Part shown: one piece after another, positions 1 to 64,000 of the stretch
How the letters are laid out: each line of letters starts with the position of its first letter
How positions within the stretch are numbered: position 1 is the stretch's first letter
Origin: Rhodoferax sp.
Lineage (GTDB): Bacteria; Pseudomonadota; Gammaproteobacteria; Burkholderiales; Burkholderiaceae_C
Assembly (NCBI RefSeq): GCF_030646845.1
Contig: NZ_JAUSLE010000021.1
Coordinates: 62,001 to 126,000 of the forward strand
Direction: 5' to 3'
DNA: 64,000 nucleotides
The notes under the pieces: generated by a model
The model's database searches: none
What the model was told of the DNA's origin: nothing
Seen by the model: only the letters and a program-made list of their open reading frames with translations
Translations under genes and position numbers: made by a program

Positions 1-476
1 CCATGATCTGGTTTGCGCACTCACGCGGCCGGCCCTGGCTGCAGGTGGCTGATTTTGTGGCTCCGTGTGTGCCTACGGGGCTGGCGGCGGGGCGGGTGGG
101 CAATTTCATCAATGGTGAGTTGTGGGGTCGTTTGAGTAGCCCGGACCTGCCTTGGGGCATGGTGTTCCGGGATGCGGGGGACTTGCCGCGCCATCCGTCG
201 CAGGTGTATCAGTTCTTGCTGGAAGGTCTGCTTTTGTTCGTGCTGTTGTGGCTGTACGCGCGCAAGGAACGCAAGCAAGGCCAGGTGGCGGCGGCCTTTC
301 TGCTGGGCTATGGGGTGTTTCGCTTCATTGCAGAGTTCTTCCGTGAGCCCGATGCCCATCTCGGCATCCTTTCGCTGGGCATGAGCATGGGGCAATGGCT
401 GTGCGTGCCCATGATCGTGGGCGGCGTCGCACTGTGGTTCTGGGCGCGGGCGCGCCCCTCAACCAGACGCCAGTAG
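1..476 (+). CDS. lgt: Prolipoprotein diacylglyceryl transferase, 3' part
   Basis: C-terminal about 157 residues of Lgt, the inner-membrane enzyme that moves diacylglycerol from phosphatidylglycerol to the cysteine of prolipoproteins. The family signature around [14 protein letters not shown] lies near the start of the visible part, followed by a PSQVYQ-type segment and two hydrophobic helices ending in a basic tail. The gene is cut by the window edge; the frame is open from the first bases, so the start lies upstream. The stop is followed by about 125 bases before the malonate regulator, so it is probably a separate transcription unit. Confidence 0.93.
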
Positions 477-531
477 CGGCCCCGGGTTTGTACTGAGGGG
501 AAAATTCTTGCGTTTCCCAGTCCGGTTTTCC

Positions 532-549
532 ATAATTACCGGAAATTAT
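532..549. promoter_or_regulatory. Candidate operator palindrome upstream of the GntR gene
   Basis: An inverted repeat, ATAATT-ACCGGA-AATTAT, lies about 55 bases before the likely ATG of the GntR regulator. GntR/FadR-type repressors commonly bind AT-rich palindromes in their own promoters, so this could be the operator of the malonate operon. This is inference from position and symmetry only; the sequence does not match a site I can name. Confidence 0.3.
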
Positions 550-602
550 TGAAAATTACACGCACGCGATCCCGCCAGTTCACACGGAAAGCCAACTTCA
601 AC

Positions 603-1271
603 ATGCGCCTGGTCTATAACTCCCTGCACGATGAAGTCGCGGTGCTGCTGCGGGACCAGATCTTCGCCGGCACACTGGCGCCAGGCAGCTTCATTGACGA
701 AGCCGCGCTGTGCGCCAGCCTGAAAATCTCGCGCACACCGCTGCGCGAGGCGCTCAAGGTGCTCAGTGCCGAGGGCTTGGTGCGCCACGAGCCACGCCGC
801 GGCAGTTTCGTCAACGAGGTGACCGAGCAGGACCTGGATGAGATATTCCCCGTGATTGCCTTGCTGGAGGGCCGTTGTGCGTTCGAGGCCGCGCGCAACG
901 CCAGCGATGCCGACATCGCCGCACTGGACACACTGCACGAGCGCCTGGAGAAACATGCCAGGGCCCGGCGCATCAACGACTACTACGCCACCAACTTCGC
1001 CATTCACGAGGCCATCATCTCGCTGGCCAATAACCGCTGGCTGGCCCAGGTGATTGCCGACCTGCGCAAAATTCTCAAGCTCGCACGGTTGCAGCAGCTG
1101 CATGCGCCGGGTCGGCTGGAGCAAAGCCTGAGTGAGCATCTTGCCATCTATGCCGCCCTGCGGGCGCGCGACTGCGAAGTTGCCGACGCGGCGATGCGTA
1201 CCCACCTCACGCACCAGCGTGAGGCCCTGCGCGAACTTGCGCGTACCCAGAAAAGCAGGTTGCTGGCATGA
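603..1271 (+). CDS. GntR-family regulator (FCD domain), probable malonate regulator
   Basis: A 222-residue regulator. The N-terminal winged helix-turn-helix (about residues 8-70) contains SRTPLREALKVL and the typical wing GLVRHEPRRGSFV; the C-terminal helical FCD domain (about 80-215) has the His/Asp pattern of the FadR subfamily. I chose the ATG at 603 because a purine-rich GGAAAG precedes it; an upstream TTG at 549 would add 18 residues. The stop overlaps the next start in an ATGA, so it is translationally coupled to malonyl-CoA decarboxylase. In rhizobial mat operons a GntR regulator (MatR) controls malonate genes; the same role is inferred here. Confidence 0.85.
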   Translation: MRLVYNSLHDEVAVLLRDQIFAGTLAPGSFIDEAALCASLKISRTPLREALKVLSAEGLVRHEPRRGSFVNEVTEQDLDEIFPVIALLEGRCAFEAARNASDADIAALDTLHERLEKHARARRINDYYATNFAIHEAIISLANNRWLAQVIADLRKILKLARLQQLHAPGRLEQSLSEHLAIYAALRARDCEVADAAMRTHLTHQREALRELARTQKSRLLA

Positions 1272-2809
1272 ACACTTCTGACTGGATCAGCCGCAGCGTC
1301 TCCAGACTGCTGCCTGCCGCCGGATTGGGCAAGAAAATGGTTGTAGCCCCCGCCGATAATGCGGAGGTTGCTATTAAGACAATAGCATCTGCCACAGGCA
1401 TGACGGGGCAGGGGCTGCCTGCTGGCAATCTCGCGGCAGCCCCGGTCAGCACCAGCGCCCGTCCCGCCTTGCGATCTACCCGCGAGCGTCTGGCCGGCAC
1501 CTTGCGCCACAAGGAGGAAGCTCTGTCACCGCGGGTGCTGCGTCGCACGTTGACCGAGTTGCAGGCCGTGGTGGACAGCCATGTCAGCGAGGTGGAAGGC
1601 GGACGCCGTGCCCGGGCGGTAGCACAGTGGTACGCACGCGCCACGGTGGAGCGCCGGCGTGACATGTGGCTGCTGATGAGCGAGCAGTTCGTGGCAGATC
1701 CACAAATAGTGAAGCAGGCGCATGCCCAGTTCGCTGCATCCGTCGGCACCCCCGATGAAGCGGCGGCCGAAGTGCAGTACCGCCGCGCAACGGTGTCACC
1801 GCGCCGGCGTTTGCTGCAGCGCTTCAGCGCCTTTCCGGAAGGCATACGTTTCCTGGTGGACATGCGCGCCGAAATGCTGCCTTACCTCAAGTCCGACAAG
1901 CGCTTGCAGGCTCTGGATGTCGAGATGGAATACATGTTCTCCACCTGGTTTGACGTCGGTTTTCTGGACCTGCGTCGCATCAGCTGGGACTCACCCGCCT
2001 CGCTGATCGAGAAGCTCATCAAGTACGAGGCCGTGCACGACATTCGCGGCTGGAGCGATATGAAGAACCGGCTCGACTCCGACCGGCGCTGCTACGGTTT
2101 TTTCCATCCCCGACTGCCGGATGAGCCGCTGATCTTTGTGGAGGTGGCGCTGCTTCATGAACTGGCCCAGGGCATCACGCCACTGCTTGACGAGTCGGCG
2201 GCGGTGCAAGACCTCAGCAAAGCCACGACCGCGGTTTTCTACTCCATCAGCAACACCCAGCCCGGCCTGCGCGGCGTGAGTTTTGGCGACTCGCTGATCA
2301 AGCGCGTGGTCGAATCCCTCAAGGCCGAGTTCCCCCGCCTCAAGGTTTTTGCCACGCTGTCGCCGATCCCGGGCTTTCGCGCCTGGCTGGGCAAGAACGC
2401 CTCGGCCATGCTCGCCAGGCTTGATGACAAGGCCCGCGCCGAGCTCGGGCGCGCTATCGGCGTTGAGCCGGTCGCGGCGGCGCACCTGCTGGGCGCCGCC
2501 GACAAGGCACTGGAGCTCGACGCCAAGTCGCCCGTTCGTCATCTGCTGATGCAATGTGCCGCCCATTACCTGGGTCAGGAGTTCGCGGATGGCAAGCCGC
2601 TGGATGCCGTGGCGCGCTTTCATCTGGGCAACGGCGCGCGGATCGAGCGGCTGAACTGGGGCGGCGACCCGTCGGCCAAAGGTCTCAAGCAGTCTTACGG
2701 GATGATGGTTAATTACCTTTACGATCTCAAGCGGCTGGACAAATACCGGGCCCAGCTGGCGCAAAGCAAAATACCGGTTTCAGGGGACATTGATGACCTG
2801 AAATTGTGA
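1268..2809 (+). CDS. matA: Malonyl-CoA decarboxylase
   Basis: A 513-residue protein of the malonyl-CoA decarboxylase family, which converts malonyl-CoA to acetyl-CoA and CO2. The N-terminal helical region is followed from about residue 200 by the acetyltransferase-like catalytic domain; recognisable segments include HPRLPDEPLIFVEVALL near 280, FYSISNTQPGLRG near 325 and the late RFHLGNGARIERLNW with the family's conserved His. The gene overlaps the GntR gene by 4 bases. The first 60 residues are poorly conserved and contain one copy of the dispersed palindromic element (1344-1387), read in frame. With the downstream synthetase it forms a malonate-to-acetyl-CoA route. Confidence 0.93.
   Translation: MNTSDWISRSVSRLLPAAGLGKKMVVAPADNAEVAIKTIASATGMTGQGLPAGNLAAAPVSTSARPALRSTRERLAGTLRHKEEALSPRVLRRTLTELQAVVDSHVSEVEGGRRARAVAQWYARATVERRRDMWLLMSEQFVADPQIVKQAHAQFAASVGTPDEAAAEVQYRRATVSPRRRLLQRFSAFPEGIRFLVDMRAEMLPYLKSDKRLQALDVEMEYMFSTWFDVGFLDLRRISWDSPASLIEKLIKYEAVHDIRGWSDMKNRLDSDRRCYGFFHPRLPDEPLIFVEVALLHELAQGITPLLDESAAVQDLSKATTAVFYSISNTQPGLRGVSFGDSLIKRVVESLKAEFPRLKVFATLSPIPGFRAWLGKNASAMLARLDDKARAELGRAIGVEPVAAAHLLGAADKALELDAKSPVRHLLMQCAAHYLGQEFADGKPLDAVARFHLGNGARIERLNWGGDPSAKGLKQSYGMMVNYLYDLKRLDKYRAQLAQSKIPVSGDIDDLKL
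1344..1387 (+). repeat. Dispersed palindromic element, copy 1 (inside malonyl-CoA decarboxylase)
   Basis: Starts TAGCCCCCG and ends with a GCTAT...ATAGC inverted repeat. It is read in frame by the host gene and encodes residues close to APADNAEVAIKTIA in the variable N-terminal region. Confidence 0.75.
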
Positions 2810-2849
2810 CGGGCAGTTTTCGCATTTAGCAAAATAACAGGAGACAAAC

Positions 2850-3845
2850 ATGACTTTGACACACTCGATACACAACACCCGGCGCGACGTTTTGCGCCTT
2901 GCCGCCGCCGCCATCGCCAGCAGCCCGCTGCTGGGCCAGGCACAGTCGGCCTGGCCAGCCAAGCCGGTGACCGTGGTGGTTCCCTTCCCGGCGGGCGGCG
3001 GCACCGACGCGTTTGCCCGACCGCTGTCGGCGCAGTTCGCCAAATTGACGGGCAAGCAACTCATCATCGACAACCGGGGCGGCGCTGGCGGCACCGTGGG
3101 TGCCAGTATTGCCGCCAAGGCCCAGCCGGATGGCTACACGCTGTTTATGGGGGCGGTGCATCACGCCATCGCGCCTTCGATGTACCCCAGGCTGGACTAC
3201 GACCTCGAAAAAGACTTTGTGCCGCTGGCCCTGCTGGCCAACGTGCCGCAGGTGCTGGTAGTTAACCCCAGGTTGGTGCCGGGCGACTTCAAGGCGTTTC
3301 TGGCGCAGGTGCGCAAGAATCCGGGTCGCATGAACTACGGCTCGGCCGGCAGCGGCACCTCCCACCATCTGGCGGGGGAGCTGTTCAAGATGCAGACGCA
3401 AACGTTCATCACCCACATTCCCTATCGCGGCGCCGGCCCGGCTTTGAGCGATTTGATCGCGGGCAATGTGGACATGATGTTTGACGGCCTGGGCTCATCG
3501 GCTGCGCACATCAAGGGGGGTCGTATCAAGGCACTCATGGTGTCGGGCGCCAAGCGCAACCCGGCGTTCCCCGACGTGCCTTGCGCGGCCGAGCTCGGCT
3601 TGCCGGACTACACCGTTTCCACCTGGTATGGCCTGTGGGCGCCCAAAGGGACGCCGGCCGATGTGCAGGCCCGCATCGTGGAGGACATGCGCCGTGCCGC
3701 AGCCACGGACGAACTCAAAGCCAGCTGGGCCAGCAATGGCGCGGAGTTTGGCAACCTGACACCGCCGCAGTTTGGCAGTTTTGTCAGCGCTGAGATCAAG
3801 CGCTGGGCAACGGTGGTCAAGGCCTCTGGCGCCAAGCTGGACTGA
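2850..3845 (+). CDS. Bug-family periplasmic solute receptor (TctC-like)
   Basis: A 331-residue tripartite tricarboxylate transporter receptor of the Bug family, abundant in Burkholderiales. A twin-arginine-like leader (RRDVLRLAAAAIAS, residues 11-24) ends near AQSAWP. The mature protein opens with the family signature KPVTVVVPFPAGGGTD and shows the GGAGGTVGA and PDGYTL loops that hold a carboxylate ligand. It sits between malonyl-CoA decarboxylase and malonyl-CoA synthetase, so malonate or a related dicarboxylate is the likely ligand; that is inference from context. No TctA/TctB membrane partners are present in the window, a common state for Bug receptors. Confidence 0.88.
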   Translation: MTLTHSIHNTRRDVLRLAAAAIASSPLLGQAQSAWPAKPVTVVVPFPAGGGTDAFARPLSAQFAKLTGKQLIIDNRGGAGGTVGASIAAKAQPDGYTLFMGAVHHAIAPSMYPRLDYDLEKDFVPLALLANVPQVLVVNPRLVPGDFKAFLAQVRKNPGRMNYGSAGSGTSHHLAGELFKMQTQTFITHIPYRGAGPALSDLIAGNVDMMFDGLGSSAAHIKGGRIKALMVSGAKRNPAFPDVPCAAELGLPDYTVSTWYGLWAPKGTPADVQARIVEDMRRAAATDELKASWASNGAEFGNLTPPQFGSFVSAEIKRWATVVKASGAKLD

Positions 3846-3861
3846 GCGCGCCGGTTCAGCC

Positions 3862-4659
3862 ATGGGTGTGATCCAGTATGAGCAGCAGGCCGGTGTGGCG
3901 CGGGTCACCATCAGCTTCCCCGCCCGCTTCAATGCGATGTCGCGCATCATGTGGCGTGAGCTGCGCTCTGTCTTTGAGAGCGTGCAAAACAACACAGAGG
4001 TGCGCTGTGTCGTGATCGGCGGGGAGGGCGGTAATTTTTGTTCTGGCGGCGATATCTCTGAATACGCTGATTTCCGGTTTCAGGAGTCGACCCTGCGCGA
4101 CTTTCACGAGAACGATGTCTGGGGCGGTTTGAAGGCGATGCTGGCGTGCGATGTGCCCATTGTGGCGAAAATTGACGGCAACTGCATGGGGGCCGGGGTT
4201 GAGATTGCCAGTTGCTGCGATATCCGCCTGGCAGGCGTTGGCGCCCGGTTTGGCGCGCCCATTGCCCGGCTGGGCTTTCCGATGGCGCCGCGCGAGGCCG
4301 CATTGGTGGCGCGTGAAGTCGGCCTGGTCACGGCGCGCCAGATGCTGCTGGAAGCGGCGATCTTCAGCGCGACCGACATGAAGGCTGCCGGCTTCCTCAG
4401 CCGCGTGCTGGCGGACGATCAGCTGGGCGCCGAGGCACAGGCCACCGCATTGCGGATCGCGGGCCTGGCACCCCAGGCGGCCAGACTCAACAAGCAAACT
4501 CTTCGAGCACTAATTAGCCCTCTAGCCCCCGTCCATATTGCGCGGGATGCTATTGATGTAGTAGCAAGTGACATCGGCGAGGCCTATGGGTACGCTGACA
4601 GCGTCGAGCACCGGGAAGGTGTCCAGGCCTTTCTGGAAAAGAGAAAGCCCGCGTTCTAG
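3862..4659 (+). CDS. Enoyl-CoA hydratase/isomerase family protein
   Basis: A 265-residue crotonase-fold protein. The oxyanion-hole segments are visible: GNFCSGGDISEYADF and KIDGNCMGAGVEIASCCDIRLA, followed by the GAPIARLGFPMAP strand and the C-terminal EHREGVQAFLEKRKP. The ATG at 3862 starts directly in the fold; an open frame upstream overlaps the receptor gene and is not needed. The exact CoA substrate cannot be read from sequence; the place between the two malonate enzymes suggests a CoA ester linked to malonate use. Near the C-terminus it contains an in-frame copy of the dispersed palindromic element (4523-4566). Confidence 0.88.
   Translation: MGVIQYEQQAGVARVTISFPARFNAMSRIMWRELRSVFESVQNNTEVRCVVIGGEGGNFCSGGDISEYADFRFQESTLRDFHENDVWGGLKAMLACDVPIVAKIDGNCMGAGVEIASCCDIRLAGVGARFGAPIARLGFPMAPREAALVAREVGLVTARQMLLEAAIFSATDMKAAGFLSRVLADDQLGAEAQATALRIAGLAPQAARLNKQTLRALISPLAPVHIARDAIDVVASDIGEAYGYADSVEHREGVQAFLEKRKPAF
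4523..4566 (+). repeat. Dispersed palindromic element, copy 2 (inside enoyl-CoA hydratase gene)
   Basis: Starts TAGCCCCCGT and continues through ATATTGCGC to a degenerate GCTAT...TAGCA arm. Read in frame it encodes APVHIARDAIDVVA, just before the conserved YADSVEHREG segment. Confidence 0.85.
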
Positions 4660-4720
4660 CGCCCTGAGGCTCTTGCCTCCTATCCCCTCGAAATGACCCA
4701 CCCCAAGCCCTCATACTGAC

Positions 4721-6265
4721 ATGCGCACACAGAACACCTCCAGCCAAAGCAACGGCAATCTCTTCGCAGCACTTCGCGCTGCCTTTCCGCAGGATCTTGA
4801 CGCGGTAGCGGTTGAAACCGACAGCGGTCTGTTTTACTCCTGGCGCGACTTGGAGCGTGCCACCGCCATGATGGCGAACTTGCTCGATTCACTGGACCTG
4901 CCTGCAGGCTCCCGCATTGCCGTGCAAGTCGAAAAATCGGTCGAGGCCATGGTGCTGTATCTGGCGACCCTGCGTGCCGGCCTTGTATTTTTGCCACTCA
5001 ACACGGCGTATCAAAGTGCCGAGATCGAGTACTTCATCGGCAATGCCGAACCCGCCGTCGTGGTGTGCACGGCCAGGAATTTTGGCTGGGTCAGCAAGAT
5101 TGCGTTCAAGGCAGGCACGCAATGCGTGTTCACGCTCAATGATGACCGCACCGGTTCCCTGCTGGAGCGGGCCGCGCACTGTTCAGACCAGCACGTGGTG
5201 GCCCTCCGCCAGGCAGATGACCTGGCCGCCATTTTGTACACCAGCGGCACCACGGGCCGCTCCAAAGGCGCCATGCTGACCCACGGCAACATGCTGAGCA
5301 ACGCACTGGTGCTGAAAGACTACTGGGGCTGGCAGGCGGATGATGTGCTGATTCATGCGCTTCCGATCTTTCACGTGCACGGTCTCTTTGTGGCCATACA
5401 CGGGGCGCTGCTCAACGGCAGCAAGATGATCTGGTTGTCCAAATTCGACCCGAAGCTGGTGATCCAGAAGATGCCCGAGGCCACTGTGTTCATGGGCGTG
5501 CCCACGCTCTATGTGCGCCTGCTGGCGGAGCCCGGCTTGACCAGAGAGGCCGCGCGTCACATGCGGCTCTTTATTGCCGGGTCGGCACCCTTGCTGATCG
5601 AGACCTTCAATGAATGGCAGTCCAGAACCGGCCATACCATTCTGGAGCGTTACGGCATGAGCGAGACCGTGATGCTCACGTCCAACCCGTACGACCAGAG
5701 CCAAGGCGAACGCCGGGGTGGCACGGTGGGCTTCCCGCTGCCGGGTGTGAGTCTGCGGGTGCAGGATGAGGATGGGCGTCCCGTGCCAGTGGGAGAGATT
5801 GGCGGCATCCAGGTCAAGGGGCCCAATGTGTTCAAGGGCTACTGGCGTATGCCGGAAAAGACGGCTGAGGAATTCACCCCCGATGGCTACTTCAAAACGG
5901 GTGATGTGGGCAAAATCGACGAGTTGGGTTACGTGACGATCGTGGGCCGCAGCAAAGACCTCATCATCAGCGGCGGCTACAACGTTTATCCCGCCGAAAT
6001 CGAGGCCTGTATCAACGAGTTGCCGGGCGTGGCCGAGAGTGCCGTGGTTGGCATACCCCATGCGGATTTTGGCGAGGTGGGCGTCGCGGTTGTCACGCCG
6101 AAGCCGGGTGCCACCATTGACCCGGGCAAGATCATTGCCAGCCTGAAATCACAGCTGGCCAATTTCAAGGTGCCCAAGCAGTGTTTTGTGGTCGCTGCCT
6201 TGCCGCGTAACACCATGGGCAAGGTTCAGAAAAACATCCTGCGGGCGCAGTACGGCGCAGGTTGA
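4721..6265 (+). CDS. matB: Malonyl-CoA synthetase
   Basis: A 514-residue AMP-forming acyl-CoA ligase. The P-loop motif YTSGTTGRSKGAMLTHGN lies near residues 172-189; ERYGMSET (A5), the YFKTGDVG hinge region and the C-terminal lysine in PRNTMGKVQKN are all present, so the enzyme looks complete. The substrate assignment to malonate rests on similarity to MatB-type ligases and on its operon with malonyl-CoA decarboxylase. It would activate malonate to malonyl-CoA in the cytosol. Its stop is followed by a palindromic element and then the convergent stress-protein gene. Confidence 0.9.
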   Translation: MRTQNTSSQSNGNLFAALRAAFPQDLDAVAVETDSGLFYSWRDLERATAMMANLLDSLDLPAGSRIAVQVEKSVEAMVLYLATLRAGLVFLPLNTAYQSAEIEYFIGNAEPAVVVCTARNFGWVSKIAFKAGTQCVFTLNDDRTGSLLERAAHCSDQHVVALRQADDLAAILYTSGTTGRSKGAMLTHGNMLSNALVLKDYWGWQADDVLIHALPIFHVHGLFVAIHGALLNGSKMIWLSKFDPKLVIQKMPEATVFMGVPTLYVRLLAEPGLTREAARHMRLFIAGSAPLLIETFNEWQSRTGHTILERYGMSETVMLTSNPYDQSQGERRGGTVGFPLPGVSLRVQDEDGRPVPVGEIGGIQVKGPNVFKGYWRMPEKTAEEFTPDGYFKTGDVGKIDELGYVTIVGRSKDLIISGGYNVYPAEIEACINELPGVAESAVVGIPHADFGEVGVAVVTPKPGATIDPGKIIASLKSQLANFKVPKQCFVVAALPRNTMGKVQKNILRAQYGAG

Positions 6266-6271
6266 CTATTT

Positions 6272-6327
6272 GGCAGCTATGAAATTGCTATAGAAATCAT
6301 AGCTGCTGCCGCTTATTTTACGAGGGC
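6272..6327 (-). repeat. Dispersed palindromic element, copy 3, with hairpin between convergent genes
   Basis: The element is in reverse orientation: TGCTAT-AGAAATC-ATAGCT and then a degraded CGAGGGC end (6286-6327). A neighbouring arm makes a larger hairpin, CAGCTATGA (6274-6282) against TCATAGCTG (6297-6305). It sits between the converging stops of matB and the stress-protein gene and could act in transcript ending, but has no clear T-run. Confidence 0.65.
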
Positions 6328-6338
6328 GATGTGCCCAA

Positions 6339-6782
6339 TTAGCGTAGAACCAGAACCGGCACGTGGGAGTGCGTCAGCACCTGTTGGGTTTCGCTACCCA
6401 GCAACAGGCGTTTGATGCCACGGCGACCGTGGGATGCCATCACGATCAGGTCGCATTTGTGTTTTTTCGCGGCGGCAATGATTGCGTCCGACACCAGGTC
6501 TGACTTGACAGTCACGGCCTTGGTTTTGACGCCCTTCGCCAGAGCGGCTTTCTGGACTGCGTCGACGATGGCCTGTCCGTCCTCTGCCCATTGCTTCTCA
6601 ACCCGGCTGACCTCGGCCGCCTGCAAGGCCAAGCCTCCCTCAAAGTAGCTTTGCGGGTAACGCGGAATTACTTTCAGGGCCACCAACTCGGCCCCTGACA
6701 GCGCTGCCAGGCCAATCGCGCTGGCAACCGCTTTCTTGGACAAAGTGGAACCATCGGTGGCCACAAGAATTCTCTGATACAT
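6339..6782 (-). CDS. Universal stress protein, UspA family
   Basis: A 147-residue single-domain Usp protein. It begins MYQRILVATDGS and ends with the ATP-binding type motif MASHGRRGIKRLLLGSETQQVL, giving the G-2x-G-9x-G-S pattern of nucleotide-binding family members. The length is normal. It is divergent from ccoI and shares a 106-base intergenic region holding a good Fnr box centred at 6845.5. Measured for this strand, a -41.5 activation position predicts a transcript start near 6804, with a possible TAAGCT -10 box at 6812-6817, so anaerobic induction is likely. Confidence 0.92.
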   Translation of the reverse strand: MYQRILVATDGSTLSKKAVASAIGLAALSGAELVALKVIPRYPQSYFEGGLALQAAEVSRVEKQWAEDGQAIVDAVQKAALAKGVKTKAVTVKSDLVSDAIIAAAKKHKCDLIVMASHGRRGIKRLLLGSETQQVLTHSHVPVLVLR

Positions 6783-6838
6783 GAATTTGCTCCTGTTGAG
6801 TGAAGGCCTCTAGCTTACTCTGCTCACTCAGCGTTATC

Positions 6839-6852
6839 TTGATTGCCGTCAA
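6839..6852. promoter_or_regulatory. Fnr box between the universal stress protein gene and ccoI
   Basis: TTGAT-TGCC-GTCAA matches the Fnr consensus TTGAT-N4-ATCAA at 9 of 10 positions. Its spacing suits activation of the stress-protein gene on the minus strand. On the plus strand the same spacing would give an almost leaderless ccoI transcript. Confidence 0.8.
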
Positions 6853-6888
6853 GTAAACTGTGCGCATAGCCCGGCACCCTTGGACCTT

Positions 6889-9267
6889 ATGTCAACTGCA
6901 AGTCCTGCCGTCTCCGTGACGGCGCTAAATAACCTTGATGATGCGCGCTATCCAGCGGGGCTGGATTCGCCTGTAACCGGTGCGGCCCCGGACAACCTGG
7001 CTCTTCTCGATGATCAACAGGAGTGGTCTGCCTTCAGCCGTCCAGACCCCCGGCTCAACGACTGCTGGGAGTCCAACCTCCTGATCGAAGGCATGCATTG
7101 CGCCGCCTGTGCGCTGACCCTCGAGGACGCGCTTCTGGGAGTGCCGGGCGTGGTGAAGGCCGAGGTGAGTGCCGGCAGCCACCGGGCGCGTGTCGTCTGG
7201 TCTTCCGAGCTGGTTCGGCCTTCTGACTGGATGCGGGCTGTGCAAAAAGCCGGGTACCGCGCCGTGCCCGCCAATGACGCGTTTGCCCGCGAGCGCCGCC
7301 GGGGTGAAGCACGAAAAGCGCTCTGGCGCCTGATGGTCGCCGGGCTGTGCATGATGCAGGTGATGATGTATGCGTATCCGGCGTACGTGGCAGCGCCGGG
7401 CGATTTGACTGCTGAAATGGAGCAACTCCTGCGCTGGGCCTCGTGGGTTCTGACCCTTCCGGTCATTCTTTTCTCATGCGGTCCGTTCTTTGGCAGTGCG
7501 TTGCGTGACATCGTGCAACGTCGTGTGAGCATGGATCTGCCCGTCGCTCTGGGAATGCTGATTACCTTTGTCGTCAGCAGCGCCGGCACCTTTGATCCCC
7601 AGGGCAATTTTGGCCGCGAAGTGTATTTTGATTCGCTGACCATGTTCGTCTTTTTTCTGCTGTCGGGCCGCTGGCTCGAGTTGCGTTTGCGTGACCGCAC
7701 GGCTGGCGCCCTGGAAGCGCTGATGAACCGGCTGCCCGACAGCGTGTCGCGTCTGCGCGATGACGGGACCTTTGAGCGCGTGCCTGTGCGCCGCCTGCTG
7801 CCCAAAGACGTCATTCGCGTCTTGCCGGGGGAAACGTTTCCCGCGGATGGCGTGGTGCTGCAAGGCGACACGCTGGTCGATGAGGCATTGCTCACCGGAG
7901 AATCGCGTCCGGTATCACGTGGCGTTGGTGGCATGGTGATCGCAGGCAGTCATAACCTCTCAACGGTGGTGCAGGTTCAAGTCGAGCGAACCGGGGACCA
8001 GACCCGGTTTGCAGAGATTGTCGCGCTCATGGAAACTGCATCCACAACCAAGCCGCCGTTGGCGCGCCTGGCCGACCGCATTGCCAAGCCGTTCCTGATT
8101 GCGGTTTTGCTGTCCGCGGGTCTGGCTTGTGCTTTCTGGTGGGGCCGGGACCCCGGACATGCGCTGATGGTTGCGGTGGCGGTGCTGGTCGTCACCTGTC
8201 CCTGTGCGTTGTCGCTGGCAACGCCGGCTGCCATGCTCGCGGCAGCGGGTACCCTGGCGCGCCGCGGCGTGCTGGTGCGCCGGCTGGAGGCGTTTGAAGC
8301 GCTGGCCGCCATCGACACCGTGCTGTTCGACAAGACCGGAACCTTGACGCGGGACGCCATGGTTTTGGGATCGACCCAGGTACGTGAGGGCGTCCCCGTT
8401 GCCCAGGCGCTGGCCATGGCAGCTGCTCTGGCGCAGTATTCGCTCCACCCGGTATCAAAAGCACTGGTGGTTGCCGCGGACGCGGCCGGCACTTCCCCGT
8501 CGTGGAAGGCGGACGCAGTGACCGAAGTCGCCGGCGGCGGGGTGTCGGGCAAGGTGTGGTTTGGCGACGCTGCGCAGACCTCGACGCAGCTGCGGCTGGG
8601 TTCTGCCGCGTTCTGCGGCGTTGTGCCGCCCCGAACGGAGTCGTTGCAGGCCTGCCTCAGTGATGAGCGGGGCTGGCTGGCGACGTTTGAACTTCATGAG
8701 GATGTGCGGCCTGACGCATTGGAGACGGTGGCGGCACTTCAACGCGAGGGTCTCATCGTGCATTTGTTGTCAGGCGACAGCGCTCAGGCCGCTGCACGGG
8801 TGGCGGCGCGGGTCGGCATCACTGAGTTTCAGGGCGGGTGTGCGCCGCAGGACAAGCTTGAGTTCCTGCGACATGCGCAACAGCGTGGCCACAAGGTCGC
8901 GGTCGTCGGGGATGGCCTCAACGACGGCCCGGTACTGGCCGCCGCCCATGTGTCGTTTGCCTTTGGGCAGGCGGTGCCTTTGGCGCAGGCACAGGCCGAT
9001 TTTGTGGTTCTGGGCGATCAGCTGGGCGCCGTCGTGAAATCACTGCGTCTGGCTCGTCGCACTCTGCGTGTTGTGCGGCAGAATCTCTGGTGGGCGGCCA
9101 TTTATAACGCGGTGTGTGTTCCGCTGGCCGTGGTGGGATGGCTCCCCGCCTGGCTGGCGGGTCTGGGCATGGCGTTGAGTTCCCTGCTGGTTGTGTTTAA
9201 CGCCTTGCGGCTGTCGGACCGTGCCAAACCACTGAAAAAATTTGATCGATCGCTGGAGAAAACCTGA
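6889..9267 (+). CDS. ccoI: Copper-translocating P-type ATPase for cbb3 oxidase assembly
   Basis: A 792-residue P1B-type ATPase. The N-terminal heavy-metal domain carries GMHCAACAL; the membrane metal site is TCPCALSLATP; the phosphorylation motif DKTGTLT and hinge GDGLNDGPVL follow. FixI/CcoI proteins move copper out of the cytoplasm to the oxidase assembly path. I prefer ATG 6889 to the in-frame TTG three codons upstream. The first 60 residues before the metal domain look like a degenerate extra segment. ccoS overlaps its stop, and the structural oxidase genes follow after a second Fnr promoter. Confidence 0.93.
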   Translation: MSTASPAVSVTALNNLDDARYPAGLDSPVTGAAPDNLALLDDQQEWSAFSRPDPRLNDCWESNLLIEGMHCAACALTLEDALLGVPGVVKAEVSAGSHRARVVWSSELVRPSDWMRAVQKAGYRAVPANDAFARERRRGEARKALWRLMVAGLCMMQVMMYAYPAYVAAPGDLTAEMEQLLRWASWVLTLPVILFSCGPFFGSALRDIVQRRVSMDLPVALGMLITFVVSSAGTFDPQGNFGREVYFDSLTMFVFFLLSGRWLELRLRDRTAGALEALMNRLPDSVSRLRDDGTFERVPVRRLLPKDVIRVLPGETFPADGVVLQGDTLVDEALLTGESRPVSRGVGGMVIAGSHNLSTVVQVQVERTGDQTRFAEIVALMETASTTKPPLARLADRIAKPFLIAVLLSAGLACAFWWGRDPGHALMVAVAVLVVTCPCALSLATPAAMLAAAGTLARRGVLVRRLEAFEALAAIDTVLFDKTGTLTRDAMVLGSTQVREGVPVAQALAMAAALAQYSLHPVSKALVVAADAAGTSPSWKADAVTEVAGGGVSGKVWFGDAAQTSTQLRLGSAAFCGVVPPRTESLQACLSDERGWLATFELHEDVRPDALETVAALQREGLIVHLLSGDSAQAAARVAARVGITEFQGGCAPQDKLEFLRHAQQRGHKVAVVGDGLNDGPVLAAAHVSFAFGQAVPLAQAQADFVVLGDQLGAVVKSLRLARRTLRVVRQNLWWAAIYNAVCVPLAVVGWLPAWLAGLGMALSSLLVVFNALRLSDRAKPLKKFDRSLEKT

Positions 9268-9404
9268 TGGATATTCTGTATTTGCTGATACCACTGTCAG
9301 TTATTCTTGTGTTCTTCATTCTGGGTGGACTGTGGTGGGCTATTTACCGTGGTCAATTTGACGACATCGAATCTGAAGGCGAGCGAATTCTTAAGGATTC
9401 ATAA
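9267..9404 (+). CDS. ccoS: cbb3-type oxidase assembly protein CcoS
   Basis: A 45-residue membrane protein starting MDILYLLIP, with one hydrophobic segment (about residues 4-26) ending in WWAIYRGQFDD, the usual CcoS signature. It overlaps the ccoI stop codon by one base (TGATG), so it is translationally coupled. CcoS is needed for cofactor insertion into the cbb3 oxidase. Confidence 0.9.
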   Translation: MDILYLLIPLSVILVFFILGGLWWAIYRGQFDDIESEGERILKDS

Positions 9405-9420
9405 GAATTATCAACAAGGG

Positions 9421-9434
9421 TTGACTTGCGTCAA
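9421..9434. promoter_or_regulatory. Fnr box upstream of ccoN
   Basis: TTGAC-TTGC-GTCAA, a symmetric variant of the Fnr site, is centred at 9427.5. A class II position predicts a transcript start near 9469, 23 bases before the ccoN ATG. This fits oxygen-limited induction of the ccoNOQP operon. Confidence 0.8.
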
Positions 9435-9491
9435 ACGGTATCCGGGTTTGCCATAGGAAACTCGATCCAAACAAACTGAGAAGAGGTGAAA

Positions 9492-10934
9492 ATGATATTT
9501 CCCAATGCGCAAGCGACTACCTACAACGACAAGGTCGTCAGGCAGTTCGCTATCATGACCGTGGTCTGGGGCGTGGTCGGTATGCTGGTCGGCGTGATCA
9601 TCGCCGCGCAGTTGACTTGGCCGGAACTCAATTTCGGTATTTCCTGGCTGAGCTACGGTCGATTGCGCCCTCTGCACACCAATGCAGTGATTTTTGCGTT
9701 TGGCGGCTGTGGTTTGTTTGCCTCGGCGTACTACGTGGCGCAACGAACCTGCCATGTTCGGCTCTTTGGTGACAAGCTGGCAGCCTTCACTTTTTGGGGT
9801 TGGCAGCTGGTTATTGTGGCTGCGGCCATTTCGTTGCCGCTGGGTTACACCCAGGGCAAGGAATACGCAGAATTGGAGTGGCCGATTGACATCCTGATCA
9901 CGCTGGTCTGGGTGTCATTTGCCATTGTGTTTTTTGGCACCATCGGCACCCGAAAAGTTCGCCACATTTATGTTGCGAACTGGTTTTTTGGCGCTTTCAT
10001 CATTGCGGTGGCTTTGCTGCACCTCGTTAACAGTGCTGCGATTCCCGCTGGCTACATGAAGTCTTATTCCGCCTACGCTGGCGTGCAGGATGCCATGGTG
10101 CAGTGGTGGTATGGTCACAACGCTGTGGGCTTCTTCCTGACGGCCGGCTTTCTGGGCATGATGTACTACTTCATTCCCAAGCAGGCAGAGCGTCCCGTCT
10201 ATTCCTATCGCCTGTCCATCGTTCATTTCTGGGCCCTGATCTTCACTTACATGTGGGCGGGTCCCCACCACCTGCACTACACCGCGCTGCCAGACTGGAC
10301 GCAATCGGTCGGCATGGTGTTCTCCCTGATCTTGTTGGCACCGAGCTGGGGCGGCATGATCAACGGCATCATGACGCTGTCGGGTGCCTGGCACAAGCTG
10401 CGCGACGATCCTATCCTGCGCTTCCTGATCGTGTCGCTGTCCTTCTACGGCATGTCCACCTTTGAAGGCCCGATGATGTCGATCAAGACGGTCAATGCCT
10501 TGAGTCATTACACGGACTGGACTGTAGGCCACGTGCATTCAGGCGCTCTGGGTTGGGTGGGTCTGGTCACCATGGGCAGTATGTACTATCTGATTCCGCG
10601 CCTGTTTGGCCAGAAGCAGATGTACAGCGTCAAGGCGATCGAGGTCCACTTCTGGACTGCCACTATCGGTATCGTGATCTATATCGCCGCCATGTGGATT
10701 GCCGGGGTCATGCAGGGTCTGATGTGGCGTGCCATCAACACGGACGGTACGCTGACCTACACCTTCGTCGAGTCCGTTAAAGCAACCTTCCCGTTCTATG
10801 TGCTGCGTTTGCTTGGTGGACTGTTGTATCTGACCGGCATGTTGATCATGCTCTGGAACACATTGAAGACCGTGAGCAACGGCCGCTCCGTCACTGTGAA
10901 TATTGCCGCACCAGTCGCTGCTGCCCACGCCTGA
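9492..10934 (+). CDS. ccoN: cbb3-type cytochrome c oxidase subunit I
   Basis: A 480-residue catalytic subunit with about 12 transmembrane helices. The heme and CuB histidines are in recognisable places: [41 protein letters not shown] and HVHSGALGW. It reduces oxygen to water at very low oxygen in the inner membrane. I place the start at ATG 9492, preceded by AGAGGTG; a GTG two codons upstream lies inside that ribosome site. It is the first gene of ccoNOQP and is driven by the Fnr box at 9421. Confidence 0.97.
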
Positions 10935-10947
10935 GAAGGAAAATACC

Positions 10948-11574
10948 ATGGCAAACAACAACACAAGCGGCGGACTGTCGCATGAAAAAATAGAAACCAG
11001 CAATTTCCTGATGATCGTCTTGATCCTGCTGGTGTTGCTGGTTGGAGGTTTGGTGGAAATTGTTCCGCTGTTCTTCCAGAAATCAACCACGCAGCCCGTC
11101 AAGGGATTGCAGCCCTTGAATGCGCTACAGCTGGCCGGGCGTGATATCTATGTCCGCGAGGGTTGCTACAACTGCCATTCGCAGATGATTCGTCCGTTTC
11201 GTGCCGAGACCCTGCGCTACGGGCACTACTCGGTCGCCGGGGAATTTGTGTATGACCATCCGTTCCAGTGGGGCAGCAAGCGCACTGGGCCTGACCTGCA
11301 CCGGGTCGGTGGCAAGTACAGCGACCAGTGGCATCTTGACCACCTGAACAATCCGCGTGACCTGGTGCCTGAATCCAATATGCCTGCCTATCCGTGGCTT
11401 CTCCAGAATGCCGTGGATGGGGCAACCATGCCGGCGCACATGAAGGCCCTGCGGACGGTTGGCGTGCCCTACACCGATGAGCAGATTGCCAAGGCTTCGC
11501 AAGAACTCAAAGGCAAGACCGAAGTCGAGGCGGTTATTGCCTATCTCCAGGTCTTGGGAACTTCGGTCAAGTAA
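10948..11574 (+). CDS. ccoO: cbb3-type cytochrome c oxidase subunit II
   Basis: A 208-residue monoheme cytochrome c subunit. An N-terminal anchor (about residues 21-42) is followed by the heme motif CYNCHSQM near residue 73; late methionines near NMPAYPW can serve as axial ligand. The ATG at 10948 follows a GAAGGA ribosome site and lies 13 bases after ccoN. Confidence 0.97.
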
Positions 11575-11588
11575 GCGGGAGGTATTCA

Positions 11589-11732
11589 ATGGAATTCGAT
11601 ATCAACACCCTTCGCTCGATAGCCACCGTTTCTGCCTTCTTGACGTTCATTGGCATCGTTGTGTGGGCATACTCGCGCCGCAACGCCGCTGATTTCGAGA
11701 ATGCCGCCAACCTGCCTTTCGAGCAAGACTGA
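11589..11732 (+). CDS. ccoQ: cbb3-type oxidase subunit CcoQ
   Basis: A 47-residue protein starting MEFDINTLRSIAT, with one transmembrane helix and then WAYSRRNAADFENAANLPF, typical of CcoQ/FixQ. A GGGAGG ribosome site precedes it. It lies between ccoO and ccoP, its usual position, and stabilises the complex. Confidence 0.93.
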   Translation: MEFDINTLRSIATVSAFLTFIGIVVWAYSRRNAADFENAANLPFEQD

Positions 11733-11756
11733 CGAACCGCAATAAAAGGAAAAAAA

Positions 11757-12674
11757 ATGAGCGACTTCACAAGTAATTTCTGGTCGTTGTATGTCGCCGG
11801 GATCACCGTCGTCAGCATTCTGGCCTGTCTTCTGCTGCTGTGGTTCAGCGGCAAGGCCAAAGCCATGACAGCCAGTGACAACACCACAGGCCATGTATGG
11901 GACGGCGACTTACGCGAGATGAACAACCCCTTGCCGCGCTGGTGGGCCTGGTTGTTTGTCATCACCATCGTTTTTGCCTTTGTCTACCTGGCCATGTACC
12001 CGGGTCTGGGCACTTACGCCGGAAAATTGGGTTGGACGTCTACTGGTCAACACAAGGCGGAGCTGGATAAAGGCAATGCGGAGGTCGCGCCCCTGTACGC
12101 CAAGTTCTCGGCCATGAAGCCCGAAGACGTGGCCAGGGACACTCAGGCCATGGCCATTGGCGAACGTTTGTTCATGAACAACTGTGCCCAGTGCCACGGC
12201 TCCGATGCCCGGGGCAGCAAGGGTATTCCCAACTTGACCGACGGTGACTGGCTGCATGGCGGCGCTACGGCGACGATCAAGGAGACTCTGACCAAAGGCC
12301 GCAACGGCAACATGCCGCCCATGGCAGCCGCAGTAGGTACGGCGGAAGATGTCAAAAACGTCGCGCAGTATGTCTTGAGCCTGTCCGGTAGCCCGCACGA
12401 CTCCCTACAGGCAGCGCTCGGCAAATCAAAATTCGCGGCCTGCGCTGCCTGTCACGGGATGGACGGCAAGGGAAATCCGGCGCTAGGTGCACCGAATTTG
12501 ACAGATGATGTCTGGCTGCACGGTTACGGTGAGGCGGCCATCATTGCCATGGTGAATGCTGGCAAGGTCAACCAGATGCCGGCCCAGGCGGACAAGCTGA
12601 CCGAGGCACAGATTCATGTTCTGACATCTTACGTGTGGGGGCTTTCCAATAAGGGCGCCGCCACGGCCCAGTAA
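11757..12674 (+). CDS. ccoP: cbb3-type cytochrome c oxidase subunit III (diheme)
   Basis: A 305-residue membrane-anchored diheme cytochrome c. Two N-terminal hydrophobic segments (about 10-30 and 60-80) flank the NPLPRWW motif typical of CcoP; heme motifs CAQCH at about residue 143 and CAACH at about 229 follow. It passes electrons from soluble cytochrome c to CcoO and CcoN. The ribosome site AAAAGGAAAA is strong. ccoG follows after 41 bases. Confidence 0.97.
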   Translation: MSDFTSNFWSLYVAGITVVSILACLLLLWFSGKAKAMTASDNTTGHVWDGDLREMNNPLPRWWAWLFVITIVFAFVYLAMYPGLGTYAGKLGWTSTGQHKAELDKGNAEVAPLYAKFSAMKPEDVARDTQAMAIGERLFMNNCAQCHGSDARGSKGIPNLTDGDWLHGGATATIKETLTKGRNGNMPPMAAAVGTAEDVKNVAQYVLSLSGSPHDSLQAALGKSKFAACAACHGMDGKGNPALGAPNLTDDVWLHGYGEAAIIAMVNAGKVNQMPAQADKLTEAQIHVLTSYVWGLSNKGAATAQ

Positions 12675-12715
12675 GAGGCGTATCGTCACAGCAATCGATT
12701 ACGGAAAGAGCCCAC

Positions 12716-14152
12716 TTGAATAGCCAGGAACCCGCAGCCCGGAAGGTCATACCCATCGTCCCGCAGGAGGCCGACGAGGCCATGATTTCCCTGTATGCGG
12801 CGCACGAGAAAATCTATCCGCGAAGTGTCTCGGGGTTTTTCTCCAACTGGCGGTGGGGGATGGTCTTTCTGACGCAATTGGTGTTCTACGGACTGCCCTG
12901 GCTGGAGTGGGGGCAGCGTCAGGCCGTGTTGTTTGACCTGGGTGCCAGGCGCTTCTACATTTTTGGACTGGTGCTGTACCCGCAGGATTTCATTTATCTG
13001 ACGGGTCTTCTGGTTATCTCGGCGCTGTCGCTGTTTCTTTTTACGGCGGTGGCAGGGCGTTTGTGGTGTGGCTATGCCTGCCCCCAGACCGTGTACACCG
13101 AGATTTTCCTTTGGATCGAGAAAAAAGTTGAAGGCGATCGCTCGGCCCGCATGCGACGTGACGCCCAGCCCTGGTCCCTTGAAAAGGCTATGCGCAAAGC
13201 GGGCAAACACTTTTTTTGGCTGGCCTTGGCGCTTTGGACCGGGTTCACCTTTGTGGGCTATTTCACGCCCATCAAAGAGCTTGGCATCGAGTTCCTGCAG
13301 TTGAGCATGAGTTCATGGGAGGTCTTCTGGACCTTCTTCTATGGCTTTGCGACCTACGGCAACGCCGGCTTCATGCGTGAGCAAGTGTGCAAGCACATGT
13401 GCCCCTATGCGCGCTTCCAGAGCGCCATGTTTGACAAAGACACATTGATCGTGACCTACGACGCCGAGCGGGGCGAGCCGCGGGGGGCCAGGTCACGCAA
13501 AGCCGACACCGCAGCGCTGAACCTTGGTGCCTGCGTGGACTGTACGCTGTGCGTCCAGGTCTGTCCGACCGGCATTGACATTCGAAAAGGGCTTCAGTAC
13601 GAATGTATCGGGTGTGGTGCCTGCGCTGATGTGTGCGACACCGTGATGGACAAGATGGGCTACCCGCGGGGTCTGGTGAAGTACACCACTGAGAACGCCA
13701 TGAACCAGCATTGGACCAGTGCGCAGACCTGGCGTCATGTCTTCAGGCCCCGTATTTTGATATATACGTCGATTCTTGCGGTGATCGTCGTCGCCATGCT
13801 CGTCAGCCTGTCACTGCGCACGCCGTTCAAGGTTGATGTGGTCCGTGACCGGGGCGTGATGGCACGTGTTGTCTCCGGTGGCAAGATCGAGAACGTTTAC
13901 CGACTTCAGGTCATGAATGCCACTGAAGTGACGCAGCGTTACCAAATCACAGTGACTGGCTTGCCAGGCTTGATGGTGAGCTCCGAGAATGTCGTGACGG
14001 TGGATTCCACCCAATCGCGTTGGGTCGCGGTGCGGGTGCAAGCGCCCTTTGACACCGCGACACCGGGCTCGCACCCGATTCAGTTTGAGATTGCCTCTTT
14101 GGACTCCCCGGGGAGTCTTTCGGAAAAATCGGCATTTTTAGTACCACGGTAA
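12716..14152 (+). CDS. ccoG: cbb3 oxidase accessory ferredoxin CcoG (FixG/RdxA)
   Basis: A 478-residue membrane protein with several transmembrane helices, a CGYACPQTVYTEIF motif near residue 120, and two [4Fe-4S] clusters in CVDCTLCVQVCPTG and CIGCGACADVCD (about residues 272-305). The C-terminal periplasmic domain is of the FixG Ig-like type. Family members act in copper reduction for cbb3 assembly. The start is a TTG, chosen because GGAAAGAG stands at the right distance and no ATG comes before the conserved region. Confidence 0.93.
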   Translation: MNSQEPAARKVIPIVPQEADEAMISLYAAHEKIYPRSVSGFFSNWRWGMVFLTQLVFYGLPWLEWGQRQAVLFDLGARRFYIFGLVLYPQDFIYLTGLLVISALSLFLFTAVAGRLWCGYACPQTVYTEIFLWIEKKVEGDRSARMRRDAQPWSLEKAMRKAGKHFFWLALALWTGFTFVGYFTPIKELGIEFLQLSMSSWEVFWTFFYGFATYGNAGFMREQVCKHMCPYARFQSAMFDKDTLIVTYDAERGEPRGARSRKADTAALNLGACVDCTLCVQVCPTGIDIRKGLQYECIGCGACADVCDTVMDKMGYPRGLVKYTTENAMNQHWTSAQTWRHVFRPRILIYTSILAVIVVAMLVSLSLRTPFKVDVVRDRGVMARVVSGGKIENVYRLQVMNATEVTQRYQITVTGLPGLMVSSENVVTVDSTQSRWVAVRVQAPFDTATPGSHPIQFEIASLDSPGSLSEKSAFLVPR

Positions 14153-14161
14153 GGATTGGTT

Positions 14162-14449
14162 ATGCAACAAAGCACTCTTCGTTCGCCCGCTCCCTGGTGG
14201 AAGTTTGGACATGTCTGGCTGATCCTGGCGGGCCCGGCCATCGTGGTTGTCGCAAGTTTTGTGACCTTCTACCTTGCAGTGACGAGGCCTGATCCGGTCA
14301 TTTCTGACGACTACTATCAAAAAGGGATTGAGATCAACAAGACATTGGGGGACGATGCCAATGCCGCCAGTCTGGCGCCGGCATTGCAGGCGCGTAACCA
14401 TGCGCAGACCGGCGTTGTGCCGGCATCCAAAGACGCCACCAAACCCTGA
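14162..14449 (+). CDS. ccoH: cbb3 oxidase assembly protein CcoH (FixH)
   Basis: A 95-residue protein with one N-terminal transmembrane helix (about 18-40) and the conserved periplasmic segment DDYYQKGIEIN, the hallmark of FixH. It starts 9 bases after ccoG. The C-terminal tail (from about residue 60) is short compared with the longest FixH proteins, where the region is variable. Confidence 0.88.
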   Translation: MQQSTLRSPAPWWKFGHVWLILAGPAIVVVASFVTFYLAVTRPDPVISDDYYQKGIEINKTLGDDANAASLAPALQARNHAQTGVVPASKDATKP

Positions 14450-14481
14450 GCCTAACGGTTTCAACACGCAGGAACCCAAAC

Positions 14482-14772
14482 ATGTTGTCTCAACGAATGA
14501 TGTGGATCGCCTGGCCCGCCTTTCTGGTGGCATGCGTCCTGGAGGCGCTGGTATTTGCGATGGTTGACCCGCAAGACCTGCACTGGTTTGGCCAGCCCAT
14601 AGCGCTTTCACGTCAAGGCGTCTACACGGTGGCTTTTTTCCTGTTTTGGGGCATCGCCATGGTGTCCAGTGGACTGACGACATTGCTGGCGATGTCTCCG
14701 TTCGAGGTCAACCGCTGCCCGCTGCCGGACAACGACAGGCCGGATGGCTGCCCAAAGCAAGGGTCCTGCTAG
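14482..14772 (+). CDS. Small membrane protein at the end of the cco operon
   Basis: A 96-residue protein that I cannot assign to a named family. It has two clear transmembrane segments (about 8-28 and 48-68) joined by a short loop with DPQDLHWFG, and a polar C-terminal tail with three cysteines (CPLPD, CPKQGSC). It follows ccoH by 32 bases on the same strand and ends just before the convergent fnr gene, so it is probably the last gene of the operon. A role in oxidase assembly is inference from position. Confidence 0.75.
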   Translation: MLSQRMMWIAWPAFLVACVLEALVFAMVDPQDLHWFGQPIALSRQGVYTVAFFLFWGIAMVSSGLTTLLAMSPFEVNRCPLPDNDRPDGCPKQGSC

Positions 14773-14792
14773 GGCGGTGTTGCCAGGGAAAT

Positions 14793-15512
14793 TCAGTTGC
14801 AGGGTTTGGGATTGACAATATCCCTCAGCATGTCGGTGTTGAGAATGCGGACATGGCGTTGCTTGACTTCCACAATGCCCTCTTCAACAAATTTTGAAAA
14901 TGTCCGGCTCACGGTTTCGAGCTTCAACCCCAGAAAACTGCCGATTTCTTCACGGGTCATTCGGAGTATCAGCTCTGACTGGGAGAAACCCCGGGCATGC
15001 AGTCGCTGAACCAAATTCAGCAGAAACGTGGCAAGGCGCTCTTCTGCCCGCATGCTGCCGAGCAACAGCATGACGCCATGTTCCCGGACGATCTCACGAC
15101 TCATGATCTTGTGAACGTGGCGCTGCAGGGCATTCACTTCACGCGACAGTTCTTCAATCCGGTCAAATGGCATGACACAGACTTCGGCGTCTTCCAGGGC
15201 GACCGCGTCGCAGGTGTGGTGGTCATTCACAATGCCGTCAAGACCGATGACTTCACCGGCCATCTGGAATCCGGTTACCTGATCCCGACCGTCTTCTGAC
15301 GCCACACAAGTCTTGAAGAAGCCGGTCCGGATGGCAAACAGGCTGGTGAATTTCTCGCCATTGCGAAAGAGCGTGGTGCCGCGCTTGACCGTACGCCGGG
15401 CCGCCACCACGTCGTCGATACGATCCAGTTCCTCCCTGCTCAGGCCGATGGGCATGCACAGTTCCCGCAAGTTGCAGTTGGAACAGGCGACTTTGATGGT
15501 TTGAGGGTTCAT
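14793..15512 (-). CDS. fnr: Oxygen-sensing Crp/Fnr-family regulator
   Basis: A 239-residue Fnr protein. Cysteines at 10, 13 and 19 (CSNCNLRELC) and at 112 (AEVCVMPF) match the four [4Fe-4S] ligands of Fnr. The cyclic-nucleotide-like sensor domain is followed by a dimer helix and a helix-turn-helix with EEIGSFLGLKLETVSRTFS, whose recognition residues E..S.R fit TTGAT half-sites. I start at the ATG before NPQTIKVACSNC; an upstream extension is not conserved. It is divergent from hemN and surrounded by its own predicted targets. Confidence 0.95.
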   Translation of the reverse strand: MNPQTIKVACSNCNLRELCMPIGLSREELDRIDDVVAARRTVKRGTTLFRNGEKFTSLFAIRTGFFKTCVASEDGRDQVTGFQMAGEVIGLDGIVNDHHTCDAVALEDAEVCVMPFDRIEELSREVNALQRHVHKIMSREIVREHGVMLLLGSMRAEERLATFLLNLVQRLHARGFSQSELILRMTREEIGSFLGLKLETVSRTFSKFVEEGIVEVKQRHVRILNTDMLRDIVNPKPCN

Positions 15513-15545
15513 ACAAGTGATTTTGGCACCAAAAGACAGCCAGGC

Positions 15546-15559
15546 CTGATGTGGGTCAA
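15546..15559. promoter_or_regulatory. Weak second Fnr-like site near the fnr start
   Basis: CTGAT-GTGG-GTCAA has 8 of 10 consensus bases and is centred 40 bases upstream of the fnr start codon. It could mediate autoregulation of fnr, but the match is imperfect. Confidence 0.35.
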
Positions 15560-15586
15560 ATCTTCTGTACCTGCATGTTGACACTT

Positions 15587-15600
15587 TTGATGCAAATCAA
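15587..15600. promoter_or_regulatory. Perfect Fnr box upstream of hemN
   Basis: TTGAT-GCAA-ATCAA is a full match to the Fnr consensus. It is centred 59 bases before the hemN ATG; a class II start would fall near 15635, with CATATT at 15623-15628 as the -10 box. Confidence 0.9.
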
Positions 15601-15652
15601 GAAATCATTTTTTCTTTTCAGGCATATTTGACAGGCTTGCCAAGGAGTCGCC

Positions 15653-17050
15653 ATGAATGCAGCTGTTGCAGAACCCATTTCCGAAGACCTGTTGCGTCGG
15701 TTTGACGTGTCTGGGCCTCGTTATACCTCCTACCCTACGGCGGATCGCTTTGTCGAGGCTTTTTCAGTTGAAGACTACACCCAGGCCTTGATGCTTCGGC
15801 GTTCCGGGGCGGCCGCCATGACACTGCCGCTGTCCTTGTACGTTCACATCCCTTTTTGTGAGTCCCTGTGCTACTACTGCGCCTGCAACAAGATCATCAC
15901 CAAGCACCATGACCGTGCCGCACCGTATTTGCGTTATCTGAGTCGCGAGGTGGACTTGCACACAGCCCTGCTGGGTGTTGGTCAAGCCGTGACGCAATTG
16001 CATCTCGGTGGGGGAACCCCCACTTTTCTGTCAGACGACGAACTTCGCGAATTGATGGCGATGTTGCGTCGCAACTTCACCTTGGCACCGGGTGGTGAGT
16101 ATTCCATCGAAGTCGATCCCCGCACCATCGACGCCGGACGGCTGGATACGCTGGCAGAGTTGGGATTCAATCGCTTGAGCTTTGGTGTTCAGGATTTTGA
16201 TCCCGAGGTGCAAAAGGCCGTGCACCGCGTCCAGCCTGCGGAACAGGTTTTTGCCCTGGTGGAGGCGGCGCGTCAGCGCAATTTTGATTCCATCAACGTC
16301 GACCTGATCTATGGTCTGCCTCGTCAGAGCCCGGAATCATTCGACCGTACCCTCGCGCAGGTGACCGAGTTGCGTCCCGACCGCATCGCCCTGTATGCCT
16401 ACGCGCACCTGCCAGAGCGCTTCAAGCCGCAACGCAGAATCTCCACCGTGGAGTTGCCGGGAGGCTCGGCCAAGGTGGCCATGCTGGCGCGCTCCATGGC
16501 GGCGTTCATGGAGGCCGGCTATGTCTATGTGGGGATGGATCACTTCGCACTGCCCACCGATGCGCTGGCAATTGCCAAGCGGCAGGGGCGTTTGCATCGC
16601 AATTTCCAGGGTTACAGCACCCAGCCGGATTGCGACCTGATCGGGCTTGGCGTTTCGTCCATTGGCCGCATCGGGGCCACCTACAGCCAGAACGCCAAAA
16701 CGCTGGAAGAGTACTACGACTATCTGGATCAGGGGCATTTTCCGGTGGTGCGTGGCCTTGCGCTCTCACGCGACGACCTGGTTCGCCGGGCCGTGATCAT
16801 GGCCCTGATGTGCCAGGGGCAAGTCTCGTTTGAGTCCATCGAACTGGGCTATCTGGTGGACTTCCGCAATTACTTTGCCTCTGAAATTGAGGCTTTGCAC
16901 AAACTGGCCGAACAGGGGCTGGTTACCGTGGACGACAGTGGCATTCAGGTGACGGACATGGGCTGGTTCTTTGTGCGTGCGGTGGCCATGGTCTTTGATC
17001 GCTATTTGCAGACTGACCGCACGCGCGCCAAGTTTTCCAAGATCATTTAG
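15653..17050 (+). CDS. hemN: Oxygen-independent coproporphyrinogen III oxidase
   Basis: A 465-residue radical SAM enzyme that makes protoporphyrinogen IX without oxygen. The cluster motif CESLCYYCAC (about residues 69-78) and the SAM-binding LHLGGGTPTFL are present, as are the N-terminal SGPRYTSYPTADRF and a complete C-terminal HemN domain, which separates it from heme chaperone HemW. A GGAG ribosome site precedes the ATG. A perfect Fnr box upstream fits anaerobic induction. The UreH-like gene follows after 9 bases. Confidence 0.96.
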   Translation: MNAAVAEPISEDLLRRFDVSGPRYTSYPTADRFVEAFSVEDYTQALMLRRSGAAAMTLPLSLYVHIPFCESLCYYCACNKIITKHHDRAAPYLRYLSREVDLHTALLGVGQAVTQLHLGGGTPTFLSDDELRELMAMLRRNFTLAPGGEYSIEVDPRTIDAGRLDTLAELGFNRLSFGVQDFDPEVQKAVHRVQPAEQVFALVEAARQRNFDSINVDLIYGLPRQSPESFDRTLAQVTELRPDRIALYAYAHLPERFKPQRRISTVELPGGSAKVAMLARSMAAFMEAGYVYVGMDHFALPTDALAIAKRQGRLHRNFQGYSTQPDCDLIGLGVSSIGRIGATYSQNAKTLEEYYDYLDQGHFPVVRGLALSRDDLVRRAVIMALMCQGQVSFESIELGYLVDFRNYFASEIEALHKLAEQGLVTVDDSGIQVTDMGWFFVRAVAMVFDRYLQTDRTRAKFSKII

Positions 17051-17059
17051 CATCGTCCG

Positions 17060-17737
17060 ATGCAATTGTCTCTTGCGATGACGGCGCTTTTGATGGGTTT
17101 GGCCGGAGGGCCACACTGTATCGCCATGTGTGGCGCCGCCTGTGCCGGCATTGGACAGGCCGCAGGCCCGCGCAAAAACTCGGCCATGTGGAGTTTCCAG
17201 CTGGGGCGAATATTGGGTTACTCCGCTTTGGGAGCACTGGCGGCGGCCTCCATGCAGGGCTTGGGCTGGTTGACAGTTCAATCGGCAGCGTTGCGCCCGG
17301 TGTGGACACTCTTCCATGTGGCGACCGCGTTGCTTGGCATGTTGCTGCTGTTGAAAGCACAGCAACCGGTCTGGCTGGAGCAGGCGGGGCGAAAGATATG
17401 GTCTGGCGCACGTTCACTGGCCGCCGGCCGGGGCAGGGGAGCGCCGCTGGTGATTGGGGCGCTGTGGACTTTTCTGCCCTGCGGGCTCCTCTATTCGGCC
17501 TTGCTGGTCGCGACTTTGACGGGCAGGGCACTCGAAGGCGCCATGGTCATGGCTTTGTTTGCGTTGGGTACCAGCGTGTCGATGATGGCGGGCCCGTGGC
17601 TCTGGTTGCGTTTGCGTGGAAAAGGCACTGGTGAATGGGGCGTTCGACTGGCGGGTCTGGCACTGGCTGCCAGTTCGGTCTGGGCTTTGTGGATGGGTTT
17701 TGCCCACGACGCCGCACCATGGTGCGTGACCCCCTGA
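17060..17737 (+). CDS. UreH/SafE-like six-helix membrane protein
   Basis: A 225-residue polytopic protein of the sulfite exporter TauE/SafE or UreH-like transmembrane family (DsbD-related). The first helix carries GGPHCIAMCGAAC and the fourth region carries WTFLPCGLLYSALL, so cysteines and a histidine line two symmetry-related helices. It follows hemN by 9 bases and probably shares its Fnr-controlled transcript. Relatives recur in cbb3/hemN loci, where a metal or thiol role in oxidase maturation is suspected; no reaction can be read here. Confidence 0.82.
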   Translation: MQLSLAMTALLMGLAGGPHCIAMCGAACAGIGQAAGPRKNSAMWSFQLGRILGYSALGALAAASMQGLGWLTVQSAALRPVWTLFHVATALLGMLLLLKAQQPVWLEQAGRKIWSGARSLAAGRGRGAPLVIGALWTFLPCGLLYSALLVATLTGRALEGAMVMALFALGTSVSMMAGPWLWLRLRGKGTGEWGVRLAGLALAASSVWALWMGFAHDAAPWCVTP

Positions 17738-17781
17738 CTGTCGCCCACCCGCTATCATGCGTATGATGGCTACGCTCAGAA

Positions 17782-18870
17782 ATGTCTCGCATGGATGCAC
17801 CCACACCTCTGAATGAAGCTCAGCGTCTGAAGGCATTGCGAACATACGCCATCCTGGACACCCCCGCAGAGCAGGCTTACGATGACATAGTCAAACTGGC
17901 CTCGTTAATCTGCGATGTGCCCATTGCGCTGATTTCCATGATTGACGAAGACCGTCAATGGTTCAAGGCAAAAGTAGGGCTGGGCGCTCTGCAGACACCC
18001 CGAGGCGAGGCTTTTTGTGCCCACGCCATTTTGAATCCAGGGGAGCTCATGCAAGTGCATGACGCCTCCCTTGACCCGCGCTTTGCCGACAACCCACTGG
18101 TAACAGGTGATCCGAAGATCCGTTTTTATGCCGGCGCGCCGCTGGTGACTGCGTCAGGTGTTGCGATGGGGACCGTTTGTGTGATTGACCAGGTGCCCAG
18201 AACGCTGGAGCCACGCATGGTGGAGGCGCTGGAGGCGCTGTCGCGGCAGGTCGTCGCCTTGCTGGAACTTCGACACGCCCACCGCAAGCTCGAACTTCTT
18301 GCTGCCGAGCAGCAGGAGCGGCAAATACAGCTTGAAGGCTATCAGAAGCAGCTTGAAGGCTTGAACCAGATTCTGGTAGAGCAAAACACCATCGATGCCT
18401 TGACCGGCCTGAAGAATCGCCGGGCCTTTGACCGTATCCTGAGTGAAGAGTTGTCGCGCAGCGGGCGCGCAGGCTCTTCCCTGGCATTGATCTTCATCGA
18501 TGTGGATCACTTCAAGGCATTCAATGACGAGTTTGGCCACATTGCTGGTGATGGGGCGCTTCAGCAGATCGCCCTGATGCTTCAGTCGCAAGCCCGCCCC
18601 TATGATCACGCGGCGCGCTATGGCGGGGAGGAGTTTGTTCTGATCCTGCCGGACACTGGCATGGACGCCAGCATGGTGGTGGCTGAGCGCATACGCGACG
18701 CGATGCAATATGTCCACTGGCAGCACAGGCCCATGACAGTCAGCATCGGCGTGACAAGTACCACCGCGGTTGACGGCAGCGTGAGCTTGGTAGGCCGTGC
18801 CGACAGGGCGCTTTATGCGGCCAAACGCAAAGGGCGAAACTGCGTGGTGTATCTGGGTGAGGACAGCTGA
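17782..18870 (+). CDS. GAF-GGDEF diguanylate cyclase
   Basis: A 362-residue signalling protein. An N-terminal GAF domain (about 25-165) with PIALISMIDEDRQWFKA is joined by a coiled-coil linker (about 168-205) to a GGDEF domain (about 208-360). The active-site loop reads RYGGEEF near residue 282, and RPYD upstream of it is a complete inhibitory I-site, so it is probably an active, product-inhibited c-di-GMP synthase. No transmembrane segment is present. A second ATG three codons later is an alternative start. Possible -10 box TATGAT lies at 17762-17767. Confidence 0.93.
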   Translation: MSRMDAPTPLNEAQRLKALRTYAILDTPAEQAYDDIVKLASLICDVPIALISMIDEDRQWFKAKVGLGALQTPRGEAFCAHAILNPGELMQVHDASLDPRFADNPLVTGDPKIRFYAGAPLVTASGVAMGTVCVIDQVPRTLEPRMVEALEALSRQVVALLELRHAHRKLELLAAEQQERQIQLEGYQKQLEGLNQILVEQNTIDALTGLKNRRAFDRILSEELSRSGRAGSSLALIFIDVDHFKAFNDEFGHIAGDGALQQIALMLQSQARPYDHAARYGGEEFVLILPDTGMDASMVVAERIRDAMQYVHWQHRPMTVSIGVTSTTAVDGSVSLVGRADRALYAAKRKGRNCVVYLGEDS

Positions 18871-18914
18871 GACCGTGCGTAGCGGGCGCCTGCCCAGCTG
18901 AGCCGTTTGCTCGA

Positions 18915-20102
18915 TCAACGCGCCTTGACCCGGTCGCCGTCCTTGAGCTTGGTGTCCGGGTAGACAATCACCTGGGTGTCTTTGGTCAAGCCTGACTTGA
19001 CCCATGCTTCGACGCCGTTGCGTGCTGTCACTTCAATTTCTTGCAGGCGGGCACGGCCTTTGTCCAGCACAAAAAGGCCTGAACGCGCACCGACCGGAAA
19101 CAGCGCGCTGACTGGAATCTTGACGGCGTTGTCCACCACCTGAACAAGCACCCGCACATCGACCTTGAACCCATCACCAAGGGTGTGCCATTTCTCGGGC
19201 GGCGAGGTGATGTCAATCACCGCATTGACGCGCTGCTCTTCCACGCCCAGGGCTGAGACTTTGGTGAATGCCGCCGGCTCGATCAGTCGCACCTGGCCCT
19301 CCAGGACGTCCGGTCCGCCCCAGTTCGAGAGCTGCACTGCGGTCCCTGGCTTGATCTGCGCCGCTTCTTCGGTCAGGATATCCACGACCACTTCCAGCTG
19401 CCGCGGGTCGCCCAGTTCCATGATCGGCGTGCCCGCCATCACGATGCCTTCACTCTGTTGCAGTACCTTCAGCACCTTGCCGGACACCGGTGCCCTGACC
19501 TCGTAGGCGCGCTGCAGCCCGTCTCGCGGGGACTGCGAGAACTGCCGCAGGGCTACGCGTGACTGTTCCAGCTCATGGCGCGTGGCTACTTCTTCCTGAC
19601 GCGCACTCTCCAGTTCTTTTTCGCGCAGGCGCACGTTCAGTCGTCCGGTTTCATTCTGGTTGGGAGAGACAAAACCCTGCTGGGCAAGCGCTTCGCTGGG
19701 CTTGAGATCAGCACGCGCCTGGTCCAGCGCCGCACCAGCCCGCTCCGCATTGGCTTGTGCCCGCGCGACCGAGGCCTGCATCGCGCCAATGCGCGCACTT
19801 TGCTCGGCGCGGGTGCGCTCATCAAGCAATGCCGGAGCCACTGGCCAGAATGTCGCCACGGCGGCGTCACGCACCACTGTATCGCCTTGCTTGAGGAGGA
19901 TGCGTGCCACGCGACCCGCCAGCGGCGCCGAGACGACATAACGGTCGCGCAAGCGCGTCTTGCCATCCTCCTGCACAGAACGTTCAAACCGTCCCTGGGT
20001 CACCGTGGCGATTTCGACCTCTGCCGGGGTGGGCATGAAGGCCCACCCCAGCAATGCCAGAGCCAGCAGGCTGACGATGCCAATCCATATTTTTCTTTTC
20101 AT
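18915..20102 (-). CDS. Periplasmic adaptor (membrane fusion protein) of ABC exporter
   Basis: A 395-residue HlyD/RND-type adaptor. An N-terminal membrane anchor (about 5-22) precedes a split lipoyl domain (VSAPLAGRVARILLKQGDTV and VRAPVSGKVLKVLQQSEG), a long coiled-coil hairpin (about 90-180) and beta-barrel segments. I start at the ATG of KRKIWIGI; the open frame continues upstream without support. It is the third gene of a transcript with the permease and the ATPase, 16 bases after the permease stop. It should link the inner-membrane exporter to an outer-membrane channel encoded elsewhere. Confidence 0.88.
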   Translation of the reverse strand: MKRKIWIGIVSLLALALLGWAFMPTPAEVEIATVTQGRFERSVQEDGKTRLRDRYVVSAPLAGRVARILLKQGDTVVRDAAVATFWPVAPALLDERTRAEQSARIGAMQASVARAQANAERAGAALDQARADLKPSEALAQQGFVSPNQNETGRLNVRLREKELESARQEEVATRHELEQSRVALRQFSQSPRDGLQRAYEVRAPVSGKVLKVLQQSEGIVMAGTPIMELGDPRQLEVVVDILTEEAAQIKPGTAVQLSNWGGPDVLEGQVRLIEPAAFTKVSALGVEEQRVNAVIDITSPPEKWHTLGDGFKVDVRVLVQVVDNAVKIPVSALFPVGARSGLFVLDKGRARLQEIEVTARNGVEAWVKSGLTKDTQVIVYPDTKLKDGDRVKAR

Positions 20103-20118
20103 TTTTTCTCCAGTTTTC

Positions 20119-22482
20119 CTATTCGCGCGTCTTGAGCACACCAACGAGATCCAGCGTATCCACCCGGCGGCGCACAATCAGCGCGCTGACAATTCCGGCG
20201 CCAAAAACGCACAGGACAGCGTACGCGTAGGTGGCGGGCTCGATCACGAGAGGAAAATAGAACTCATCCGTTTTGATCAAGCCGACAATGGTCGATGCAA
20301 GGAAGTAGCCCAGTGCCATTCCCAAGGGTGTGGCGAGCACAATTTCAATGGCCAGTTCGCCAAGCAGAAACGCCGATACCTCGCCACGGGTGAATCCGAG
20401 CACGCGCAGACTGGCCAGCTCCCAAGCGCGTTCTGCCAGCGCAATGCGGGCGTTGTTGTAGACCACGCCGATGGCGATGATGGTGGCAAATGCGGTCAAA
20501 ATGCCGCTGAACACCATCAGGTTGCGCGCGGTGACGTCCTCGATGTTCCGTTTCATCACAGATTTGCTGAAAGCCGCCGCGACCCGCGGAAGCTCTTTGA
20601 GCTCGTTCAACAACTCGGCGTCGTGCCCACGGTTCACGGCGATGGTGACCTGATTGACGATATCGCCCTCCCGGAGCAGGGCGTTCAATGCGTGCCTTTC
20701 GATGTAGGCGTTCATCCCCAGCATCTCGGTCACGACGCCTGCCACGTTGATTTCCAGCGCTTCGCGCCGCCCTTCCAGAAATTCCAGGCGCACCGTGTCG
20801 CCGGGCTTGACCTTGAGTCGATCTGCCAGGCGATCGGTCAGCAGTAGACCATTGAGCGGCGGATTGATAACCTGGTGCTCCAGACCGACGATGCGGTGCA
20901 GCTCGGGCTGGCTGGTTTTTCCCTGGATGGCCCCGCGCCAGGTGTGATTGGCGTTGACCAGCCGTGCGGAGACGGTCCGCGCTCCTTCCACTGCCGTGAC
21001 ATGCGGTAGTCTGGCCATTTCGTGCTGGATGCGGGCCGGTGTCGCCTCGATCAGACCGATCGTCACATCCCCGCGCAGAACCTGATTGAACTGGGTGTGC
21101 ATCAGGACTGCGATCGAGTCGCGCCAGAACGCGCCGGTGATCACGATGGCCATCGCCACGGCAATGCCGAAGATGGTCAGTCCGGTGCGCAGGGGGCGGC
21201 GTTCCATGGTTCGCAAAATCATGCGAACCGCTGGAGAAAACCAGTGCTGCAAGCCCCAGCGCTCAACCAGCATTGGTTTGTAGACCCCGGGCGAGGACGG
21301 GCGCATGGCTTCGGCGGGTGCCAGTTGCACGGTGGCCCGAATGGCACTCAGCGTGGCCAGCACGGCCGCCGACATGGCAACGCCGACAGCCGCGAGAATC
21401 AGCGCCGGTTTGACCCGATAGCTCAACTCCGGAAAACGGAACACGTCTGCATAGATGCCTACAAACCAGTGCCCCAGTACCGCTCCCAGGGTCAGACCCA
21501 TGGCCAGCCCCAACACCACAATCACCAGTACCAGTTTCAGATAGTGCAGGCCGATGGCCCGGTTCTCGTAGCCGAGCGCCTTCAGGGCGGCAATCTGCTC
21601 GCGCTGTGTTGCGATCTGCCGGCTGAGCACGACATGCAGCAAGAACCCCGCCACGGCCAGGAAAATGCTGGGCAATACCGTTCCGAGCACGCGCTGCTCC
21701 TTGATCTCGGAGTCAAGAATCATGTGAGACATCTGCTGATCACGGCCGTGGGCGTTGATCCCGCCATAGGGTGTGAGCAGCCGGTTCAGTTGATCGATCA
21801 CCGGCCCCTCGGTACCCCCCGGGCCAAGGCGCACCGCCACCTGGTTAAAGGCGCCTTCCATGTTGTAGGCCGCGGCCAGAGCCCGCCGGTCGATCCAGAA
21901 GACGCCAAAGCCACGCTGATCCGGTGAACCGGCCAAGCCCGCGAAGATGTACTCGGGCGAGAGCGCAACGCCCACAATCAGCAACTCTTCGCGCTTGCCA
22001 TTGACCAGAGCACCAATGCGGTCACCGGGTTTGAGCTGGCGACCGATCGCAAAGCCTTCTGACACCAGCGCTTCGATGGCGCCACTGCGATGTGTCTCGA
22101 TCATGCGCCCGCTGCGCAGCTGCACCTTGTTCAGACGTTGCGGCGTTCGCGCATCAATCCCGATCAATCGGCCAACGATGGGGTCAGCGACGTCCGGTAT
22201 GGTGATCGGTACCAGTTCGGTGAGCGAAGTTTCGACATGGGCCGCGCCGGGAATGGTCTCAAACTGGCGCTCCAGCGAAAGGGGCGCCCTTTTGAGCGTG
22301 GCAAACACATCGGCAAAACGCGCATCGGCGTAGTAAAGATCGCGTGACCACGACAAAGCATCGTAGGCGCTGAAGGTCGTGATGAAGCCGGCCACGCTGC
22401 TGGCCACGACCAGAGCGATGGTCAGCGCCTGGCTCCACATCAGGCGCAGGTCCCGGAGGAGCTTGCGGTCAAGCGCTTTCAC
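20119..22482 (-). CDS. ABC transporter permease with two FtsX domains
   Basis: A 787-residue FtsX/MacB-type permease with two copies of the four-helix FtsX core, one in the middle (about 265-400) and one at the C-terminus (about 660-780), plus large periplasmic domains. The start is a GTG at 22482, which leads straight into KALDRKLLRDLRLMWSQAL; a longer open frame runs into the ATPase gene. Permeases of this duplicated type often work with LolD/MacB-like ATPases to export lipids, peptides or small molecules. The substrate is unknown. Confidence 0.87.
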   Translation of the reverse strand: MKALDRKLLRDLRLMWSQALTIALVVASSVAGFITTFSAYDALSWSRDLYYADARFADVFATLKRAPLSLERQFETIPGAAHVETSLTELVPITIPDVADPIVGRLIGIDARTPQRLNKVQLRSGRMIETHRSGAIEALVSEGFAIGRQLKPGDRIGALVNGKREELLIVGVALSPEYIFAGLAGSPDQRGFGVFWIDRRALAAAYNMEGAFNQVAVRLGPGGTEGPVIDQLNRLLTPYGGINAHGRDQQMSHMILDSEIKEQRVLGTVLPSIFLAVAGFLLHVVLSRQIATQREQIAALKALGYENRAIGLHYLKLVLVIVVLGLAMGLTLGAVLGHWFVGIYADVFRFPELSYRVKPALILAAVGVAMSAAVLATLSAIRATVQLAPAEAMRPSSPGVYKPMLVERWGLQHWFSPAVRMILRTMERRPLRTGLTIFGIAVAMAIVITGAFWRDSIAVLMHTQFNQVLRGDVTIGLIEATPARIQHEMARLPHVTAVEGARTVSARLVNANHTWRGAIQGKTSQPELHRIVGLEHQVINPPLNGLLLTDRLADRLKVKPGDTVRLEFLEGRREALEINVAGVVTEMLGMNAYIERHALNALLREGDIVNQVTIAVNRGHDAELLNELKELPRVAAAFSKSVMKRNIEDVTARNLMVFSGILTAFATIIAIGVVYNNARIALAERAWELASLRVLGFTRGEVSAFLLGELAIEIVLATPLGMALGYFLASTIVGLIKTDEFYFPLVIEPATYAYAVLCVFGAGIVSALIVRRRVDTLDLVGVLKTRE

Positions 22483-22492
22483 CAGGGACCTC

Positions 22493-23269
22493 TCACCAGG
22501 AAAGCTCGGACGGTTTGAGTTTGTGGGCGTTCTGCTCAACGCGCTGGATGCGCCCGCCACCCAGGTACAACACGCGATCCGCCATGCCGGCAATCGCCGC
22601 GTTGTGCGTGATCACGATGGCAGTGGTGCCCAGTTCCCGGTTTATGCGCTCGATCACTTCCAGCACCAGTTTGCCGGTCACGTAGTCCAGGGCGCCAGTG
22701 GGCTCGTCGCACAGAAGAACCTCGGGGCGTTTGACAATGGCGCGCGCAATGGCCACGCGCTGCTGCTCGCCGCCAGACAGCTGGGACGGAAAGTGATCCA
22801 GCCGCTCCGCCAGTCCGACCAGGCCCAGCGCCTCATCGGCGGGCATGGGGTTGTCGGCAATGTCGGTGACCAACTCAACGTTCTCGCGCACCGTCAGGCT
22901 GGGTATCAGGTTGTAGAACTGAAACACAAAGCCCACATGCTCGCGCCGGTACTGGGTGAGCTGCGCCTCGGTCGCCGCAGTGAGGTCATGTTCGGCGAAA
23001 CGGGCGATGCCGCTGGTCGGGCGGTCCAGGCCGCCCAGGATGTTGAGCAGGGTCGATTTGCCACTGCCCGACGGACCCAGCAGAACGATGAACTCGCCAC
23101 GATAAATTGTCAGGTCCACCTCTCGCAGGGCATGGACCTTCACCTCGCCCATCTGGTAGGTTTTGCTCAGGCTCTGGGCAGTGAAGATGGCGGGGCGACC
23201 GGCCTGGTCAACCGGCAGCTCGGTCGGCTGTTCGGCGGTGGAGGGCTTGGCAAGTGGGGCGGTGAGCAC
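22493..23269 (-). CDS. ABC transporter ATPase, MacB/LolD type
   Basis: A 258-residue ATPase. Walker A GPSGSGKS is at residues 65-72, the signature is [14 protein letters not shown], and Walker B is [12 protein letters not shown]; the H-loop follows as VITHNAA. The first 28 residues form a short nonconserved extension. It is the first gene of an ATPase-permease-adaptor operon on the minus strand and is divergent from dusA. Confidence 0.92.
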
Positions 23270-23385
23270 AGTCTGGGCCTTGTGGGTTGGCGCTTTCAGC
23301 GGACACTATCTCATGCATCAGGACCGCGGCAATTGACGCATGTCATGATTCTGCAGGTTTTAGCGTGACAGGGATAATCCTTCCC

Positions 23386-24384
23386 ATGTCGAGCCTGAAA
23401 CCCGTTCCCCCTGACCGCTGGAAGCTGTCCGTCGCCCCGATGATGGACTGGACTGACCGCCATTGCCGCTATTTCCATCGACTGCTCTCGCGCCACGCGC
23501 TGCTTTACACCGAAATGGTGACCACCGGCGCCTTGATTCACGGCGATGTGCCACGCCATCTGCGCTACAACGTCGAAGAGCATCCACTGGCGCTTCAGCT
23601 CGGTGGCAGCGAGCCGGCGGACCTGGCCCATTGCGCCAGGCTGGGCGAGCAGTGGGGTTATGACGAAATCAATCTGAACTGTGGTTGCCCGAGTGAGCGT
23701 GTGCAGCGCGGCGCATTTGGCGCCTGCCTGATGGCCGAGCCACAGCTGGTGGCGGATTGCGTCAAGGCCATGGTGGATGGGGTGCAGGTGCCTGTCACCG
23801 TCAAACACCGCATTGGCATCGACAAGTCTGAAAGCTATGACTTCGTGCGTGATTTCGTGGGCACAGTGAGCGAAGCGGGCTGCCACACCTTCATCGTGCA
23901 TGCCCGCAACGCCTGGCTGAAGGGCTTGAGTCCGAAAGAAAACCGCGAAGTGCCGCCGCTGCGCTATGAGTGGGCCCACCGCCTCAAAAGTGACTTCCCG
24001 CACCTGGTCATTGCCGTCAACGGCGGCATCACCACCACCGCGCAGGTGCAGGAGCAATTGCAGCATGTGGACGGCGTGATGCTGGGCCGCGAGGCTTATC
24101 ACAACCCCTGGCGGCTCAGTGAGTGGGATACAGCGTTTTACGGTGCCGCCCCGACCGGGCTGACCCGTGAGCAGGTGGAGGAGCAGATGGTGAGCTACAT
24201 GGAGCGAGAGGCCGCCGAACACGGCACGCCCTGGTATCCAATTGCCCGCCACATGCTGGGTCTGCGCCACGGGCTGCCGGGCGCGCGCCGGTGGCGGCAG
24301 GTCTGGAGTGATCACAAAGTCAAGGATCTGCCTGCGCGGGATGTGATGGCTCAGGCGCACGGAGCTGCGTTTGCCGCGGCTTGA
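23386..24384 (+). CDS. dusA: tRNA-dihydrouridine(20/20a) synthase
   Basis: A 332-residue flavoprotein that reduces uridines in the tRNA D-loop. The FMN-barrel starts with LSVAPMMDWTDRHCRYF; the catalytic cysteine lies in NCGCPSERVQRGAFGACLM; KHRIGID and NGGI are phosphate/flavin contacts. ATG 23386 gives the normal DusA N-terminus; a longer frame upstream is not conserved. The next gene starts inside its last codons. Confidence 0.94.
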   Translation: MSSLKPVPPDRWKLSVAPMMDWTDRHCRYFHRLLSRHALLYTEMVTTGALIHGDVPRHLRYNVEEHPLALQLGGSEPADLAHCARLGEQWGYDEINLNCGCPSERVQRGAFGACLMAEPQLVADCVKAMVDGVQVPVTVKHRIGIDKSESYDFVRDFVGTVSEAGCHTFIVHARNAWLKGLSPKENREVPPLRYEWAHRLKSDFPHLVIAVNGGITTTAQVQEQLQHVDGVMLGREAYHNPWRLSEWDTAFYGAAPTGLTREQVEEQMVSYMEREAAEHGTPWYPIARHMLGLRHGLPGARRWRQVWSDHKVKDLPARDVMAQAHGAAFAAA

Positions 24385-25276
24385 ATTGCATCACCGGTGG
24401 GCGTTGACGCTGATCTGGTTCACGCCGGCGCTCTGGGCCGTCAATTACATCGTTGCGCGTGCCGCCCCCGGCGTGGTGGAGCCGCATACGCTGGCCCTGG
24501 GCCGCTGGGCCCTGGCGGGTGCCCTGCTGGCGTTCATGGCCCGCGCCGAGCTTTGGCGCGAGCGACGCGCGATCGCCGCCGTCTGGTACGAGTATGTGGT
24601 GTTGGGATCACTGGGCATGCTGGTCTGCGGCGCCTGGGTCTACGTGGGCGCAAAAACCACCGGGGCGATGAACATTGCGCTGATCTATTCAGCGTCCCCG
24701 GTGCTGATTGCATTGGGGGCCGTGGTCTGGCTGGGCGAACGCTTCGCCGCACGGCAGGTGCTGGGTGTCGTGGTGGCCATGGCTGGCGTGATGCACGTGA
24801 TTGTGAAGGGGCAGTGGACGGCTCTGGCGAACGTTCAGTGGGTGGCGGGCGACGGCTGGATCGTGCTGGCGATGGTGTCCTGGGCCCTCTACGCACTGCT
24901 GCAGAAAAAATGGCCCAGCTCTTTGAGTGCCACGGCCCGCCTTGCCGCCATTTGCGCCGGTGGCGTGCTGGTTCTGCTGCCGTTCGCGGTATGGGAAATG
25001 GGCCTGCCCAGCACACCGGCCTGGAGCCGGCAGGCGACCTGGCTGATCGTGGTCGCGGCGCTGCTGCCCGGCCTCGGTGCGTACCTGATCTACGGTTGGT
25101 CGCAAAAAATACTGGGCGCCAGCCGGGTCGCCGTGACGCTCTACTTGGGGCCGCTGTACGCCGCATTGGCGGCCTGGGGCGTGCTCAACGAGCCGCTGGG
25201 CTGGCATCACCTCTTAGGCGCAGCCCTGATCCTGCCGGGGGTCTTTTTGGTGACGCGCACCACGCGTGCGCCGTGA
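24371..25276 (+). CDS. DMT-superfamily (EamA) transporter
   Basis: A 301-residue membrane protein with about ten helices in two EamA repeats (about 12-140 and 158-298). It begins at a TTG that overlaps the end of dusA by 14 bases; a second TTG five codons on is equally possible, and no ATG precedes the first helix. Such proteins export metabolites or amino acids; the substrate cannot be predicted. Confidence 0.83.
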   Translation: MPRLELHHRWALTLIWFTPALWAVNYIVARAAPGVVEPHTLALGRWALAGALLAFMARAELWRERRAIAAVWYEYVVLGSLGMLVCGAWVYVGAKTTGAMNIALIYSASPVLIALGAVVWLGERFAARQVLGVVVAMAGVMHVIVKGQWTALANVQWVAGDGWIVLAMVSWALYALLQKKWPSSLSATARLAAICAGGVLVLLPFAVWEMGLPSTPAWSRQATWLIVVAALLPGLGAYLIYGWSQKILGASRVAVTLYLGPLYAALAAWGVLNEPLGWHHLLGAALILPGVFLVTRTTRAP

Positions 25277-25311
25277 GGCGATGGATTCCATTTTTTTATA
25301 TGGTGAATTGG

Positions 25312-25360
25312 GCTCCAGCCCTCGTTGATAATGCGTATGTAGCTATAAATAAGATAGCAA
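25312..25360 (+). repeat. Dispersed palindromic element, copy 4 (intergenic, before smc)
   Basis: Runs from CTCCAGCCCTCGT through a degenerate ATAATGCG to AGCTATAAATAAGATAGCA. It lies between the DMT permease stop and smc in a 206-base gap with no other visible feature. Confidence 0.75.
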
Positions 25361-25482
25361 AACTACCTCTGCTTCGGGTGCCGGCTCCCCAAGACCCGGC
25401 AAGGTATCATGGCGGGGTGTTTCGCGGGCTGCCCGACAGCCCCTGACCCAGTCAAATCAACTTCAGCTAGCGTCAGCGATCC

Positions 25483-28400
25483 GTGCGTCTCAATTCAATC
25501 AAGTTATCAGGGTTCAAGTCCTTCGCCGAGCCGACCAATTTCATGTTGCCGGGGCAACTGGTGGGTGTGGTCGGGCCCAATGGCTGCGGCAAGTCCAACA
25601 TCATGGATGCCGTGCGCTGGGTGCTGGGCGAGTCCAAGGCGTCGGAGTTGCGTGGCGAGTCCATGCAGGACGTCATTTTCAATGGCACCAACACGCGCAA
25701 ACCGGCCAGCCGCGCCAGCGTGGAGCTGGTGTTCGACAACGCTGACCATCGTGCCGGTGGCCAGTGGAACCAGTTCGGCGAGATTGCCGTCAAACGCGTG
25801 CTCACCCGCGACGGCACCAGCAGCTACTACATCAACAACCAGCCGGTGCGCCGGCGTGACGTGCAGGACGTATTCTTGGGCACGGGCCTGGGGCCACGGG
25901 CCTACGCCATCATTGGCCAGGGCACCATCAGCCGCATCATCGAGTCCAAGCCCGAAGAGCTGCGCCTGTTCCTCGAAGAGGCCGCCGGGGTCTCCAAATA
26001 CAAGGAACGCCGGCGCGAGACTGAAAACCGCCTGTCCGACACGCGCGAAAACCTGACCCGGGTGGAAGACATCCTGCGCGAGCTCAATGCCAATCTGGAA
26101 AAGCTGGAGAAGCAGGCCGAGGTGGCCAAGAAGTACAACACGCTGTCCGCCGACGTCACGCTCAAGCAGCATCAGCTCTGGTTTCTCAAGCGCACCGAGT
26201 CCGAAGGTGATCAGGCCAAGGTCAAGGCCGATGCGCAGGGCGCGGTCAATGCACTGGAGAGCCGGGTCGCGGACTTGCGCCACATCGAGGCTGAACTGGA
26301 AACCGTGCGCCAGGCCCATTACGCAGCCGGAGATCAGGTCAACCAGGCCCAGGGCCTGCTGTATGAAGCCAGTACCGAGGTCGGGCGGCTGGAAGCCGAG
26401 ATCCGCTTTGTGGTGGAAGGCCGTCAGCGCGTCGAGCAGCGCCTGGCCACGCTCAAGGAGCAAACCGCCCAGTGGGCCACCCGCGAGGATGACGCGCAGC
26501 GGGAAATAGAAAACCTGCTGGAACTGGCCATGCTCGGGGAAGAAAAAACCGAACTGCTGGCGGCCCAGGTGGAAGACCAGGCCCAGCAGTTGCCGGATCT
26601 GGAAGAGGCCTTGCGCCTGGCCCAGAAGGGCGCCAATGAGCAGCGCGCCAGTGTGGCTCAGGTGCAGCAGCAGATTCAGGTGCTCGCCGCCGACCAGCGC
26701 AGCATTGAGGAGCAGTCACGCCAGCTCACCGGCCGCCGCGAGCGCCTGAGCGCGGACCGCAATGCACTGGCAGCCCCCGATGAAGCACGCCTGCTGAATC
26801 TGCAGAGCCAGCTCGCGCAGGCGCAGGAGACGGCCAGCGTGGCAGAAGGGCGCTTGCATGAGTTGCAGGACACCGTGCCGCAGCTTGACGAGACCCGGCG
26901 CCAACAGCAGCAGGTGGTTAACACGGAGTCGGCCCGGCAGGCGGATCTGTCGGCCCGCATGGAGGCGCTCAAGGCCTTGCAGGAAAAAGTCAAGACCGAC
27001 GGCAAGCTGCAACCCTGGCTGGCAAAGCACGGGCTGGACGGCTTGCAGGGGCTGTGGAGCCGCATCCACATTGAGCAGGGCTGGGAAAACGCGCTGGAAG
27101 GCGCTCTGCGCGAGCGCCTCGGCGCGCTGGAGGTCTCGCGCCTGGAGATGGTGCGGGCCTTTGGCAATGATGCGCCCCCGGCCAAGCTCGCGTTTTACAG
27201 CCCGCCATTGGCCTCTGCGCCGGAACAGGCTTGCCTGCTGCCGCGCCTGTCCGATTTGCTGCGCATCAACGATGCAGGTCAAAAAGCCGTGCTGGCCGAT
27301 TGGCTGCAAGGCTGCTTCACCGCCCCCAGTTTTGAAGAGGCCCTGGCCAGCCGTGACAAGCTGCAGCCGGGCGAGATGATCTTTGTGAAATCCGGTCATG
27401 CCGTGGGCCTGTACAGCGTGAGCTTTTACGCCCCGGATTCGGAGCAGGCCGGTTTGCTGGCCCGTGCCCAGGAAATCGAAAACCTGGAGAAACAGCTGCG
27501 GGCGCAGGCCCTGATTTGCGATGAATCCCGCTCCGCGCTGGTGCGGGCCGAGGCCGCGTATGCCGATGCGTCGCAGCGGCTGGTGGTCGTGCGCCGCGAA
27601 GCGGCCGAGAGCCAGAGCCGGGCTCATGAACTGCAGGTGGAAACCCTGCGCCTGTCCCAGCTGGCCGAGCAGGCCCGTGTTCGCAGTGAACAGATTGCCG
27701 GTGACCTGGCCGAGGTGGATGCCCTGTTGGACGATCTGCAGGAGCGCCGCGTGACGGCAGAGGGGCGTTTTGAAGAGCTGGACATGCAGCTGGCCGACAC
27801 CCAGGAACGCCATGCCCAGCTCGACGAGCGCGTGATCAATGCCGAGCGCAAGCTGAACGAATGCCGCGAGCAGCAGCGCAGTCTGGAGCGCCAGGCACAA
27901 GAGGCGACTTTTTCCATGCGCAGCCTGGACGCACGCAAGGCCGAATTGTCGCGCGCGATTGAAACCGCAGCGCAACAGGCAAATTCGATAAAGGCGGAGG
28001 AGCAGCGAGCCCATGAAGAACTGACGCGGCTGAATGACGCGGCCGCCCAGGGCGGCCTGCAGAATGCCCTGGCCGTCAAGCTTGAGCGCGAGAAGGCACT
28101 GGGGGCCAAACGCAGCGAATACGACGATCTGACTGCGAAGCTGCGCGCCAGCGACGAGCGTCGCCTGCAGCTTGAGCGCGAGCTGGACCCCTTGCGTCAG
28201 CGTATCACTGAATTTCAGCTCAAGGAACAGGCCGCGCGCCTGGGCTTTGAGCAATACACCCAGTTGCTCACCGAGGCGCAGGCTGATCTGGAACTGGTTG
28301 CCAGATCCATCGAGGAAGGCAATGTGCGGGTGGGCGGCATGCAGGGCGAGATTGATCGCATCAACCGCGACATTGCGGCCCTGGGCGCCGTCAACCTGGC

Positions 28401-28997
28401 AGCGCTCGATGAACTGGCTGCCGCCAGTGAGCGCAAGCACTTTCTGGATGCCCAGTCCGCCGACCTGAATGAAGCCATGACGACGCTGGAAGACGCCATC
28501 AAGAAGATCGACGGTGAGACCCGCGACCTGCTGGCCGGCACCTTCAACGCGGTCAATGAGCATTTTGGCAAGATGTTCCCCGAACTGTTTGGCGGCGGCA
28601 ACGCCCGGCTCGTCATCACGGGTGAAGAAATCCTTGACTCCGGCGTGCAGGTGATCGCCCAGCCGCCGGGCAAGAAGAACCAGACCATTCATCTGCTGTC
28701 GGGTGGCGAAAAGGCACTGACGGCCATTGCGCTGGTGTTTGCGATCTTCCAGCTCAACCCGGCGCCATTCTGTCTGCTCGATGAGGTGGATGCCCCTCTG
28801 GACGACGCCAACACGGAGCGCTACGCCAAGCTGGTGTCCAGCATGAGCAAGCAGACCCAGTTTTTGTTCATCAGCCACAACAAGATTGCCATGGAAATGG
28901 CCGAGCAGCTGATCGGCGTGACCATGCAGGAGCAGGGTGTGTCCCGCATCGTGGCGGTGGACATGGATGCGGCGATCTCGATGGCAGAAGCGGTCTG

Positions 28998-28998
<1 letters not shown>
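25483..28998 (+). CDS. smc: Chromosome segregation SMC protein
   Basis: A 1171-residue SMC ATPase. Walker A is GPNGCGKS (31-38); long coiled coils (about 170-500 and 660-1000) flank a hinge domain near 510-650; the C-terminal head holds LLSGGEKALTAIAL and Walker B FCLLDEVDAPLDD. The start is a GTG leading into RLNSIKLSGFKSF, the usual SMC N-terminus. It organises chromosomes with ScpAB. Its stop overlaps the zipA start (TGATG), as in other Burkholderiales. Confidence 0.97.
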
Positions 28999-32136
<3,138 letters not shown>

Positions 32137-32279
32137 CGGGTCTTTTCAGGAGGTGTTCGCCGCATTGGCAGTTCGCCGGGAGCGGGTGAAAGGGGTAGGA
32201 TGTGACGATCATCCAATCCCGTGCAATCACCCAGGTCCATGGCGGTCCGGGCCCATAACAATACAGGAGCGCTTTCACA

Positions 32280-33860
32280 ATGCAGCAACTCAAACGGTGG
32301 CAGTTCAAGCGGATAGGCGCGCGGCTGGGGGTCGGTTTTGGCGTTGTTTTGGCGCTCATGCTGTTGATGCTGGTCGCGGCGGGTATTCAACTGTGGCGAA
32401 TTCAGTCGCACAACGCTGAAAGCGCACGTCATACCGAGCGCCTGGTGCAGGTTCAGGAGTGGTCGGCGCTGGTGAGCAGCAATCTGGACCGGGCCTTGAC
32501 GGCATCCCGACTGGATGCGTCAATCGGTGACGATGAGACGGTACGAGCCCGGCTGAACAATGTTTTGAACAAACTCAACGAGGACATGGCCGCCACTGGC
32601 ACTGCCACCCTGGAGCTGCAAAAGAAGGTGTCCGCCATGACGGACGAAGCCACGGTCTCTGCGCTGGTGGCCAGAGTCAACGAATCCCGTGCCCGCTTTG
32701 TGGGCATTCGTGCCCAGGTTCGTGATGACATCCAGATGGGTGAAGGCGGCAAGCGCATCGACTCCGAATTGGTGCCACTGGCGCAATCCCTGCGCAAGTC
32801 GCTGGACGAACTTGCAGTCAACCTCAAGGCACGCAATACCGCCGCGACGAGAGGGCTGGCCGATACGGTTCAGGAGGCCCGCCTGATCCTGATTGCCATT
32901 TGCGCTGTTGCCCTGGCGGCTGGCGCACTCATTGCATGGCTTACAACGCGCGCAATCACAAGACCCATGCGCGATGTCGTCTCGATCGCCCAGGAGATCG
33001 CCAATGGCGATCTGTCGCACGCGTTCGAATCGGATCGACCGGATGAGATTGGCTCGATGTTGCGGCGGCTGTCGCAGATGCAGATAAAGTTGCATGACGC
33101 GTTTTCCGACATCCGCCAGTCCACCGGGGAGATCCAGCTTGCCAGCAGCGAGGTTGCAACCGGCAATGCCGATCTGTCCCAGCGCACCGAACAGACCGCA
33201 AGCAATCTGCAGGAGACGGCATCCTCCATGGCGCAGCTGACGGGCACGGTCAGGCAATCCGCCGACTCGGCCAGCACAGCCAGTCAGCTGGCCGCATCGG
33301 CCGCGCTGGTGGCACAGCGCGGTGGTCAGGTGGTGGCGGAGGTGGTCACCACCATGGATGAAATCAACGACAGCTCCAACCGGATTGCCAGCATCATCGG
33401 CGTGATTGATGGCATCGCTTTTCAAACCAATATTCTTGCCCTCAACGCGGCGGTCGAGGCCGCTCGTGCCGGGGAGCAGGGTCGCGGTTTTGCCGTGGTG
33501 GCGTCGGAAGTGCGCAGTCTGGCGCAGCGCTCTGCCGAGGCCGCGAAAGAAATCAAGGGGCTGATTGGCACCAGCGTGGACAAGGTCGAAACCGGTGCCC
33601 GGCTTGTGAAACATGCCGGGAGCACGATGGATGAAATCGTGGCCAGCGTCCAGCGTGTCACCGACATCATTGCGGCCATCAGCGACGCGTCTTCAGAGCA
33701 GAGCCAGCGCATCGATCAGATCAATATCGCCGTGAACCAGCTCGACAAGATGACTGAGCAGAATGCCTCTCTGGTGGAGGAGTCTGCGGCCGCGGCAGAA
33801 AGCCTGGAGGATCAGGCAAAGAGGCTCGCCAGTGTCGTGGCGACGTTCCGTCTTGGCTAG
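32280..33860 (+). CDS. Methyl-accepting chemotaxis protein
   Basis: A 526-residue transmembrane chemoreceptor. A first helix (about 18-38), a periplasmic four-helix-bundle sensor (about 40-200), a second helix (about 205-228) and a HAMP domain (about 230-282) lead to the signalling domain with the conserved tip region [20 protein letters not shown]. The protein ends shortly after the methylation helix (VVATFRLG) with no NWETF-like tail, so it would depend on other receptors for efficient adaptation. It stands alone between ligA and def; the ligand is unknown. Confidence 0.93.
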
Positions 33861-33902
33861 AAGCCGACCATCTCTGTACTGGCAGACCATCTCGACCAAC
33901 TC

Positions 33903-34463
33903 ATGACTCATCAAACCATTCTGAAAATGGGCGATCCGCGCCTGCTGCGCATCGCCCAAGCCGTGACCCAGTTTGATACCGACGAATTGCATCTGCTGAT
34001 CACGGACATGCTGGACACCATGCTGGCAGCCGATGGCGCCGGGCTGGCGGCACCGCAAATCGGGGTTGACCTGCAAGTGGTGATTTTTGGCAGCAACGCG
34101 CGCAATCCGCGCTATCCGGACGCGCCGCTGGTGCCAAAAACCGTGTTGATCAACCCCGTGATCACGCCGCTGCCGCCATCAGATGGCGGTGTGACGGCCC
34201 TGGAAGTTGAGGACTGGGAAGGCTGTCTGTCCGTGCCGGGCCTGCGTGCCATGGTGCCGCGTTTCTCGCGCATTCGTTACACCGGCTTTGACCAGTATGG
34301 CGACCCGATCGACCGCACGGTAGAGGGCTTTCATGCGCGGGTGGTGCAGCACGAGTGTGATCACCTGATCGGCAAGCTGTACCCGATGCGGGTGCGGGAT
34401 TTCAGCCGGTTTGGCTTCACGGATGTTCTTTTTCCGGGGCTGGACGCGCCGCAGGACGACTGA
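33903..34463 (+). CDS. def: Peptide deformylase
   Basis: A 186-residue metalloenzyme that removes formyl groups from new proteins. All three motifs are present: [19 protein letters not shown] and [14 protein letters not shown] (about residue 150). It is probably one of two or more paralogues in the genome, given its slightly long C-terminal tail. It starts 42 bases after the chemoreceptor stop. Confidence 0.95.
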
Positions 34464-34500
34464 ACCCGGCGCGGCGCCAGCGCGATCCCGAGCCCAGTGT

Positions 34501-34547
34501 TGCTATTAATTCAATAGCTGTTCAGGCAATCAATACGGGGGCTAGAG
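34501..34547 (-). repeat. Dispersed palindromic element, copy 6 (between def and glnD)
   Basis: The clearest reverse copy: TGCTATTAATTCAATAGCTG, a spacer, then ATACGGGGGCTAGAG. It lies between the converging stops of def and glnD, a place where a stem-loop could help end both transcripts. Confidence 0.88.
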
Positions 34548-34559
34548 CACTAAAATGCA

Positions 34560-37154
34560 TCAAGCCAGTGCTTCCAGCAACTCCGTCTCAATCTCGATCT
34601 GCGCCCGGTTGTGCTGCAGCTCGGCGCCCTGGATCAAAAAGGTGTCGTCCACGCGCTCACCCAGGGTGGCGATTTTGGCCAGTTGCAGGTTGATGTTGTG
34701 CTTGGCCAGCACCCGCGCCACGCAGTACAGCAAGCCCACCCGGTCACTGGCCGAAATATTGAGCAGCCAGCGCTGGGCTTTTTCATCGGGACGCAGGGTG
34801 ACCCTGGGCGTGATGGGGAAGCTCTTGACCCGGCGCGACACCCGTCCGCGACTCGGCGGCGGCAGCGGCCCGGTCTGGGCAATCGCGCGCGCCAGCTCGC
34901 TCTCCACCATGCTGGTGAGTTCCCGGTAGTGTTCGGGCAAGACCGATGTGGTCACCTGAAATGTGTCCAGCGCATAGCCGTTGTTGGCCGTGTGCACGCG
35001 TGCGTCCAGGATGCTGAAGCCGCCCTGGTCAAAGTAGCCGCAGATGCGCGCGAACAGGTCGCGCTGGTCCGGCGTGTACACCAGCACCTGCAGACCCTCG
35101 CCCACGGGCGACTGGCGGGCCCGCACGATGGACTTGCCGGACCCCATGTGGCGTGAGAGCTGCCGGGTGTGCCAGGCGATGTCGGCCGCGTCGTGGCGCA
35201 TGAAGTAGCCCACGTCCAGCGTATCCCACAACGGCTTGTGGGCCTCAAAGGGCAGGGCATGCAGGGCCAGCATGACCAGCGCCTCGCGCTTGCGGGCCTC
35301 CACCTCGGCATCGGGGTCGGGTGCGCGCCCACCCAGTGAGCGCAAGGTCAGGCGGTAGAGGTCTTCGAGCAGCTTGCCCTTCCAGGCGTTCCAGACCTTC
35401 GGGCTGGTGCCGCGAATATCGGCCACGGTCAGCAGATACAGGGCGGTGAGGTTGCGCTCGTTGCCCACACGTCTGGCAAACGCCTGGATGATGTCCGGGT
35501 CACTGAGGTCGGACTTCTGGGCGATGCGGCTCATCGTCAGGTGCTCGTGCACGATGAACTCGATCAGGCTGGCATCGGAGCGGTCAATGGCGTGCTGTTT
35601 GCAGAACCGCCGTACTTCGGAGGATCCCAGTTCCGAGTGGTCGCCGCCGCGGCCCTTGGCGATGTCGTGAAACAGTGCTGCGACGTACAGGATCCAGGGC
35701 TTGTCCCAGCCCGAGGCCAGCTGCGAACAAAACGGGTATTCGTGGGCGTGCTCGACGATAAAGAAGCGCCGCACATTGCGCAGCACCATCAGGATGTGCT
35801 GGTCCACCGTGTAGACATGAAACAGGTCGTGCTGCATCTGCCCGACGATGCGGCGGAAAACCCACAGGTAGCGCCCCAGCACCGAGGTCTCGTTCATCAG
35901 CCGCATGGCGTGCGTGATGCCGTCGCGCTGCATCAGGATCTGTTTGAAGGTCTCGCGGTTCACCGGGTCACGGCGGAACCCGGCATCCATCAGGTCACGG
36001 GCGTTGTAGAGCGCGCGCAGGGTGCGTGCCGACAAGCCCTTGAGGCCGACCGTGGTCTGGTAGAGCAGAAAGGTTTCCAGAATGGCGTGTGGCTCGCGCT
36101 CGTACAGGTCGTCGCTGGCGACCTCCACCATGCCCGCCTTGTCAAAGAAGCGCGCATTGATCGGCTGAAGCGCGTGCGTGGAGGGGTTGAGCCGCTCCTC
36201 GATGTTGAGCAGCAGAATCTGGTTGAGCTGCGTCACAGCCTTGGCCGCCCAGTAGTAGCGGCGCATCAGGGCTTCGCTGGGTCGCACAAAGGCGCGTTTG
36301 TCCGTAGTGGTCGAAGGCGCCTCATAGCCAAAGGACTTCGCCACGGCGCTTTGCAGGTCAAACACCAGCCGGTCTTCGCGGCGCTGCGCAATCAAATGCA
36401 GCCGCACGCGAATCAGCCGCAGCAGCGCTTCGTTGTGTTTGATCTGTTTGACTTCAAAGGTGGTGGTCAGGCCACCCCTGGCCAGCGCGTCCCAGTTGCC
36501 GCCATAGCCGGCCGCCTTGGCCACCCACAGGATCACCTGCAGATCGCGCAGCCCGCCGGGGGACTCCTTGCAATTGGGCTCCAGCGAATAGGGTGTGTTG
36601 TCGAACTTGGTGTGGCGCTGGCGCAGTTCAAGTGTCTTGGCGACAAAAAACGCCTTGGGGTCGATCGCGGAAAAAAACTGTTTTTCAAATCCGGCAAACA
36701 GCTCGGTGTTGCCTGTGATCAGCCGCGATTCGATCAGCGAGGTCTGGATGGTGACGTCCCGCGCGGCCTCGTTCAGGCACTCGGAGACAGTGCGCACGCT
36801 GGAGCCGATCTCCAGCCCGGTGTCCCAGCAACTGCCAATGAAGCCTTCAATCCGGGCCTTGAGTTGTGGATCGTTGTCCGGCGACTGGTCGTCCGGCAAC
36901 AGCACCAGCACATCCACATCGGAATAGGGAAACAACTCACCGCGCCCGAAGCCACCGACGGCCGCCAGCGCAAAGGGGCGCTCAAACCCGGCGCGCTGCC
37001 ACAGTGTCTTCAGCGTGGCATCCGCCAGCGCCGACAGCTTGCCCAGCGCGGCGCGCACCCCCCGGGTGGATGAACTGCCGCCGGACGCCAGCGACTGCAG
37101 CAGCGCTGCCTTCTCGGCACGGTAGTGCGTGCGCAGCGCCTGGAGATCCGTCAT
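34560..37154 (-). CDS. glnD: [Protein-PII] uridylyltransferase / uridylyl-removing enzyme
   Basis: An 864-residue nitrogen-status sensor. The nucleotidyltransferase domain carries [20 protein letters not shown] (near residue 70-90); the HD domain for deuridylylation carries [21 protein letters not shown] (near 460); two ACT domains that bind glutamine end the protein (about 690-770 and 795-864). The full length is typical. It modifies PII proteins GlnB/GlnK. It is followed upstream by map on the same strand, 34 bases away. Confidence 0.97.
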
Positions 37155-37188
37155 GACCGGTTACGCAGTGAATCGCGGCAGCGGCAAC

Positions 37189-38022
37189 TCAGACGGTTGC
37201 AGGCGCGGATGCGGGCGCAAGCACGGGCACGAATGACGGGATGGGCGGACTGCCTGCAGACAGTGTCAACACCTCGTAACCGGTCTCCGTGACCAGCACG
37301 GTGTGCTCCCATTGCGCTGACAGCGACCGGTCTTTGGTGACGATGGTCCAGCCGTCGCCCATTTCCTTGATTTCCTTGCGTCCGGTGTTGAGCATGGGCT
37401 CGATCGTGATCGTCATGCCGGCCTTGAGCTGATCCAGCGTACCGGGCCGGCCGTAGTGCAGGATCTGGGGCTCTTCGTGGAAGCTGCGGCCAATGCCATG
37501 GCCGCAGAACTCGCGCACCACGCTCAGGCCGTGGCCTTCGGCAAAGGTCTGAATCGCATGCCCGATGTCGCCCAGATAAGCGCCGGCCCTGACCTTGACA
37601 ATGCCATGCCACATGGCCTCGTAGGTCAGTGTGCACAACCGTCTGGCCGCCACGGAGACATCGCCCACCATGAACATGCGGCTGGAGTCGCCATGCCAGC
37701 CATCCTTGATGACGGTGACGTCGATGTTGACGATATCGCCCTTTTTCAGCGGCTTGTCATTGGGAATGCCGTGGCATACCTGATGGTTGATGGACGTGCA
37801 GATCGCCTTCGGGTAGGGGTTATGGCCGGAGGGCGCGTAGTTCAGAGGGGCGGAGATGGCATGCTGCACCTGGGTGGTGTAGGCGTCGGCCAGTTTGTCC
37901 AGCTCATTGGTGGTAACGCCGGGTTTCACGAAGGGGGCCAGGTAGTCCAGCAGTTCAGCGGCCAGGCGCCCCGCCACACGCATTCCTGCGACGCCTTCTG
38001 CGTCTTTGTAAGTGATAGTCAT
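37189..38022 (-). CDS. map: Methionine aminopeptidase, type I
   Basis: A 277-residue enzyme that removes initiator methionine. The metal ligands can be seen: two Asp in NIDVTVIKDGWHGD, His in CGHGIGRSFHEEP, Glu in TITIEPML and Glu in QWEHTVLV. I start at the ATG before TITYKDAEGV; the frame is open further upstream but reaches into the purL promoter. A 15-residue Ala/Pro-rich tail ends the protein. It is divergent from purL and upstream of glnD. Confidence 0.95.
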   Translation of the reverse strand: MTITYKDAEGVAGMRVAGRLAAELLDYLAPFVKPGVTTNELDKLADAYTTQVQHAISAPLNYAPSGHNPYPKAICTSINHQVCHGIPNDKPLKKGDIVNIDVTVIKDGWHGDSSRMFMVGDVSVAARRLCTLTYEAMWHGIVKVRAGAYLGDIGHAIQTFAEGHGLSVVREFCGHGIGRSFHEEPQILHYGRPGTLDQLKAGMTITIEPMLNTGRKEIKEMGDGWTIVTKDRSLSAQWEHTVLVTETGYEVLTLSAGSPPIPSFVPVLAPASAPATV

Positions 38023-38168
38023 GGCGCAATTATCCCATTGGGGGCGGTTTTTCGCGGCCGCCGGCTGCGACGGGCAGTTAAAATCTAGGGTTTTCACGGA
38101 CAGGCCCAATGAGCGCATGCGCCCTGGGGCCATCGTCAACCCCGTCAGCCACCCAATCAGGCCCCAAA

Positions 38169-41100
38169 GTGACCCTGCACATCACCCAATTCGAGGGCGG
38201 TAGCGCTCTCAGCAGTTTCCGGATCCAGCAGCTTTTGCCGAGCCTGCAGGCCATTCACGACAAGATCAACGGTGTGGCTGCACGCTTTGTGCATCTGGTG
38301 ACGTCGGACGCAGAGCCGTCCCCGGCCCTCAAGGACCAGTTGGCGGCCTTGCTGACCTATGGCGACCCGTATGCCGGCCCGACAGACGGCCCCCTGATCG
38401 TGGTCACGCCGCGTTTCGGCACGGTGTCGCCCTGGGCTTCCAAGGCGACGGATATTGCCCACAACTGCGGTCTCGCGGTGCGCCGGGTAGAGCGGGTGAT
38501 TGAATACCGCATCTCGCTGAAAAGCGGTTTGCTCAGGCAATCCAGCCTGTCGGAAGCGCAGCTGGGCCAGATTGGCACTTTGCTGCATGACCGCATGACC
38601 GAGAGCGTGATGTTTGACCGCGCTGTTGCGCTCGGCCTGTTCACCGAATTGCATCCGGCGCCCATGGCCCATGTGGATGTTTTGACCGGTGGCAAAGCCG
38701 CGCTGGAAACTGCCAACACCCAGTTTGGACTGGCGCTGGCGGCCGACGAGATCGACTACCTGGTGCAGGCCTTCACCCAGTTGCTGCGCAACCCGACCGA
38801 CGTCGAACTGATGATGTTTGCGCAGGCCAACAGCGAGCACTGCCGCCACAAGATCTTCAACGCCCAGTTCACCATTGACGGCGTGGCGCAAGACAAGAGC
38901 ATGTTCGGCATGATCCGCCACACGCACCAGACGAACCCGCAGCACATGCTGGTGGCGTACTCCGACAACGCGTCGGTGATGGAAGGCGTGCAGGTTGAGA
39001 GGTTTGTAGCGAAATCGGCCTCTGGCCCCCGTGGAATAAGCGCAGGTAGCTATGAGAAACATAGCGAAATCAACCACATTCTGATGAAGGTGGAGACCCA
39101 TAACCACCCGACTGCGATTTCCCCGTTCCCCGGTGCCTCCACCGGCGCGGGCGGCGAAATCCGCGATGAAGGTGCTACCGGGCGCGGCTCCAAGCCCAAG
39201 GCGGGTTTGACCGGGTTCACCGTGTCCACGCTGCGCTTTGATGACGCCGCGACAGGCTACGGCAAGCCGGGCCACATCGCCAGCCCCCTGCAGATCATGA
39301 CCGAGGGCCCGCTGGGTGGCGCAGCCTTCAACAACGAATTTGGCCGTCCCAACTTGCTGGGTTACTTCCGCGAATATGAGCAGAGCTTGACCTACTCGGC
39401 GGCGGACGCTTCGGGAGCGGCTGCGGCCAGGGAAGAGCAGCGCGGCTACCACAAACCCATCATGATCGCCGGCGGCCTGGGCGTGATCGACGCCACACAA
39501 ACTCACAAGATCGAGTTTCCCGCCGGCAGTCTGCTCATCCAGTTGGGGGGACCCGGCATGCGCATTGGCATGGGCGGTAGCGCAGCCAGTTCGATGGCCA
39601 CTGGCGCCAACGCGGCGGAACTTGATTTTGATTCGGTGCAGCGCGGCAACCCCGAGATCGAGCGCCGCGCGCAGGAAGTCATCAACCAGTGCTGGATGCT
39701 GGGCGAGCAAGGCGGCCCTGGCGGCATGGGCAATCCGATCCTGGCGATCCACGACGTGGGCGCGGGCGGTTTGAGCAATGCCTTCCCCGAGCTCACCAAC
39801 GATGCCGGGCGCGGTGCCCGCTTTGATCTGCGCGCCGTGCCGCTGGAAGAATCCGGCATGGCGCCCAAAGAAATCTGGTGCAACGAGAGCCAGGAACGCT
39901 ACGTGCTGGCGATCGCCCCCGAGTCGCTTGAGCTGTTCCAGGCCCTGTGTGAACGCGAGCGTTGCCCGTTTGCCGTGGTGGGTGTGGCGACGGAAGAACG
40001 GCAGCTGGTGCTGGCTGACGCGGACAAGGAATCACCTGTCGACATGCCGATGAACGTGCTGTTGGGCAAGCCGCCCAAGATGCACCGCGATGTGACCACG
40101 GTCACCCGCGGGTTTGCACCGGTTGACCTGACCGGCGTGGACCTGCAAAAAGCGTGTATCGACGTGCTGGCCAGCCCGACGGTGGCGTCCAAGCGTTTTC
40201 TCATCACCATTGGCGACCGCACCGTGGGTGGTTTCAGCCACCGCGACCAGATGGTCGGCCCCTGGCAGGTGCCGGTGGCGGACTGTGCTGTGACGCTGGC
40301 CGACTACAAAGGGTTTGCCGGTGAGGCCATGAGCATGGGCGAACGCACGCCGTTGGCCACGGTGAACGCGCCCGCTTCCGGGCGCATGGCGGTGGCAGAA
40401 AGCATCACCAATTTGTTGGCGGCTCCGATGGAGCTGTCGCGCGTCAAACTGTCGGCCAACTGGATGGCCGCCTGTGGCGAGCCGGGTGAAGACGCCGCAC
40501 TGTACGCCACCGTGAAAGCCGTCGGCCTGGAACTCTGTCCGGCGCTGGGTATCTCCATTCCGGTGGGCAAGGATTCGCTGTCGATGCGCACGCAGTGGAG
40601 GGACGAGGAGGGCGCCAAAATGGTGACCTCGCCGGTCTCCTTGATCGTGACTGCCTTTGCCACGCTGGCTGACGTGCGCGGTACGCTGACGCCACAGCTG
40701 GACGCGACGCAGGACACTACGCTGCTGCTGATCGACCTGGGCCGGGGCCAGAACCGCATGGGCGGCAGCATGCTGGCGCAGACGCTCGGGCAACTCGGCG
40801 ACGAGGTGCCTGATCTGGACCAGCCGCAAGACCTGGTGAACCTGGTCAATGCCGTGAACGCCTTGCGCGCCCAGGGCCAGATCCTGGCCTACCATGACCG
40901 CAGCGACGGCGGCCTGTTTGCCACCGTGTGCGAAATGGCGTTTGCCGGCCATGTCGGCGTGTCGCTCAATGTGGACCTGCTGGTCACAGAAGGCGACGGC
41001 ATCACGGACAGCCGCGCCGATGTGGGCGACAGCAAGAATTGGGCGGGGCAGGTGAGCGGGCGGCGCAGTGAGCTCACGCTCAAAGCCCTGTTCAATGAAG

Positions 41101-42269
41101 AACTGGGCGTGGTGCTGCAGGTGCGCACGGCGCAGCGCAGCGAAGTCATGCAGACCCTGCGCGAGCATGGCCTGAGCAAACACAGCCACGTCATTGGCAA
41201 GACCCGCCCGGTGGCCTCGAGCATCCAGGCCGGTGTGGGTGAAGTCCAGGTCTGGCGCGATGCCAAAGCCGTGTTCAGCGCCAGACTGTCGGATCTGCAC
41301 CAGGTCTGGGACAGCACCAGCTGGAAGATCTGCAAAGTGCGTGACAACCCCGCCTGCGCCGATGCCGAGCATGCGGCGGCGGGCGAGCCCACGGATCCCG
41401 GCATGCATCTTCATTTGGCATCAAATCAGCCTCCAGTCCCCGTGGAATATGCGCAGGCCGCTACTAAATCGATAGCGAGTCCGGCAAGCCCCGCGCTCAT
41501 GCTGTCGCGTCCCAGAGTCGCGGTGCTGCGCGAGCAGGGCGTCAACTCGCATGTGGAGATGGCCTACGCCTTTACCGAGGCTGGTTTTGACGCGTTTGAC
41601 GTGCACATGACCGACCTGCAGAGTGGCCGCGCCAATCTGGCCGACTTCAAGGGCGTCGTCGCTTGCGGTGGCTTTAGCTACGGCGACACGCTGGGCGCCG
41701 GCATTGGCTGGGCGCGCTCCATCACGTTCAATCCCGGTCTGGCCGACCAGTTCAAGGCCTTCTTTGGGCGCGCGGATACCTTTAGCCTGGGCGTGTGCAA
41801 CGGCTGCCAGATGTTTGCCGAGCTGGCCGACATCATTCCCGGCGCGCAGGACTGGCCACGCTTCACCACCAACCAGAGCGAACGCTTCGAGGCCCGGTTA
41901 AGCATGGTCGAAGTGCTGGAGTCGCCGTCGCTGTTCTTCAAGGGCATGGCCGGCCACCGCCTGCCGATTGCCGTCGCGCATGGCGAGGGCTTTGCCAACT
42001 TCAAGTACCGGGGTAACGCCGACAAGGCCATTGCCGCCATGCGCTTCACCGACAACTTTGGTGCCGCGACCGAGGCCTACCCGTTCAACCCGAACGGCAG
42101 TCCCGGCGGTTTGACGGCAGTGACGACGGCGGACGGCCGCTTCACCGCCATGATGCCGCACCCCGAGCGCGTGTTCCGCAACATCCAGATGAGCTGGACC
42201 AGCGGCGACCCGTCGGCCTTCAGCCCGTGGATGCAGTTGTGGGAAAACGCCCGCAGGTGGGTGGGCTGA
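38169..42269 (+). CDS. purL: Phosphoribosylformylglycinamidine synthase
   Basis: A 1366-residue, single-chain PurL for the fourth step of purine synthesis. Visible are the N-terminal domain, [12 protein letters not shown], the ATP/FGAR-binding repeats ([17 protein letters not shown]) and the C-terminal glutaminase with nucleophile GVCNGCQMF and His in PHPERVF. The GTG at 38169 gives the usual [10 protein letters not shown] start; an ATG at 38109 would add 20 weakly conserved residues. Two copies of the dispersed palindromic element are read in frame: one before [12 protein letters not shown] (39021-39067) and one in the linker before the glutaminase domain (41431-41477). Confidence 0.96.
39021..39067 (+). 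repeat. Dispersed palindromic element, copy 7 (inside purL, first)
   Basis: Reads TCTGGCCCCCGTGGAATAAG, then GCGCAGGTAGCTAT and ATAGCGA. It is read in a frame different from copies 1, 2, 5 and 8 and encodes residues around [16 protein letters not shown], where the protein is several residues longer than E. coli PurL. Confidence 0.85.
41431..41477 (+). repeat. Dispersed palindromic element, copy 8 (inside purL, second)
   Basis: Reads CTCCAGTCCCCGTGGAATAT, then GCGCAGGCCGCTACTAAATC and GATAGCGA. It encodes [15 protein letters not shown] in the linker just before the glutaminase domain, which is about a dozen residues longer than in E. coli. Confidence 0.85.
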
Positions 42270-42334
42270 TCAGGGTAATCCCCCCGATAAAGCAAGGGTG
42301 TGAGAAGTAGAATTTTTTGGAAAAGAAGTTCTAC

Positions 42335-42601
42335 ATGAAGAAATCAAGATTTACTGACAGCCAAATCATGGATGCGCTCAAGCGCGTTGAAGCGGGCTTG
42401 GCCGTGCCCGAGGTCTGCCGCGAGTTGGGTGTCAGCACCGTCACCTTTTACTAATGGCGTGCCAAATTCGGCGGCATGGACACTTCACTGATGTCGCGCA
42501 TGAAGGAGCTCGAAGAAGAGAACCGGCGGCTCAAAAAGCTCTACATTGAGGAAAAGCTCAAGGCCGAAATTGTTGCCGAGGCCCCTGCAAAACAGTGGTG
42601 A
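42335..42601 (+). pseudogene. IS3-family OrfA, interrupted by a stop codon
   Basis: Would encode an 88-residue helix-turn-helix protein starting MKKSRFTDSQIMDALKRVE and ending in a leucine-zipper-like region (KELEEENRRLKKLY). Codon 40 is TAA (42452-42454) where the second IS copy has AAA (Lys) before WRA.FGGMDTS. The rest of the frame is intact. Confidence 0.9.
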
Positions 42602-43422
42602 GGCCATCTCGCAGACGTGAGATGGCCAAACAAGCGGTGCAGCAACACAGCGTTTCCGTGCGACTTGCTTGTCAGGCGTTTCTGGTGAGCGAGTCCTGCT
42701 ACCGGTATGAGTGCAAGCACAACGCCGAGAACGAGGAAATCGCCAACTGGCTAATCCGGCTCACCGACAACCACCGCAACTGGGGCTTCGGCCTGTGCTA
42801 CCTGTACCTGCGCAATGTGAAGAGCTTTGGCTGGAACCACAAACGCGTGTACCGCATCTACCGTGAGTTGGAACTCAACCTCAGGATCAAACCCCGATAA
42901 CGTCTGGTGCGCGAGAAGCCAGAGCCGCTAGCGGTGCCCGCAGCCGTCAACCAAGTCTGGTCAATGGATTTTATGCACGACACCCTGGAAGACGGCAGGA
43001 GCATTCGACTGTTCAATGTCATCGACGATTTCAACCGTGAGGCCTTGGGCATCGAGGTGGATTTCTCTTTGCCTTCCGAGCGGGTGATCCGGGCGTTGAA
43101 GCAGATCATTGCCTGGCGCGGCAAACCGCAGGTGATACGCTGTGACAACGGGCCAGAGAACATCAGGGGGTTGATTCAGACTTGGGCCAAAGACTGGGGC
43201 ATACGGTTTGAATACATTCAGCCCGGCAATCCGCAACAAAACGCTTATGTCGAACGCTTCAACAGAACGGTTCGCTACGAGTGGTTATCCCAGTATTACT
43301 GGTCCAGCATTCACGAGGTTCAGGACTTCGCGACGCAATGGATGTGGTCCTACAATCACGACCGCCCGAATATGGCCCTGGGTGGAGTTACCCCGAAGCA
43401 GCGTCTCGCCATGGCTGCATAA
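42595..43422 (+). pseudogene. IS3-family OrfB transposase, interrupted by a stop codon
   Basis: An rve-type DDE integrase frame of 275 residues. The catalytic residues are recognisable in [17 protein letters not shown] and [19 protein letters not shown] at 42898-42900 replaces a Lys codon: the right-hand copy reads IKPRKRLVGEKPEPL at this place. Two large open pieces remain (42595-42900 and 42901-43422). Confidence 0.92.
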
Positions 43423-43472
43423 ACCTTTTACTTCTGACGCCAGTGGAAAGCGGGGGGATTACCTTCGGATAG

Positions 43473-45131
43473 CTAATTCTCTCCCAATTTGACACAACAG
43501 AGATTCTCGTACTCCAAGGCGTATGGTCGCACCGCATCGGGCAAAAGTGTGCACTTCGCAATAATTCCTGAACTACCCTTGCTATTCAGAAACCGGATGA
43601 GTTCAGTGCCCTTGATGTCTTGCCCCATTCCTTTTTCTGAAATGTAAGCGAGATGCATCGGTTCGCGCAGCCTTTCAAACGCGAGATATGTTAAATCATC
43701 TACAACTAGGCGCGTAGCTCCATCGCCTTTCAAACCGCACAAACTAGCAAACTGTCGAATTCGCTCACGCTGCAACGGATAGCGGAAAGTTGGAACTGAA
43801 AGAGACTGGCCTGGTACTCCCAACTCGTTTGATTCGGCGAGCAGATTTATTAGACGTGGTGTGAGCGAAGAAAAAAGCACGAACGCACTCAGCAGAAAAA
43901 CGCCGCTAAGCGCAATAACAATCGACACACCGAAAAAACGCCAATTTTTTGACCATGGAATATCGACCAAACAAAGACAGATCAACAAGGCCAGAACCCC
44001 GAGCGGAAGCACACTTGCGTAGAAGTTCCAATTTATATATATCGCAAGATGAGCAATGAGTGAGACCCATATTGCTCCTAATAGCAGGTGGAAATGACTC
44101 GATACACCACGAAAGTAAGCAATAAAAATAGCTATAGGAGGCAATATCAAACCAATCACAATTACAAGCAGCACGGATGCTGAAATCATTGGATTAATAA
44201 ACAACTCCAACGTCCCAAGTTCTTCTCCATGGGGAAGCGACGGCAACCATGTAGAAAAATAAGCAGAATGGAAAACGGTGTACTGAATAGCTTTCTCAGG
44301 GAAAGTCACTAGATAAATATAAAAGAGCTTAAATAGGGTGAATGGCTGCGCAGCTAAAGTAGAAATACTAACCGTTTGTGATGCAAAAGACGAAGCGATA
44401 ATCGGTGCGTCTTCGCATTTAAAAAGTTCTCTTCCGGCGAAAACAGTCTGAGCCAAACAAACCACTGCGAATGTCACTGTAATTATCTGAAGACGGAGGT
44501 TCTTTTGGAATCCTACCAATGCGGAGACCAAAACTACAGGGAAGAAAAATGCAGACTTAGGGTGGGTAAAGAAAAACAACGAAGTACAAATTAAAAAAAC
44601 AATAACTTGCATCGCCTTAAATGACTGTACTCCTTGCTTATTCTCGAGTGGGAAGAAAATAAAATAAACCAGCAACAACAACAACCACTGTTCTGATCTG
44701 GCCAATACAAGTGTTAATGGCAGCACACCCAGCCCAAGCACAGCGACGAACACCGCAAGGAGTGTAGCGGATGAAACGTTAGATGGAACAAGGCGTTTAA
44801 AGCCAAGCGCCACCATAAAAACAAACAATAGTGCAAAGACGACCCCGGAAATTCGGATCGCCAATGGGCCAAGATCGTTATATAGGAGTTGATAAATTCC
44901 TGCAGCCGGATACCAGGAGGCCGGTATCCGCATTGTCAATTCGGGAAAGCATTGAGGAATAGCCGTTAGCATCCTTCCACCATTTGAGAGGATGGTCGCC
45001 TGAGTCATCTTGGTGGAAACCTCGTCGCCATAGATCGGCACTAGTAGTCCCGATACGATAAGCGCAACAAAGATCAAAACAACCATTGATACAACTAAAT
45101 TGTAAAGCCTATTTTTCTTCTTTAATACCAT
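43473..45131 (-). CDS. Polytopic membrane protein, probable GT-C glycosyltransferase
   Basis: A 552-residue membrane protein with about ten to twelve hydrophobic segments and a polar C-terminal periplasmic domain (from about residue 450). The first loop carries GDEVSTKMTQ, resembling the acidic motif after helix 1 in GT39/ArnT-like lipid-linked sugar transferases. Other long loops contain SWYPAAGIYQLL and FPEKAIQYTVFH. It is AT-rich compared with the flanking genome. It is the last gene of the island on this strand and ends 10 bases from the left IS. The donor and acceptor cannot be read from the sequence. Confidence 0.7.
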   Translation of the reverse strand: MVLKKKNRLYNLVVSMVVLIFVALIVSGLLVPIYGDEVSTKMTQATILSNGGRMLTAIPQCFPELTMRIPASWYPAAGIYQLLYNDLGPLAIRISGVVFALLFVFMVALGFKRLVPSNVSSATLLAVFVAVLGLGVLPLTLVLARSEQWLLLLLVYFIFFPLENKQGVQSFKAMQVIVFLICTSLFFFTHPKSAFFFPVVLVSALVGFQKNLRLQIITVTFAVVCLAQTVFAGRELFKCEDAPIIASSFASQTVSISTLAAQPFTLFKLFYIYLVTFPEKAIQYTVFHSAYFSTWLPSLPHGEELGTLELFINPMISASVLLVIVIGLILPPIAIFIAYFRGVSSHFHLLLGAIWVSLIAHLAIYINWNFYASVLPLGVLALLICLCLVDIPWSKNWRFFGVSIVIALSGVFLLSAFVLFSSLTPRLINLLAESNELGVPGQSLSVPTFRYPLQRERIRQFASLCGLKGDGATRLVVDDLTYLAFERLREPMHLAYISEKGMGQDIKGTELIRFLNSKGSSGIIAKCTLLPDAVRPYALEYENLCCVKLGEN

Positions 45132-45651
45132 TTTTGCAATCTTGTTTAAATTGTTAATATAAATTATGAAGTCGAAAAAATAGTTGAATCATAGATAGAT
45201 ACAGTATCTTTAAATAATAATTTAAAGACCATAAATCTTGCCTAGACTTTGCACTGCAAATATTAATTTGTAACTATATGGGGAATAAATGCCCCTTGCC
45301 GTAAGAACCATTTTAATAAGATTGGCTTCGGCACTTAATAAAACGAATGGGCGTTTCAATATATTTGCGTCCATAAATTTCAGTGCCACACGACTATAAG
45401 ACTCCCTTCTACTATTCCTCAAGAAAAATGTCGAATACTCTGATGTTGTATTTCAGGTAGAGTAAAAAATACCCGGAATGAAATTTGAAGTTATTATCTT
45501 ATATCCACCTTAAATCGATTAGCTTTAGCTGTTGATCTATGGTCAATGGTCAATGGTCAAATTTTGCCAAGCTATATCATCCATATGATGATCCGTCAAG
45601 AAATGACTTGGAATTCAGGGAAATTATCGATGAAATGACTATTTTTAATAG
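45132..45651. other. AT-rich gap in the island with a possible gene remnant
   Basis: 520 bases with low GC and no complete gene. On the minus strand 45222-45422 is open and would read RESYSRVALKFMDANILKRP and end SYKLIFAVQSLGKIYGL; a stop closes the frame 36 bases further upstream. It may be the tail of a decayed glycosyltransferase or unknown gene, but I cannot assign it. Confidence 0.35.
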
Positions 45652-46044
45652 TCAGTGTAGCGCACGTAGTGACCAATATTTCACAGTTAAAAAATTGAAA
45701 ACTACAATGAAAGGTATTAAAGCGAATTGCACGTAAAAGGGATCAAAGCTAGTATGTTCAACTATGTATCTTAAGAATACCATGTTCACACCTATCGATA
45801 AAACGCTAGCAAAGAAGAATCTAATAAATCTAGCATTAAATTGAATTTTCTGCTCTGGTTTAAATACCCATACAAAATTCAAAACATACGAAAAAAGCAT
45901 ACCGACCATCCACGCAGCGGCTAGTGAAAGCAAATAGTTCACCTCAAACACTTTCAACGTCGCAGTGAATACTATGAAAGTAAGCACAAAGTTTGCTGCG
46001 CCAACAAGCGTGAATTTTGTGGCCTGGATTTTTAATTTATGCAT
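45652..46044 (-). CDS. GtrA-family membrane protein
   Basis: A 130-residue protein with four transmembrane helices, opening KFTLVGAANFVLTFIVF and holding SYVLNFVWVFK, the usual GtrA pattern. GtrA proteins are thought to flip undecaprenyl-linked sugars made by a GtrB-like glycosyltransferase. The GT2 gene two positions upstream in the operon is the natural partner. Together with the GT-C protein this is the three-part layout used to add side-chain sugars to surface polysaccharide. Confidence 0.88.
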   Translation of the reverse strand: MHKLKIQATKFTLVGAANFVLTFIVFTATLKVFEVNYLLSLAAAWMVGMLFSYVLNFVWVFKPEQKIQFNARFIRFFFASVLSIGVNMVFLRYIVEHTSFDPFYVQFALIPFIVVFNFLTVKYWSLRALH

Positions 46045-46096
46045 CTTCTGAGAATAGGTTTGGAAATTTTTTGGCTAAGCCAATTGGACGTCTTTA

Positions 46097-46927
46097 TTAA
46101 CGCTTTCTTGCTATAATCACCAACGTACCACCAAATGGTAGCGAGATGCCCAATCGAATAAGAGCCTCATCAATTCGCATGAAATGATCGAAAATCCAAT
46201 TCAGTGCATTGGAAAATACGACTCTCTTCTCAAGCGCCACTTCGTCAGATTGTGATTGATCACGTCCCTTGTCAAATATTCTAGAGATCAACATTAAGGG
46301 AAATAGCATAAACAAAAAGGAAGTTGAGTAACTAATATCAAACCCATTTTCTTGAAGTTTAGTTATCAGTTCCCGCCTCGAGTATCTGCGCTTGTGTTTG
46401 ACAATTTCGTCCAGCTTGCTCCATAGGAACATATGCTGAGGTACGGTCATTATCAAAACGCCCCCCTTGTGGAGCATCTTGTTGATGTTTGATATTGCGG
46501 CAACATCGTCCTCAATATGCTCAATGACATCAAAAGCGACAATTATGTCGAACTTTTCCCCAATCTCCCCCTGCGTAACATCGAATTGAATGAAATCAAC
46601 ATGAGGGAGATTTTTTTTTGCGTACAGAAGTCCTTTCAGATAGATTTCAGAGCCTGTGATCTCCAGGTTTTCGTTCTCGACAATTTGCTGGATGAACCCC
46701 CCAGTCCCACAGCCTATTTCCAAAAATTTCGTTTTTCCCGTTGGGGCCATTTGATCATAGACAATGCTTTTGAATAGCCTATTGCGGGAGCGAACCCAAA
46801 AACTGCTCTCCCCGCTCTTGTCCGTCAGATCAAATCCTCCGTCTGGATAATCCGCATAGGAGCTTGCCACTTCCGGACTAAAGCACCTGATTCCTTCGAC
46901 TACTGTGTAGGGTAGGTTATCGCTCAT
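46097..46927 (-). CDS. SAM-dependent methyltransferase
   Basis: A 276-residue class I methyltransferase. Motif I is FLEIGCGTGGF (residues 68-78), with FDIIVAFDVIEHIEDD and GGVLIMTVPQH as later motifs. The C-terminal part has a hydrophobic stretch (FLFMLFPLMLIS), which may attach it to the membrane. It overlaps the GT2 gene by 4 bases. A sugar or lipid-linked intermediate is the likely substrate, from context. Confidence 0.87.
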   Translation of the reverse strand: MSDNLPYTVVEGIRCFSPEVASSYADYPDGGFDLTDKSGESSFWVRSRNRLFKSIVYDQMAPTGKTKFLEIGCGTGGFIQQIVENENLEITGSEIYLKGLLYAKKNLPHVDFIQFDVTQGEIGEKFDIIVAFDVIEHIEDDVAAISNINKMLHKGGVLIMTVPQHMFLWSKLDEIVKHKRRYSRRELITKLQENGFDISYSTSFLFMLFPLMLISRIFDKGRDQSQSDEVALEKRVVFSNALNWIFDHFMRIDEALIRLGISLPFGGTLVIIARKR

Positions 46928-47844
46928 AGGAATTTGTCCCTGACAACATAGTTCGGTCTCTTCCGTACTTCCTCATTGATACGCCAAACATATTCCCCAA
47001 TCACGCCCAGCATCACCATGATCAACCCACCCACCAACAGGATTGCAATCATGAGGGGTGCCCAGCCCTCGAACGGGGTCTCGCCACGCAACCAGCTAAA
47101 AACAATGGTGGCGCTATACAGCACCCCCAGCGCGGAGGTGATTAGGCCGAGGAGGGAAATGAACCTGATCGGCAAGTAGGAAGCATCCAAAATCGCATCC
47201 AGAAAATTCTTCAGCTTCTTTCCGAAATTGTATTGAGACTTCCCGATCGTTCTCTTCAAACGAACATAGGGAATGAAACTGGTACGGTAACCCGTCCATA
47301 GCAGATCCCCCTGAAAGAACCGATGCCGCACATCAATCGCATTGAATTCGTCCATGACCTTTCTGTCCATCAATACAAAATCGAAACCGCCCGGAGGGAT
47401 TTGCGGATGCGATATGCGCAAAAAGCCATAGGCCAAACGCGAAAATAGTTTTGCGAACAAGGTGTCTGAACGATCCGTCCGGTAGCAAATGACAATCTCG
47501 GACCCACCTTGCCACTTCTCCACCATCTGTGGAATCAATTCGACCGGGTCTTGCAGATCGGCCGAGATGTTGATGACCGCATCGCCCGTGGCCTCCCTGA
47601 AACCGGCCAACATGGCCGCCATCTGGCCGAAGTTCCTGGTAAAGGTGATCACCTTGACTCGGAGATCTTGCTCCCTCAGGCTCAATATCTCCCGCAGAGA
47701 TCCATCCTGGGACCCGTCATCCACAAAAACGATTTCGTACTCGTGCTGCGCGAGTGCATTTGAAAAAACCGACTGGATCTTTTCGTGTGTTTTGGAAATG
47801 GCGCCCTCGTTGTGATAAACGGCCACAACAAATGATATTTTCAT
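46924..47844 (-). CDS. Family 2 glycosyltransferase, GtrB/DPM1-like
   Basis: A 306-residue GT-A enzyme. The nucleotide-sugar site is FVDDGSQDGS; NISADLQDP is the DXD-like metal site; two C-terminal transmembrane helices (about 230-290) mark the bactoprenol-phosphate glycosyltransferase type. It would load a sugar onto undecaprenyl phosphate, which GtrA could then flip. It overlaps genes on both sides by 4 bases, so translation is coupled. Confidence 0.9.
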   Translation of the reverse strand: MKISFVVAVYHNEGAISKTHEKIQSVFSNALAQHEYEIVFVDDGSQDGSLREILSLREQDLRVKVITFTRNFGQMAAMLAGFREATGDAVINISADLQDPVELIPQMVEKWQGGSEIVICYRTDRSDTLFAKLFSRLAYGFLRISHPQIPPGGFDFVLMDRKVMDEFNAIDVRHRFFQGDLLWTGYRTSFIPYVRLKRTIGKSQYNFGKKLKNFLDAILDASYLPIRFISLLGLITSALGVLYSATIVFSWLRGETPFEGWAPLMIAILLVGGLIMVMLGVIGEYVWRINEEVRKRPNYVVRDKFL

Positions 47845-49049
47845 TTTTTCTCACCTTGCTCGCACATCAAAAATATACTTGAGCACAAGTCCGGATAATG
47901 CTGACCCAGCTTGTAGCATCCCTCCAGATAATCTTTGGAGATGACGTCCGTTTGCAGCAATCGATCCCATTGGAAGTTTGCCAGTGCCTTGAAGAATATC
48001 CCGGATCGGTGAACCACCTTCAGCCCCGCCGCCACAGCGTCGCGCTCCAGAGTATCCAGTGTGTAGGTGCAACGATGCCCATGCTCGGCTTCCGCCGGGG
48101 TGACGGCGGAATTGTGGGTTATCAGCCCCATCTTCACCGCTATCTGCCTTGAAGGGGCGTTGGCATTCGGGCACACCAGGAAGAACCGGCCACCTTCAGC
48201 AAGCCACTCGTCGTTGATGCGTTTCAACACCAAGACAGGATCGTCCAAGTGTTCCAGAACATGGGTCAGCACAACGTTGTTGTAGCGCTTGGGTAGTGTC
48301 GCTTTCTCGAAGAGCGAATTGACGAACGTGACCTTGTCGCCCAGTTTTTGCTGCGCTTGCGCCACAGCGACTTCCGACGCTTCGACACAAGTGACGTCAT
48401 CGAAATACGGCAGAAATCTTCTTGTGAAGTCTCCTTTGAAGCTTCCAAGTTCAAGCAAGCTTCCCTTATTGAAGAGCGGCTCAAACGATTTGATCATGTA
48501 GGGGTGCATCACATCGAAGTCGAAGCCATAGGCGTATTTGTGATCGTTCGTGTCAGCGATTTCGACGTTGTAGTCGCGCTTGTTGTTCATGGTTTCTCCG
48601 CTGTTTAAATTTAGTGTCATGGAGATGATTGGCTCATTCAACTTGCCCGCCATGAATCCACTCTTTTCATACAACTTGATGGCTGGAATATTGGTCGTTG
48701 CCACTTCCAAGCTGATCTGCCGCATACCCGCCTCTTTGGCATTTTCAATGCACAGGTTAATTAAGCTCGCGGCAATGCCTCTTCCGGTCCACGCCTTCAG
48801 CACACTGACACTGGTGATATGAGCGATATGTGTCTCTTGGTCGTTGCAATAGGCTGCCACCAAGGCGACCAATGTGCCGGTTGACCATGCCTCAAACCGC
48901 GTCGCTTTGTTTGCGATCTTCTGCGCATAGTCGCGAATCTCGACCCGCGCACTCAAGGTCGGCAAAAAATCGGCATCGCAGCACAACAGGTGCTCTGCAA
49001 TCTCCGCCACGGATGCCCTGTTTGCCAGATATTCGATAGCAATGCTCAT
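47841..49049 (-). CDS. GNAT acetyltransferase fused to methyltransferase
   Basis: A 402-residue two-domain protein. Residues 1-150 form a GNAT domain (VSVLKAWTGRGIAASLI is the acetyl-CoA loop; EVATTNIPAIKLYEKSGF follows). Residues about 155-402 form a SAM methyltransferase with LLELGSFKGDF, NVVLTHVLEHLDDP and an FFLVCPNANAPSRQ segment. At the junction a ribosome-site-like GGAGAAACC precedes an in-frame ATG (48590), so the methyltransferase may also be made alone. In context it could N-acetylate and methylate an amino sugar. It overlaps both neighbours by 4 bases. Confidence 0.85.
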   Translation of the reverse strand: MSIAIEYLANRASVAEIAEHLLCCDADFLPTLSARVEIRDYAQKIANKATRFEAWSTGTLVALVAAYCNDQETHIAHITSVSVLKAWTGRGIAASLINLCIENAKEAGMRQISLEVATTNIPAIKLYEKSGFMAGKLNEPIISMTLNLNSGETMNNKRDYNVEIADTNDHKYAYGFDFDVMHPYMIKSFEPLFNKGSLLELGSFKGDFTRRFLPYFDDVTCVEASEVAVAQAQQKLGDKVTFVNSLFEKATLPKRYNNVVLTHVLEHLDDPVLVLKRINDEWLAEGGRFFLVCPNANAPSRQIAVKMGLITHNSAVTPAEAEHGHRCTYTLDTLERDAVAAGLKVVHRSGIFFKALANFQWDRLLQTDVISKDYLEGCYKLGQHYPDLCSSIFLMCEQGEKK

Positions 49050-50014
49050 CGCGCCAATTCCGCCAAGCCAAAACCGTAGCGCCCGAACTCGTTTCCGTTA
49101 TATAGCAAATACACTTTGCCTTCGCACTCGAACACGTGCGGGTAGCACAACATATCCGAATCCCAGTCGCCCGGGGTGACCTCGAGAAGCGGATTCTCAT
49201 CGTCGCGCGTCCAGTTAACCAAATCGTCTGAGTAAGCATGACCGATGCGATAGCCGCGACCTTTGGTTTTCCTGAAGTCGAAAGATTGGCGATAGCAGAA
49301 GAACATGTGATACAGGCCATCAATTTCGATCACTGTCGGCAGCGCCTGGCTTTCATCCGCACCCAAGCGGTCGACGATAATCTGCCGGGCTTCTTCCTTG
49401 ACCCAGTTGATGCCGTCGCTAGAAGTCGCGTGACCGATCTTGTAGGTGCGATCTGGCGCTGATTCCGGCGTGAACTTCCTCCAGCCGGTACCGAAGATGT
49501 ACCACATGTGGAACACGCCGTCGACGATCTTGACAAAGCCATCACCAACCAGACAAGGTTCGTGCAGCGATGCCGCCAGTACCGGGCCGTCACCGATGCG
49601 CTGGAAGGTGAGGCCGTCATCATGGCTGATGGCCAGACCGATGGCGGTATCGACCGAGACCGAGACACGTCGATTCCAACCGCAGGTGTAGCCATACACG
49701 GCATCGCCGTGCCGCATGACGTTCATTGGAAAGATGCCATGCTCGTCGAAACAACCAAGTCCACCGAGCGGAATGACCGTCTTGTCCGTTACGCGGATGA
49801 CATCGCGCAGATTCTTGCGCATATCGACAAAGGCGATGTGGCTCAGGTACTTTCCATTGCTTTTGTCGACCGCGCGGGTGGAAAAATAGATGCGTACGAA
49901 ATCATCAAACACCAAGGCTTGCGGCGATTGTGCGAATTGCACACAGTCGTTCGGCAGCGAGTACAGAGTCGGGTCGAATACCTTGCCTAGTTTTATCCAC
50001 TTCATTGCGCTCAT
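49046..50014 (-). CDS. Five-bladed beta-propeller protein, glycoside-hydrolase-like (paralogue A)
   Basis: A 322-residue protein without signal peptide, with repeated blade motifs such as DDFVRIYFSTR, GLAISHDDGLTFQRIGDGPVL, HMWYIFGTGW, GLYHMFFCYRQS and YSDDLVNWTRDD. These Asp/Trp-rich blades resemble GH43/GH32/GH130-type folds. It is a clear paralogue of the next gene, blade by blade. Cytoplasmic propeller proteins of this kind occur in O-antigen clusters with WbqC and DegT enzymes, where their function is unknown. Confidence 0.75.
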   Translation of the reverse strand: MSAMKWIKLGKVFDPTLYSLPNDCVQFAQSPQALVFDDFVRIYFSTRAVDKSNGKYLSHIAFVDMRKNLRDVIRVTDKTVIPLGGLGCFDEHGIFPMNVMRHGDAVYGYTCGWNRRVSVSVDTAIGLAISHDDGLTFQRIGDGPVLAASLHEPCLVGDGFVKIVDGVFHMWYIFGTGWRKFTPESAPDRTYKIGHATSSDGINWVKEEARQIIVDRLGADESQALPTVIEIDGLYHMFFCYRQSFDFRKTKGRGYRIGHAYSDDLVNWTRDDENPLLEVTPGDWDSDMLCYPHVFECEGKVYLLYNGNEFGRYGFGLAELAR

Positions 50015-50017
50015 ACC

Positions 50018-50980
50018 TTACTCCAACTTGCCATCCAGCACTGCCAGACCGAAGCCGTGCCGACCAACCTGATTGCCAAGATAGGCCAGGTAGGTTTTTC
50101 CATCCAGTTCGAATACGTGCGGGTAACTTATCATCTCCGCATCCCAGCCTTCCTCCGACACGTCGATGCCGGCTTTCGCATCATCGCGCAGCCAGTCGGT
50201 CAAATTGGTGCTGGATGCATATCCGATGCGGTAGCCGTTCTCCTTGCCCCTGTAATCGCTGCTGTAGCGGTAGCAGAAGAACATGTGATATTTGCCATTG
50301 GCGTAGAACACGTCCGGGCTGGCTTGCGCTTCATCTTCTTCAATGCGGCTCTCGATCAGGTCTTTGTTGACCTTGTTCCAATGGATACCGTCTAAGGACG
50401 ATGCCATGCGGATCTTGTAGACCGGCTCTGCCTTGCCATCGACCACTTTCCACTTGCGACCGGCGATGTACCACAGATACCAAGTCTCATTGAACCGCCG
50501 GACCTTCGGCCCGCTCAGCACGAAAGGTTCGTCCGGCGAATACGACAGTACCGGGCCCGTGCCAAGTTTGGTGAAGGTCTTGCCCCCATCGAGGCTGGCC
50601 GCCATGCCGATCGCCACGTTGAACGGCACGGATTCACAGCGCGTCCAGCCCGCGTAATAGGCGCGCACTTCGTCACCGTTGCGAATAACTGAGACTGGAT
50701 AGGTACCGAATTCGTCGAACTCGCCCAGCCCGCCCAGGCTGAGGATGGGTTGTTCGCCGACATGCCGCACCTTGAACAGATCGGCGCGATCGAGATCGAC
50801 ATAGGCGGAGTAGCTTACATACTGAGCATTCTCGTCTGCGGGGGGACGGCAGGAGAAATAGACCCGCACGAAATCATCGAACACAAGGGTCGAAGGCGCC
50901 TGTGCGAACTCTTTCAGCCAACTGCGTCCTTGCACTTCTTGCGGCGTGAACACTTTGCCTAATTTTTTCCATTTGAACAT
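50018..50980 (-). CDS. Five-bladed beta-propeller protein, glycoside-hydrolase-like (paralogue B)
   Basis: A 320-residue relative of the downstream gene, sharing the layout WKKLGKVF, DDFVRVYFSCR, GGLGEFDEFGTYPV, SLDGGKTFTKLGTGPVL, GKYHMFFCYRYS and SYPHVFELDGKTYLAYLGN. No secretion signal is present, so a cytoplasmic task on a nucleotide-linked or lipid-linked sugar is more likely than polymer breakdown. Only 3 bases separate the two paralogues, which suggests a tandem duplication kept for two linked steps. Confidence 0.75.
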   Translation of the reverse strand: MFKWKKLGKVFTPQEVQGRSWLKEFAQAPSTLVFDDFVRVYFSCRPPADENAQYVSYSAYVDLDRADLFKVRHVGEQPILSLGGLGEFDEFGTYPVSVIRNGDEVRAYYAGWTRCESVPFNVAIGMAASLDGGKTFTKLGTGPVLSYSPDEPFVLSGPKVRRFNETWYLWYIAGRKWKVVDGKAEPVYKIRMASSLDGIHWNKVNKDLIESRIEEDEAQASPDVFYANGKYHMFFCYRYSSDYRGKENGYRIGYASSTNLTDWLRDDAKAGIDVSEEGWDAEMISYPHVFELDGKTYLAYLGNQVGRHGFGLAVLDGKLE

Positions 50981-50983
50981 GGG

Positions 50984-51682
50984 TCAGATCAACTCATAGT
51001 TAGTCGAAATACAGTTTTGGATCCTCTCGAGCGGATTGAACATCATCACGTCGACAATCGATAGCCAAGGAACGAATGCGGCGCCCAACTGCGGATATTC
51101 GAACGGTTTCGATTGAATGAATTTCAAGTCGACACCCTTATCCCGAAACGCTTCTTTTGAATACAGCTCCATGCCGCCGATGGCATTCACATAGGTATTC
51201 GCATCGACCTCTTCACACAAGGCAAGCACCTTGTCCTGATTCTTCAGGGTGTGATCGATGGCGATGTCGGAGGAGATCCTGATCTCAGTGGTGATACCCA
51301 AATGTTCGCAGGTTTTGACGATGGAGTGCTGCAGGAATCGAAACAGGTTCGAATTTTCGTGCCGCACGATTTCTTCTATTAGCGGGAGCGTTTGCTCAAA
51401 ATACGGAGCGCTTCGGTACGCTCCCTTGAATTGGTTCAGCAATTTATCGCGGTTGAAATCAGCCGATAGCTCCCGCTGACATACATCCAGATAGTCCGAA
51501 TCGCTTTTCAACGGCAACGAGAACATGACATCTCTGCCGTTCTGCAGCATGCGGTTGCGATTTATCCAACCCTTCTTTGTGTATTTAATGTTGTCATACA
51601 CGATAAATAGATCGACCGATGCGATCAACTGGAAGTAGCCAATATACGGAAAGAAATACGGCTGCATGATGGCCAGTTTCAT
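50984..51682 (-). CDS. WbqC-like protein
   Basis: A 232-residue WbqC family protein. It begins KLAIMQPYFFPYIGYFQLI, the family hallmark, with later WINRNRML and GGMELYSKEAF. The ATG at 51682 gives this standard start; a longer frame would run back into the aminotransferase gene. WbqC proteins occur in O-antigen and amino-sugar clusters; some are linked to acylation of 4-amino sugars, but the exact reaction remains open. Its neighbours support a role in finishing an amino-deoxy sugar. Confidence 0.88.
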   Translation of the reverse strand: MKLAIMQPYFFPYIGYFQLIASVDLFIVYDNIKYTKKGWINRNRMLQNGRDVMFSLPLKSDSDYLDVCQRELSADFNRDKLLNQFKGAYRSAPYFEQTLPLIEEIVRHENSNLFRFLQHSIVKTCEHLGITTEIRISSDIAIDHTLKNQDKVLALCEEVDANTYVNAIGGMELYSKEAFRDKGVDLKFIQSKPFEYPQLGAAFVPWLSIVDVMMFNPLERIQNCISTNYELI

Positions 51683-51725
51683 CTGGTCTGCCCAGTGGAG
51701 CCGCTCGTTTTCTTTGTATTCACTT

Positions 51726-52832
51726 TTATTGAGTCGCAATGAAACTGGTAATTTCGTCAACTGCGGACATCTCCAAATCTGGATAGATCGGTAGACAGAG
51801 AACTTGCGCCGAGGCGGCGGTTGCCACTGGCAGGTTTTCTCTATGAGCGGACTGCAAGCCGCGATACATGGGAAATTCCGATATCAAGGGATAAAAATAG
51901 CGGCGCGGATGAATACCGCAATCTTTAAGCTTCTGGTTTAGTCCATCGCGGCTGAGGGGATAGTTGGCATCCACCAAGACAGGAAAATAAGAATAGTTGG
52001 GAACTTTTTCGCCCGCATCATTCAAGCAGTGGATACCATTTACATTTTTTAGGCGCTCACGATAAGCGGCATCAATTGCCTTGCGGCGCAAGATCGCCTG
52101 ATCAATGTATTTCAGCTGTAACAGCCCCAATGCCGCGTTGAATTCGCTCATTTTACCGTTGATGCCAGGTGCCACCACGGTGACCTCACCCGCGTGACCG
52201 AAGTTCTTCAGTTGATCGATGCGAATTTTCGTTTTTTCATCAGGACAGATGATGGCACCGCCCTCAAATGTGTTGAACACCTTTGTGGCGTGAAAGCTCA
52301 GCACCGACAAGTCACCATGATTGAGCACACTGCCGCTTTTGTCCTGCACACCAAACGCGTGGGCAGCGTCATAGATCACCTTGAGGTTGTAGTTATCGGC
52401 GATCTTCTGGATCGCTTCGACATCACACGGATGGCCGTAGCAGTGCACGGGCATGATGGCCGTGGTTTGCGGAGTGATGGCAGCCTCGATCTTGGCTGGG
52501 TCAAGGTTCAACGTGTTGCGGTCCACGTCCACAAATACAGGCTTGATACCATTCCACAACAATGAATGGGCAGTGGCGACGAATGAATACGGTGTGGTAA
52601 TGACCTCACCCGTGACGCGTAGCGCTTGCAGCGCAGTGACTAGCGCAATGGTGGCGTTGGTGAACAGGGCGAGGTGTTTGACGCCCAAGTAGTCGCACAG
52701 CGCTTGCTCGAGCTGCTGATGAAATGGGCCACCGTTGGTGAGGATCTTGTTTTCCCAGATCTGCTGCAGGTAGGGGATGAACTCTTCCAGCGGTGGCAGG
52801 TAGGGCTGTGTGACGTAGATGGGTTTTTTCAT
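51726..52832 (-). CDS. DegT/DnrJ/EryC1-type sugar aminotransferase
   Basis: A 368-residue PLP enzyme. The cofactor lysine is K184 in SFHATKVFNTFEGG; FTNATIALVTALQAL and IYDAAHAFG are the phosphate and ring contacts. The N-terminal KKPIYVTQPYLPPLEEF resembles VioA-like dTDP-4-amino-4,6-dideoxyglucose synthases. It would convert a dTDP-4-keto-6-deoxy sugar to a 4-amino sugar. It is the first gene of the island operon, 44 bases before WbqC. I start at the ATG before KKPIYV; nine codons upstream is an alternative. Confidence 0.9.
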   Translation of the reverse strand: MKKPIYVTQPYLPPLEEFIPYLQQIWENKILTNGGPFHQQLEQALCDYLGVKHLALFTNATIALVTALQALRVTGEVITTPYSFVATAHSLLWNGIKPVFVDVDRNTLNLDPAKIEAAITPQTTAIMPVHCYGHPCDVEAIQKIADNYNLKVIYDAAHAFGVQDKSGSVLNHGDLSVLSFHATKVFNTFEGGAIICPDEKTKIRIDQLKNFGHAGEVTVVAPGINGKMSEFNAALGLLQLKYIDQAILRRKAIDAAYRERLKNVNGIHCLNDAGEKVPNYSYFPVLVDANYPLSRDGLNQKLKDCGIHPRRYFYPLISEFPMYRGLQSAHRENLPVATAASAQVLCLPIYPDLEMSAVDEITSFIATQ

Positions 52833-53022
52833 GTTTAATAATGCAATTTTAAGTTGCAACTGTCCGGTAAAAGGCCGAAAAAAATGAATTGGTTAGATGT
52901 AGATTTTGGTTGGTTCGGTGAGTCATTGGCGTGCAATGCGCATACATAAGGGCTCTCTCGAAAACCGAGACCGACAGAATCTGCAGACAACTGTAGAAGG
53001 ACGAGGCGGATTCAAGTCTTGG

Positions 53023-53136
53023 GTATTCCGGGCGACCGTGACCGGTCATTTTGGTCAAACTCCCAAATCGGTCACGATCGACCGGAATCAGTGTTCACGA
53101 TAAACCAGAATCGTCGGTCACGGTTTCCCGGAATAC
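53023..53136. mobile_element. Remnant of an IS21-type element: two ends with no transposase
   Basis: 114 bases bounded by near-perfect inverted repeats: GTATTCCGGGCGACCGTGAC on the left and CGGTCACGGTTTCCCGGAAT on the right. The right end holds three tandem degenerate repeats of about 23 bases of the form G(G/T)TCACG...CC(G/A)GAAT (53071-53136). Multiple end repeats of this sort are typical of IS21-family elements. No istA or istB is present. It interrupts the right-hand IS3 copy. Confidence 0.6.
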
Positions 53137-53138
53137 GC

Positions 53139-53605
53139 ACCAAGGCGTCACAGCTGAAATCGTCGATGACATTAAACAGTCGAATGCTCCTGCCGTCTTC
53201 CAAGGTGTCGTGCATGAAGTCCATCGACCAGACTTGGTTGATGGCTGCGGGCACCGCCAGCGGCTCTGGCTTCTCGCCCACCAGACGCTTTCGGGGTTTG
53301 ATCCTGAGGTTGAGTTCCAACTCACGGTAAATGCGATATACGCGTTGGTGGTTCCAGCCAAAGCTCTTCACATCGCGCAGGTACAGGTAGCACAGCCCGA
53401 AGTCCCAGTTGCGGTGGTTGCCCGTCAGACGGATCAGCCAATCAGCAGTTTCGTCGTTCTCAGCGTTTTCTTTGGATTCGTAGCGGTAGCAGGATTCGCT
53501 TACCGAGAATACCGCGCAAGCGACACGTATGGCAACCCCACGCTGTTGCACCGCCTCTCTGGCCATCTCGCGCCGGCGAGAGACGGACGGGCTACTTTTT
53601 TGCGA
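53139..53605 (-). pseudogene. Truncated IS3-family OrfB transposase
   Basis: The first about 150 residues of OrfB are readable (EAVQQRGVAIRVACAVF through [16 protein letters not shown] and FNVIDDF), including only the first catalytic Asp. After DDFSCDAL the frame runs into the IS21-type remnant (VRIPGNRDRRFWFIVN) and stops. The lysine that is a stop codon in the left copy is present here. Confidence 0.85.
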
Positions 53606-53854
53606 GGTACTCAGCCGCTATTTCCGCCTTGAGCTTCTCTTCGATGTATAGCTTCTTAAGGCGCCGACTCTCTTCTTCGCGCTTTTTCATCCGGTCATCA
53701 GGGAAGTGTCCATGCCGCCGAATCTGGCACGCCATTTATTAAAAGTGGCGGTGCTGACACCCAACTCCCGGCAGACCTCGGGCACGGCCAAGCCCGCTTC
53801 AACGCGCTTGAGCGCATCCATGATTTGGCTATCAGTAAATCTTGATTTCTTCAT
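53592..53854 (-). pseudogene. Frameshifted IS3-family OrfA
   Basis: Opens MKKSRFTDSQIMDALKRVE as in the left copy and keeps the lysine before WRARFGGMDTS. After DTSLM one base is missing relative to the left copy, producing a TGA; the remaining frame continues as coiled coil and ends in EYLAKK. Confidence 0.85.
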
Positions 53855-53952
53855 GTAGAACTTCTTTTCTAGAAAATTCTACTTCTCACGCCTTTGGTTT
53901 TTCGGGGGGATTACCGGTGCGACCAACTCGCCGGCGAACGGGTTTGCGGCAA

Positions 53953-54159
53953 TCAGCGTTTGGGGGTGCCCACCGGTCCACGTCGCGACTGCGACTGATT
54001 GCTGCCGCCGACATGCGACTCACGGTCGCTACGACTGTCGGGCGTACGCTGCCCCTGGTTTAGCTGCGTGGCCGCTTTTTCACCCAGCTTGTTGGTGTCG
54101 TTCTCAACCTTGCCGCTTTGGGGCGTCTGTTTGTCGCGTGGATTTGTCTTGTTTGTCAT
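53953..54159 (-). CDS. Small, hydrophilic, probably disordered protein
   Basis: A 68-residue protein rich in Asn, Gln, Lys, Arg, Ser and Thr, with no hydrophobic stretch, no cysteine and only one tract of low complexity (SRSDRESHVGGSNQSQS). I recognise no family. It is probably real because an AAGGAG ribosome site stands six bases before its ATG. It lies just outside the right IS, 38 bases from its end. A stress or nucleic-acid-binding role would be a guess. Confidence 0.65.
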   Translation of the reverse strand: MTNKTNPRDKQTPQSGKVENDTNKLGEKAATQLNQGQRTPDSRSDRESHVGGSNQSQSRRGPVGTPKR

Positions 54160-54355
54160 GGTGAACTCCTTGAAGTAGATAGGCGGAAGCGTTTTTCAGC
54201 CACCGTCCAAACAATACAGGAAGTCAAGGCCGCCCGCAAACCCATGCGTCATGTCGCCTCACTCCATTTTCGAAAAAAGCGGCCAGTCGCCGAACGTCAC
54301 GGATATACATTAGTGTCAACGCCGAATTGGCCAAGGATGCCGATCTTTCCTGAGC

Positions 54356-55771
54356 ATGAACCAAAACCCTGTTGACCCTGTTCGTCTGCCCGCTGAGTCA
54401 GGAAATTCCGGTGCGCGCACGGGGCTGATGCTGTTGTTGGCGCTTGCATTGTCCGGGGCGCTGTACCTGTGGCTGCCCTTCGACGTCACGGTCAAAAAGG
54501 GCCTGTGCCTCTTGCTTTTTATCGGCGTTCTTTGGTTGACGGAGGCACTGCACCTGGCCGTGACTGCCCTGCTGGTGCCCCTCATTGCCTTGCTGATGGG
54601 TTTTCCCGGTTTGACCACCACGAAGGCTTTCGCGCCCTTTGCCGACCCCATTGTTTTCCTGTTCTTTGGCGGCTTCGCCCTGGCCACCGCTTTGCGCGTT
54701 CAGCAACTGGACCGCAAGATGGCCTTTGCGCTGCTGGCCTTGTCCAGGGGGCATCTGGGCAGGGCCGTCGGTCTGTTGTTTGCTGCCACCGCCGTTTTGT
54801 CCATGGGCATCAGCAACACCGCCACGGTGGCCATGATGCTGCCGTTGACCTTGGGCATCCTGAGCCCGCTGGACGCCGGGCGCGAGCGAAGCACCTACGT
54901 CTTTGTGTTGCTGGGTGTGGCCTATGCGGCCAGCATCGGCGGATTGGGGACCCTGGTGGGGTCGCCCCCCAATGCCATCGCCGCCCGCGCTGCCGGCATT
55001 GACTTTGCCGGCTGGCTGTGGATTGGCCTGCCGCTGGTGCTTGTGCTCATGCCGCTGATGGCGCTGGCGCTGTGGCTGGTGCTGCGGCCGCATCTGAACC
55101 GCACGGTGCAGCTGGAGATGAGCGATGTGCCCTGGAACGGCCCCCGTCGCCTGACTTTGGTGGTGTTTGTATTGACTGCTCTGGGGTGGACGCTGGGAGG
55201 TGAACCCCTCAGACGCCTGGGTATTCACAGCCCGGACACGTTTTTTGCGGTGGCCGCAGCCATTGCCGTGATGGCCCTGCGGCTGGCGAGTTGGCGCCAG
55301 GTGGCCGAGCACACCGATTGGGGTGTCCTGCTGCTGTTTGGCGGCGGGCTGGCCGTGAGCGAGATACTGGGCACGTCGGGTGCCTCGCTGGTGCTGGGTG
55401 ATCAGGTGGCGCACGCGCTGCAGGGAGCCAGCCCCGGGGTGATTCTGCTTGCAGTGACCGCCTTCATGGTGCTGCTGAGCGAGTTTGCCAGCAACACGGC
55501 TGCTGCCGCCTTGCTGATCCCGGTGTTTGCCGCCATCGCGGGACGCATGGGATTGCCGCCAGAAGTGCTGATCCTGCTGGTCGCTCTGGCGGCTTCTTGT
55601 GGCTTTGCCTTGCCGGTGGCCACGCCGCCGAATGCGCTGGTGTTTGGTTCGGGTCATGTGCCCCAGCGCGCCATGCTGCGCGTCGGGGTCGCGTTCGACG
55701 CGGTCTGCATTGGCGTGCTGACGATATGGGGCTTGCTGGCGCTGGCCAGAGCCGCCACCGCCGGCGGCTGA
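54356..55771 (+). CDS. SLC13/DASS-family sodium:anion symporter
   Basis: A 471-residue transporter with about eleven to thirteen helices. The two family motifs that bind sodium and carboxylate are present: SNTATVAMMLPL near residue 157 and SNTAAAALLIPV near 380, with GTLVGSPPNAIAA and ALPVATPPNALVF as the paired loops. Likely substrates are di- or tricarboxylates or sulfate. It stands alone between the IS-flanked region and pssA. Confidence 0.9.
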   Translation: MNQNPVDPVRLPAESGNSGARTGLMLLLALALSGALYLWLPFDVTVKKGLCLLLFIGVLWLTEALHLAVTALLVPLIALLMGFPGLTTTKAFAPFADPIVFLFFGGFALATALRVQQLDRKMAFALLALSRGHLGRAVGLLFAATAVLSMGISNTATVAMMLPLTLGILSPLDAGRERSTYVFVLLGVAYAASIGGLGTLVGSPPNAIAARAAGIDFAGWLWIGLPLVLVLMPLMALALWLVLRPHLNRTVQLEMSDVPWNGPRRLTLVVFVLTALGWTLGGEPLRRLGIHSPDTFFAVAAAIAVMALRLASWRQVAEHTDWGVLLLFGGGLAVSEILGTSGASLVLGDQVAHALQGASPGVILLAVTAFMVLLSEFASNTAAAALLIPVFAAIAGRMGLPPEVLILLVALAASCGFALPVATPPNALVFGSGHVPQRAMLRVGVAFDAVCIGVLTIWGLLALARAATAGG

Positions 55772-55844
55772 TCGGACCGGGTGGGGCCTGCCTGCCGGGC
55801 TGTGACCCAAGCCAGGCTGTCATGGGGACAAAGCCCGACGCAGT

Positions 55845-56456
55845 TCAGAATTTGGGGAGCCGGATGCGACTGACCATCAATGAGCCGGAGAGTGCAAACA
55901 GCAAGACAAGTGGGTGCAGTATGAAGCCGGAAAATTCGAGCTGCCCGAACCAGAGTGACTCATGCAGCGCGCCTTGCATGGCCGCGACAAACAGCACCAT
56001 GACCAGTGCAAGCGATGTCGGGATCGGCGTTCCCTCGAAGTATTTCACCTTGTCCTGGCCTTGAGACAGGGTCTCGGCTGTCACGTTGTAGCGAGCCAGG
56101 CGCGAGACGCCACACGCGACAAAATAGACCAGGACGATACGGTCGAACAGACCCTGCATACCGCAACCATACGCAATCAGGGCGGGGGCGACGCCGAAGG
56201 AGATGACGTCGGCGAGTGAATCAAGTTCACGTCCCATGGCCGAGGTTTTCTGTCGCCACCGGGCAATCCGTCCGTCCAGCACGTCAAATACCAGAGCGGC
56301 CAAGACCAGCCCGCAGGCAAAGTAGATGTGGATGACATCGCTGGCTTGCAGGTAGGTCATCATGGAGAACATGGCGCCGGTACCGCACACCGCATTTCCC
56401 AGAGTGAACCAGTCGGCCAGGTGGAACTCCCGAATCATTGAAAAAGGTTTTTGCAT
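55845..56456 (-). CDS. pssA: CDP-diacylglycerol-serine O-phosphatidyltransferase
   Basis: A 203-residue membrane enzyme that makes phosphatidylserine. The CDP-alcohol phosphotransferase motif D-G-x2-A-R-x8-G-x3-D-x3-D is complete in DGRIARWRQKTSAMGRELD, with SLAD giving the last Asp, near residues 70-92. I start at the ATG before QKPFSMIREF; 44 further codons are open upstream but unlikely. Alternative: a phosphatidylglycerol-type transferase, but length and ISFGVAPA favour PssA type II. It lies 238 bases after the FGGY kinase stop on the same strand. Confidence 0.85.
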   Translation of the reverse strand: MQKPFSMIREFHLADWFTLGNAVCGTGAMFSMMTYLQASDVIHIYFACGLVLAALVFDVLDGRIARWRQKTSAMGRELDSLADVISFGVAPALIAYGCGMQGLFDRIVLVYFVACGVSRLARYNVTAETLSQGQDKVKYFEGTPIPTSLALVMVLFVAAMQGALHESLWFGQLEFSGFILHPLVLLFALSGSLMVSRIRLPKF

Positions 56457-56694
56457 GGTGCGTGTCCTCGTAAAGAGCAGATTACTCCACTTTTTCAGAA
56501 AGTGATATCCGTGACGCCTATGTTGCTGCACGAGCCGACAAGCCAGCGTCGTCGAACTCCGTCTCTTGACGTAGGACAAATGGAACAACTGCGGTTTTCA
56601 CGCGCCTGTCCACGCCACGGGCACGTGTGCAAACCCACGGCCGCATGATTTTTGTCGCCCCAGACCGGTTCGCGGGCAGCGCTGTCAAGGGTGA

Positions 56695-58257
56695 TCAACC
56701 CTGCTCGGGGTAGCCCGTGATTGCCTGAATGTCCCGGTACAGCGGTTGCAGGCGGTGGTACATGCGGCAGTAGACGCGGCGGTAGAGCTGATCGTAAGTG
56801 CGGGCATGTTCGGGCTCGGGCTCAAACACCTGGCCGATGCGCGTCATCTCACGCACGGCGGTGGCAAAGTCAGGGTGTAGCTTGAGGCCGACAGCGGCCA
56901 GCATTGCCGCGCCCAGACCGCTGGTCTCATACAAGTGCGGCCGTTCGCAGGGCAGGTTGAAAACATTGGCGGTGATCTGCATCGCCGCGTCGCTTTGCGA
57001 GCCGCCGCCGGACACCCGCACCCGCGTGATGCGCTGCCCGCCACGTTTCTCGATGCGCTCCTTGCCTTCCCGCAACGCATACGCCAGCCCTTCCAGAATG
57101 GCGCGATACAGGTGGGCGCGCGTGTGCACGTCGCCGAAACCGATCACCGCGCCTTTGGCCTCCGGTCCGGGCACCTTGATGCCGGGGTTCCAGAACGGTT
57201 GCAGCATCAGCCCCTGCGAGCCGGGCGGCACGCTGTTGACGAGGGCATCAAACAGGCTCTCGGCTGTCACGCCCCGTTGCCGGGCTATTTGCTGCTCGTG
57301 CAGGCCGAACTGCTCCTTGAACCAGTTCACCATCCAGAAGCCGCGCGTGATCTGGATCTCGGTGTTGTAGTGGCCCGGCACCGCCGCTTGGTAGGGCGGG
57401 ATGAAACGTGTCGCCTCCAGGTAGCGCGGTGTGGTGGTGTTGATTGTTGCGGCTGTGCCGTAAGACAGGCAGGCAATCTCGGGGGTGAGGCAGCCAGCAC
57501 CGATGACTTCGCAGGCCTTGTCGGCGGCACCGGCGATCACGGACATCCCTTCTGGAATCCCGGTATCCAGCGCGACCTGGGCACTGACCTGCCCAATGAT
57601 GCTACCCGCCGGCACCAGCTCGGGCAGCATGGCCGCGGTGATGGGCATGGCCTGCCACTTCCAGTCGTGCTTTGGCGCCCAGCAGCCCTTTTTGTAGTCA
57701 AACGGGATATAGCCCACCTGCGAGGCGACCGAGTCCACAAAGCGGCCGGTCAAACGGTAGTTGAGGTAGCCGGAGAGCAGCAGGTATTTATCCGTTTGGG
57801 CCCAGATGTCAGGTTGGTTCTGGGCGATCCAGTTGGCTTCGGCCTCCTTCTGGAAGTGGTGGACGGTGTCAATCATGCCGATCACCCGAAAAGCAGCCTC
57901 CCACCACCAACTGAGCTTTGGTGTCTGCTCGGCGCGGCGCTGGTCCAGCCAGATCATGGCGGGGCGCAAGGGCTGGCCCTGCTTGTCCAGCGCGATGGTG
58001 GTGCCGCGCTGGGTGGTGACGACCACGCCGGCAATCGCACTCCTGGGAACCGCGGTGTTGGCCCACAGGCGCTGGCAGGCCTGGCACATGGCTTGCCAGA
58101 AGGCCTCGGGGTCGTTTTCCATCCAGCCCGGCTGGGGGGACTGGTAGGTGTCAATAGTCACCTGCGCCTTGTCCACCAGATTGCCGTGCAGGTCAAACAG
58201 CAGGGCGCGCACGCTTTGGGTGCCGTTGTCGATGGCCAGCAGGTAGGTCTTGCTCAT
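56695..58257 (-). CDS. FGGY-family carbohydrate kinase
   Basis: A 520-residue sugar or polyol kinase with two actin-like domains: LLAIDNGTQSVRALLFD at the start (phosphate 1), VVTTQRGTTIALD, CLSYGTAATINTTTP and the adenosine loop RVSGGGSQSDAAMQI near 420. It is not standard glycerol kinase: the usual GlpK substrate motifs differ. It is the third gene of an operon with a GlpD-like dehydrogenase and an AGPS-like oxidase, overlapping GlpD by 4 bases, so a glycerol-like or dihydroxyacetone-like substrate is plausible. Confidence 0.87.
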   Translation of the reverse strand: MSKTYLLAIDNGTQSVRALLFDLHGNLVDKAQVTIDTYQSPQPGWMENDPEAFWQAMCQACQRLWANTAVPRSAIAGVVVTTQRGTTIALDKQGQPLRPAMIWLDQRRAEQTPKLSWWWEAAFRVIGMIDTVHHFQKEAEANWIAQNQPDIWAQTDKYLLLSGYLNYRLTGRFVDSVASQVGYIPFDYKKGCWAPKHDWKWQAMPITAAMLPELVPAGSIIGQVSAQVALDTGIPEGMSVIAGAADKACEVIGAGCLTPEIACLSYGTAATINTTTPRYLEATRFIPPYQAAVPGHYNTEIQITRGFWMVNWFKEQFGLHEQQIARQRGVTAESLFDALVNSVPPGSQGLMLQPFWNPGIKVPGPEAKGAVIGFGDVHTRAHLYRAILEGLAYALREGKERIEKRGGQRITRVRVSGGGSQSDAAMQITANVFNLPCERPHLYETSGLGAAMLAAVGLKLHPDFATAVREMTRIGQVFEPEPEHARTYDQLYRRVYCRMYHRLQPLYRDIQAITGYPEQG

Positions 58258-59852
58258 GGGATTGGAGCCTCTTGAATCGGACCGGGCAGCCTGTAGTGGG
58301 CGGCAATCAGCGCGCGGTAGCGATCAATTTCGGCTTGCCATTGCGCGTCGTCCCAGTCCAGATGCGGCTCGCACAGGGCGCGGATGCGCGCCAGATGGTC
58401 CAGGCCACCGCGCGGCAGCAGAATGCCCAGCCGGGTGCGCCGCAACAGCAAGTCGTCCAGATGCACCACTGCCTCATGCCGGGCCGCCACAGCCAGTTCC
58501 AGCCACAGGGTGTTGGTGCCGGGAATGGTTTGCAGGTCGGCCTCAGACGCGTGAAGGCTCAGTTCCCCGGCGCGATAGCCATAGCGGGCCGCCAGCCGAT
58601 GCCGCACCGATGGGCTCCAGCGTGGGTTCAGCGCGCCCGCCGGCGTGAACATGACGGCGTCGTCGCGCGCAAATGGCTGGCCCACGTGCACTGCGGCCAG
58701 CGCCAGCGCATCCTGCGCCATCAACCGGAAGGTGGTCAGTTTGCCACCCGTCAGCGTGATCAGCCCGGATTCATCAAGCACCACATGGTCCCGCGCGGCC
58801 TGCGACGCCGTGCCGCTGCCGTCATCGACTACTGGCCGCACACCGGCATAACAGGCGCTGACATCGGTGGCGCGCAAGGCGGCCGCAGGGAACTGGTCGT
58901 TGACCGCTTCGATCAGGTAGTCCACTTCCGCCTGTGTGATGGACGCCTCGACATCGAGATCTTCGCGGTGATCGAGGTCGGTGGTGCCGATCAGCGTGGC
59001 GCCCTCCCAGGGGTAGAGGAACACGGGCCGGCCGTCGCGCGGATGCATCAGGCTGATGGACTGCGCCACCGGCAGGCGCCAGAACGGCACCACCAGATGA
59101 CTACCGCGCAGCGGGCGCAACAGGGGCTTGCCACCCACCGCGCCGCGCAGCCGGTCGGCCCAGGCGCCGGTGGCGTTGACCACGGTTTTGGCGCGCACCT
59201 GATGGGGCTGGCCCGTTGTCACGTCCTGCACGGTGATGCCGCAGACCCGGCCCGCATCCAGTTGCAGCCCGCGCGCCGCCAAGTAGTTGAGTACCAGCGC
59301 CCCGTCGCGCTGCGCCTCTGACAGGACGCGCCAGACCAGCCGCGCGTCATCGGTCTTGGCGTCCTGGAACACCATGGACCCGCGCATGCCGGGAGGCGCC
59401 AGGCCCGGTGCCAGCGTCCGCGTGGTCGCGAGATTGGCCCAGCCGAGGCTGCGATGCCCGGCCATCAGGTCGTACACCCTCAAGCCCAGTTGAAACAGCC
59501 GGCGGCCCGGCTTGCGTCCCGCGCAATCGGCAAACAGAAAGCTCTGCGGCTCGATCAACTCGGGCGCCTCGCGCAGCAGCCGGTCGCGCTCGCGCACCGA
59601 ATGCAGGGTGGTCTTGATGTCGCCTTCTTTCAGGTAGCGCAGGCCGCCATGCACCAGCTTGGACGACCGGCTGGAGGTGCCCCACGCAAAATCGCGCTGC
59701 TCGATCAGCAGCACCTTCCAGCCGCGGCGCGCTGCTTGCTGCGCCACGCCCGCACCACTGATGCCGCCACCAATCACGACCAGGTCCCAGGTCCGGGCGT
59801 CAAGCTGCGCCAGGGCCTGGCTGCGCCTGTCGCTTGGGCTCAACTCGCCCAT
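58254..59852 (-). CDS. glpD: FAD-dependent glycerol-3-phosphate dehydrogenase
   Basis: A 532-residue flavoenzyme. The FAD-binding motif is DLVVIGGGISGAGVA; TSSRSSKLVHGGLRYL and TLTGGKLTTFR are typical of GlpD/GlpA; a C-terminal DAO domain (about 390-515) is present. It would oxidise glycerol-3-phosphate to dihydroxyacetone phosphate at the membrane. I start at the ATG before GELSPSDRR; it overlaps the upstream AGPS-like gene by 13 bases and the kinase by 4. The symbol is given by family; this copy may serve the special operon rather than general glycerol use. Confidence 0.88.
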   Translation of the reverse strand: MGELSPSDRRSQALAQLDARTWDLVVIGGGISGAGVAQQAARRGWKVLLIEQRDFAWGTSSRSSKLVHGGLRYLKEGDIKTTLHSVRERDRLLREAPELIEPQSFLFADCAGRKPGRRLFQLGLRVYDLMAGHRSLGWANLATTRTLAPGLAPPGMRGSMVFQDAKTDDARLVWRVLSEAQRDGALVLNYLAARGLQLDAGRVCGITVQDVTTGQPHQVRAKTVVNATGAWADRLRGAVGGKPLLRPLRGSHLVVPFWRLPVAQSISLMHPRDGRPVFLYPWEGATLIGTTDLDHREDLDVEASITQAEVDYLIEAVNDQFPAAALRATDVSACYAGVRPVVDDGSGTASQAARDHVVLDESGLITLTGGKLTTFRLMAQDALALAAVHVGQPFARDDAVMFTPAGALNPRWSPSVRHRLAARYGYRAGELSLHASEADLQTIPGTNTLWLELAVAARHEAVVHLDDLLLRRTRLGILLPRGGLDHLARIRALCEPHLDWDDAQWQAEIDRYRALIAAHYRLPGPIQEAPIP

Positions 59853-61456
59853 GGGCCTTCGTCCTGCAACAACTTGCCGGGGTTCATGATTCTTTCTGGA
59901 TCGAAGTGGCGGCACAGCTCAGTCAGCGTGGCCATGCCGAGCGGTCCTTTCTCGTCGGCCAGGTGCGCCGCGTGGTCACGCCCGACGCCGTGCTGGTGGC
60001 TCACCGTACCGCCGTGGGCAGCTATTGTTGCGGCCACTGCCGTTTTGAGCCGCTGCCAGCGCTCGAAGTTCGGCGCAAAGCCGCCCGGCGCCGTGGCCCA
60101 GACAAACTGCGAATAAATGCTGCTGCCCTGCGGGTACAGGTGCGACAGATGGGTGAAGGCATGTACCCGTTCGCCGTATTGCGCAAACACATCGCGCGCC
60201 GCCTGTTCCATCGCCAGCATCAGGTGCTTGACCTGGGGCCAGTCGACGGCGGTCTCGATGGTGTCGGCCGAGTAGCCCAGCTCCCACAAGGTGTTGCGCA
60301 GATAGGGACCCTTGAAGCGGTTGGCCGCCCACTTGCTGCCCATGGCGGGTCCGATGTAGACACTGCCATGCTTGGCCAATCCCCGCCGGGCTTCACGCAA
60401 GGCGTGGCGGGCGGTGCGCTTGTCTGCGGTCACGCCCAGCATCAGCATGCATTTGCCGTCACCACAGCCGCGCCAGGTCAGATAGCGCTGCAGCCAGCCA
60501 ATCAGGCGCGCGTGGCCGGCCAGCGTGAGGTTGGTTTCGGTCTCGATCCCGTTGGACAGGCGCAGCATGCTCAGGGGCAGTTTGCGCTGCACCAGCTCGC
60601 GCACCGCGGACTCGGCGGCGTCCCAGCTGGGGAAGAACAGGGCGTGAAAGCTTTCGTGCTCAGGCAGGAATGACACCCGTACCGTCGCCTCGGTCAGAAT
60701 GCCGAAGCGCCCCTCCGAGCCCATCACCAGTTCGCGCAAGTCCGGCCCGGCGCTGGCGGCCGGCACGGTCGGGAGGGTGAGTGTGCCGACCGGCGACTCC
60801 AGCCGGCCGCCCGCAAACAATTGCTCGATGCGCCCATAGCGCAGCGACTGCTGCCCGCTGGAGCGCGTCACCACCCAGCCACCCACGGTCGAGTACTCAA
60901 ACGACTGCGGAAAATGCCCCAGCGTGTAGCCCTGCGCGCGCAACTGCGCCTCCACCAGCGGCCCTGGCGTGCCGGCGCCGAAGGTCGCCAACTGGCTTGG
61001 CTTGTCCAGGTGCAGCAGGCGGTTGAGGCGGCTTAAGCTGATCGACAGGATGGGCCGCTGGCTGATGGGGCAGTCCAGGTGCCCGGCGACACTGGTGCCA
61101 CCGGCAAACGGGATCACGATCCAGTTACGCTCGTGCGCCAGGTCCAGCAGCTCACGCACCTGCTCAGTGGATTCGGGAAAAGCCACGCCGTCGGGCACCG
61201 GGGGCAGGGCGCCAAAGCGCTTGCGGATCCAGTCCGCAAAGCTTTCGCCCATGGCCATGGCGAAGCGGGTGGCGGCGTCGGTCTGGATCAGTGCATGGGT
61301 CGGCAGGCGCGAAGCAGGGATCTGGGCGAGCAGCGCTTCGCGCGTCGCATCGTGCCCGGGAAGTCCGGGCCCCAGCCGGGCGCTGATCATGGCGCGCGCC
61401 TCGTCGTTCAGACTCATCGAAGTGGCATCATCGCCCCAGCCGTTCCATCGTCGCAT
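59840..61456 (-). CDS. FAD-linked oxidase similar to alkyl-DHAP synthase
   Basis: A 538-residue FAD_binding_4 protein. The pyrophosphate loop is PFAGGTSVAGHL; GHFPQSFEYSTVGGWVVTRS and SGQQSLRYGRIE match the AGPS type, as do RFKGPYLRNTLWELG and the active-site histidines in HQHGVGRDHA. AGPS exchanges the acyl chain of acyl-DHAP for a fatty alcohol in ether-lipid synthesis; many bacterial relatives have no proven reaction. It begins MRRWNGWGDD, a common start in this family. It leads a three-gene operon with GlpD and an FGGY kinase. Confidence 0.85.
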   Translation of the reverse strand: MRRWNGWGDDATSMSLNDEARAMISARLGPGLPGHDATREALLAQIPASRLPTHALIQTDAATRFAMAMGESFADWIRKRFGALPPVPDGVAFPESTEQVRELLDLAHERNWIVIPFAGGTSVAGHLDCPISQRPILSISLSRLNRLLHLDKPSQLATFGAGTPGPLVEAQLRAQGYTLGHFPQSFEYSTVGGWVVTRSSGQQSLRYGRIEQLFAGGRLESPVGTLTLPTVPAASAGPDLRELVMGSEGRFGILTEATVRVSFLPEHESFHALFFPSWDAAESAVRELVQRKLPLSMLRLSNGIETETNLTLAGHARLIGWLQRYLTWRGCGDGKCMLMLGVTADKRTARHALREARRGLAKHGSVYIGPAMGSKWAANRFKGPYLRNTLWELGYSADTIETAVDWPQVKHLMLAMEQAARDVFAQYGERVHAFTHLSHLYPQGSSIYSQFVWATAPGGFAPNFERWQRLKTAVAATIAAHGGTVSHQHGVGRDHAAHLADEKGPLGMATLTELCRHFDPERIMNPGKLLQDEGPWAS

Positions 61457-61510
61457 GGGCTACTCCGTTCAGTCAGTTTGGACGTCAGGCGCGAGAATCT
61501 TTAAGCTATT

Positions 61511-61563
61511 TTAGCCCCCATCCCCCGTCAAATGAGCGTTAACAGCTATCGAAAAAATAGCAA
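61511..61563 (+). repeat. Dispersed palindromic element, copy 9 (upstream of the AGPS-like gene)
   Basis: Starts TTAGCCCCCATCCCCCGTC, with a small insertion, and ends in AACAGCTATCGAAAAAATAG CAA. It lies in the 174-base gap between the AGPS-like start and the ferritin-like stop. Confidence 0.75.
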
Positions 61564-61630
61564 CGCATGAGACCGGGTTCGACCCGCAACCATTCGCCCC
61601 CGGTAACGCTGCCGTCTGTATCCGGCCTAT

Positions 61631-61918
61631 TCACGGATGCGCGATATCTTTCTTGGTGAACAGGTAGTCCTTCAGTTCGCTGGAAAACTTCGGGTCCTTA
61701 CGCCGGATCCACTCCAGCACCATGGCAGCGTGCTCTTTCTCCTCGTCCCGATTGTGTTCAAGGATTGCCTTGAGTTCGATGTCCTTGCATGCATCGGCAC
61801 GCTGGTTGTACCAGTCCACCGCTTCGAGCTCTTCCATCAGGGAAACGATGGCTCTGTGCATGTCGCGCGTTTCGTGGGACAACTCCTCTACGGGCTCGTG
61901 ATATCCAATACTCGACAT
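61631..61918 (-). CDS. EncFtn-like ferritin (encapsulated ferritin family)
   Basis: A 95-residue two-helix ferritin-like protein that closely matches encapsulin-associated EncFtn. By alignment to Rhodospirillum rubrum EncFtn the ferroxidase residues are E30, E60 and H63 (in MEELEAVDWY and RDEEKEHAAM), with E29, E32, W36 and Y37 also kept. EncFtn forms ring decamers and oxidises iron. The protein ends FTKKDIAHP and lacks the C-terminal LTVGSLRR-type signal for loading into encapsulin; no encapsulin gene is seen nearby. I start at the ATG before SSIGYHEP, which has a strong AAAGGA site. Confidence 0.9.
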   Translation of the reverse strand: MSSIGYHEPVEELSHETRDMHRAIVSLMEELEAVDWYNQRADACKDIELKAILEHNRDEEKEHAAMVLEWIRRKDPKFSSELKDYLFTKKDIAHP

Positions 61919-62123
61919 TTTTTTTCCTTTGTGTTGATTGTTTTCGCTGCGGACCGCATTGGCTGCCATGACAAAGGCCGCCATCCGGGCAGCATCAGCA
62001 AGGCGGGCAAGGCCAACTCACCGGGCGCCTCACATAGAGTAACGCAAGCGTCTGGAGAATCCATCGCGCCCGGACTGCGACCCTGCCAGTAACAAGGCGA
62101 GCGTCGACAGGCCACCTGTCGGC

Positions 62124-62660
62124 CTATTTCTCCGGATAGCTGCCCTTGGGATATCCCACGCGAGCCAATGCTTTTTTGACACGGGCATTGAAAGCATCAC
62201 TGACGCTGTCGATGCCCTGGTCCACCACGTTGCTCGCATCGCTGATGCGAACCTTGAGCAGATCGGCGTTGCTGTCGATGGCGCCACGCCCTTGTGACTC
62301 GAACTTCTTGCCGGCCTTCACCAGCGCTTCGAAGGCTTTCTCGCCCTTGGTGCCCGTTGAGGTCGTGACCTTGGCCAGTGCGCCCAGGCCTGCCAGCCAG
62401 ATGGCGCGCTGGGAATCGATCAGCTTCAGTGAGGCGTCCCGTGTCAAATGCACGACGCTGGTGACTTTTCTGCGGCTTCGGGTCGCCACCTGCTTCAAGG
62501 TCGCCGGTGGGGTCTCCGCGGTCGCTTTGGTTTTTGCCACTGCGGCTTTGACCCGGGTTTTGGCAACAGCTGTCTTGGCGACGACGGCCCTGGTTCTTGA
62601 CTTGGCAGCGGCCTTTTTGGCTACTGTTGTGGTTTTCTTTGCAGTGGTTTTTGTCGCCAT
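62124..62660 (-). CDS. Phasin with N-terminal histone-like tail (PHA granule protein)
   Basis: A 178-residue protein. Residues 1-65 are Ala/Lys/Thr-rich repeats (ATKTTAKKTTTVAKKAAAK, then AKTAVAKTRVKAAVAKTK), like the DNA-binding tail of PhaF/AlgP. Residues about 80-178 form a phasin helix bundle with SQRAIWLAGLGALAKVTTST. In PhaF the order is the other way round, phasin first and tail last. The protein should coat polyhydroxyalkanoate granules and may tie them to the nucleoid. Confidence 0.83.
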   Translation of the reverse strand: MATKTTAKKTTTVAKKAAAKSRTRAVVAKTAVAKTRVKAAVAKTKATAETPPATLKQVATRSRRKVTSVVHLTRDASLKLIDSQRAIWLAGLGALAKVTTSTGTKGEKAFEALVKAGKKFESQGRGAIDSNADLLKVRISDASNVVDQGIDSVSDAFNARVKKALARVGYPKGSYPEK

Positions 62661-62827
62661 GAAAAACTCCCTCGATGATGGATGAATCCGGCCAATGAGT
62701 CAGTGCCTGTCAGTGCATGGCCGTGCTGCAGCAACAAGTGTCTCTGCGCCGGTTCAACGATGGCAACCGGGATTGACGCAGTGACATGCGCGGAATTGTT
62801 CCCTGATTAATCGGGTATCGTCAAGCC

Positions 62828-63595
62828 ATGCTGCGCAAGTCCCCCTCTCTTTCTTCATCGCGATTCGAGGCTGTGGACGCCGTGCGTGGCCTGGCCATGG
62901 TGTGGATGACGGCGTTCCACTTCTGTTTTGACCTGAATCACTTTGGTTACTGGCGGCAGGATTTCTACCGTGATCCATTCTGGACCTGGCAGCGCACCCT
63001 GATCCTGAGCCTCTTCCTGTTTTCTGCGGGGGTGGGGCAAGCGGTCGCGGTAGCACAGGGGCAGAGCTGGACCCGTTTTTGGCGTCGCTGGGTGCAGGTG
63101 GCCGGATGTGCGCTGCTGGTGACCCTGGGGTCCTGGCTGATGTACCCGCAGAGTTTTATCTATTTTGGTGTACTGCACGGCATTGCGTTGATGCTGATCA
63201 TCGCGCGCCTGACGGCGCACTGGGGTGCCTGGTTGTGGCTGCTGGGTGCCGCGGCGATCGCTATCAAATTCATAGCTGTCTACGCACTGCATTCGGGGGC
63301 TTCTCTCCAATTTGTGGATGCCTTGAACGGACCCATGCTCAACTGGCTGGGTCTGATTACGCGCAAGCCGATCACCGAAGACTACGTGCCACTGTTGCCC
63401 TGGCTGGGGGTGATGTGGTGGGGTGTAGCGGCAGGGTCCTGGTTGTCGGGTCCGGGTGCCGGGTGCCTGTCATTGAAGCTGCCGGTCGCGTTCAAATCAT
63501 TGGCGAGAATCGGGCGCTGGAGCCTGAGCTACTACGTGCTGCATCAGCCCGTGATGATTGGTGCGTTGATGGCGATTGGCTGGCTCGTCAAATAA
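62828..63595 (+). CDS. DUF1624 (HGSNAT-like) membrane protein
   Basis: A 255-residue membrane protein with about seven helices. The first helix holds RFEAVDAVRGLAMVWMTAFH, the DUF1624 / heparan-alpha-glucosaminide N-acetyltransferase-like signature (Asp, Arg and His kept), and DYVPLLPWLGVMWWG follows. Family members may acylate periplasmic sugars; this one is not characterised. A reverse copy of the dispersed palindromic element is read in frame inside the fifth helix region (63258-63302). It is divergent from the phasin gene. Confidence 0.85.
   Translation: MLRKSPSLSSSRFEAVDAVRGLAMVWMTAFHFCFDLNHFGYWRQDFYRDPFWTWQRTLILSLFLFSAGVGQAVAVAQGQSWTRFWRRWVQVAGCALLVTLGSWLMYPQSFIYFGVLHGIALMLIIARLTAHWGAWLWLLGAAAIAIKFIAVYALHSGASLQFVDALNGPMLNWLGLITRKPITEDYVPLLPWLGVMWWGVAAGSWLSGPGAGCLSLKLPVAFKSLARIGRWSLSYYVLHQPVMIGALMAIGWLVK
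63258..63302 (-). repeat. Dispersed palindromic element, copy 10 (inside the DUF1624 gene)
   Basis: Reverse orientation: CGCTATCAAATTCATAGCTG, a spacer, then ATTCGGGGGCTTCT. The host gene reads it without stops as AIAIKFIAVYALHSGAS, partly within a transmembrane helix. Confidence 0.85.
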
Positions 63596-63608
63596 GAGCG
63601 GCGGCCAA

Positions 63609-63637
63609 AAAAAACGCGGCTTCAAGCCGCGTTTTTT
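63609..63637. terminator. Bidirectional intrinsic terminator
   Basis: Perfect stem AAAAAACGCGGC / GCCGCGTTTTTT with loop TTCAA, giving a T-run on both strands. It separates the DUF1624 gene from the convergent parvulin gene. Confidence 0.93.
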
Positions 63638-63655
63638 GCAGCCGAGCCGGCAGGC

Positions 63656-64000
63656 TTATTCGATTTTGGCCTTGGCGCGCAAGTCTTCCTGGTATTTGGA
63701 CATCTTCTGCTGCTGCAACTGTTGTGCAATTTGAGGCTTGACGTCTTCAAATTTCGGCAATTGCGCGTCACGGACATCGTCCAGGCGAATGATGTGATAG
63801 CCGAATTGGGTCTTCACCGGTGTCTCGGTGGTCTTGCCTTTGGCCAGTTTGCTCAGGGCGTCGGAGAATTCCGCTACGTAGTTGCCGGCATTGGCCCAGT
63901 CGAGGTCGCCACCGTTGGCGCCGGAGCCTGGGTCTTTGGAGGATTTTTTGGCAATTTCTTCAAATTTCCCGCCCTTTTTCAGCTGGGCAATGATGGCTTT
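63656..64000 (-). CDS. Parvulin-type peptidyl-prolyl isomerase, 3' part
   Basis: The last 114 residues of a PpiC-type isomerase, open to the window end. Typical segments are FEEIAKKSSKDPGSGANGGD, LDWANAGNYVAEFSDAL and TQFGYHIIRLDDVR; a basic coiled tail QQLQQQKMSKYQEDLRAKAK follows. Such proteins help fold outer-membrane proteins in the periplasm; the N-terminal signal lies outside the window. The bidirectional terminator at 63609 ends it. Confidence 0.93.
   Translation of the reverse strand, partial: KAIIAQLKKGGKFEEIAKKSSKDPGSGANGGDLDWANAGNYVAEFSDALSKLAKGKTTETPVKTQFGYHIIRLDDVRDAQLPKFEDVKPQIAQQLQQQKMSKYQEDLRAKAKIE

Follow-up and report, generated by a model that had tools for sequence, protein, structure and literature searches.

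A conserved 68-bp motif at fixed sites in Rhodoferax genomes and the candidates for what keeps it there

What are the ten partly palindromic repeats scattered over a 64,000-nucleotide stretch of a Rhodoferax contig (the window), some of them read through inside protein genes, and what keeps them in place? The original prediction likened them to Rickettsia palindromic elements, which are palindromic, are read in frame inside genes and fold as hairpins. All ten copies were found at the positions first given, with profile scores of 40-73 bits (Table 1). The likeness fared less well. Our comparisons point to a motif built largely in place, and probably to a mark maintained by a sequence-specific reader.

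Layout, abundance and distribution of the motif

The repeat is longer than the roughly 45 bp first proposed. In the profile of copies, conservation covers about 68 bp at rigid, fixed spacing; it begins about 47 bases before the G of GCTAT and ends about 20 bases after it. Scanned with this profile at a threshold of 26 bits, 819,473 bases of the Rhodoferax genome G000 yield 102 copies, and the control, the same sequence read backwards, yields none. The excess over chance that a profile scan was expected to reveal is thus confirmed, and extrapolation from the 102 copies in 819 kb gives about 540 copies per genome. Across the 4.35-Mb genome GCTATN7ATAGC turns up 194 times and the reversed pattern 4 times. 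Such strong genomic over-representation is also a hallmark of the DNA uptake marks USS and DUS.

Table 1. The ten motif copies in the window
Copy	Position	Strand	Location	Score (bits)	Basis of annotation
1	1323..1390	+	N-terminal end of malonyl-CoA decarboxylase gene, or immediately before the gene	55	gene caller: intergenic
2	4502..4569	+	inside enoyl-CoA hydratase gene, sense frame 0	55	Pfam ECH_1
3	6283..6350	-	intergenic, behind AMP-binding enzyme gene	57	Pfam of neighbour
4	25295..25362	+	intergenic, upstream of SMC gene	73	Pfam SMC_N
5	30860..30927	+	within ligA in sense frame 0, no insertion	55	NCBIfam LigA
6	34498..34565	-	intergenic between convergent genes, behind GlnD-type gene	62	
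7	39002..39069	+	inside purL, sense frame other than frame 0	65	
8	41413..41480	+	inside purL, length-variable interdomain linker, sense frame 0	67	
9	61498..61565	+	intergenic	63	
10	63256..63323	-	inside HGSNAT-type acetyltransferase gene, antisense	40 (weakest)	Pfam HGSNAT_cat

By predicted genes, 55 of the 102 motif cores in G000 are wholly genic, 14 are partly genic and 33 are intergenic. The spread is uneven, as intergenic DNA makes up only about 10% of the sequence. Genes do read through the motif, as had been predicted, and for each orientation a single frame is open: sense frame 0 holds 30 of the 55 genic copies and antisense frame 1 holds 13. Copies 1, 2, 5 and 8 encode the similar peptides listed for them at the outset. 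Six copies in the window had been called genic, and for five of these (copies 2, 5, 7, 8 and 10) this is well supported. The sixth, copy 1, corresponds to residues 26-40 of an ORF in which the malonyl-CoA decarboxylase domains start only at residue 141. The glycan island of the window does lack a copy, but with 1.26 copies expected there (P(0) = 0.28) its emptiness is uninformative by itself.

The 98 spacings between copies are random-like (CV 0.91). The smallest is 147 bp, and inverted doublets as the unit of the motif were not found among them. Of the 102 copies in G000, 71 are oriented with the leading strand (p = 9e-5 against 0.5; p = 0.016 when compared with its 57.6% share of gene bases). 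Strand bias was dropped as a general rule, as the best 150 copies in G010 fall 78 one way and 72 the other and do not clearly switch direction anywhere along the chromosome, and in one stretch of G032 motif orientation runs against GC skew.

The palindrome as such is not the thing kept, because the GCTAT and ATAGC arms do not covary and pair only as often as chance predicts (Fisher p 0.19). Beyond three invariant base pairs the motif has no conserved fold (covariation term -0.03). An RNA element was rejected on this ground and on two others: the window holds no Rfam family at gathering score, and the tandem intergenic spacers have no sense preference (8 along genes, 14 against).

The motif is present or absent genome-wide. 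Among the 35 other Rhodoferax genomes, 19 have at least 14 occurrences of GCTATN7ATAGC and 16 have 0-9. The motif also extends to related genera, as first supposed: a longer pattern was present at least 10 times in 39 of 200 genomes of the bacterial family and in 31 of its 141 sampled genera, and its control stayed at 8 or fewer. Plasmid and phage collections showed a near-absence of the motif. It occurs in 2 of 72,556 plasmid records, phage records gave only a partial match in one unrelated record, and four contigs of a virus collection, judged by motif matches alone, fit the strict pattern.

Motif sites compared across relatives

In ligA, 25 of 81 sequences (the window's included) carry the motif at 20 bits or more, and all 56 orthologues below 20 bits align gap-free, with the same length at the motif site. 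LigA exceeds its family profile by only 6 residues, and MutL, with two copies in G000, by only 4. Nine of the 12 genic sites of contig C74 differ by no more than 3 bp from motif-poor G003 or G006, and the site of copy 7 in purL has the same length in Rhodoferax without the motif. Judged from these alignments, the motif is not an insertion at most genic sites tested. An in-frame insert absent from orthologues, as expected of a Rickettsia palindromic element, is therefore not what is found at ligA, at purL copy 7, in MutL or at the nine sites of C74; purL copy 8 and dapE would fit. Orthologues that lack the motif and code alike had been named in advance as evidence against the original prediction. 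That outcome is partly seen, in the gap-free ligA sequences, in the small excess length of LigA and MutL and at nine of the 12 genic sites. Length differences of at least 10 bp, which would speak for insertion, occur as well.

Such differences are in excess. Shortening by at least 10 bp was seen in 44% of 55 comparisons at motif sites and in 6% of 209 control comparisons; 234 elements entered this test, the 55 being the site-by-genome comparisons that had both flanks, with orthologous sites of different motif-rich genomes counted separately. Three distinct sites have length differences clustered near -54 bp. In the window, motif-poor G006 is shorter by 27 bp at copy 2 and by 54 bp at copy 6, where G010 retains the motif. 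Loops or spacers are longer in motif carriers at dapE, in the cluster near 54 bp and in the purL linker that holds copy 8. Indels contribute to the motif, since intergenic and loop sites often differ in length.

Two further observations on ligA carry little weight. The Ala-319 codon (GCT in 210 of 210 motif pairs, compared with 500 of 1,329) was not counted because the groups were loosely picked by motif score, which is circular, and at some loci the score belonged to a different copy. On the ligA tree, 12 changes are needed to account for the motif label (mean of 18 after shuffling), with labels that left out the carriers L118, L120, L130 and L142, and the tree is too uncertain to support more than a 'patchy' distribution.

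Orthologous sites keep the motif among motif-rich genomes. G010 has it at all eight spanned sites of C74, copy 10 among the copies that it retains; in the reverse direction, the distinct spanned sites common to G000 were 13 of 14 for G010 and 7 of 8 for G032. Of 46 pairs with motif-rich partners, which were not picked for carrying the motif, 44 retain it with a score of at least 24 bits. Identity in such pairs rises from 0.545 in uninformative columns to 0.79-0.84 in informative ones. Among 22 motif-poor pairs, only one scores as high as 20 bits, and identity stays level across columns (0.61-0.70). Motif-poor species have almost lost the motif.

The spelling of the motif changes in concert. 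G000 writes AGCCC(C/T)CGT..TGCG and G010 writes AGCGCTTGT..AAGCG. Leave-one-out scoring assigns 97% of G000 copies and 96% of G010 copies to their own dialect, and the members of orthologous pairs are assigned likewise (11 of 11 for G000, 10 of 11 for G010). In the two lineages compared, G000 and G010, the dialects thus follow lineage, as those of USS and DUS do.

What could keep the motif in place

The best explanation of these observations is a mark that a sequence-specific reader probably maintains at its sites. The reader would recognise the motif as double-stranded DNA. The motif itself would be built and kept mainly by substitutions and small indels at tolerant sites, with no jumping element, and a single reader acting in trans may maintain it genome-wide. 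If that reader were lost or altered, all sites would decay or switch dialect together.

The DNA uptake machinery is the leading candidate reader, tentatively put forward by analogy, with the motif as an uptake-sequence-like mark with dialects. Fragments that bear the mark would be preferentially taken up and recombined, so that the mark would spread by molecular drive, like USS and DUS. In the sources on these two systems, sequence-specific self-recognition in transformation is described for Pasteurellaceae and Neisseriaceae. The USS of Pasteurellaceae resemble our motif in that they exist in hundreds to thousands of copies, are mostly genic (65%) and arise by substitution; when they were tested as possible insertions, 24% of alignments had gaps (PMC1626085). 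A core with AT-rich segments beside it (PMC7811141) is a further likeness. In DUS of Neisseriaceae, as described in PMC3630211, the shared traits are species-specific spellings and a location in those parts of core genes that are permissive.

Several points count against the uptake machinery as reader. At 68 bp the motif is far longer than USS, which are described at a 31-bp scale (PMC7811141), and than the 10-12-mer DUS. It is also sparser, with about 540 copies in 4.35 Mb compared with 1,465-2,206 USS in genomes less than half as large, and its sequence is unrelated to that of USS. Length differences are more frequent than at USS sites and at control sites, the genic and intergenic spread is uneven, one copy adjoins a transposase gene, and our motif is known from sequence alone. 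Nor did loss of the motif go with loss of competence machinery among the 36 Rhodoferax, where the machinery is present and the correlation absent. ComEC occurs in 35 of the 36 whatever the motif count, and the one genome without a match, G023, is motif-rich. The family of the DUS receptor (Pfam ComP_DUS) is likewise distributed independently of the motif: it occurs in 30 of 36, and the six without a match (G008, G011, G013, G020, G025 and G031) are all motif-rich.

A somewhat unlikely alternative is that a chromosome-organising or nucleoid protein binds the motif, and that each site, or the number of sites, matters to the cell and is lost when the protein is lost. The motif would then resemble matS, KOPS or Noc sites, which are bound by chromosome-organising proteins, but would be far more abundant. 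Upkeep in place, dialects that follow the protein, a long multi-block motif of double-stranded type and the absence from plasmids and phages would all be explained without competence genes, and the leading-strand excess in G000 fits as well. That bias is not general, however, the spacing is random-like, and whole lineages lack the motif, even within one genus. We consider it quite unlikely that the motif is an ancient mobile element of REP/RAYT type, moved in trans by a Y1 transposase, whose old insertions, some of them genic, are now conserved or occasionally re-copied. A search for a transposase acting in trans had been suggested at the outset, and a REP-associated-type tyrosine transposase (RAYT, Y1_Tnp) is indeed encoded in 35 of 36 Rhodoferax; its match to NCBIfam REP_Tyr_transpos is 79.5 bits, just below the cut-off of 80. 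A motif copy lies directly behind the RAYT stop codon in eight of the 10 motif-rich neighbourhoods and in none of the four motif-poor ones, where density gives a chance of about 0.7% for a copy at one given gene end, or higher if 3' ends are favoured. The longer loops and spacers of carriers at purL copy 8, dapE and the 54-bp cluster would also suit insertion. The motif shares with REPs and REPINs its abundance, its shortness and its partly palindromic form. But the gene is present in motif-poor genomes too and does not track the motif among the 36 Rhodoferax, and its own flanks bear a different repeat (GTCCCC ... AATTGGAATCTGACCCCAATTA), also in motif-poor neighbourhoods. By the definition given in PMC12306157 and PMC3116915 REPs are extragenic, whereas more than half of our cores are genic. 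The motif does not form inverted doublets, and insertion leaves both the gap-free sites and the joint switch of spelling at fixed sites unexplained.

The reading proposed at first, a selfish insert like a Rickettsia palindromic element that adds in-frame peptides to proteins, is highly improbable. It would account for the one open frame per orientation and the genic read-through of a partly palindromic motif, and for the greater length of some loops in motif carriers. At most of the genic sites compared there is no insert, however, and the motif is shorter than those elements and has neither covarying arms nor a supported hairpin; as far as alignments can tell, the gap-free orthologues largely refute this reading. 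The case also cautions that a repeat read through inside a gene is not necessarily an insertion.

If an uptake-type or equivalent reader maintains the motif, it may be, and we propose this only tentatively, an independent family of self-DNA uptake marks, the third of its kind, or a comparable genome-wide mark: 68 bp long, switched on or off between sister species and written in dialects at hundreds of fixed sites. Comparison of species pairs with and without it, and of the two dialects that share their sites, would then make it possible to find the reader. A drive or mark acting at the DNA level would partly shape peptides of housekeeping and essential enzymes (ligA, mutL, purL and dapE). Should the reader be other than the uptake machinery, a chromosome mark of such size and density would be at least as surprising.

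Earlier records of the family

In the open-licence literature searched, no description of the long 68-bp motif was found. The statement that the family has no formal description was nearly right, as part of it is apparently listed in PMC5217627. There, GCTTAT(N)5AAGCG (114 copies in Acidovorax ebreus) and ATAGCT(N)22CAAAAG (125 copies in Polaromonas naphthalenivorans) are given as potential novel motifs of unknown role, in pairs chosen as intergenic (94% and 81%, respectively). To judge from their letters, these pairs are apparently fragments of the 68-bp family. They differ from it in being fragments only, given with no long motif, orthologue comparison, dialects or mechanism. A copy from an Acidovorax MAG (AGCGCTTAT...TAAGCGC) has a left block that fits the Acidovorax ebreus pair. 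Among the counts given in PMC5217627, Rhodoferax ferrireducens T118 has the most motif pairs, 140.

Layout, abundance and range of the motif

All ten copies that the original prediction placed in the window are present. They belong to a motif whose copies align over 69 columns without gaps, with a conserved span from about -47 to +20 relative to the G of GCTAT and a consensus of approximately TTT-N6-G-NN-AAAT-NN-GCCTCT-AGCCC(C/T)CGT-NN-A-NNN-TGCG-NNAGNA-GCTAT-NAAATTN-ATAGC-AANT. A profile search of 819,473 bases of the same genome, G000 (the window, loci L061-L100, contig C7 in full and much of contigs C65, C46 and C74) yielded 102 copies scoring above 26 bits. The reversed sequence yielded none, which serves as the safeguard, since the profile was trained on the same copies. 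Extrapolation gives about 540 copies per 4.35-Mb genome. The plain pattern GCTATN7ATAGC occurs at 194 places genome-wide, versus 4 for the reversed pattern.

Gene positions came from a simple custom gene caller (87-92% coding). The core lies wholly within a gene in 55 copies and partly in 14, of which 12 overlap a 3′ end and 2 a 5′ end. The other 33 are intergenic, a roughly threefold enrichment of the motif in intergenic DNA. Eight of them lie between convergent genes, in spacers that account for 8% of intergenic bases. Each orientation of the genic copies has one open frame, sense frame 0 (30/55) and antisense frame 1 (13/55), and host genes identified by profile include ligA, purL, mutL, dapE and an L3 glutamine methyltransferase gene.

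The closest relatives by ligA are Rhodoferax. GCTATN7ATAGC has 14-181 matches in 19 of the 35 other Rhodoferax genomes compared and 0-9 in the remaining 16 (controls 0-5); 24 genomes from other families showed no excess. Across the family, 39 of 200 genomes and 31 of 141 genera (hand count of the table) have at least 10 matches to a longer pattern (no control above 8), and genus g96 has 152 in one species and 0 in another. At or near ligA, the named genomes that carry the motif are Rhodoferax, Polaromonas and Acidovorax MAGs; ligA loci of Ramlibacter and Variovorax had no motif match. One retrieved locus, CALPVM020000137.1, is labelled Akkermansia muciniphila and holds a Comamonadaceae-like ligA; it is probably a contaminated or mislabelled MAG. 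The motif occurs in 2 of 72,556 plasmid records, and as one partial match in an unrelated phage; 4 viral contigs match a strict pattern.

Our search of open-licence literature found no description of the long motif, its intragenic position or its dialects (lineage-specific spellings). One paper includes two spaced pairs among its novel motifs of unknown role, GCTTAT(N)5AAGCG in Acidovorax ebreus and ATAGCT(N)22CAAAAG in Polaromonas naphthalenivorans, and reports more motif pairs in Rhodoferax ferrireducens than in any other genome (PMC5217627). Judged by letters alone, the Acidovorax and Polaromonas pairs look like pieces of the present motif.

Sites apparently in place and sites of variable length

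In ligA, 24 of 80 orthologues from named genomes carry the motif (at least 20 bits) at the same codons, and all 56 without it align there without gaps. The loop at purL copy 7 has the same length in Rhodoferax carriers and non-carriers. The interdomain linker at purL copy 8 is longer in carriers and dapE loops are up to 17 residues longer, both also exceeding the length in outside genera. LigA is 6 residues longer than its NCBIfam profile, and MutL, with two copies, 4 longer than its own.

We measured length against two Rhodoferax genomes with almost no copies (motif-poor), G003 and G006, where 55 site-by-genome comparisons were possible out of 234 elements. Length changed by at most 3 bp in 45% of these and was at least 10 bp shorter in 44%, against 86% and 6% of 209 control comparisons; three distinct sites group near -54 bp. 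Length was unchanged at 9 of 12 genic sites on contig C74. Genic sites thus appear to be mostly in place, without insertion at the majority of those tested. Intergenic and loop sites show an excess of length differences, which may be gains in carriers or losses in the others, save that at purL copy 8 and dapE the outside genera are shorter too. By the same kind of test, an earlier report shows that USS, the uptake marks of Pasteurellaceae, are not insertions, with gaps in 24% of alignments (PMC1626085).

In relatives without the motif, the purL linker holds other repeat-like peptides (VIASEARQS in locus L104, VIAGDTPKNS repeats in G012, L203), as if repeats of various kinds could land there. 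G003 holds 1 copy in 512 kb and G006 2 in 354 kb (0 reversed); these few look like remnants from a motif-rich past.

Coordinates of individual features (C74 and C10 are contigs of G000)
Feature	Location	Remark
purL interdomain linker	window 41413-41480	
127-bp stretch behind purL	window 42274-42400	75-88% identity in other Rhodoferax genomes
Recurrence of the 127-bp stretch	G000:C74:115789-115915, minus strand	94% identity, same contig
RAYT neighbourhood	G000:C10:19919-20242 (L233:9593-10360, minus strand)	13 more, L234-L246

Conservation, dialects and a possible reader

G010, a motif-rich relative with flanks 73-81% identical, carries the motif at all 8 spanned C74 sites. In reverse, of the distinct G010 sites that were spanned, 13 of 14 carry it in G000, and so do 7 of 8 sites of another relative, G032; turnover therefore takes place, but slowly. 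Of 46 pairs with motif-rich partners, picked by genome and not by site, 44 kept the motif at 24 bits or more; purL copy 8 in G008 and in G026 accounts for the two exceptions. Identity in these pairs climbs from 0.545 to 0.79-0.84 as column information increases (flanks 0.80). Of the 22 motif-poor pairs, one scores 20 bits or more, and identity stays at 0.61-0.70 across all columns. The same columns are thus specifically conserved in motif-rich genomes and not in motif-poor ones.

G000 and G032 share AGCCC(C/T)CGT, in place of which G010 has AGCGCTTGT with AAGCGC. The largest shifts, at -22 (C to G) and -19 (C to T), mean that plain base-composition drift does not account for all of the difference. 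Leave-one-out scoring assigned 97% of 102 G000 copies and 96% of 45 G010 copies to their own dialect. At 11 orthologous sites, where a score of 15 bits on the G010 profile was required of the partner, 11 and 10 members score on their own side.

Sites mostly in place, conserved columns, all-or-none presence by genome, dialects and chromosomal location together call for a sequence-specific reader acting in trans, and it is likely that the motif is a mark kept by such a reader. Uptake-biased transformation is the best-known process giving such a pattern and would be our proposed reading, although a role as DNA uptake mark is a tentative suggestion. Two results count against it: ComEC is present in 35 of 36 Rhodoferax and missing only from G023, which is motif-rich, and six Rhodoferax lack the ComP_DUS family, all of them motif-rich and some of them incomplete assemblies. 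An origin as a REP/RAYT mobile element is kept alive by copies adjoining the gene for RAYT (REP-associated-type tyrosine transposase), which 35 of 36 Rhodoferax encode. Among its neighbourhoods, 8 of 10 from motif-rich genomes have a copy directly 3′ of this gene and none of the 4 from motif-poor genomes does, a notable coincidence. However, a mobile family would be expected to place a new spelling at new places, and here old places have been respelled.

In the neighbourhoods examined, a single RAYT-type protein of about 235 residues precedes the same downstream gene. The RAYT-type gene bears its own flanking repeat (GTCCCCAATTA ... TAATTGGAATCTGACCCCAATTA), in motif-poor species too.
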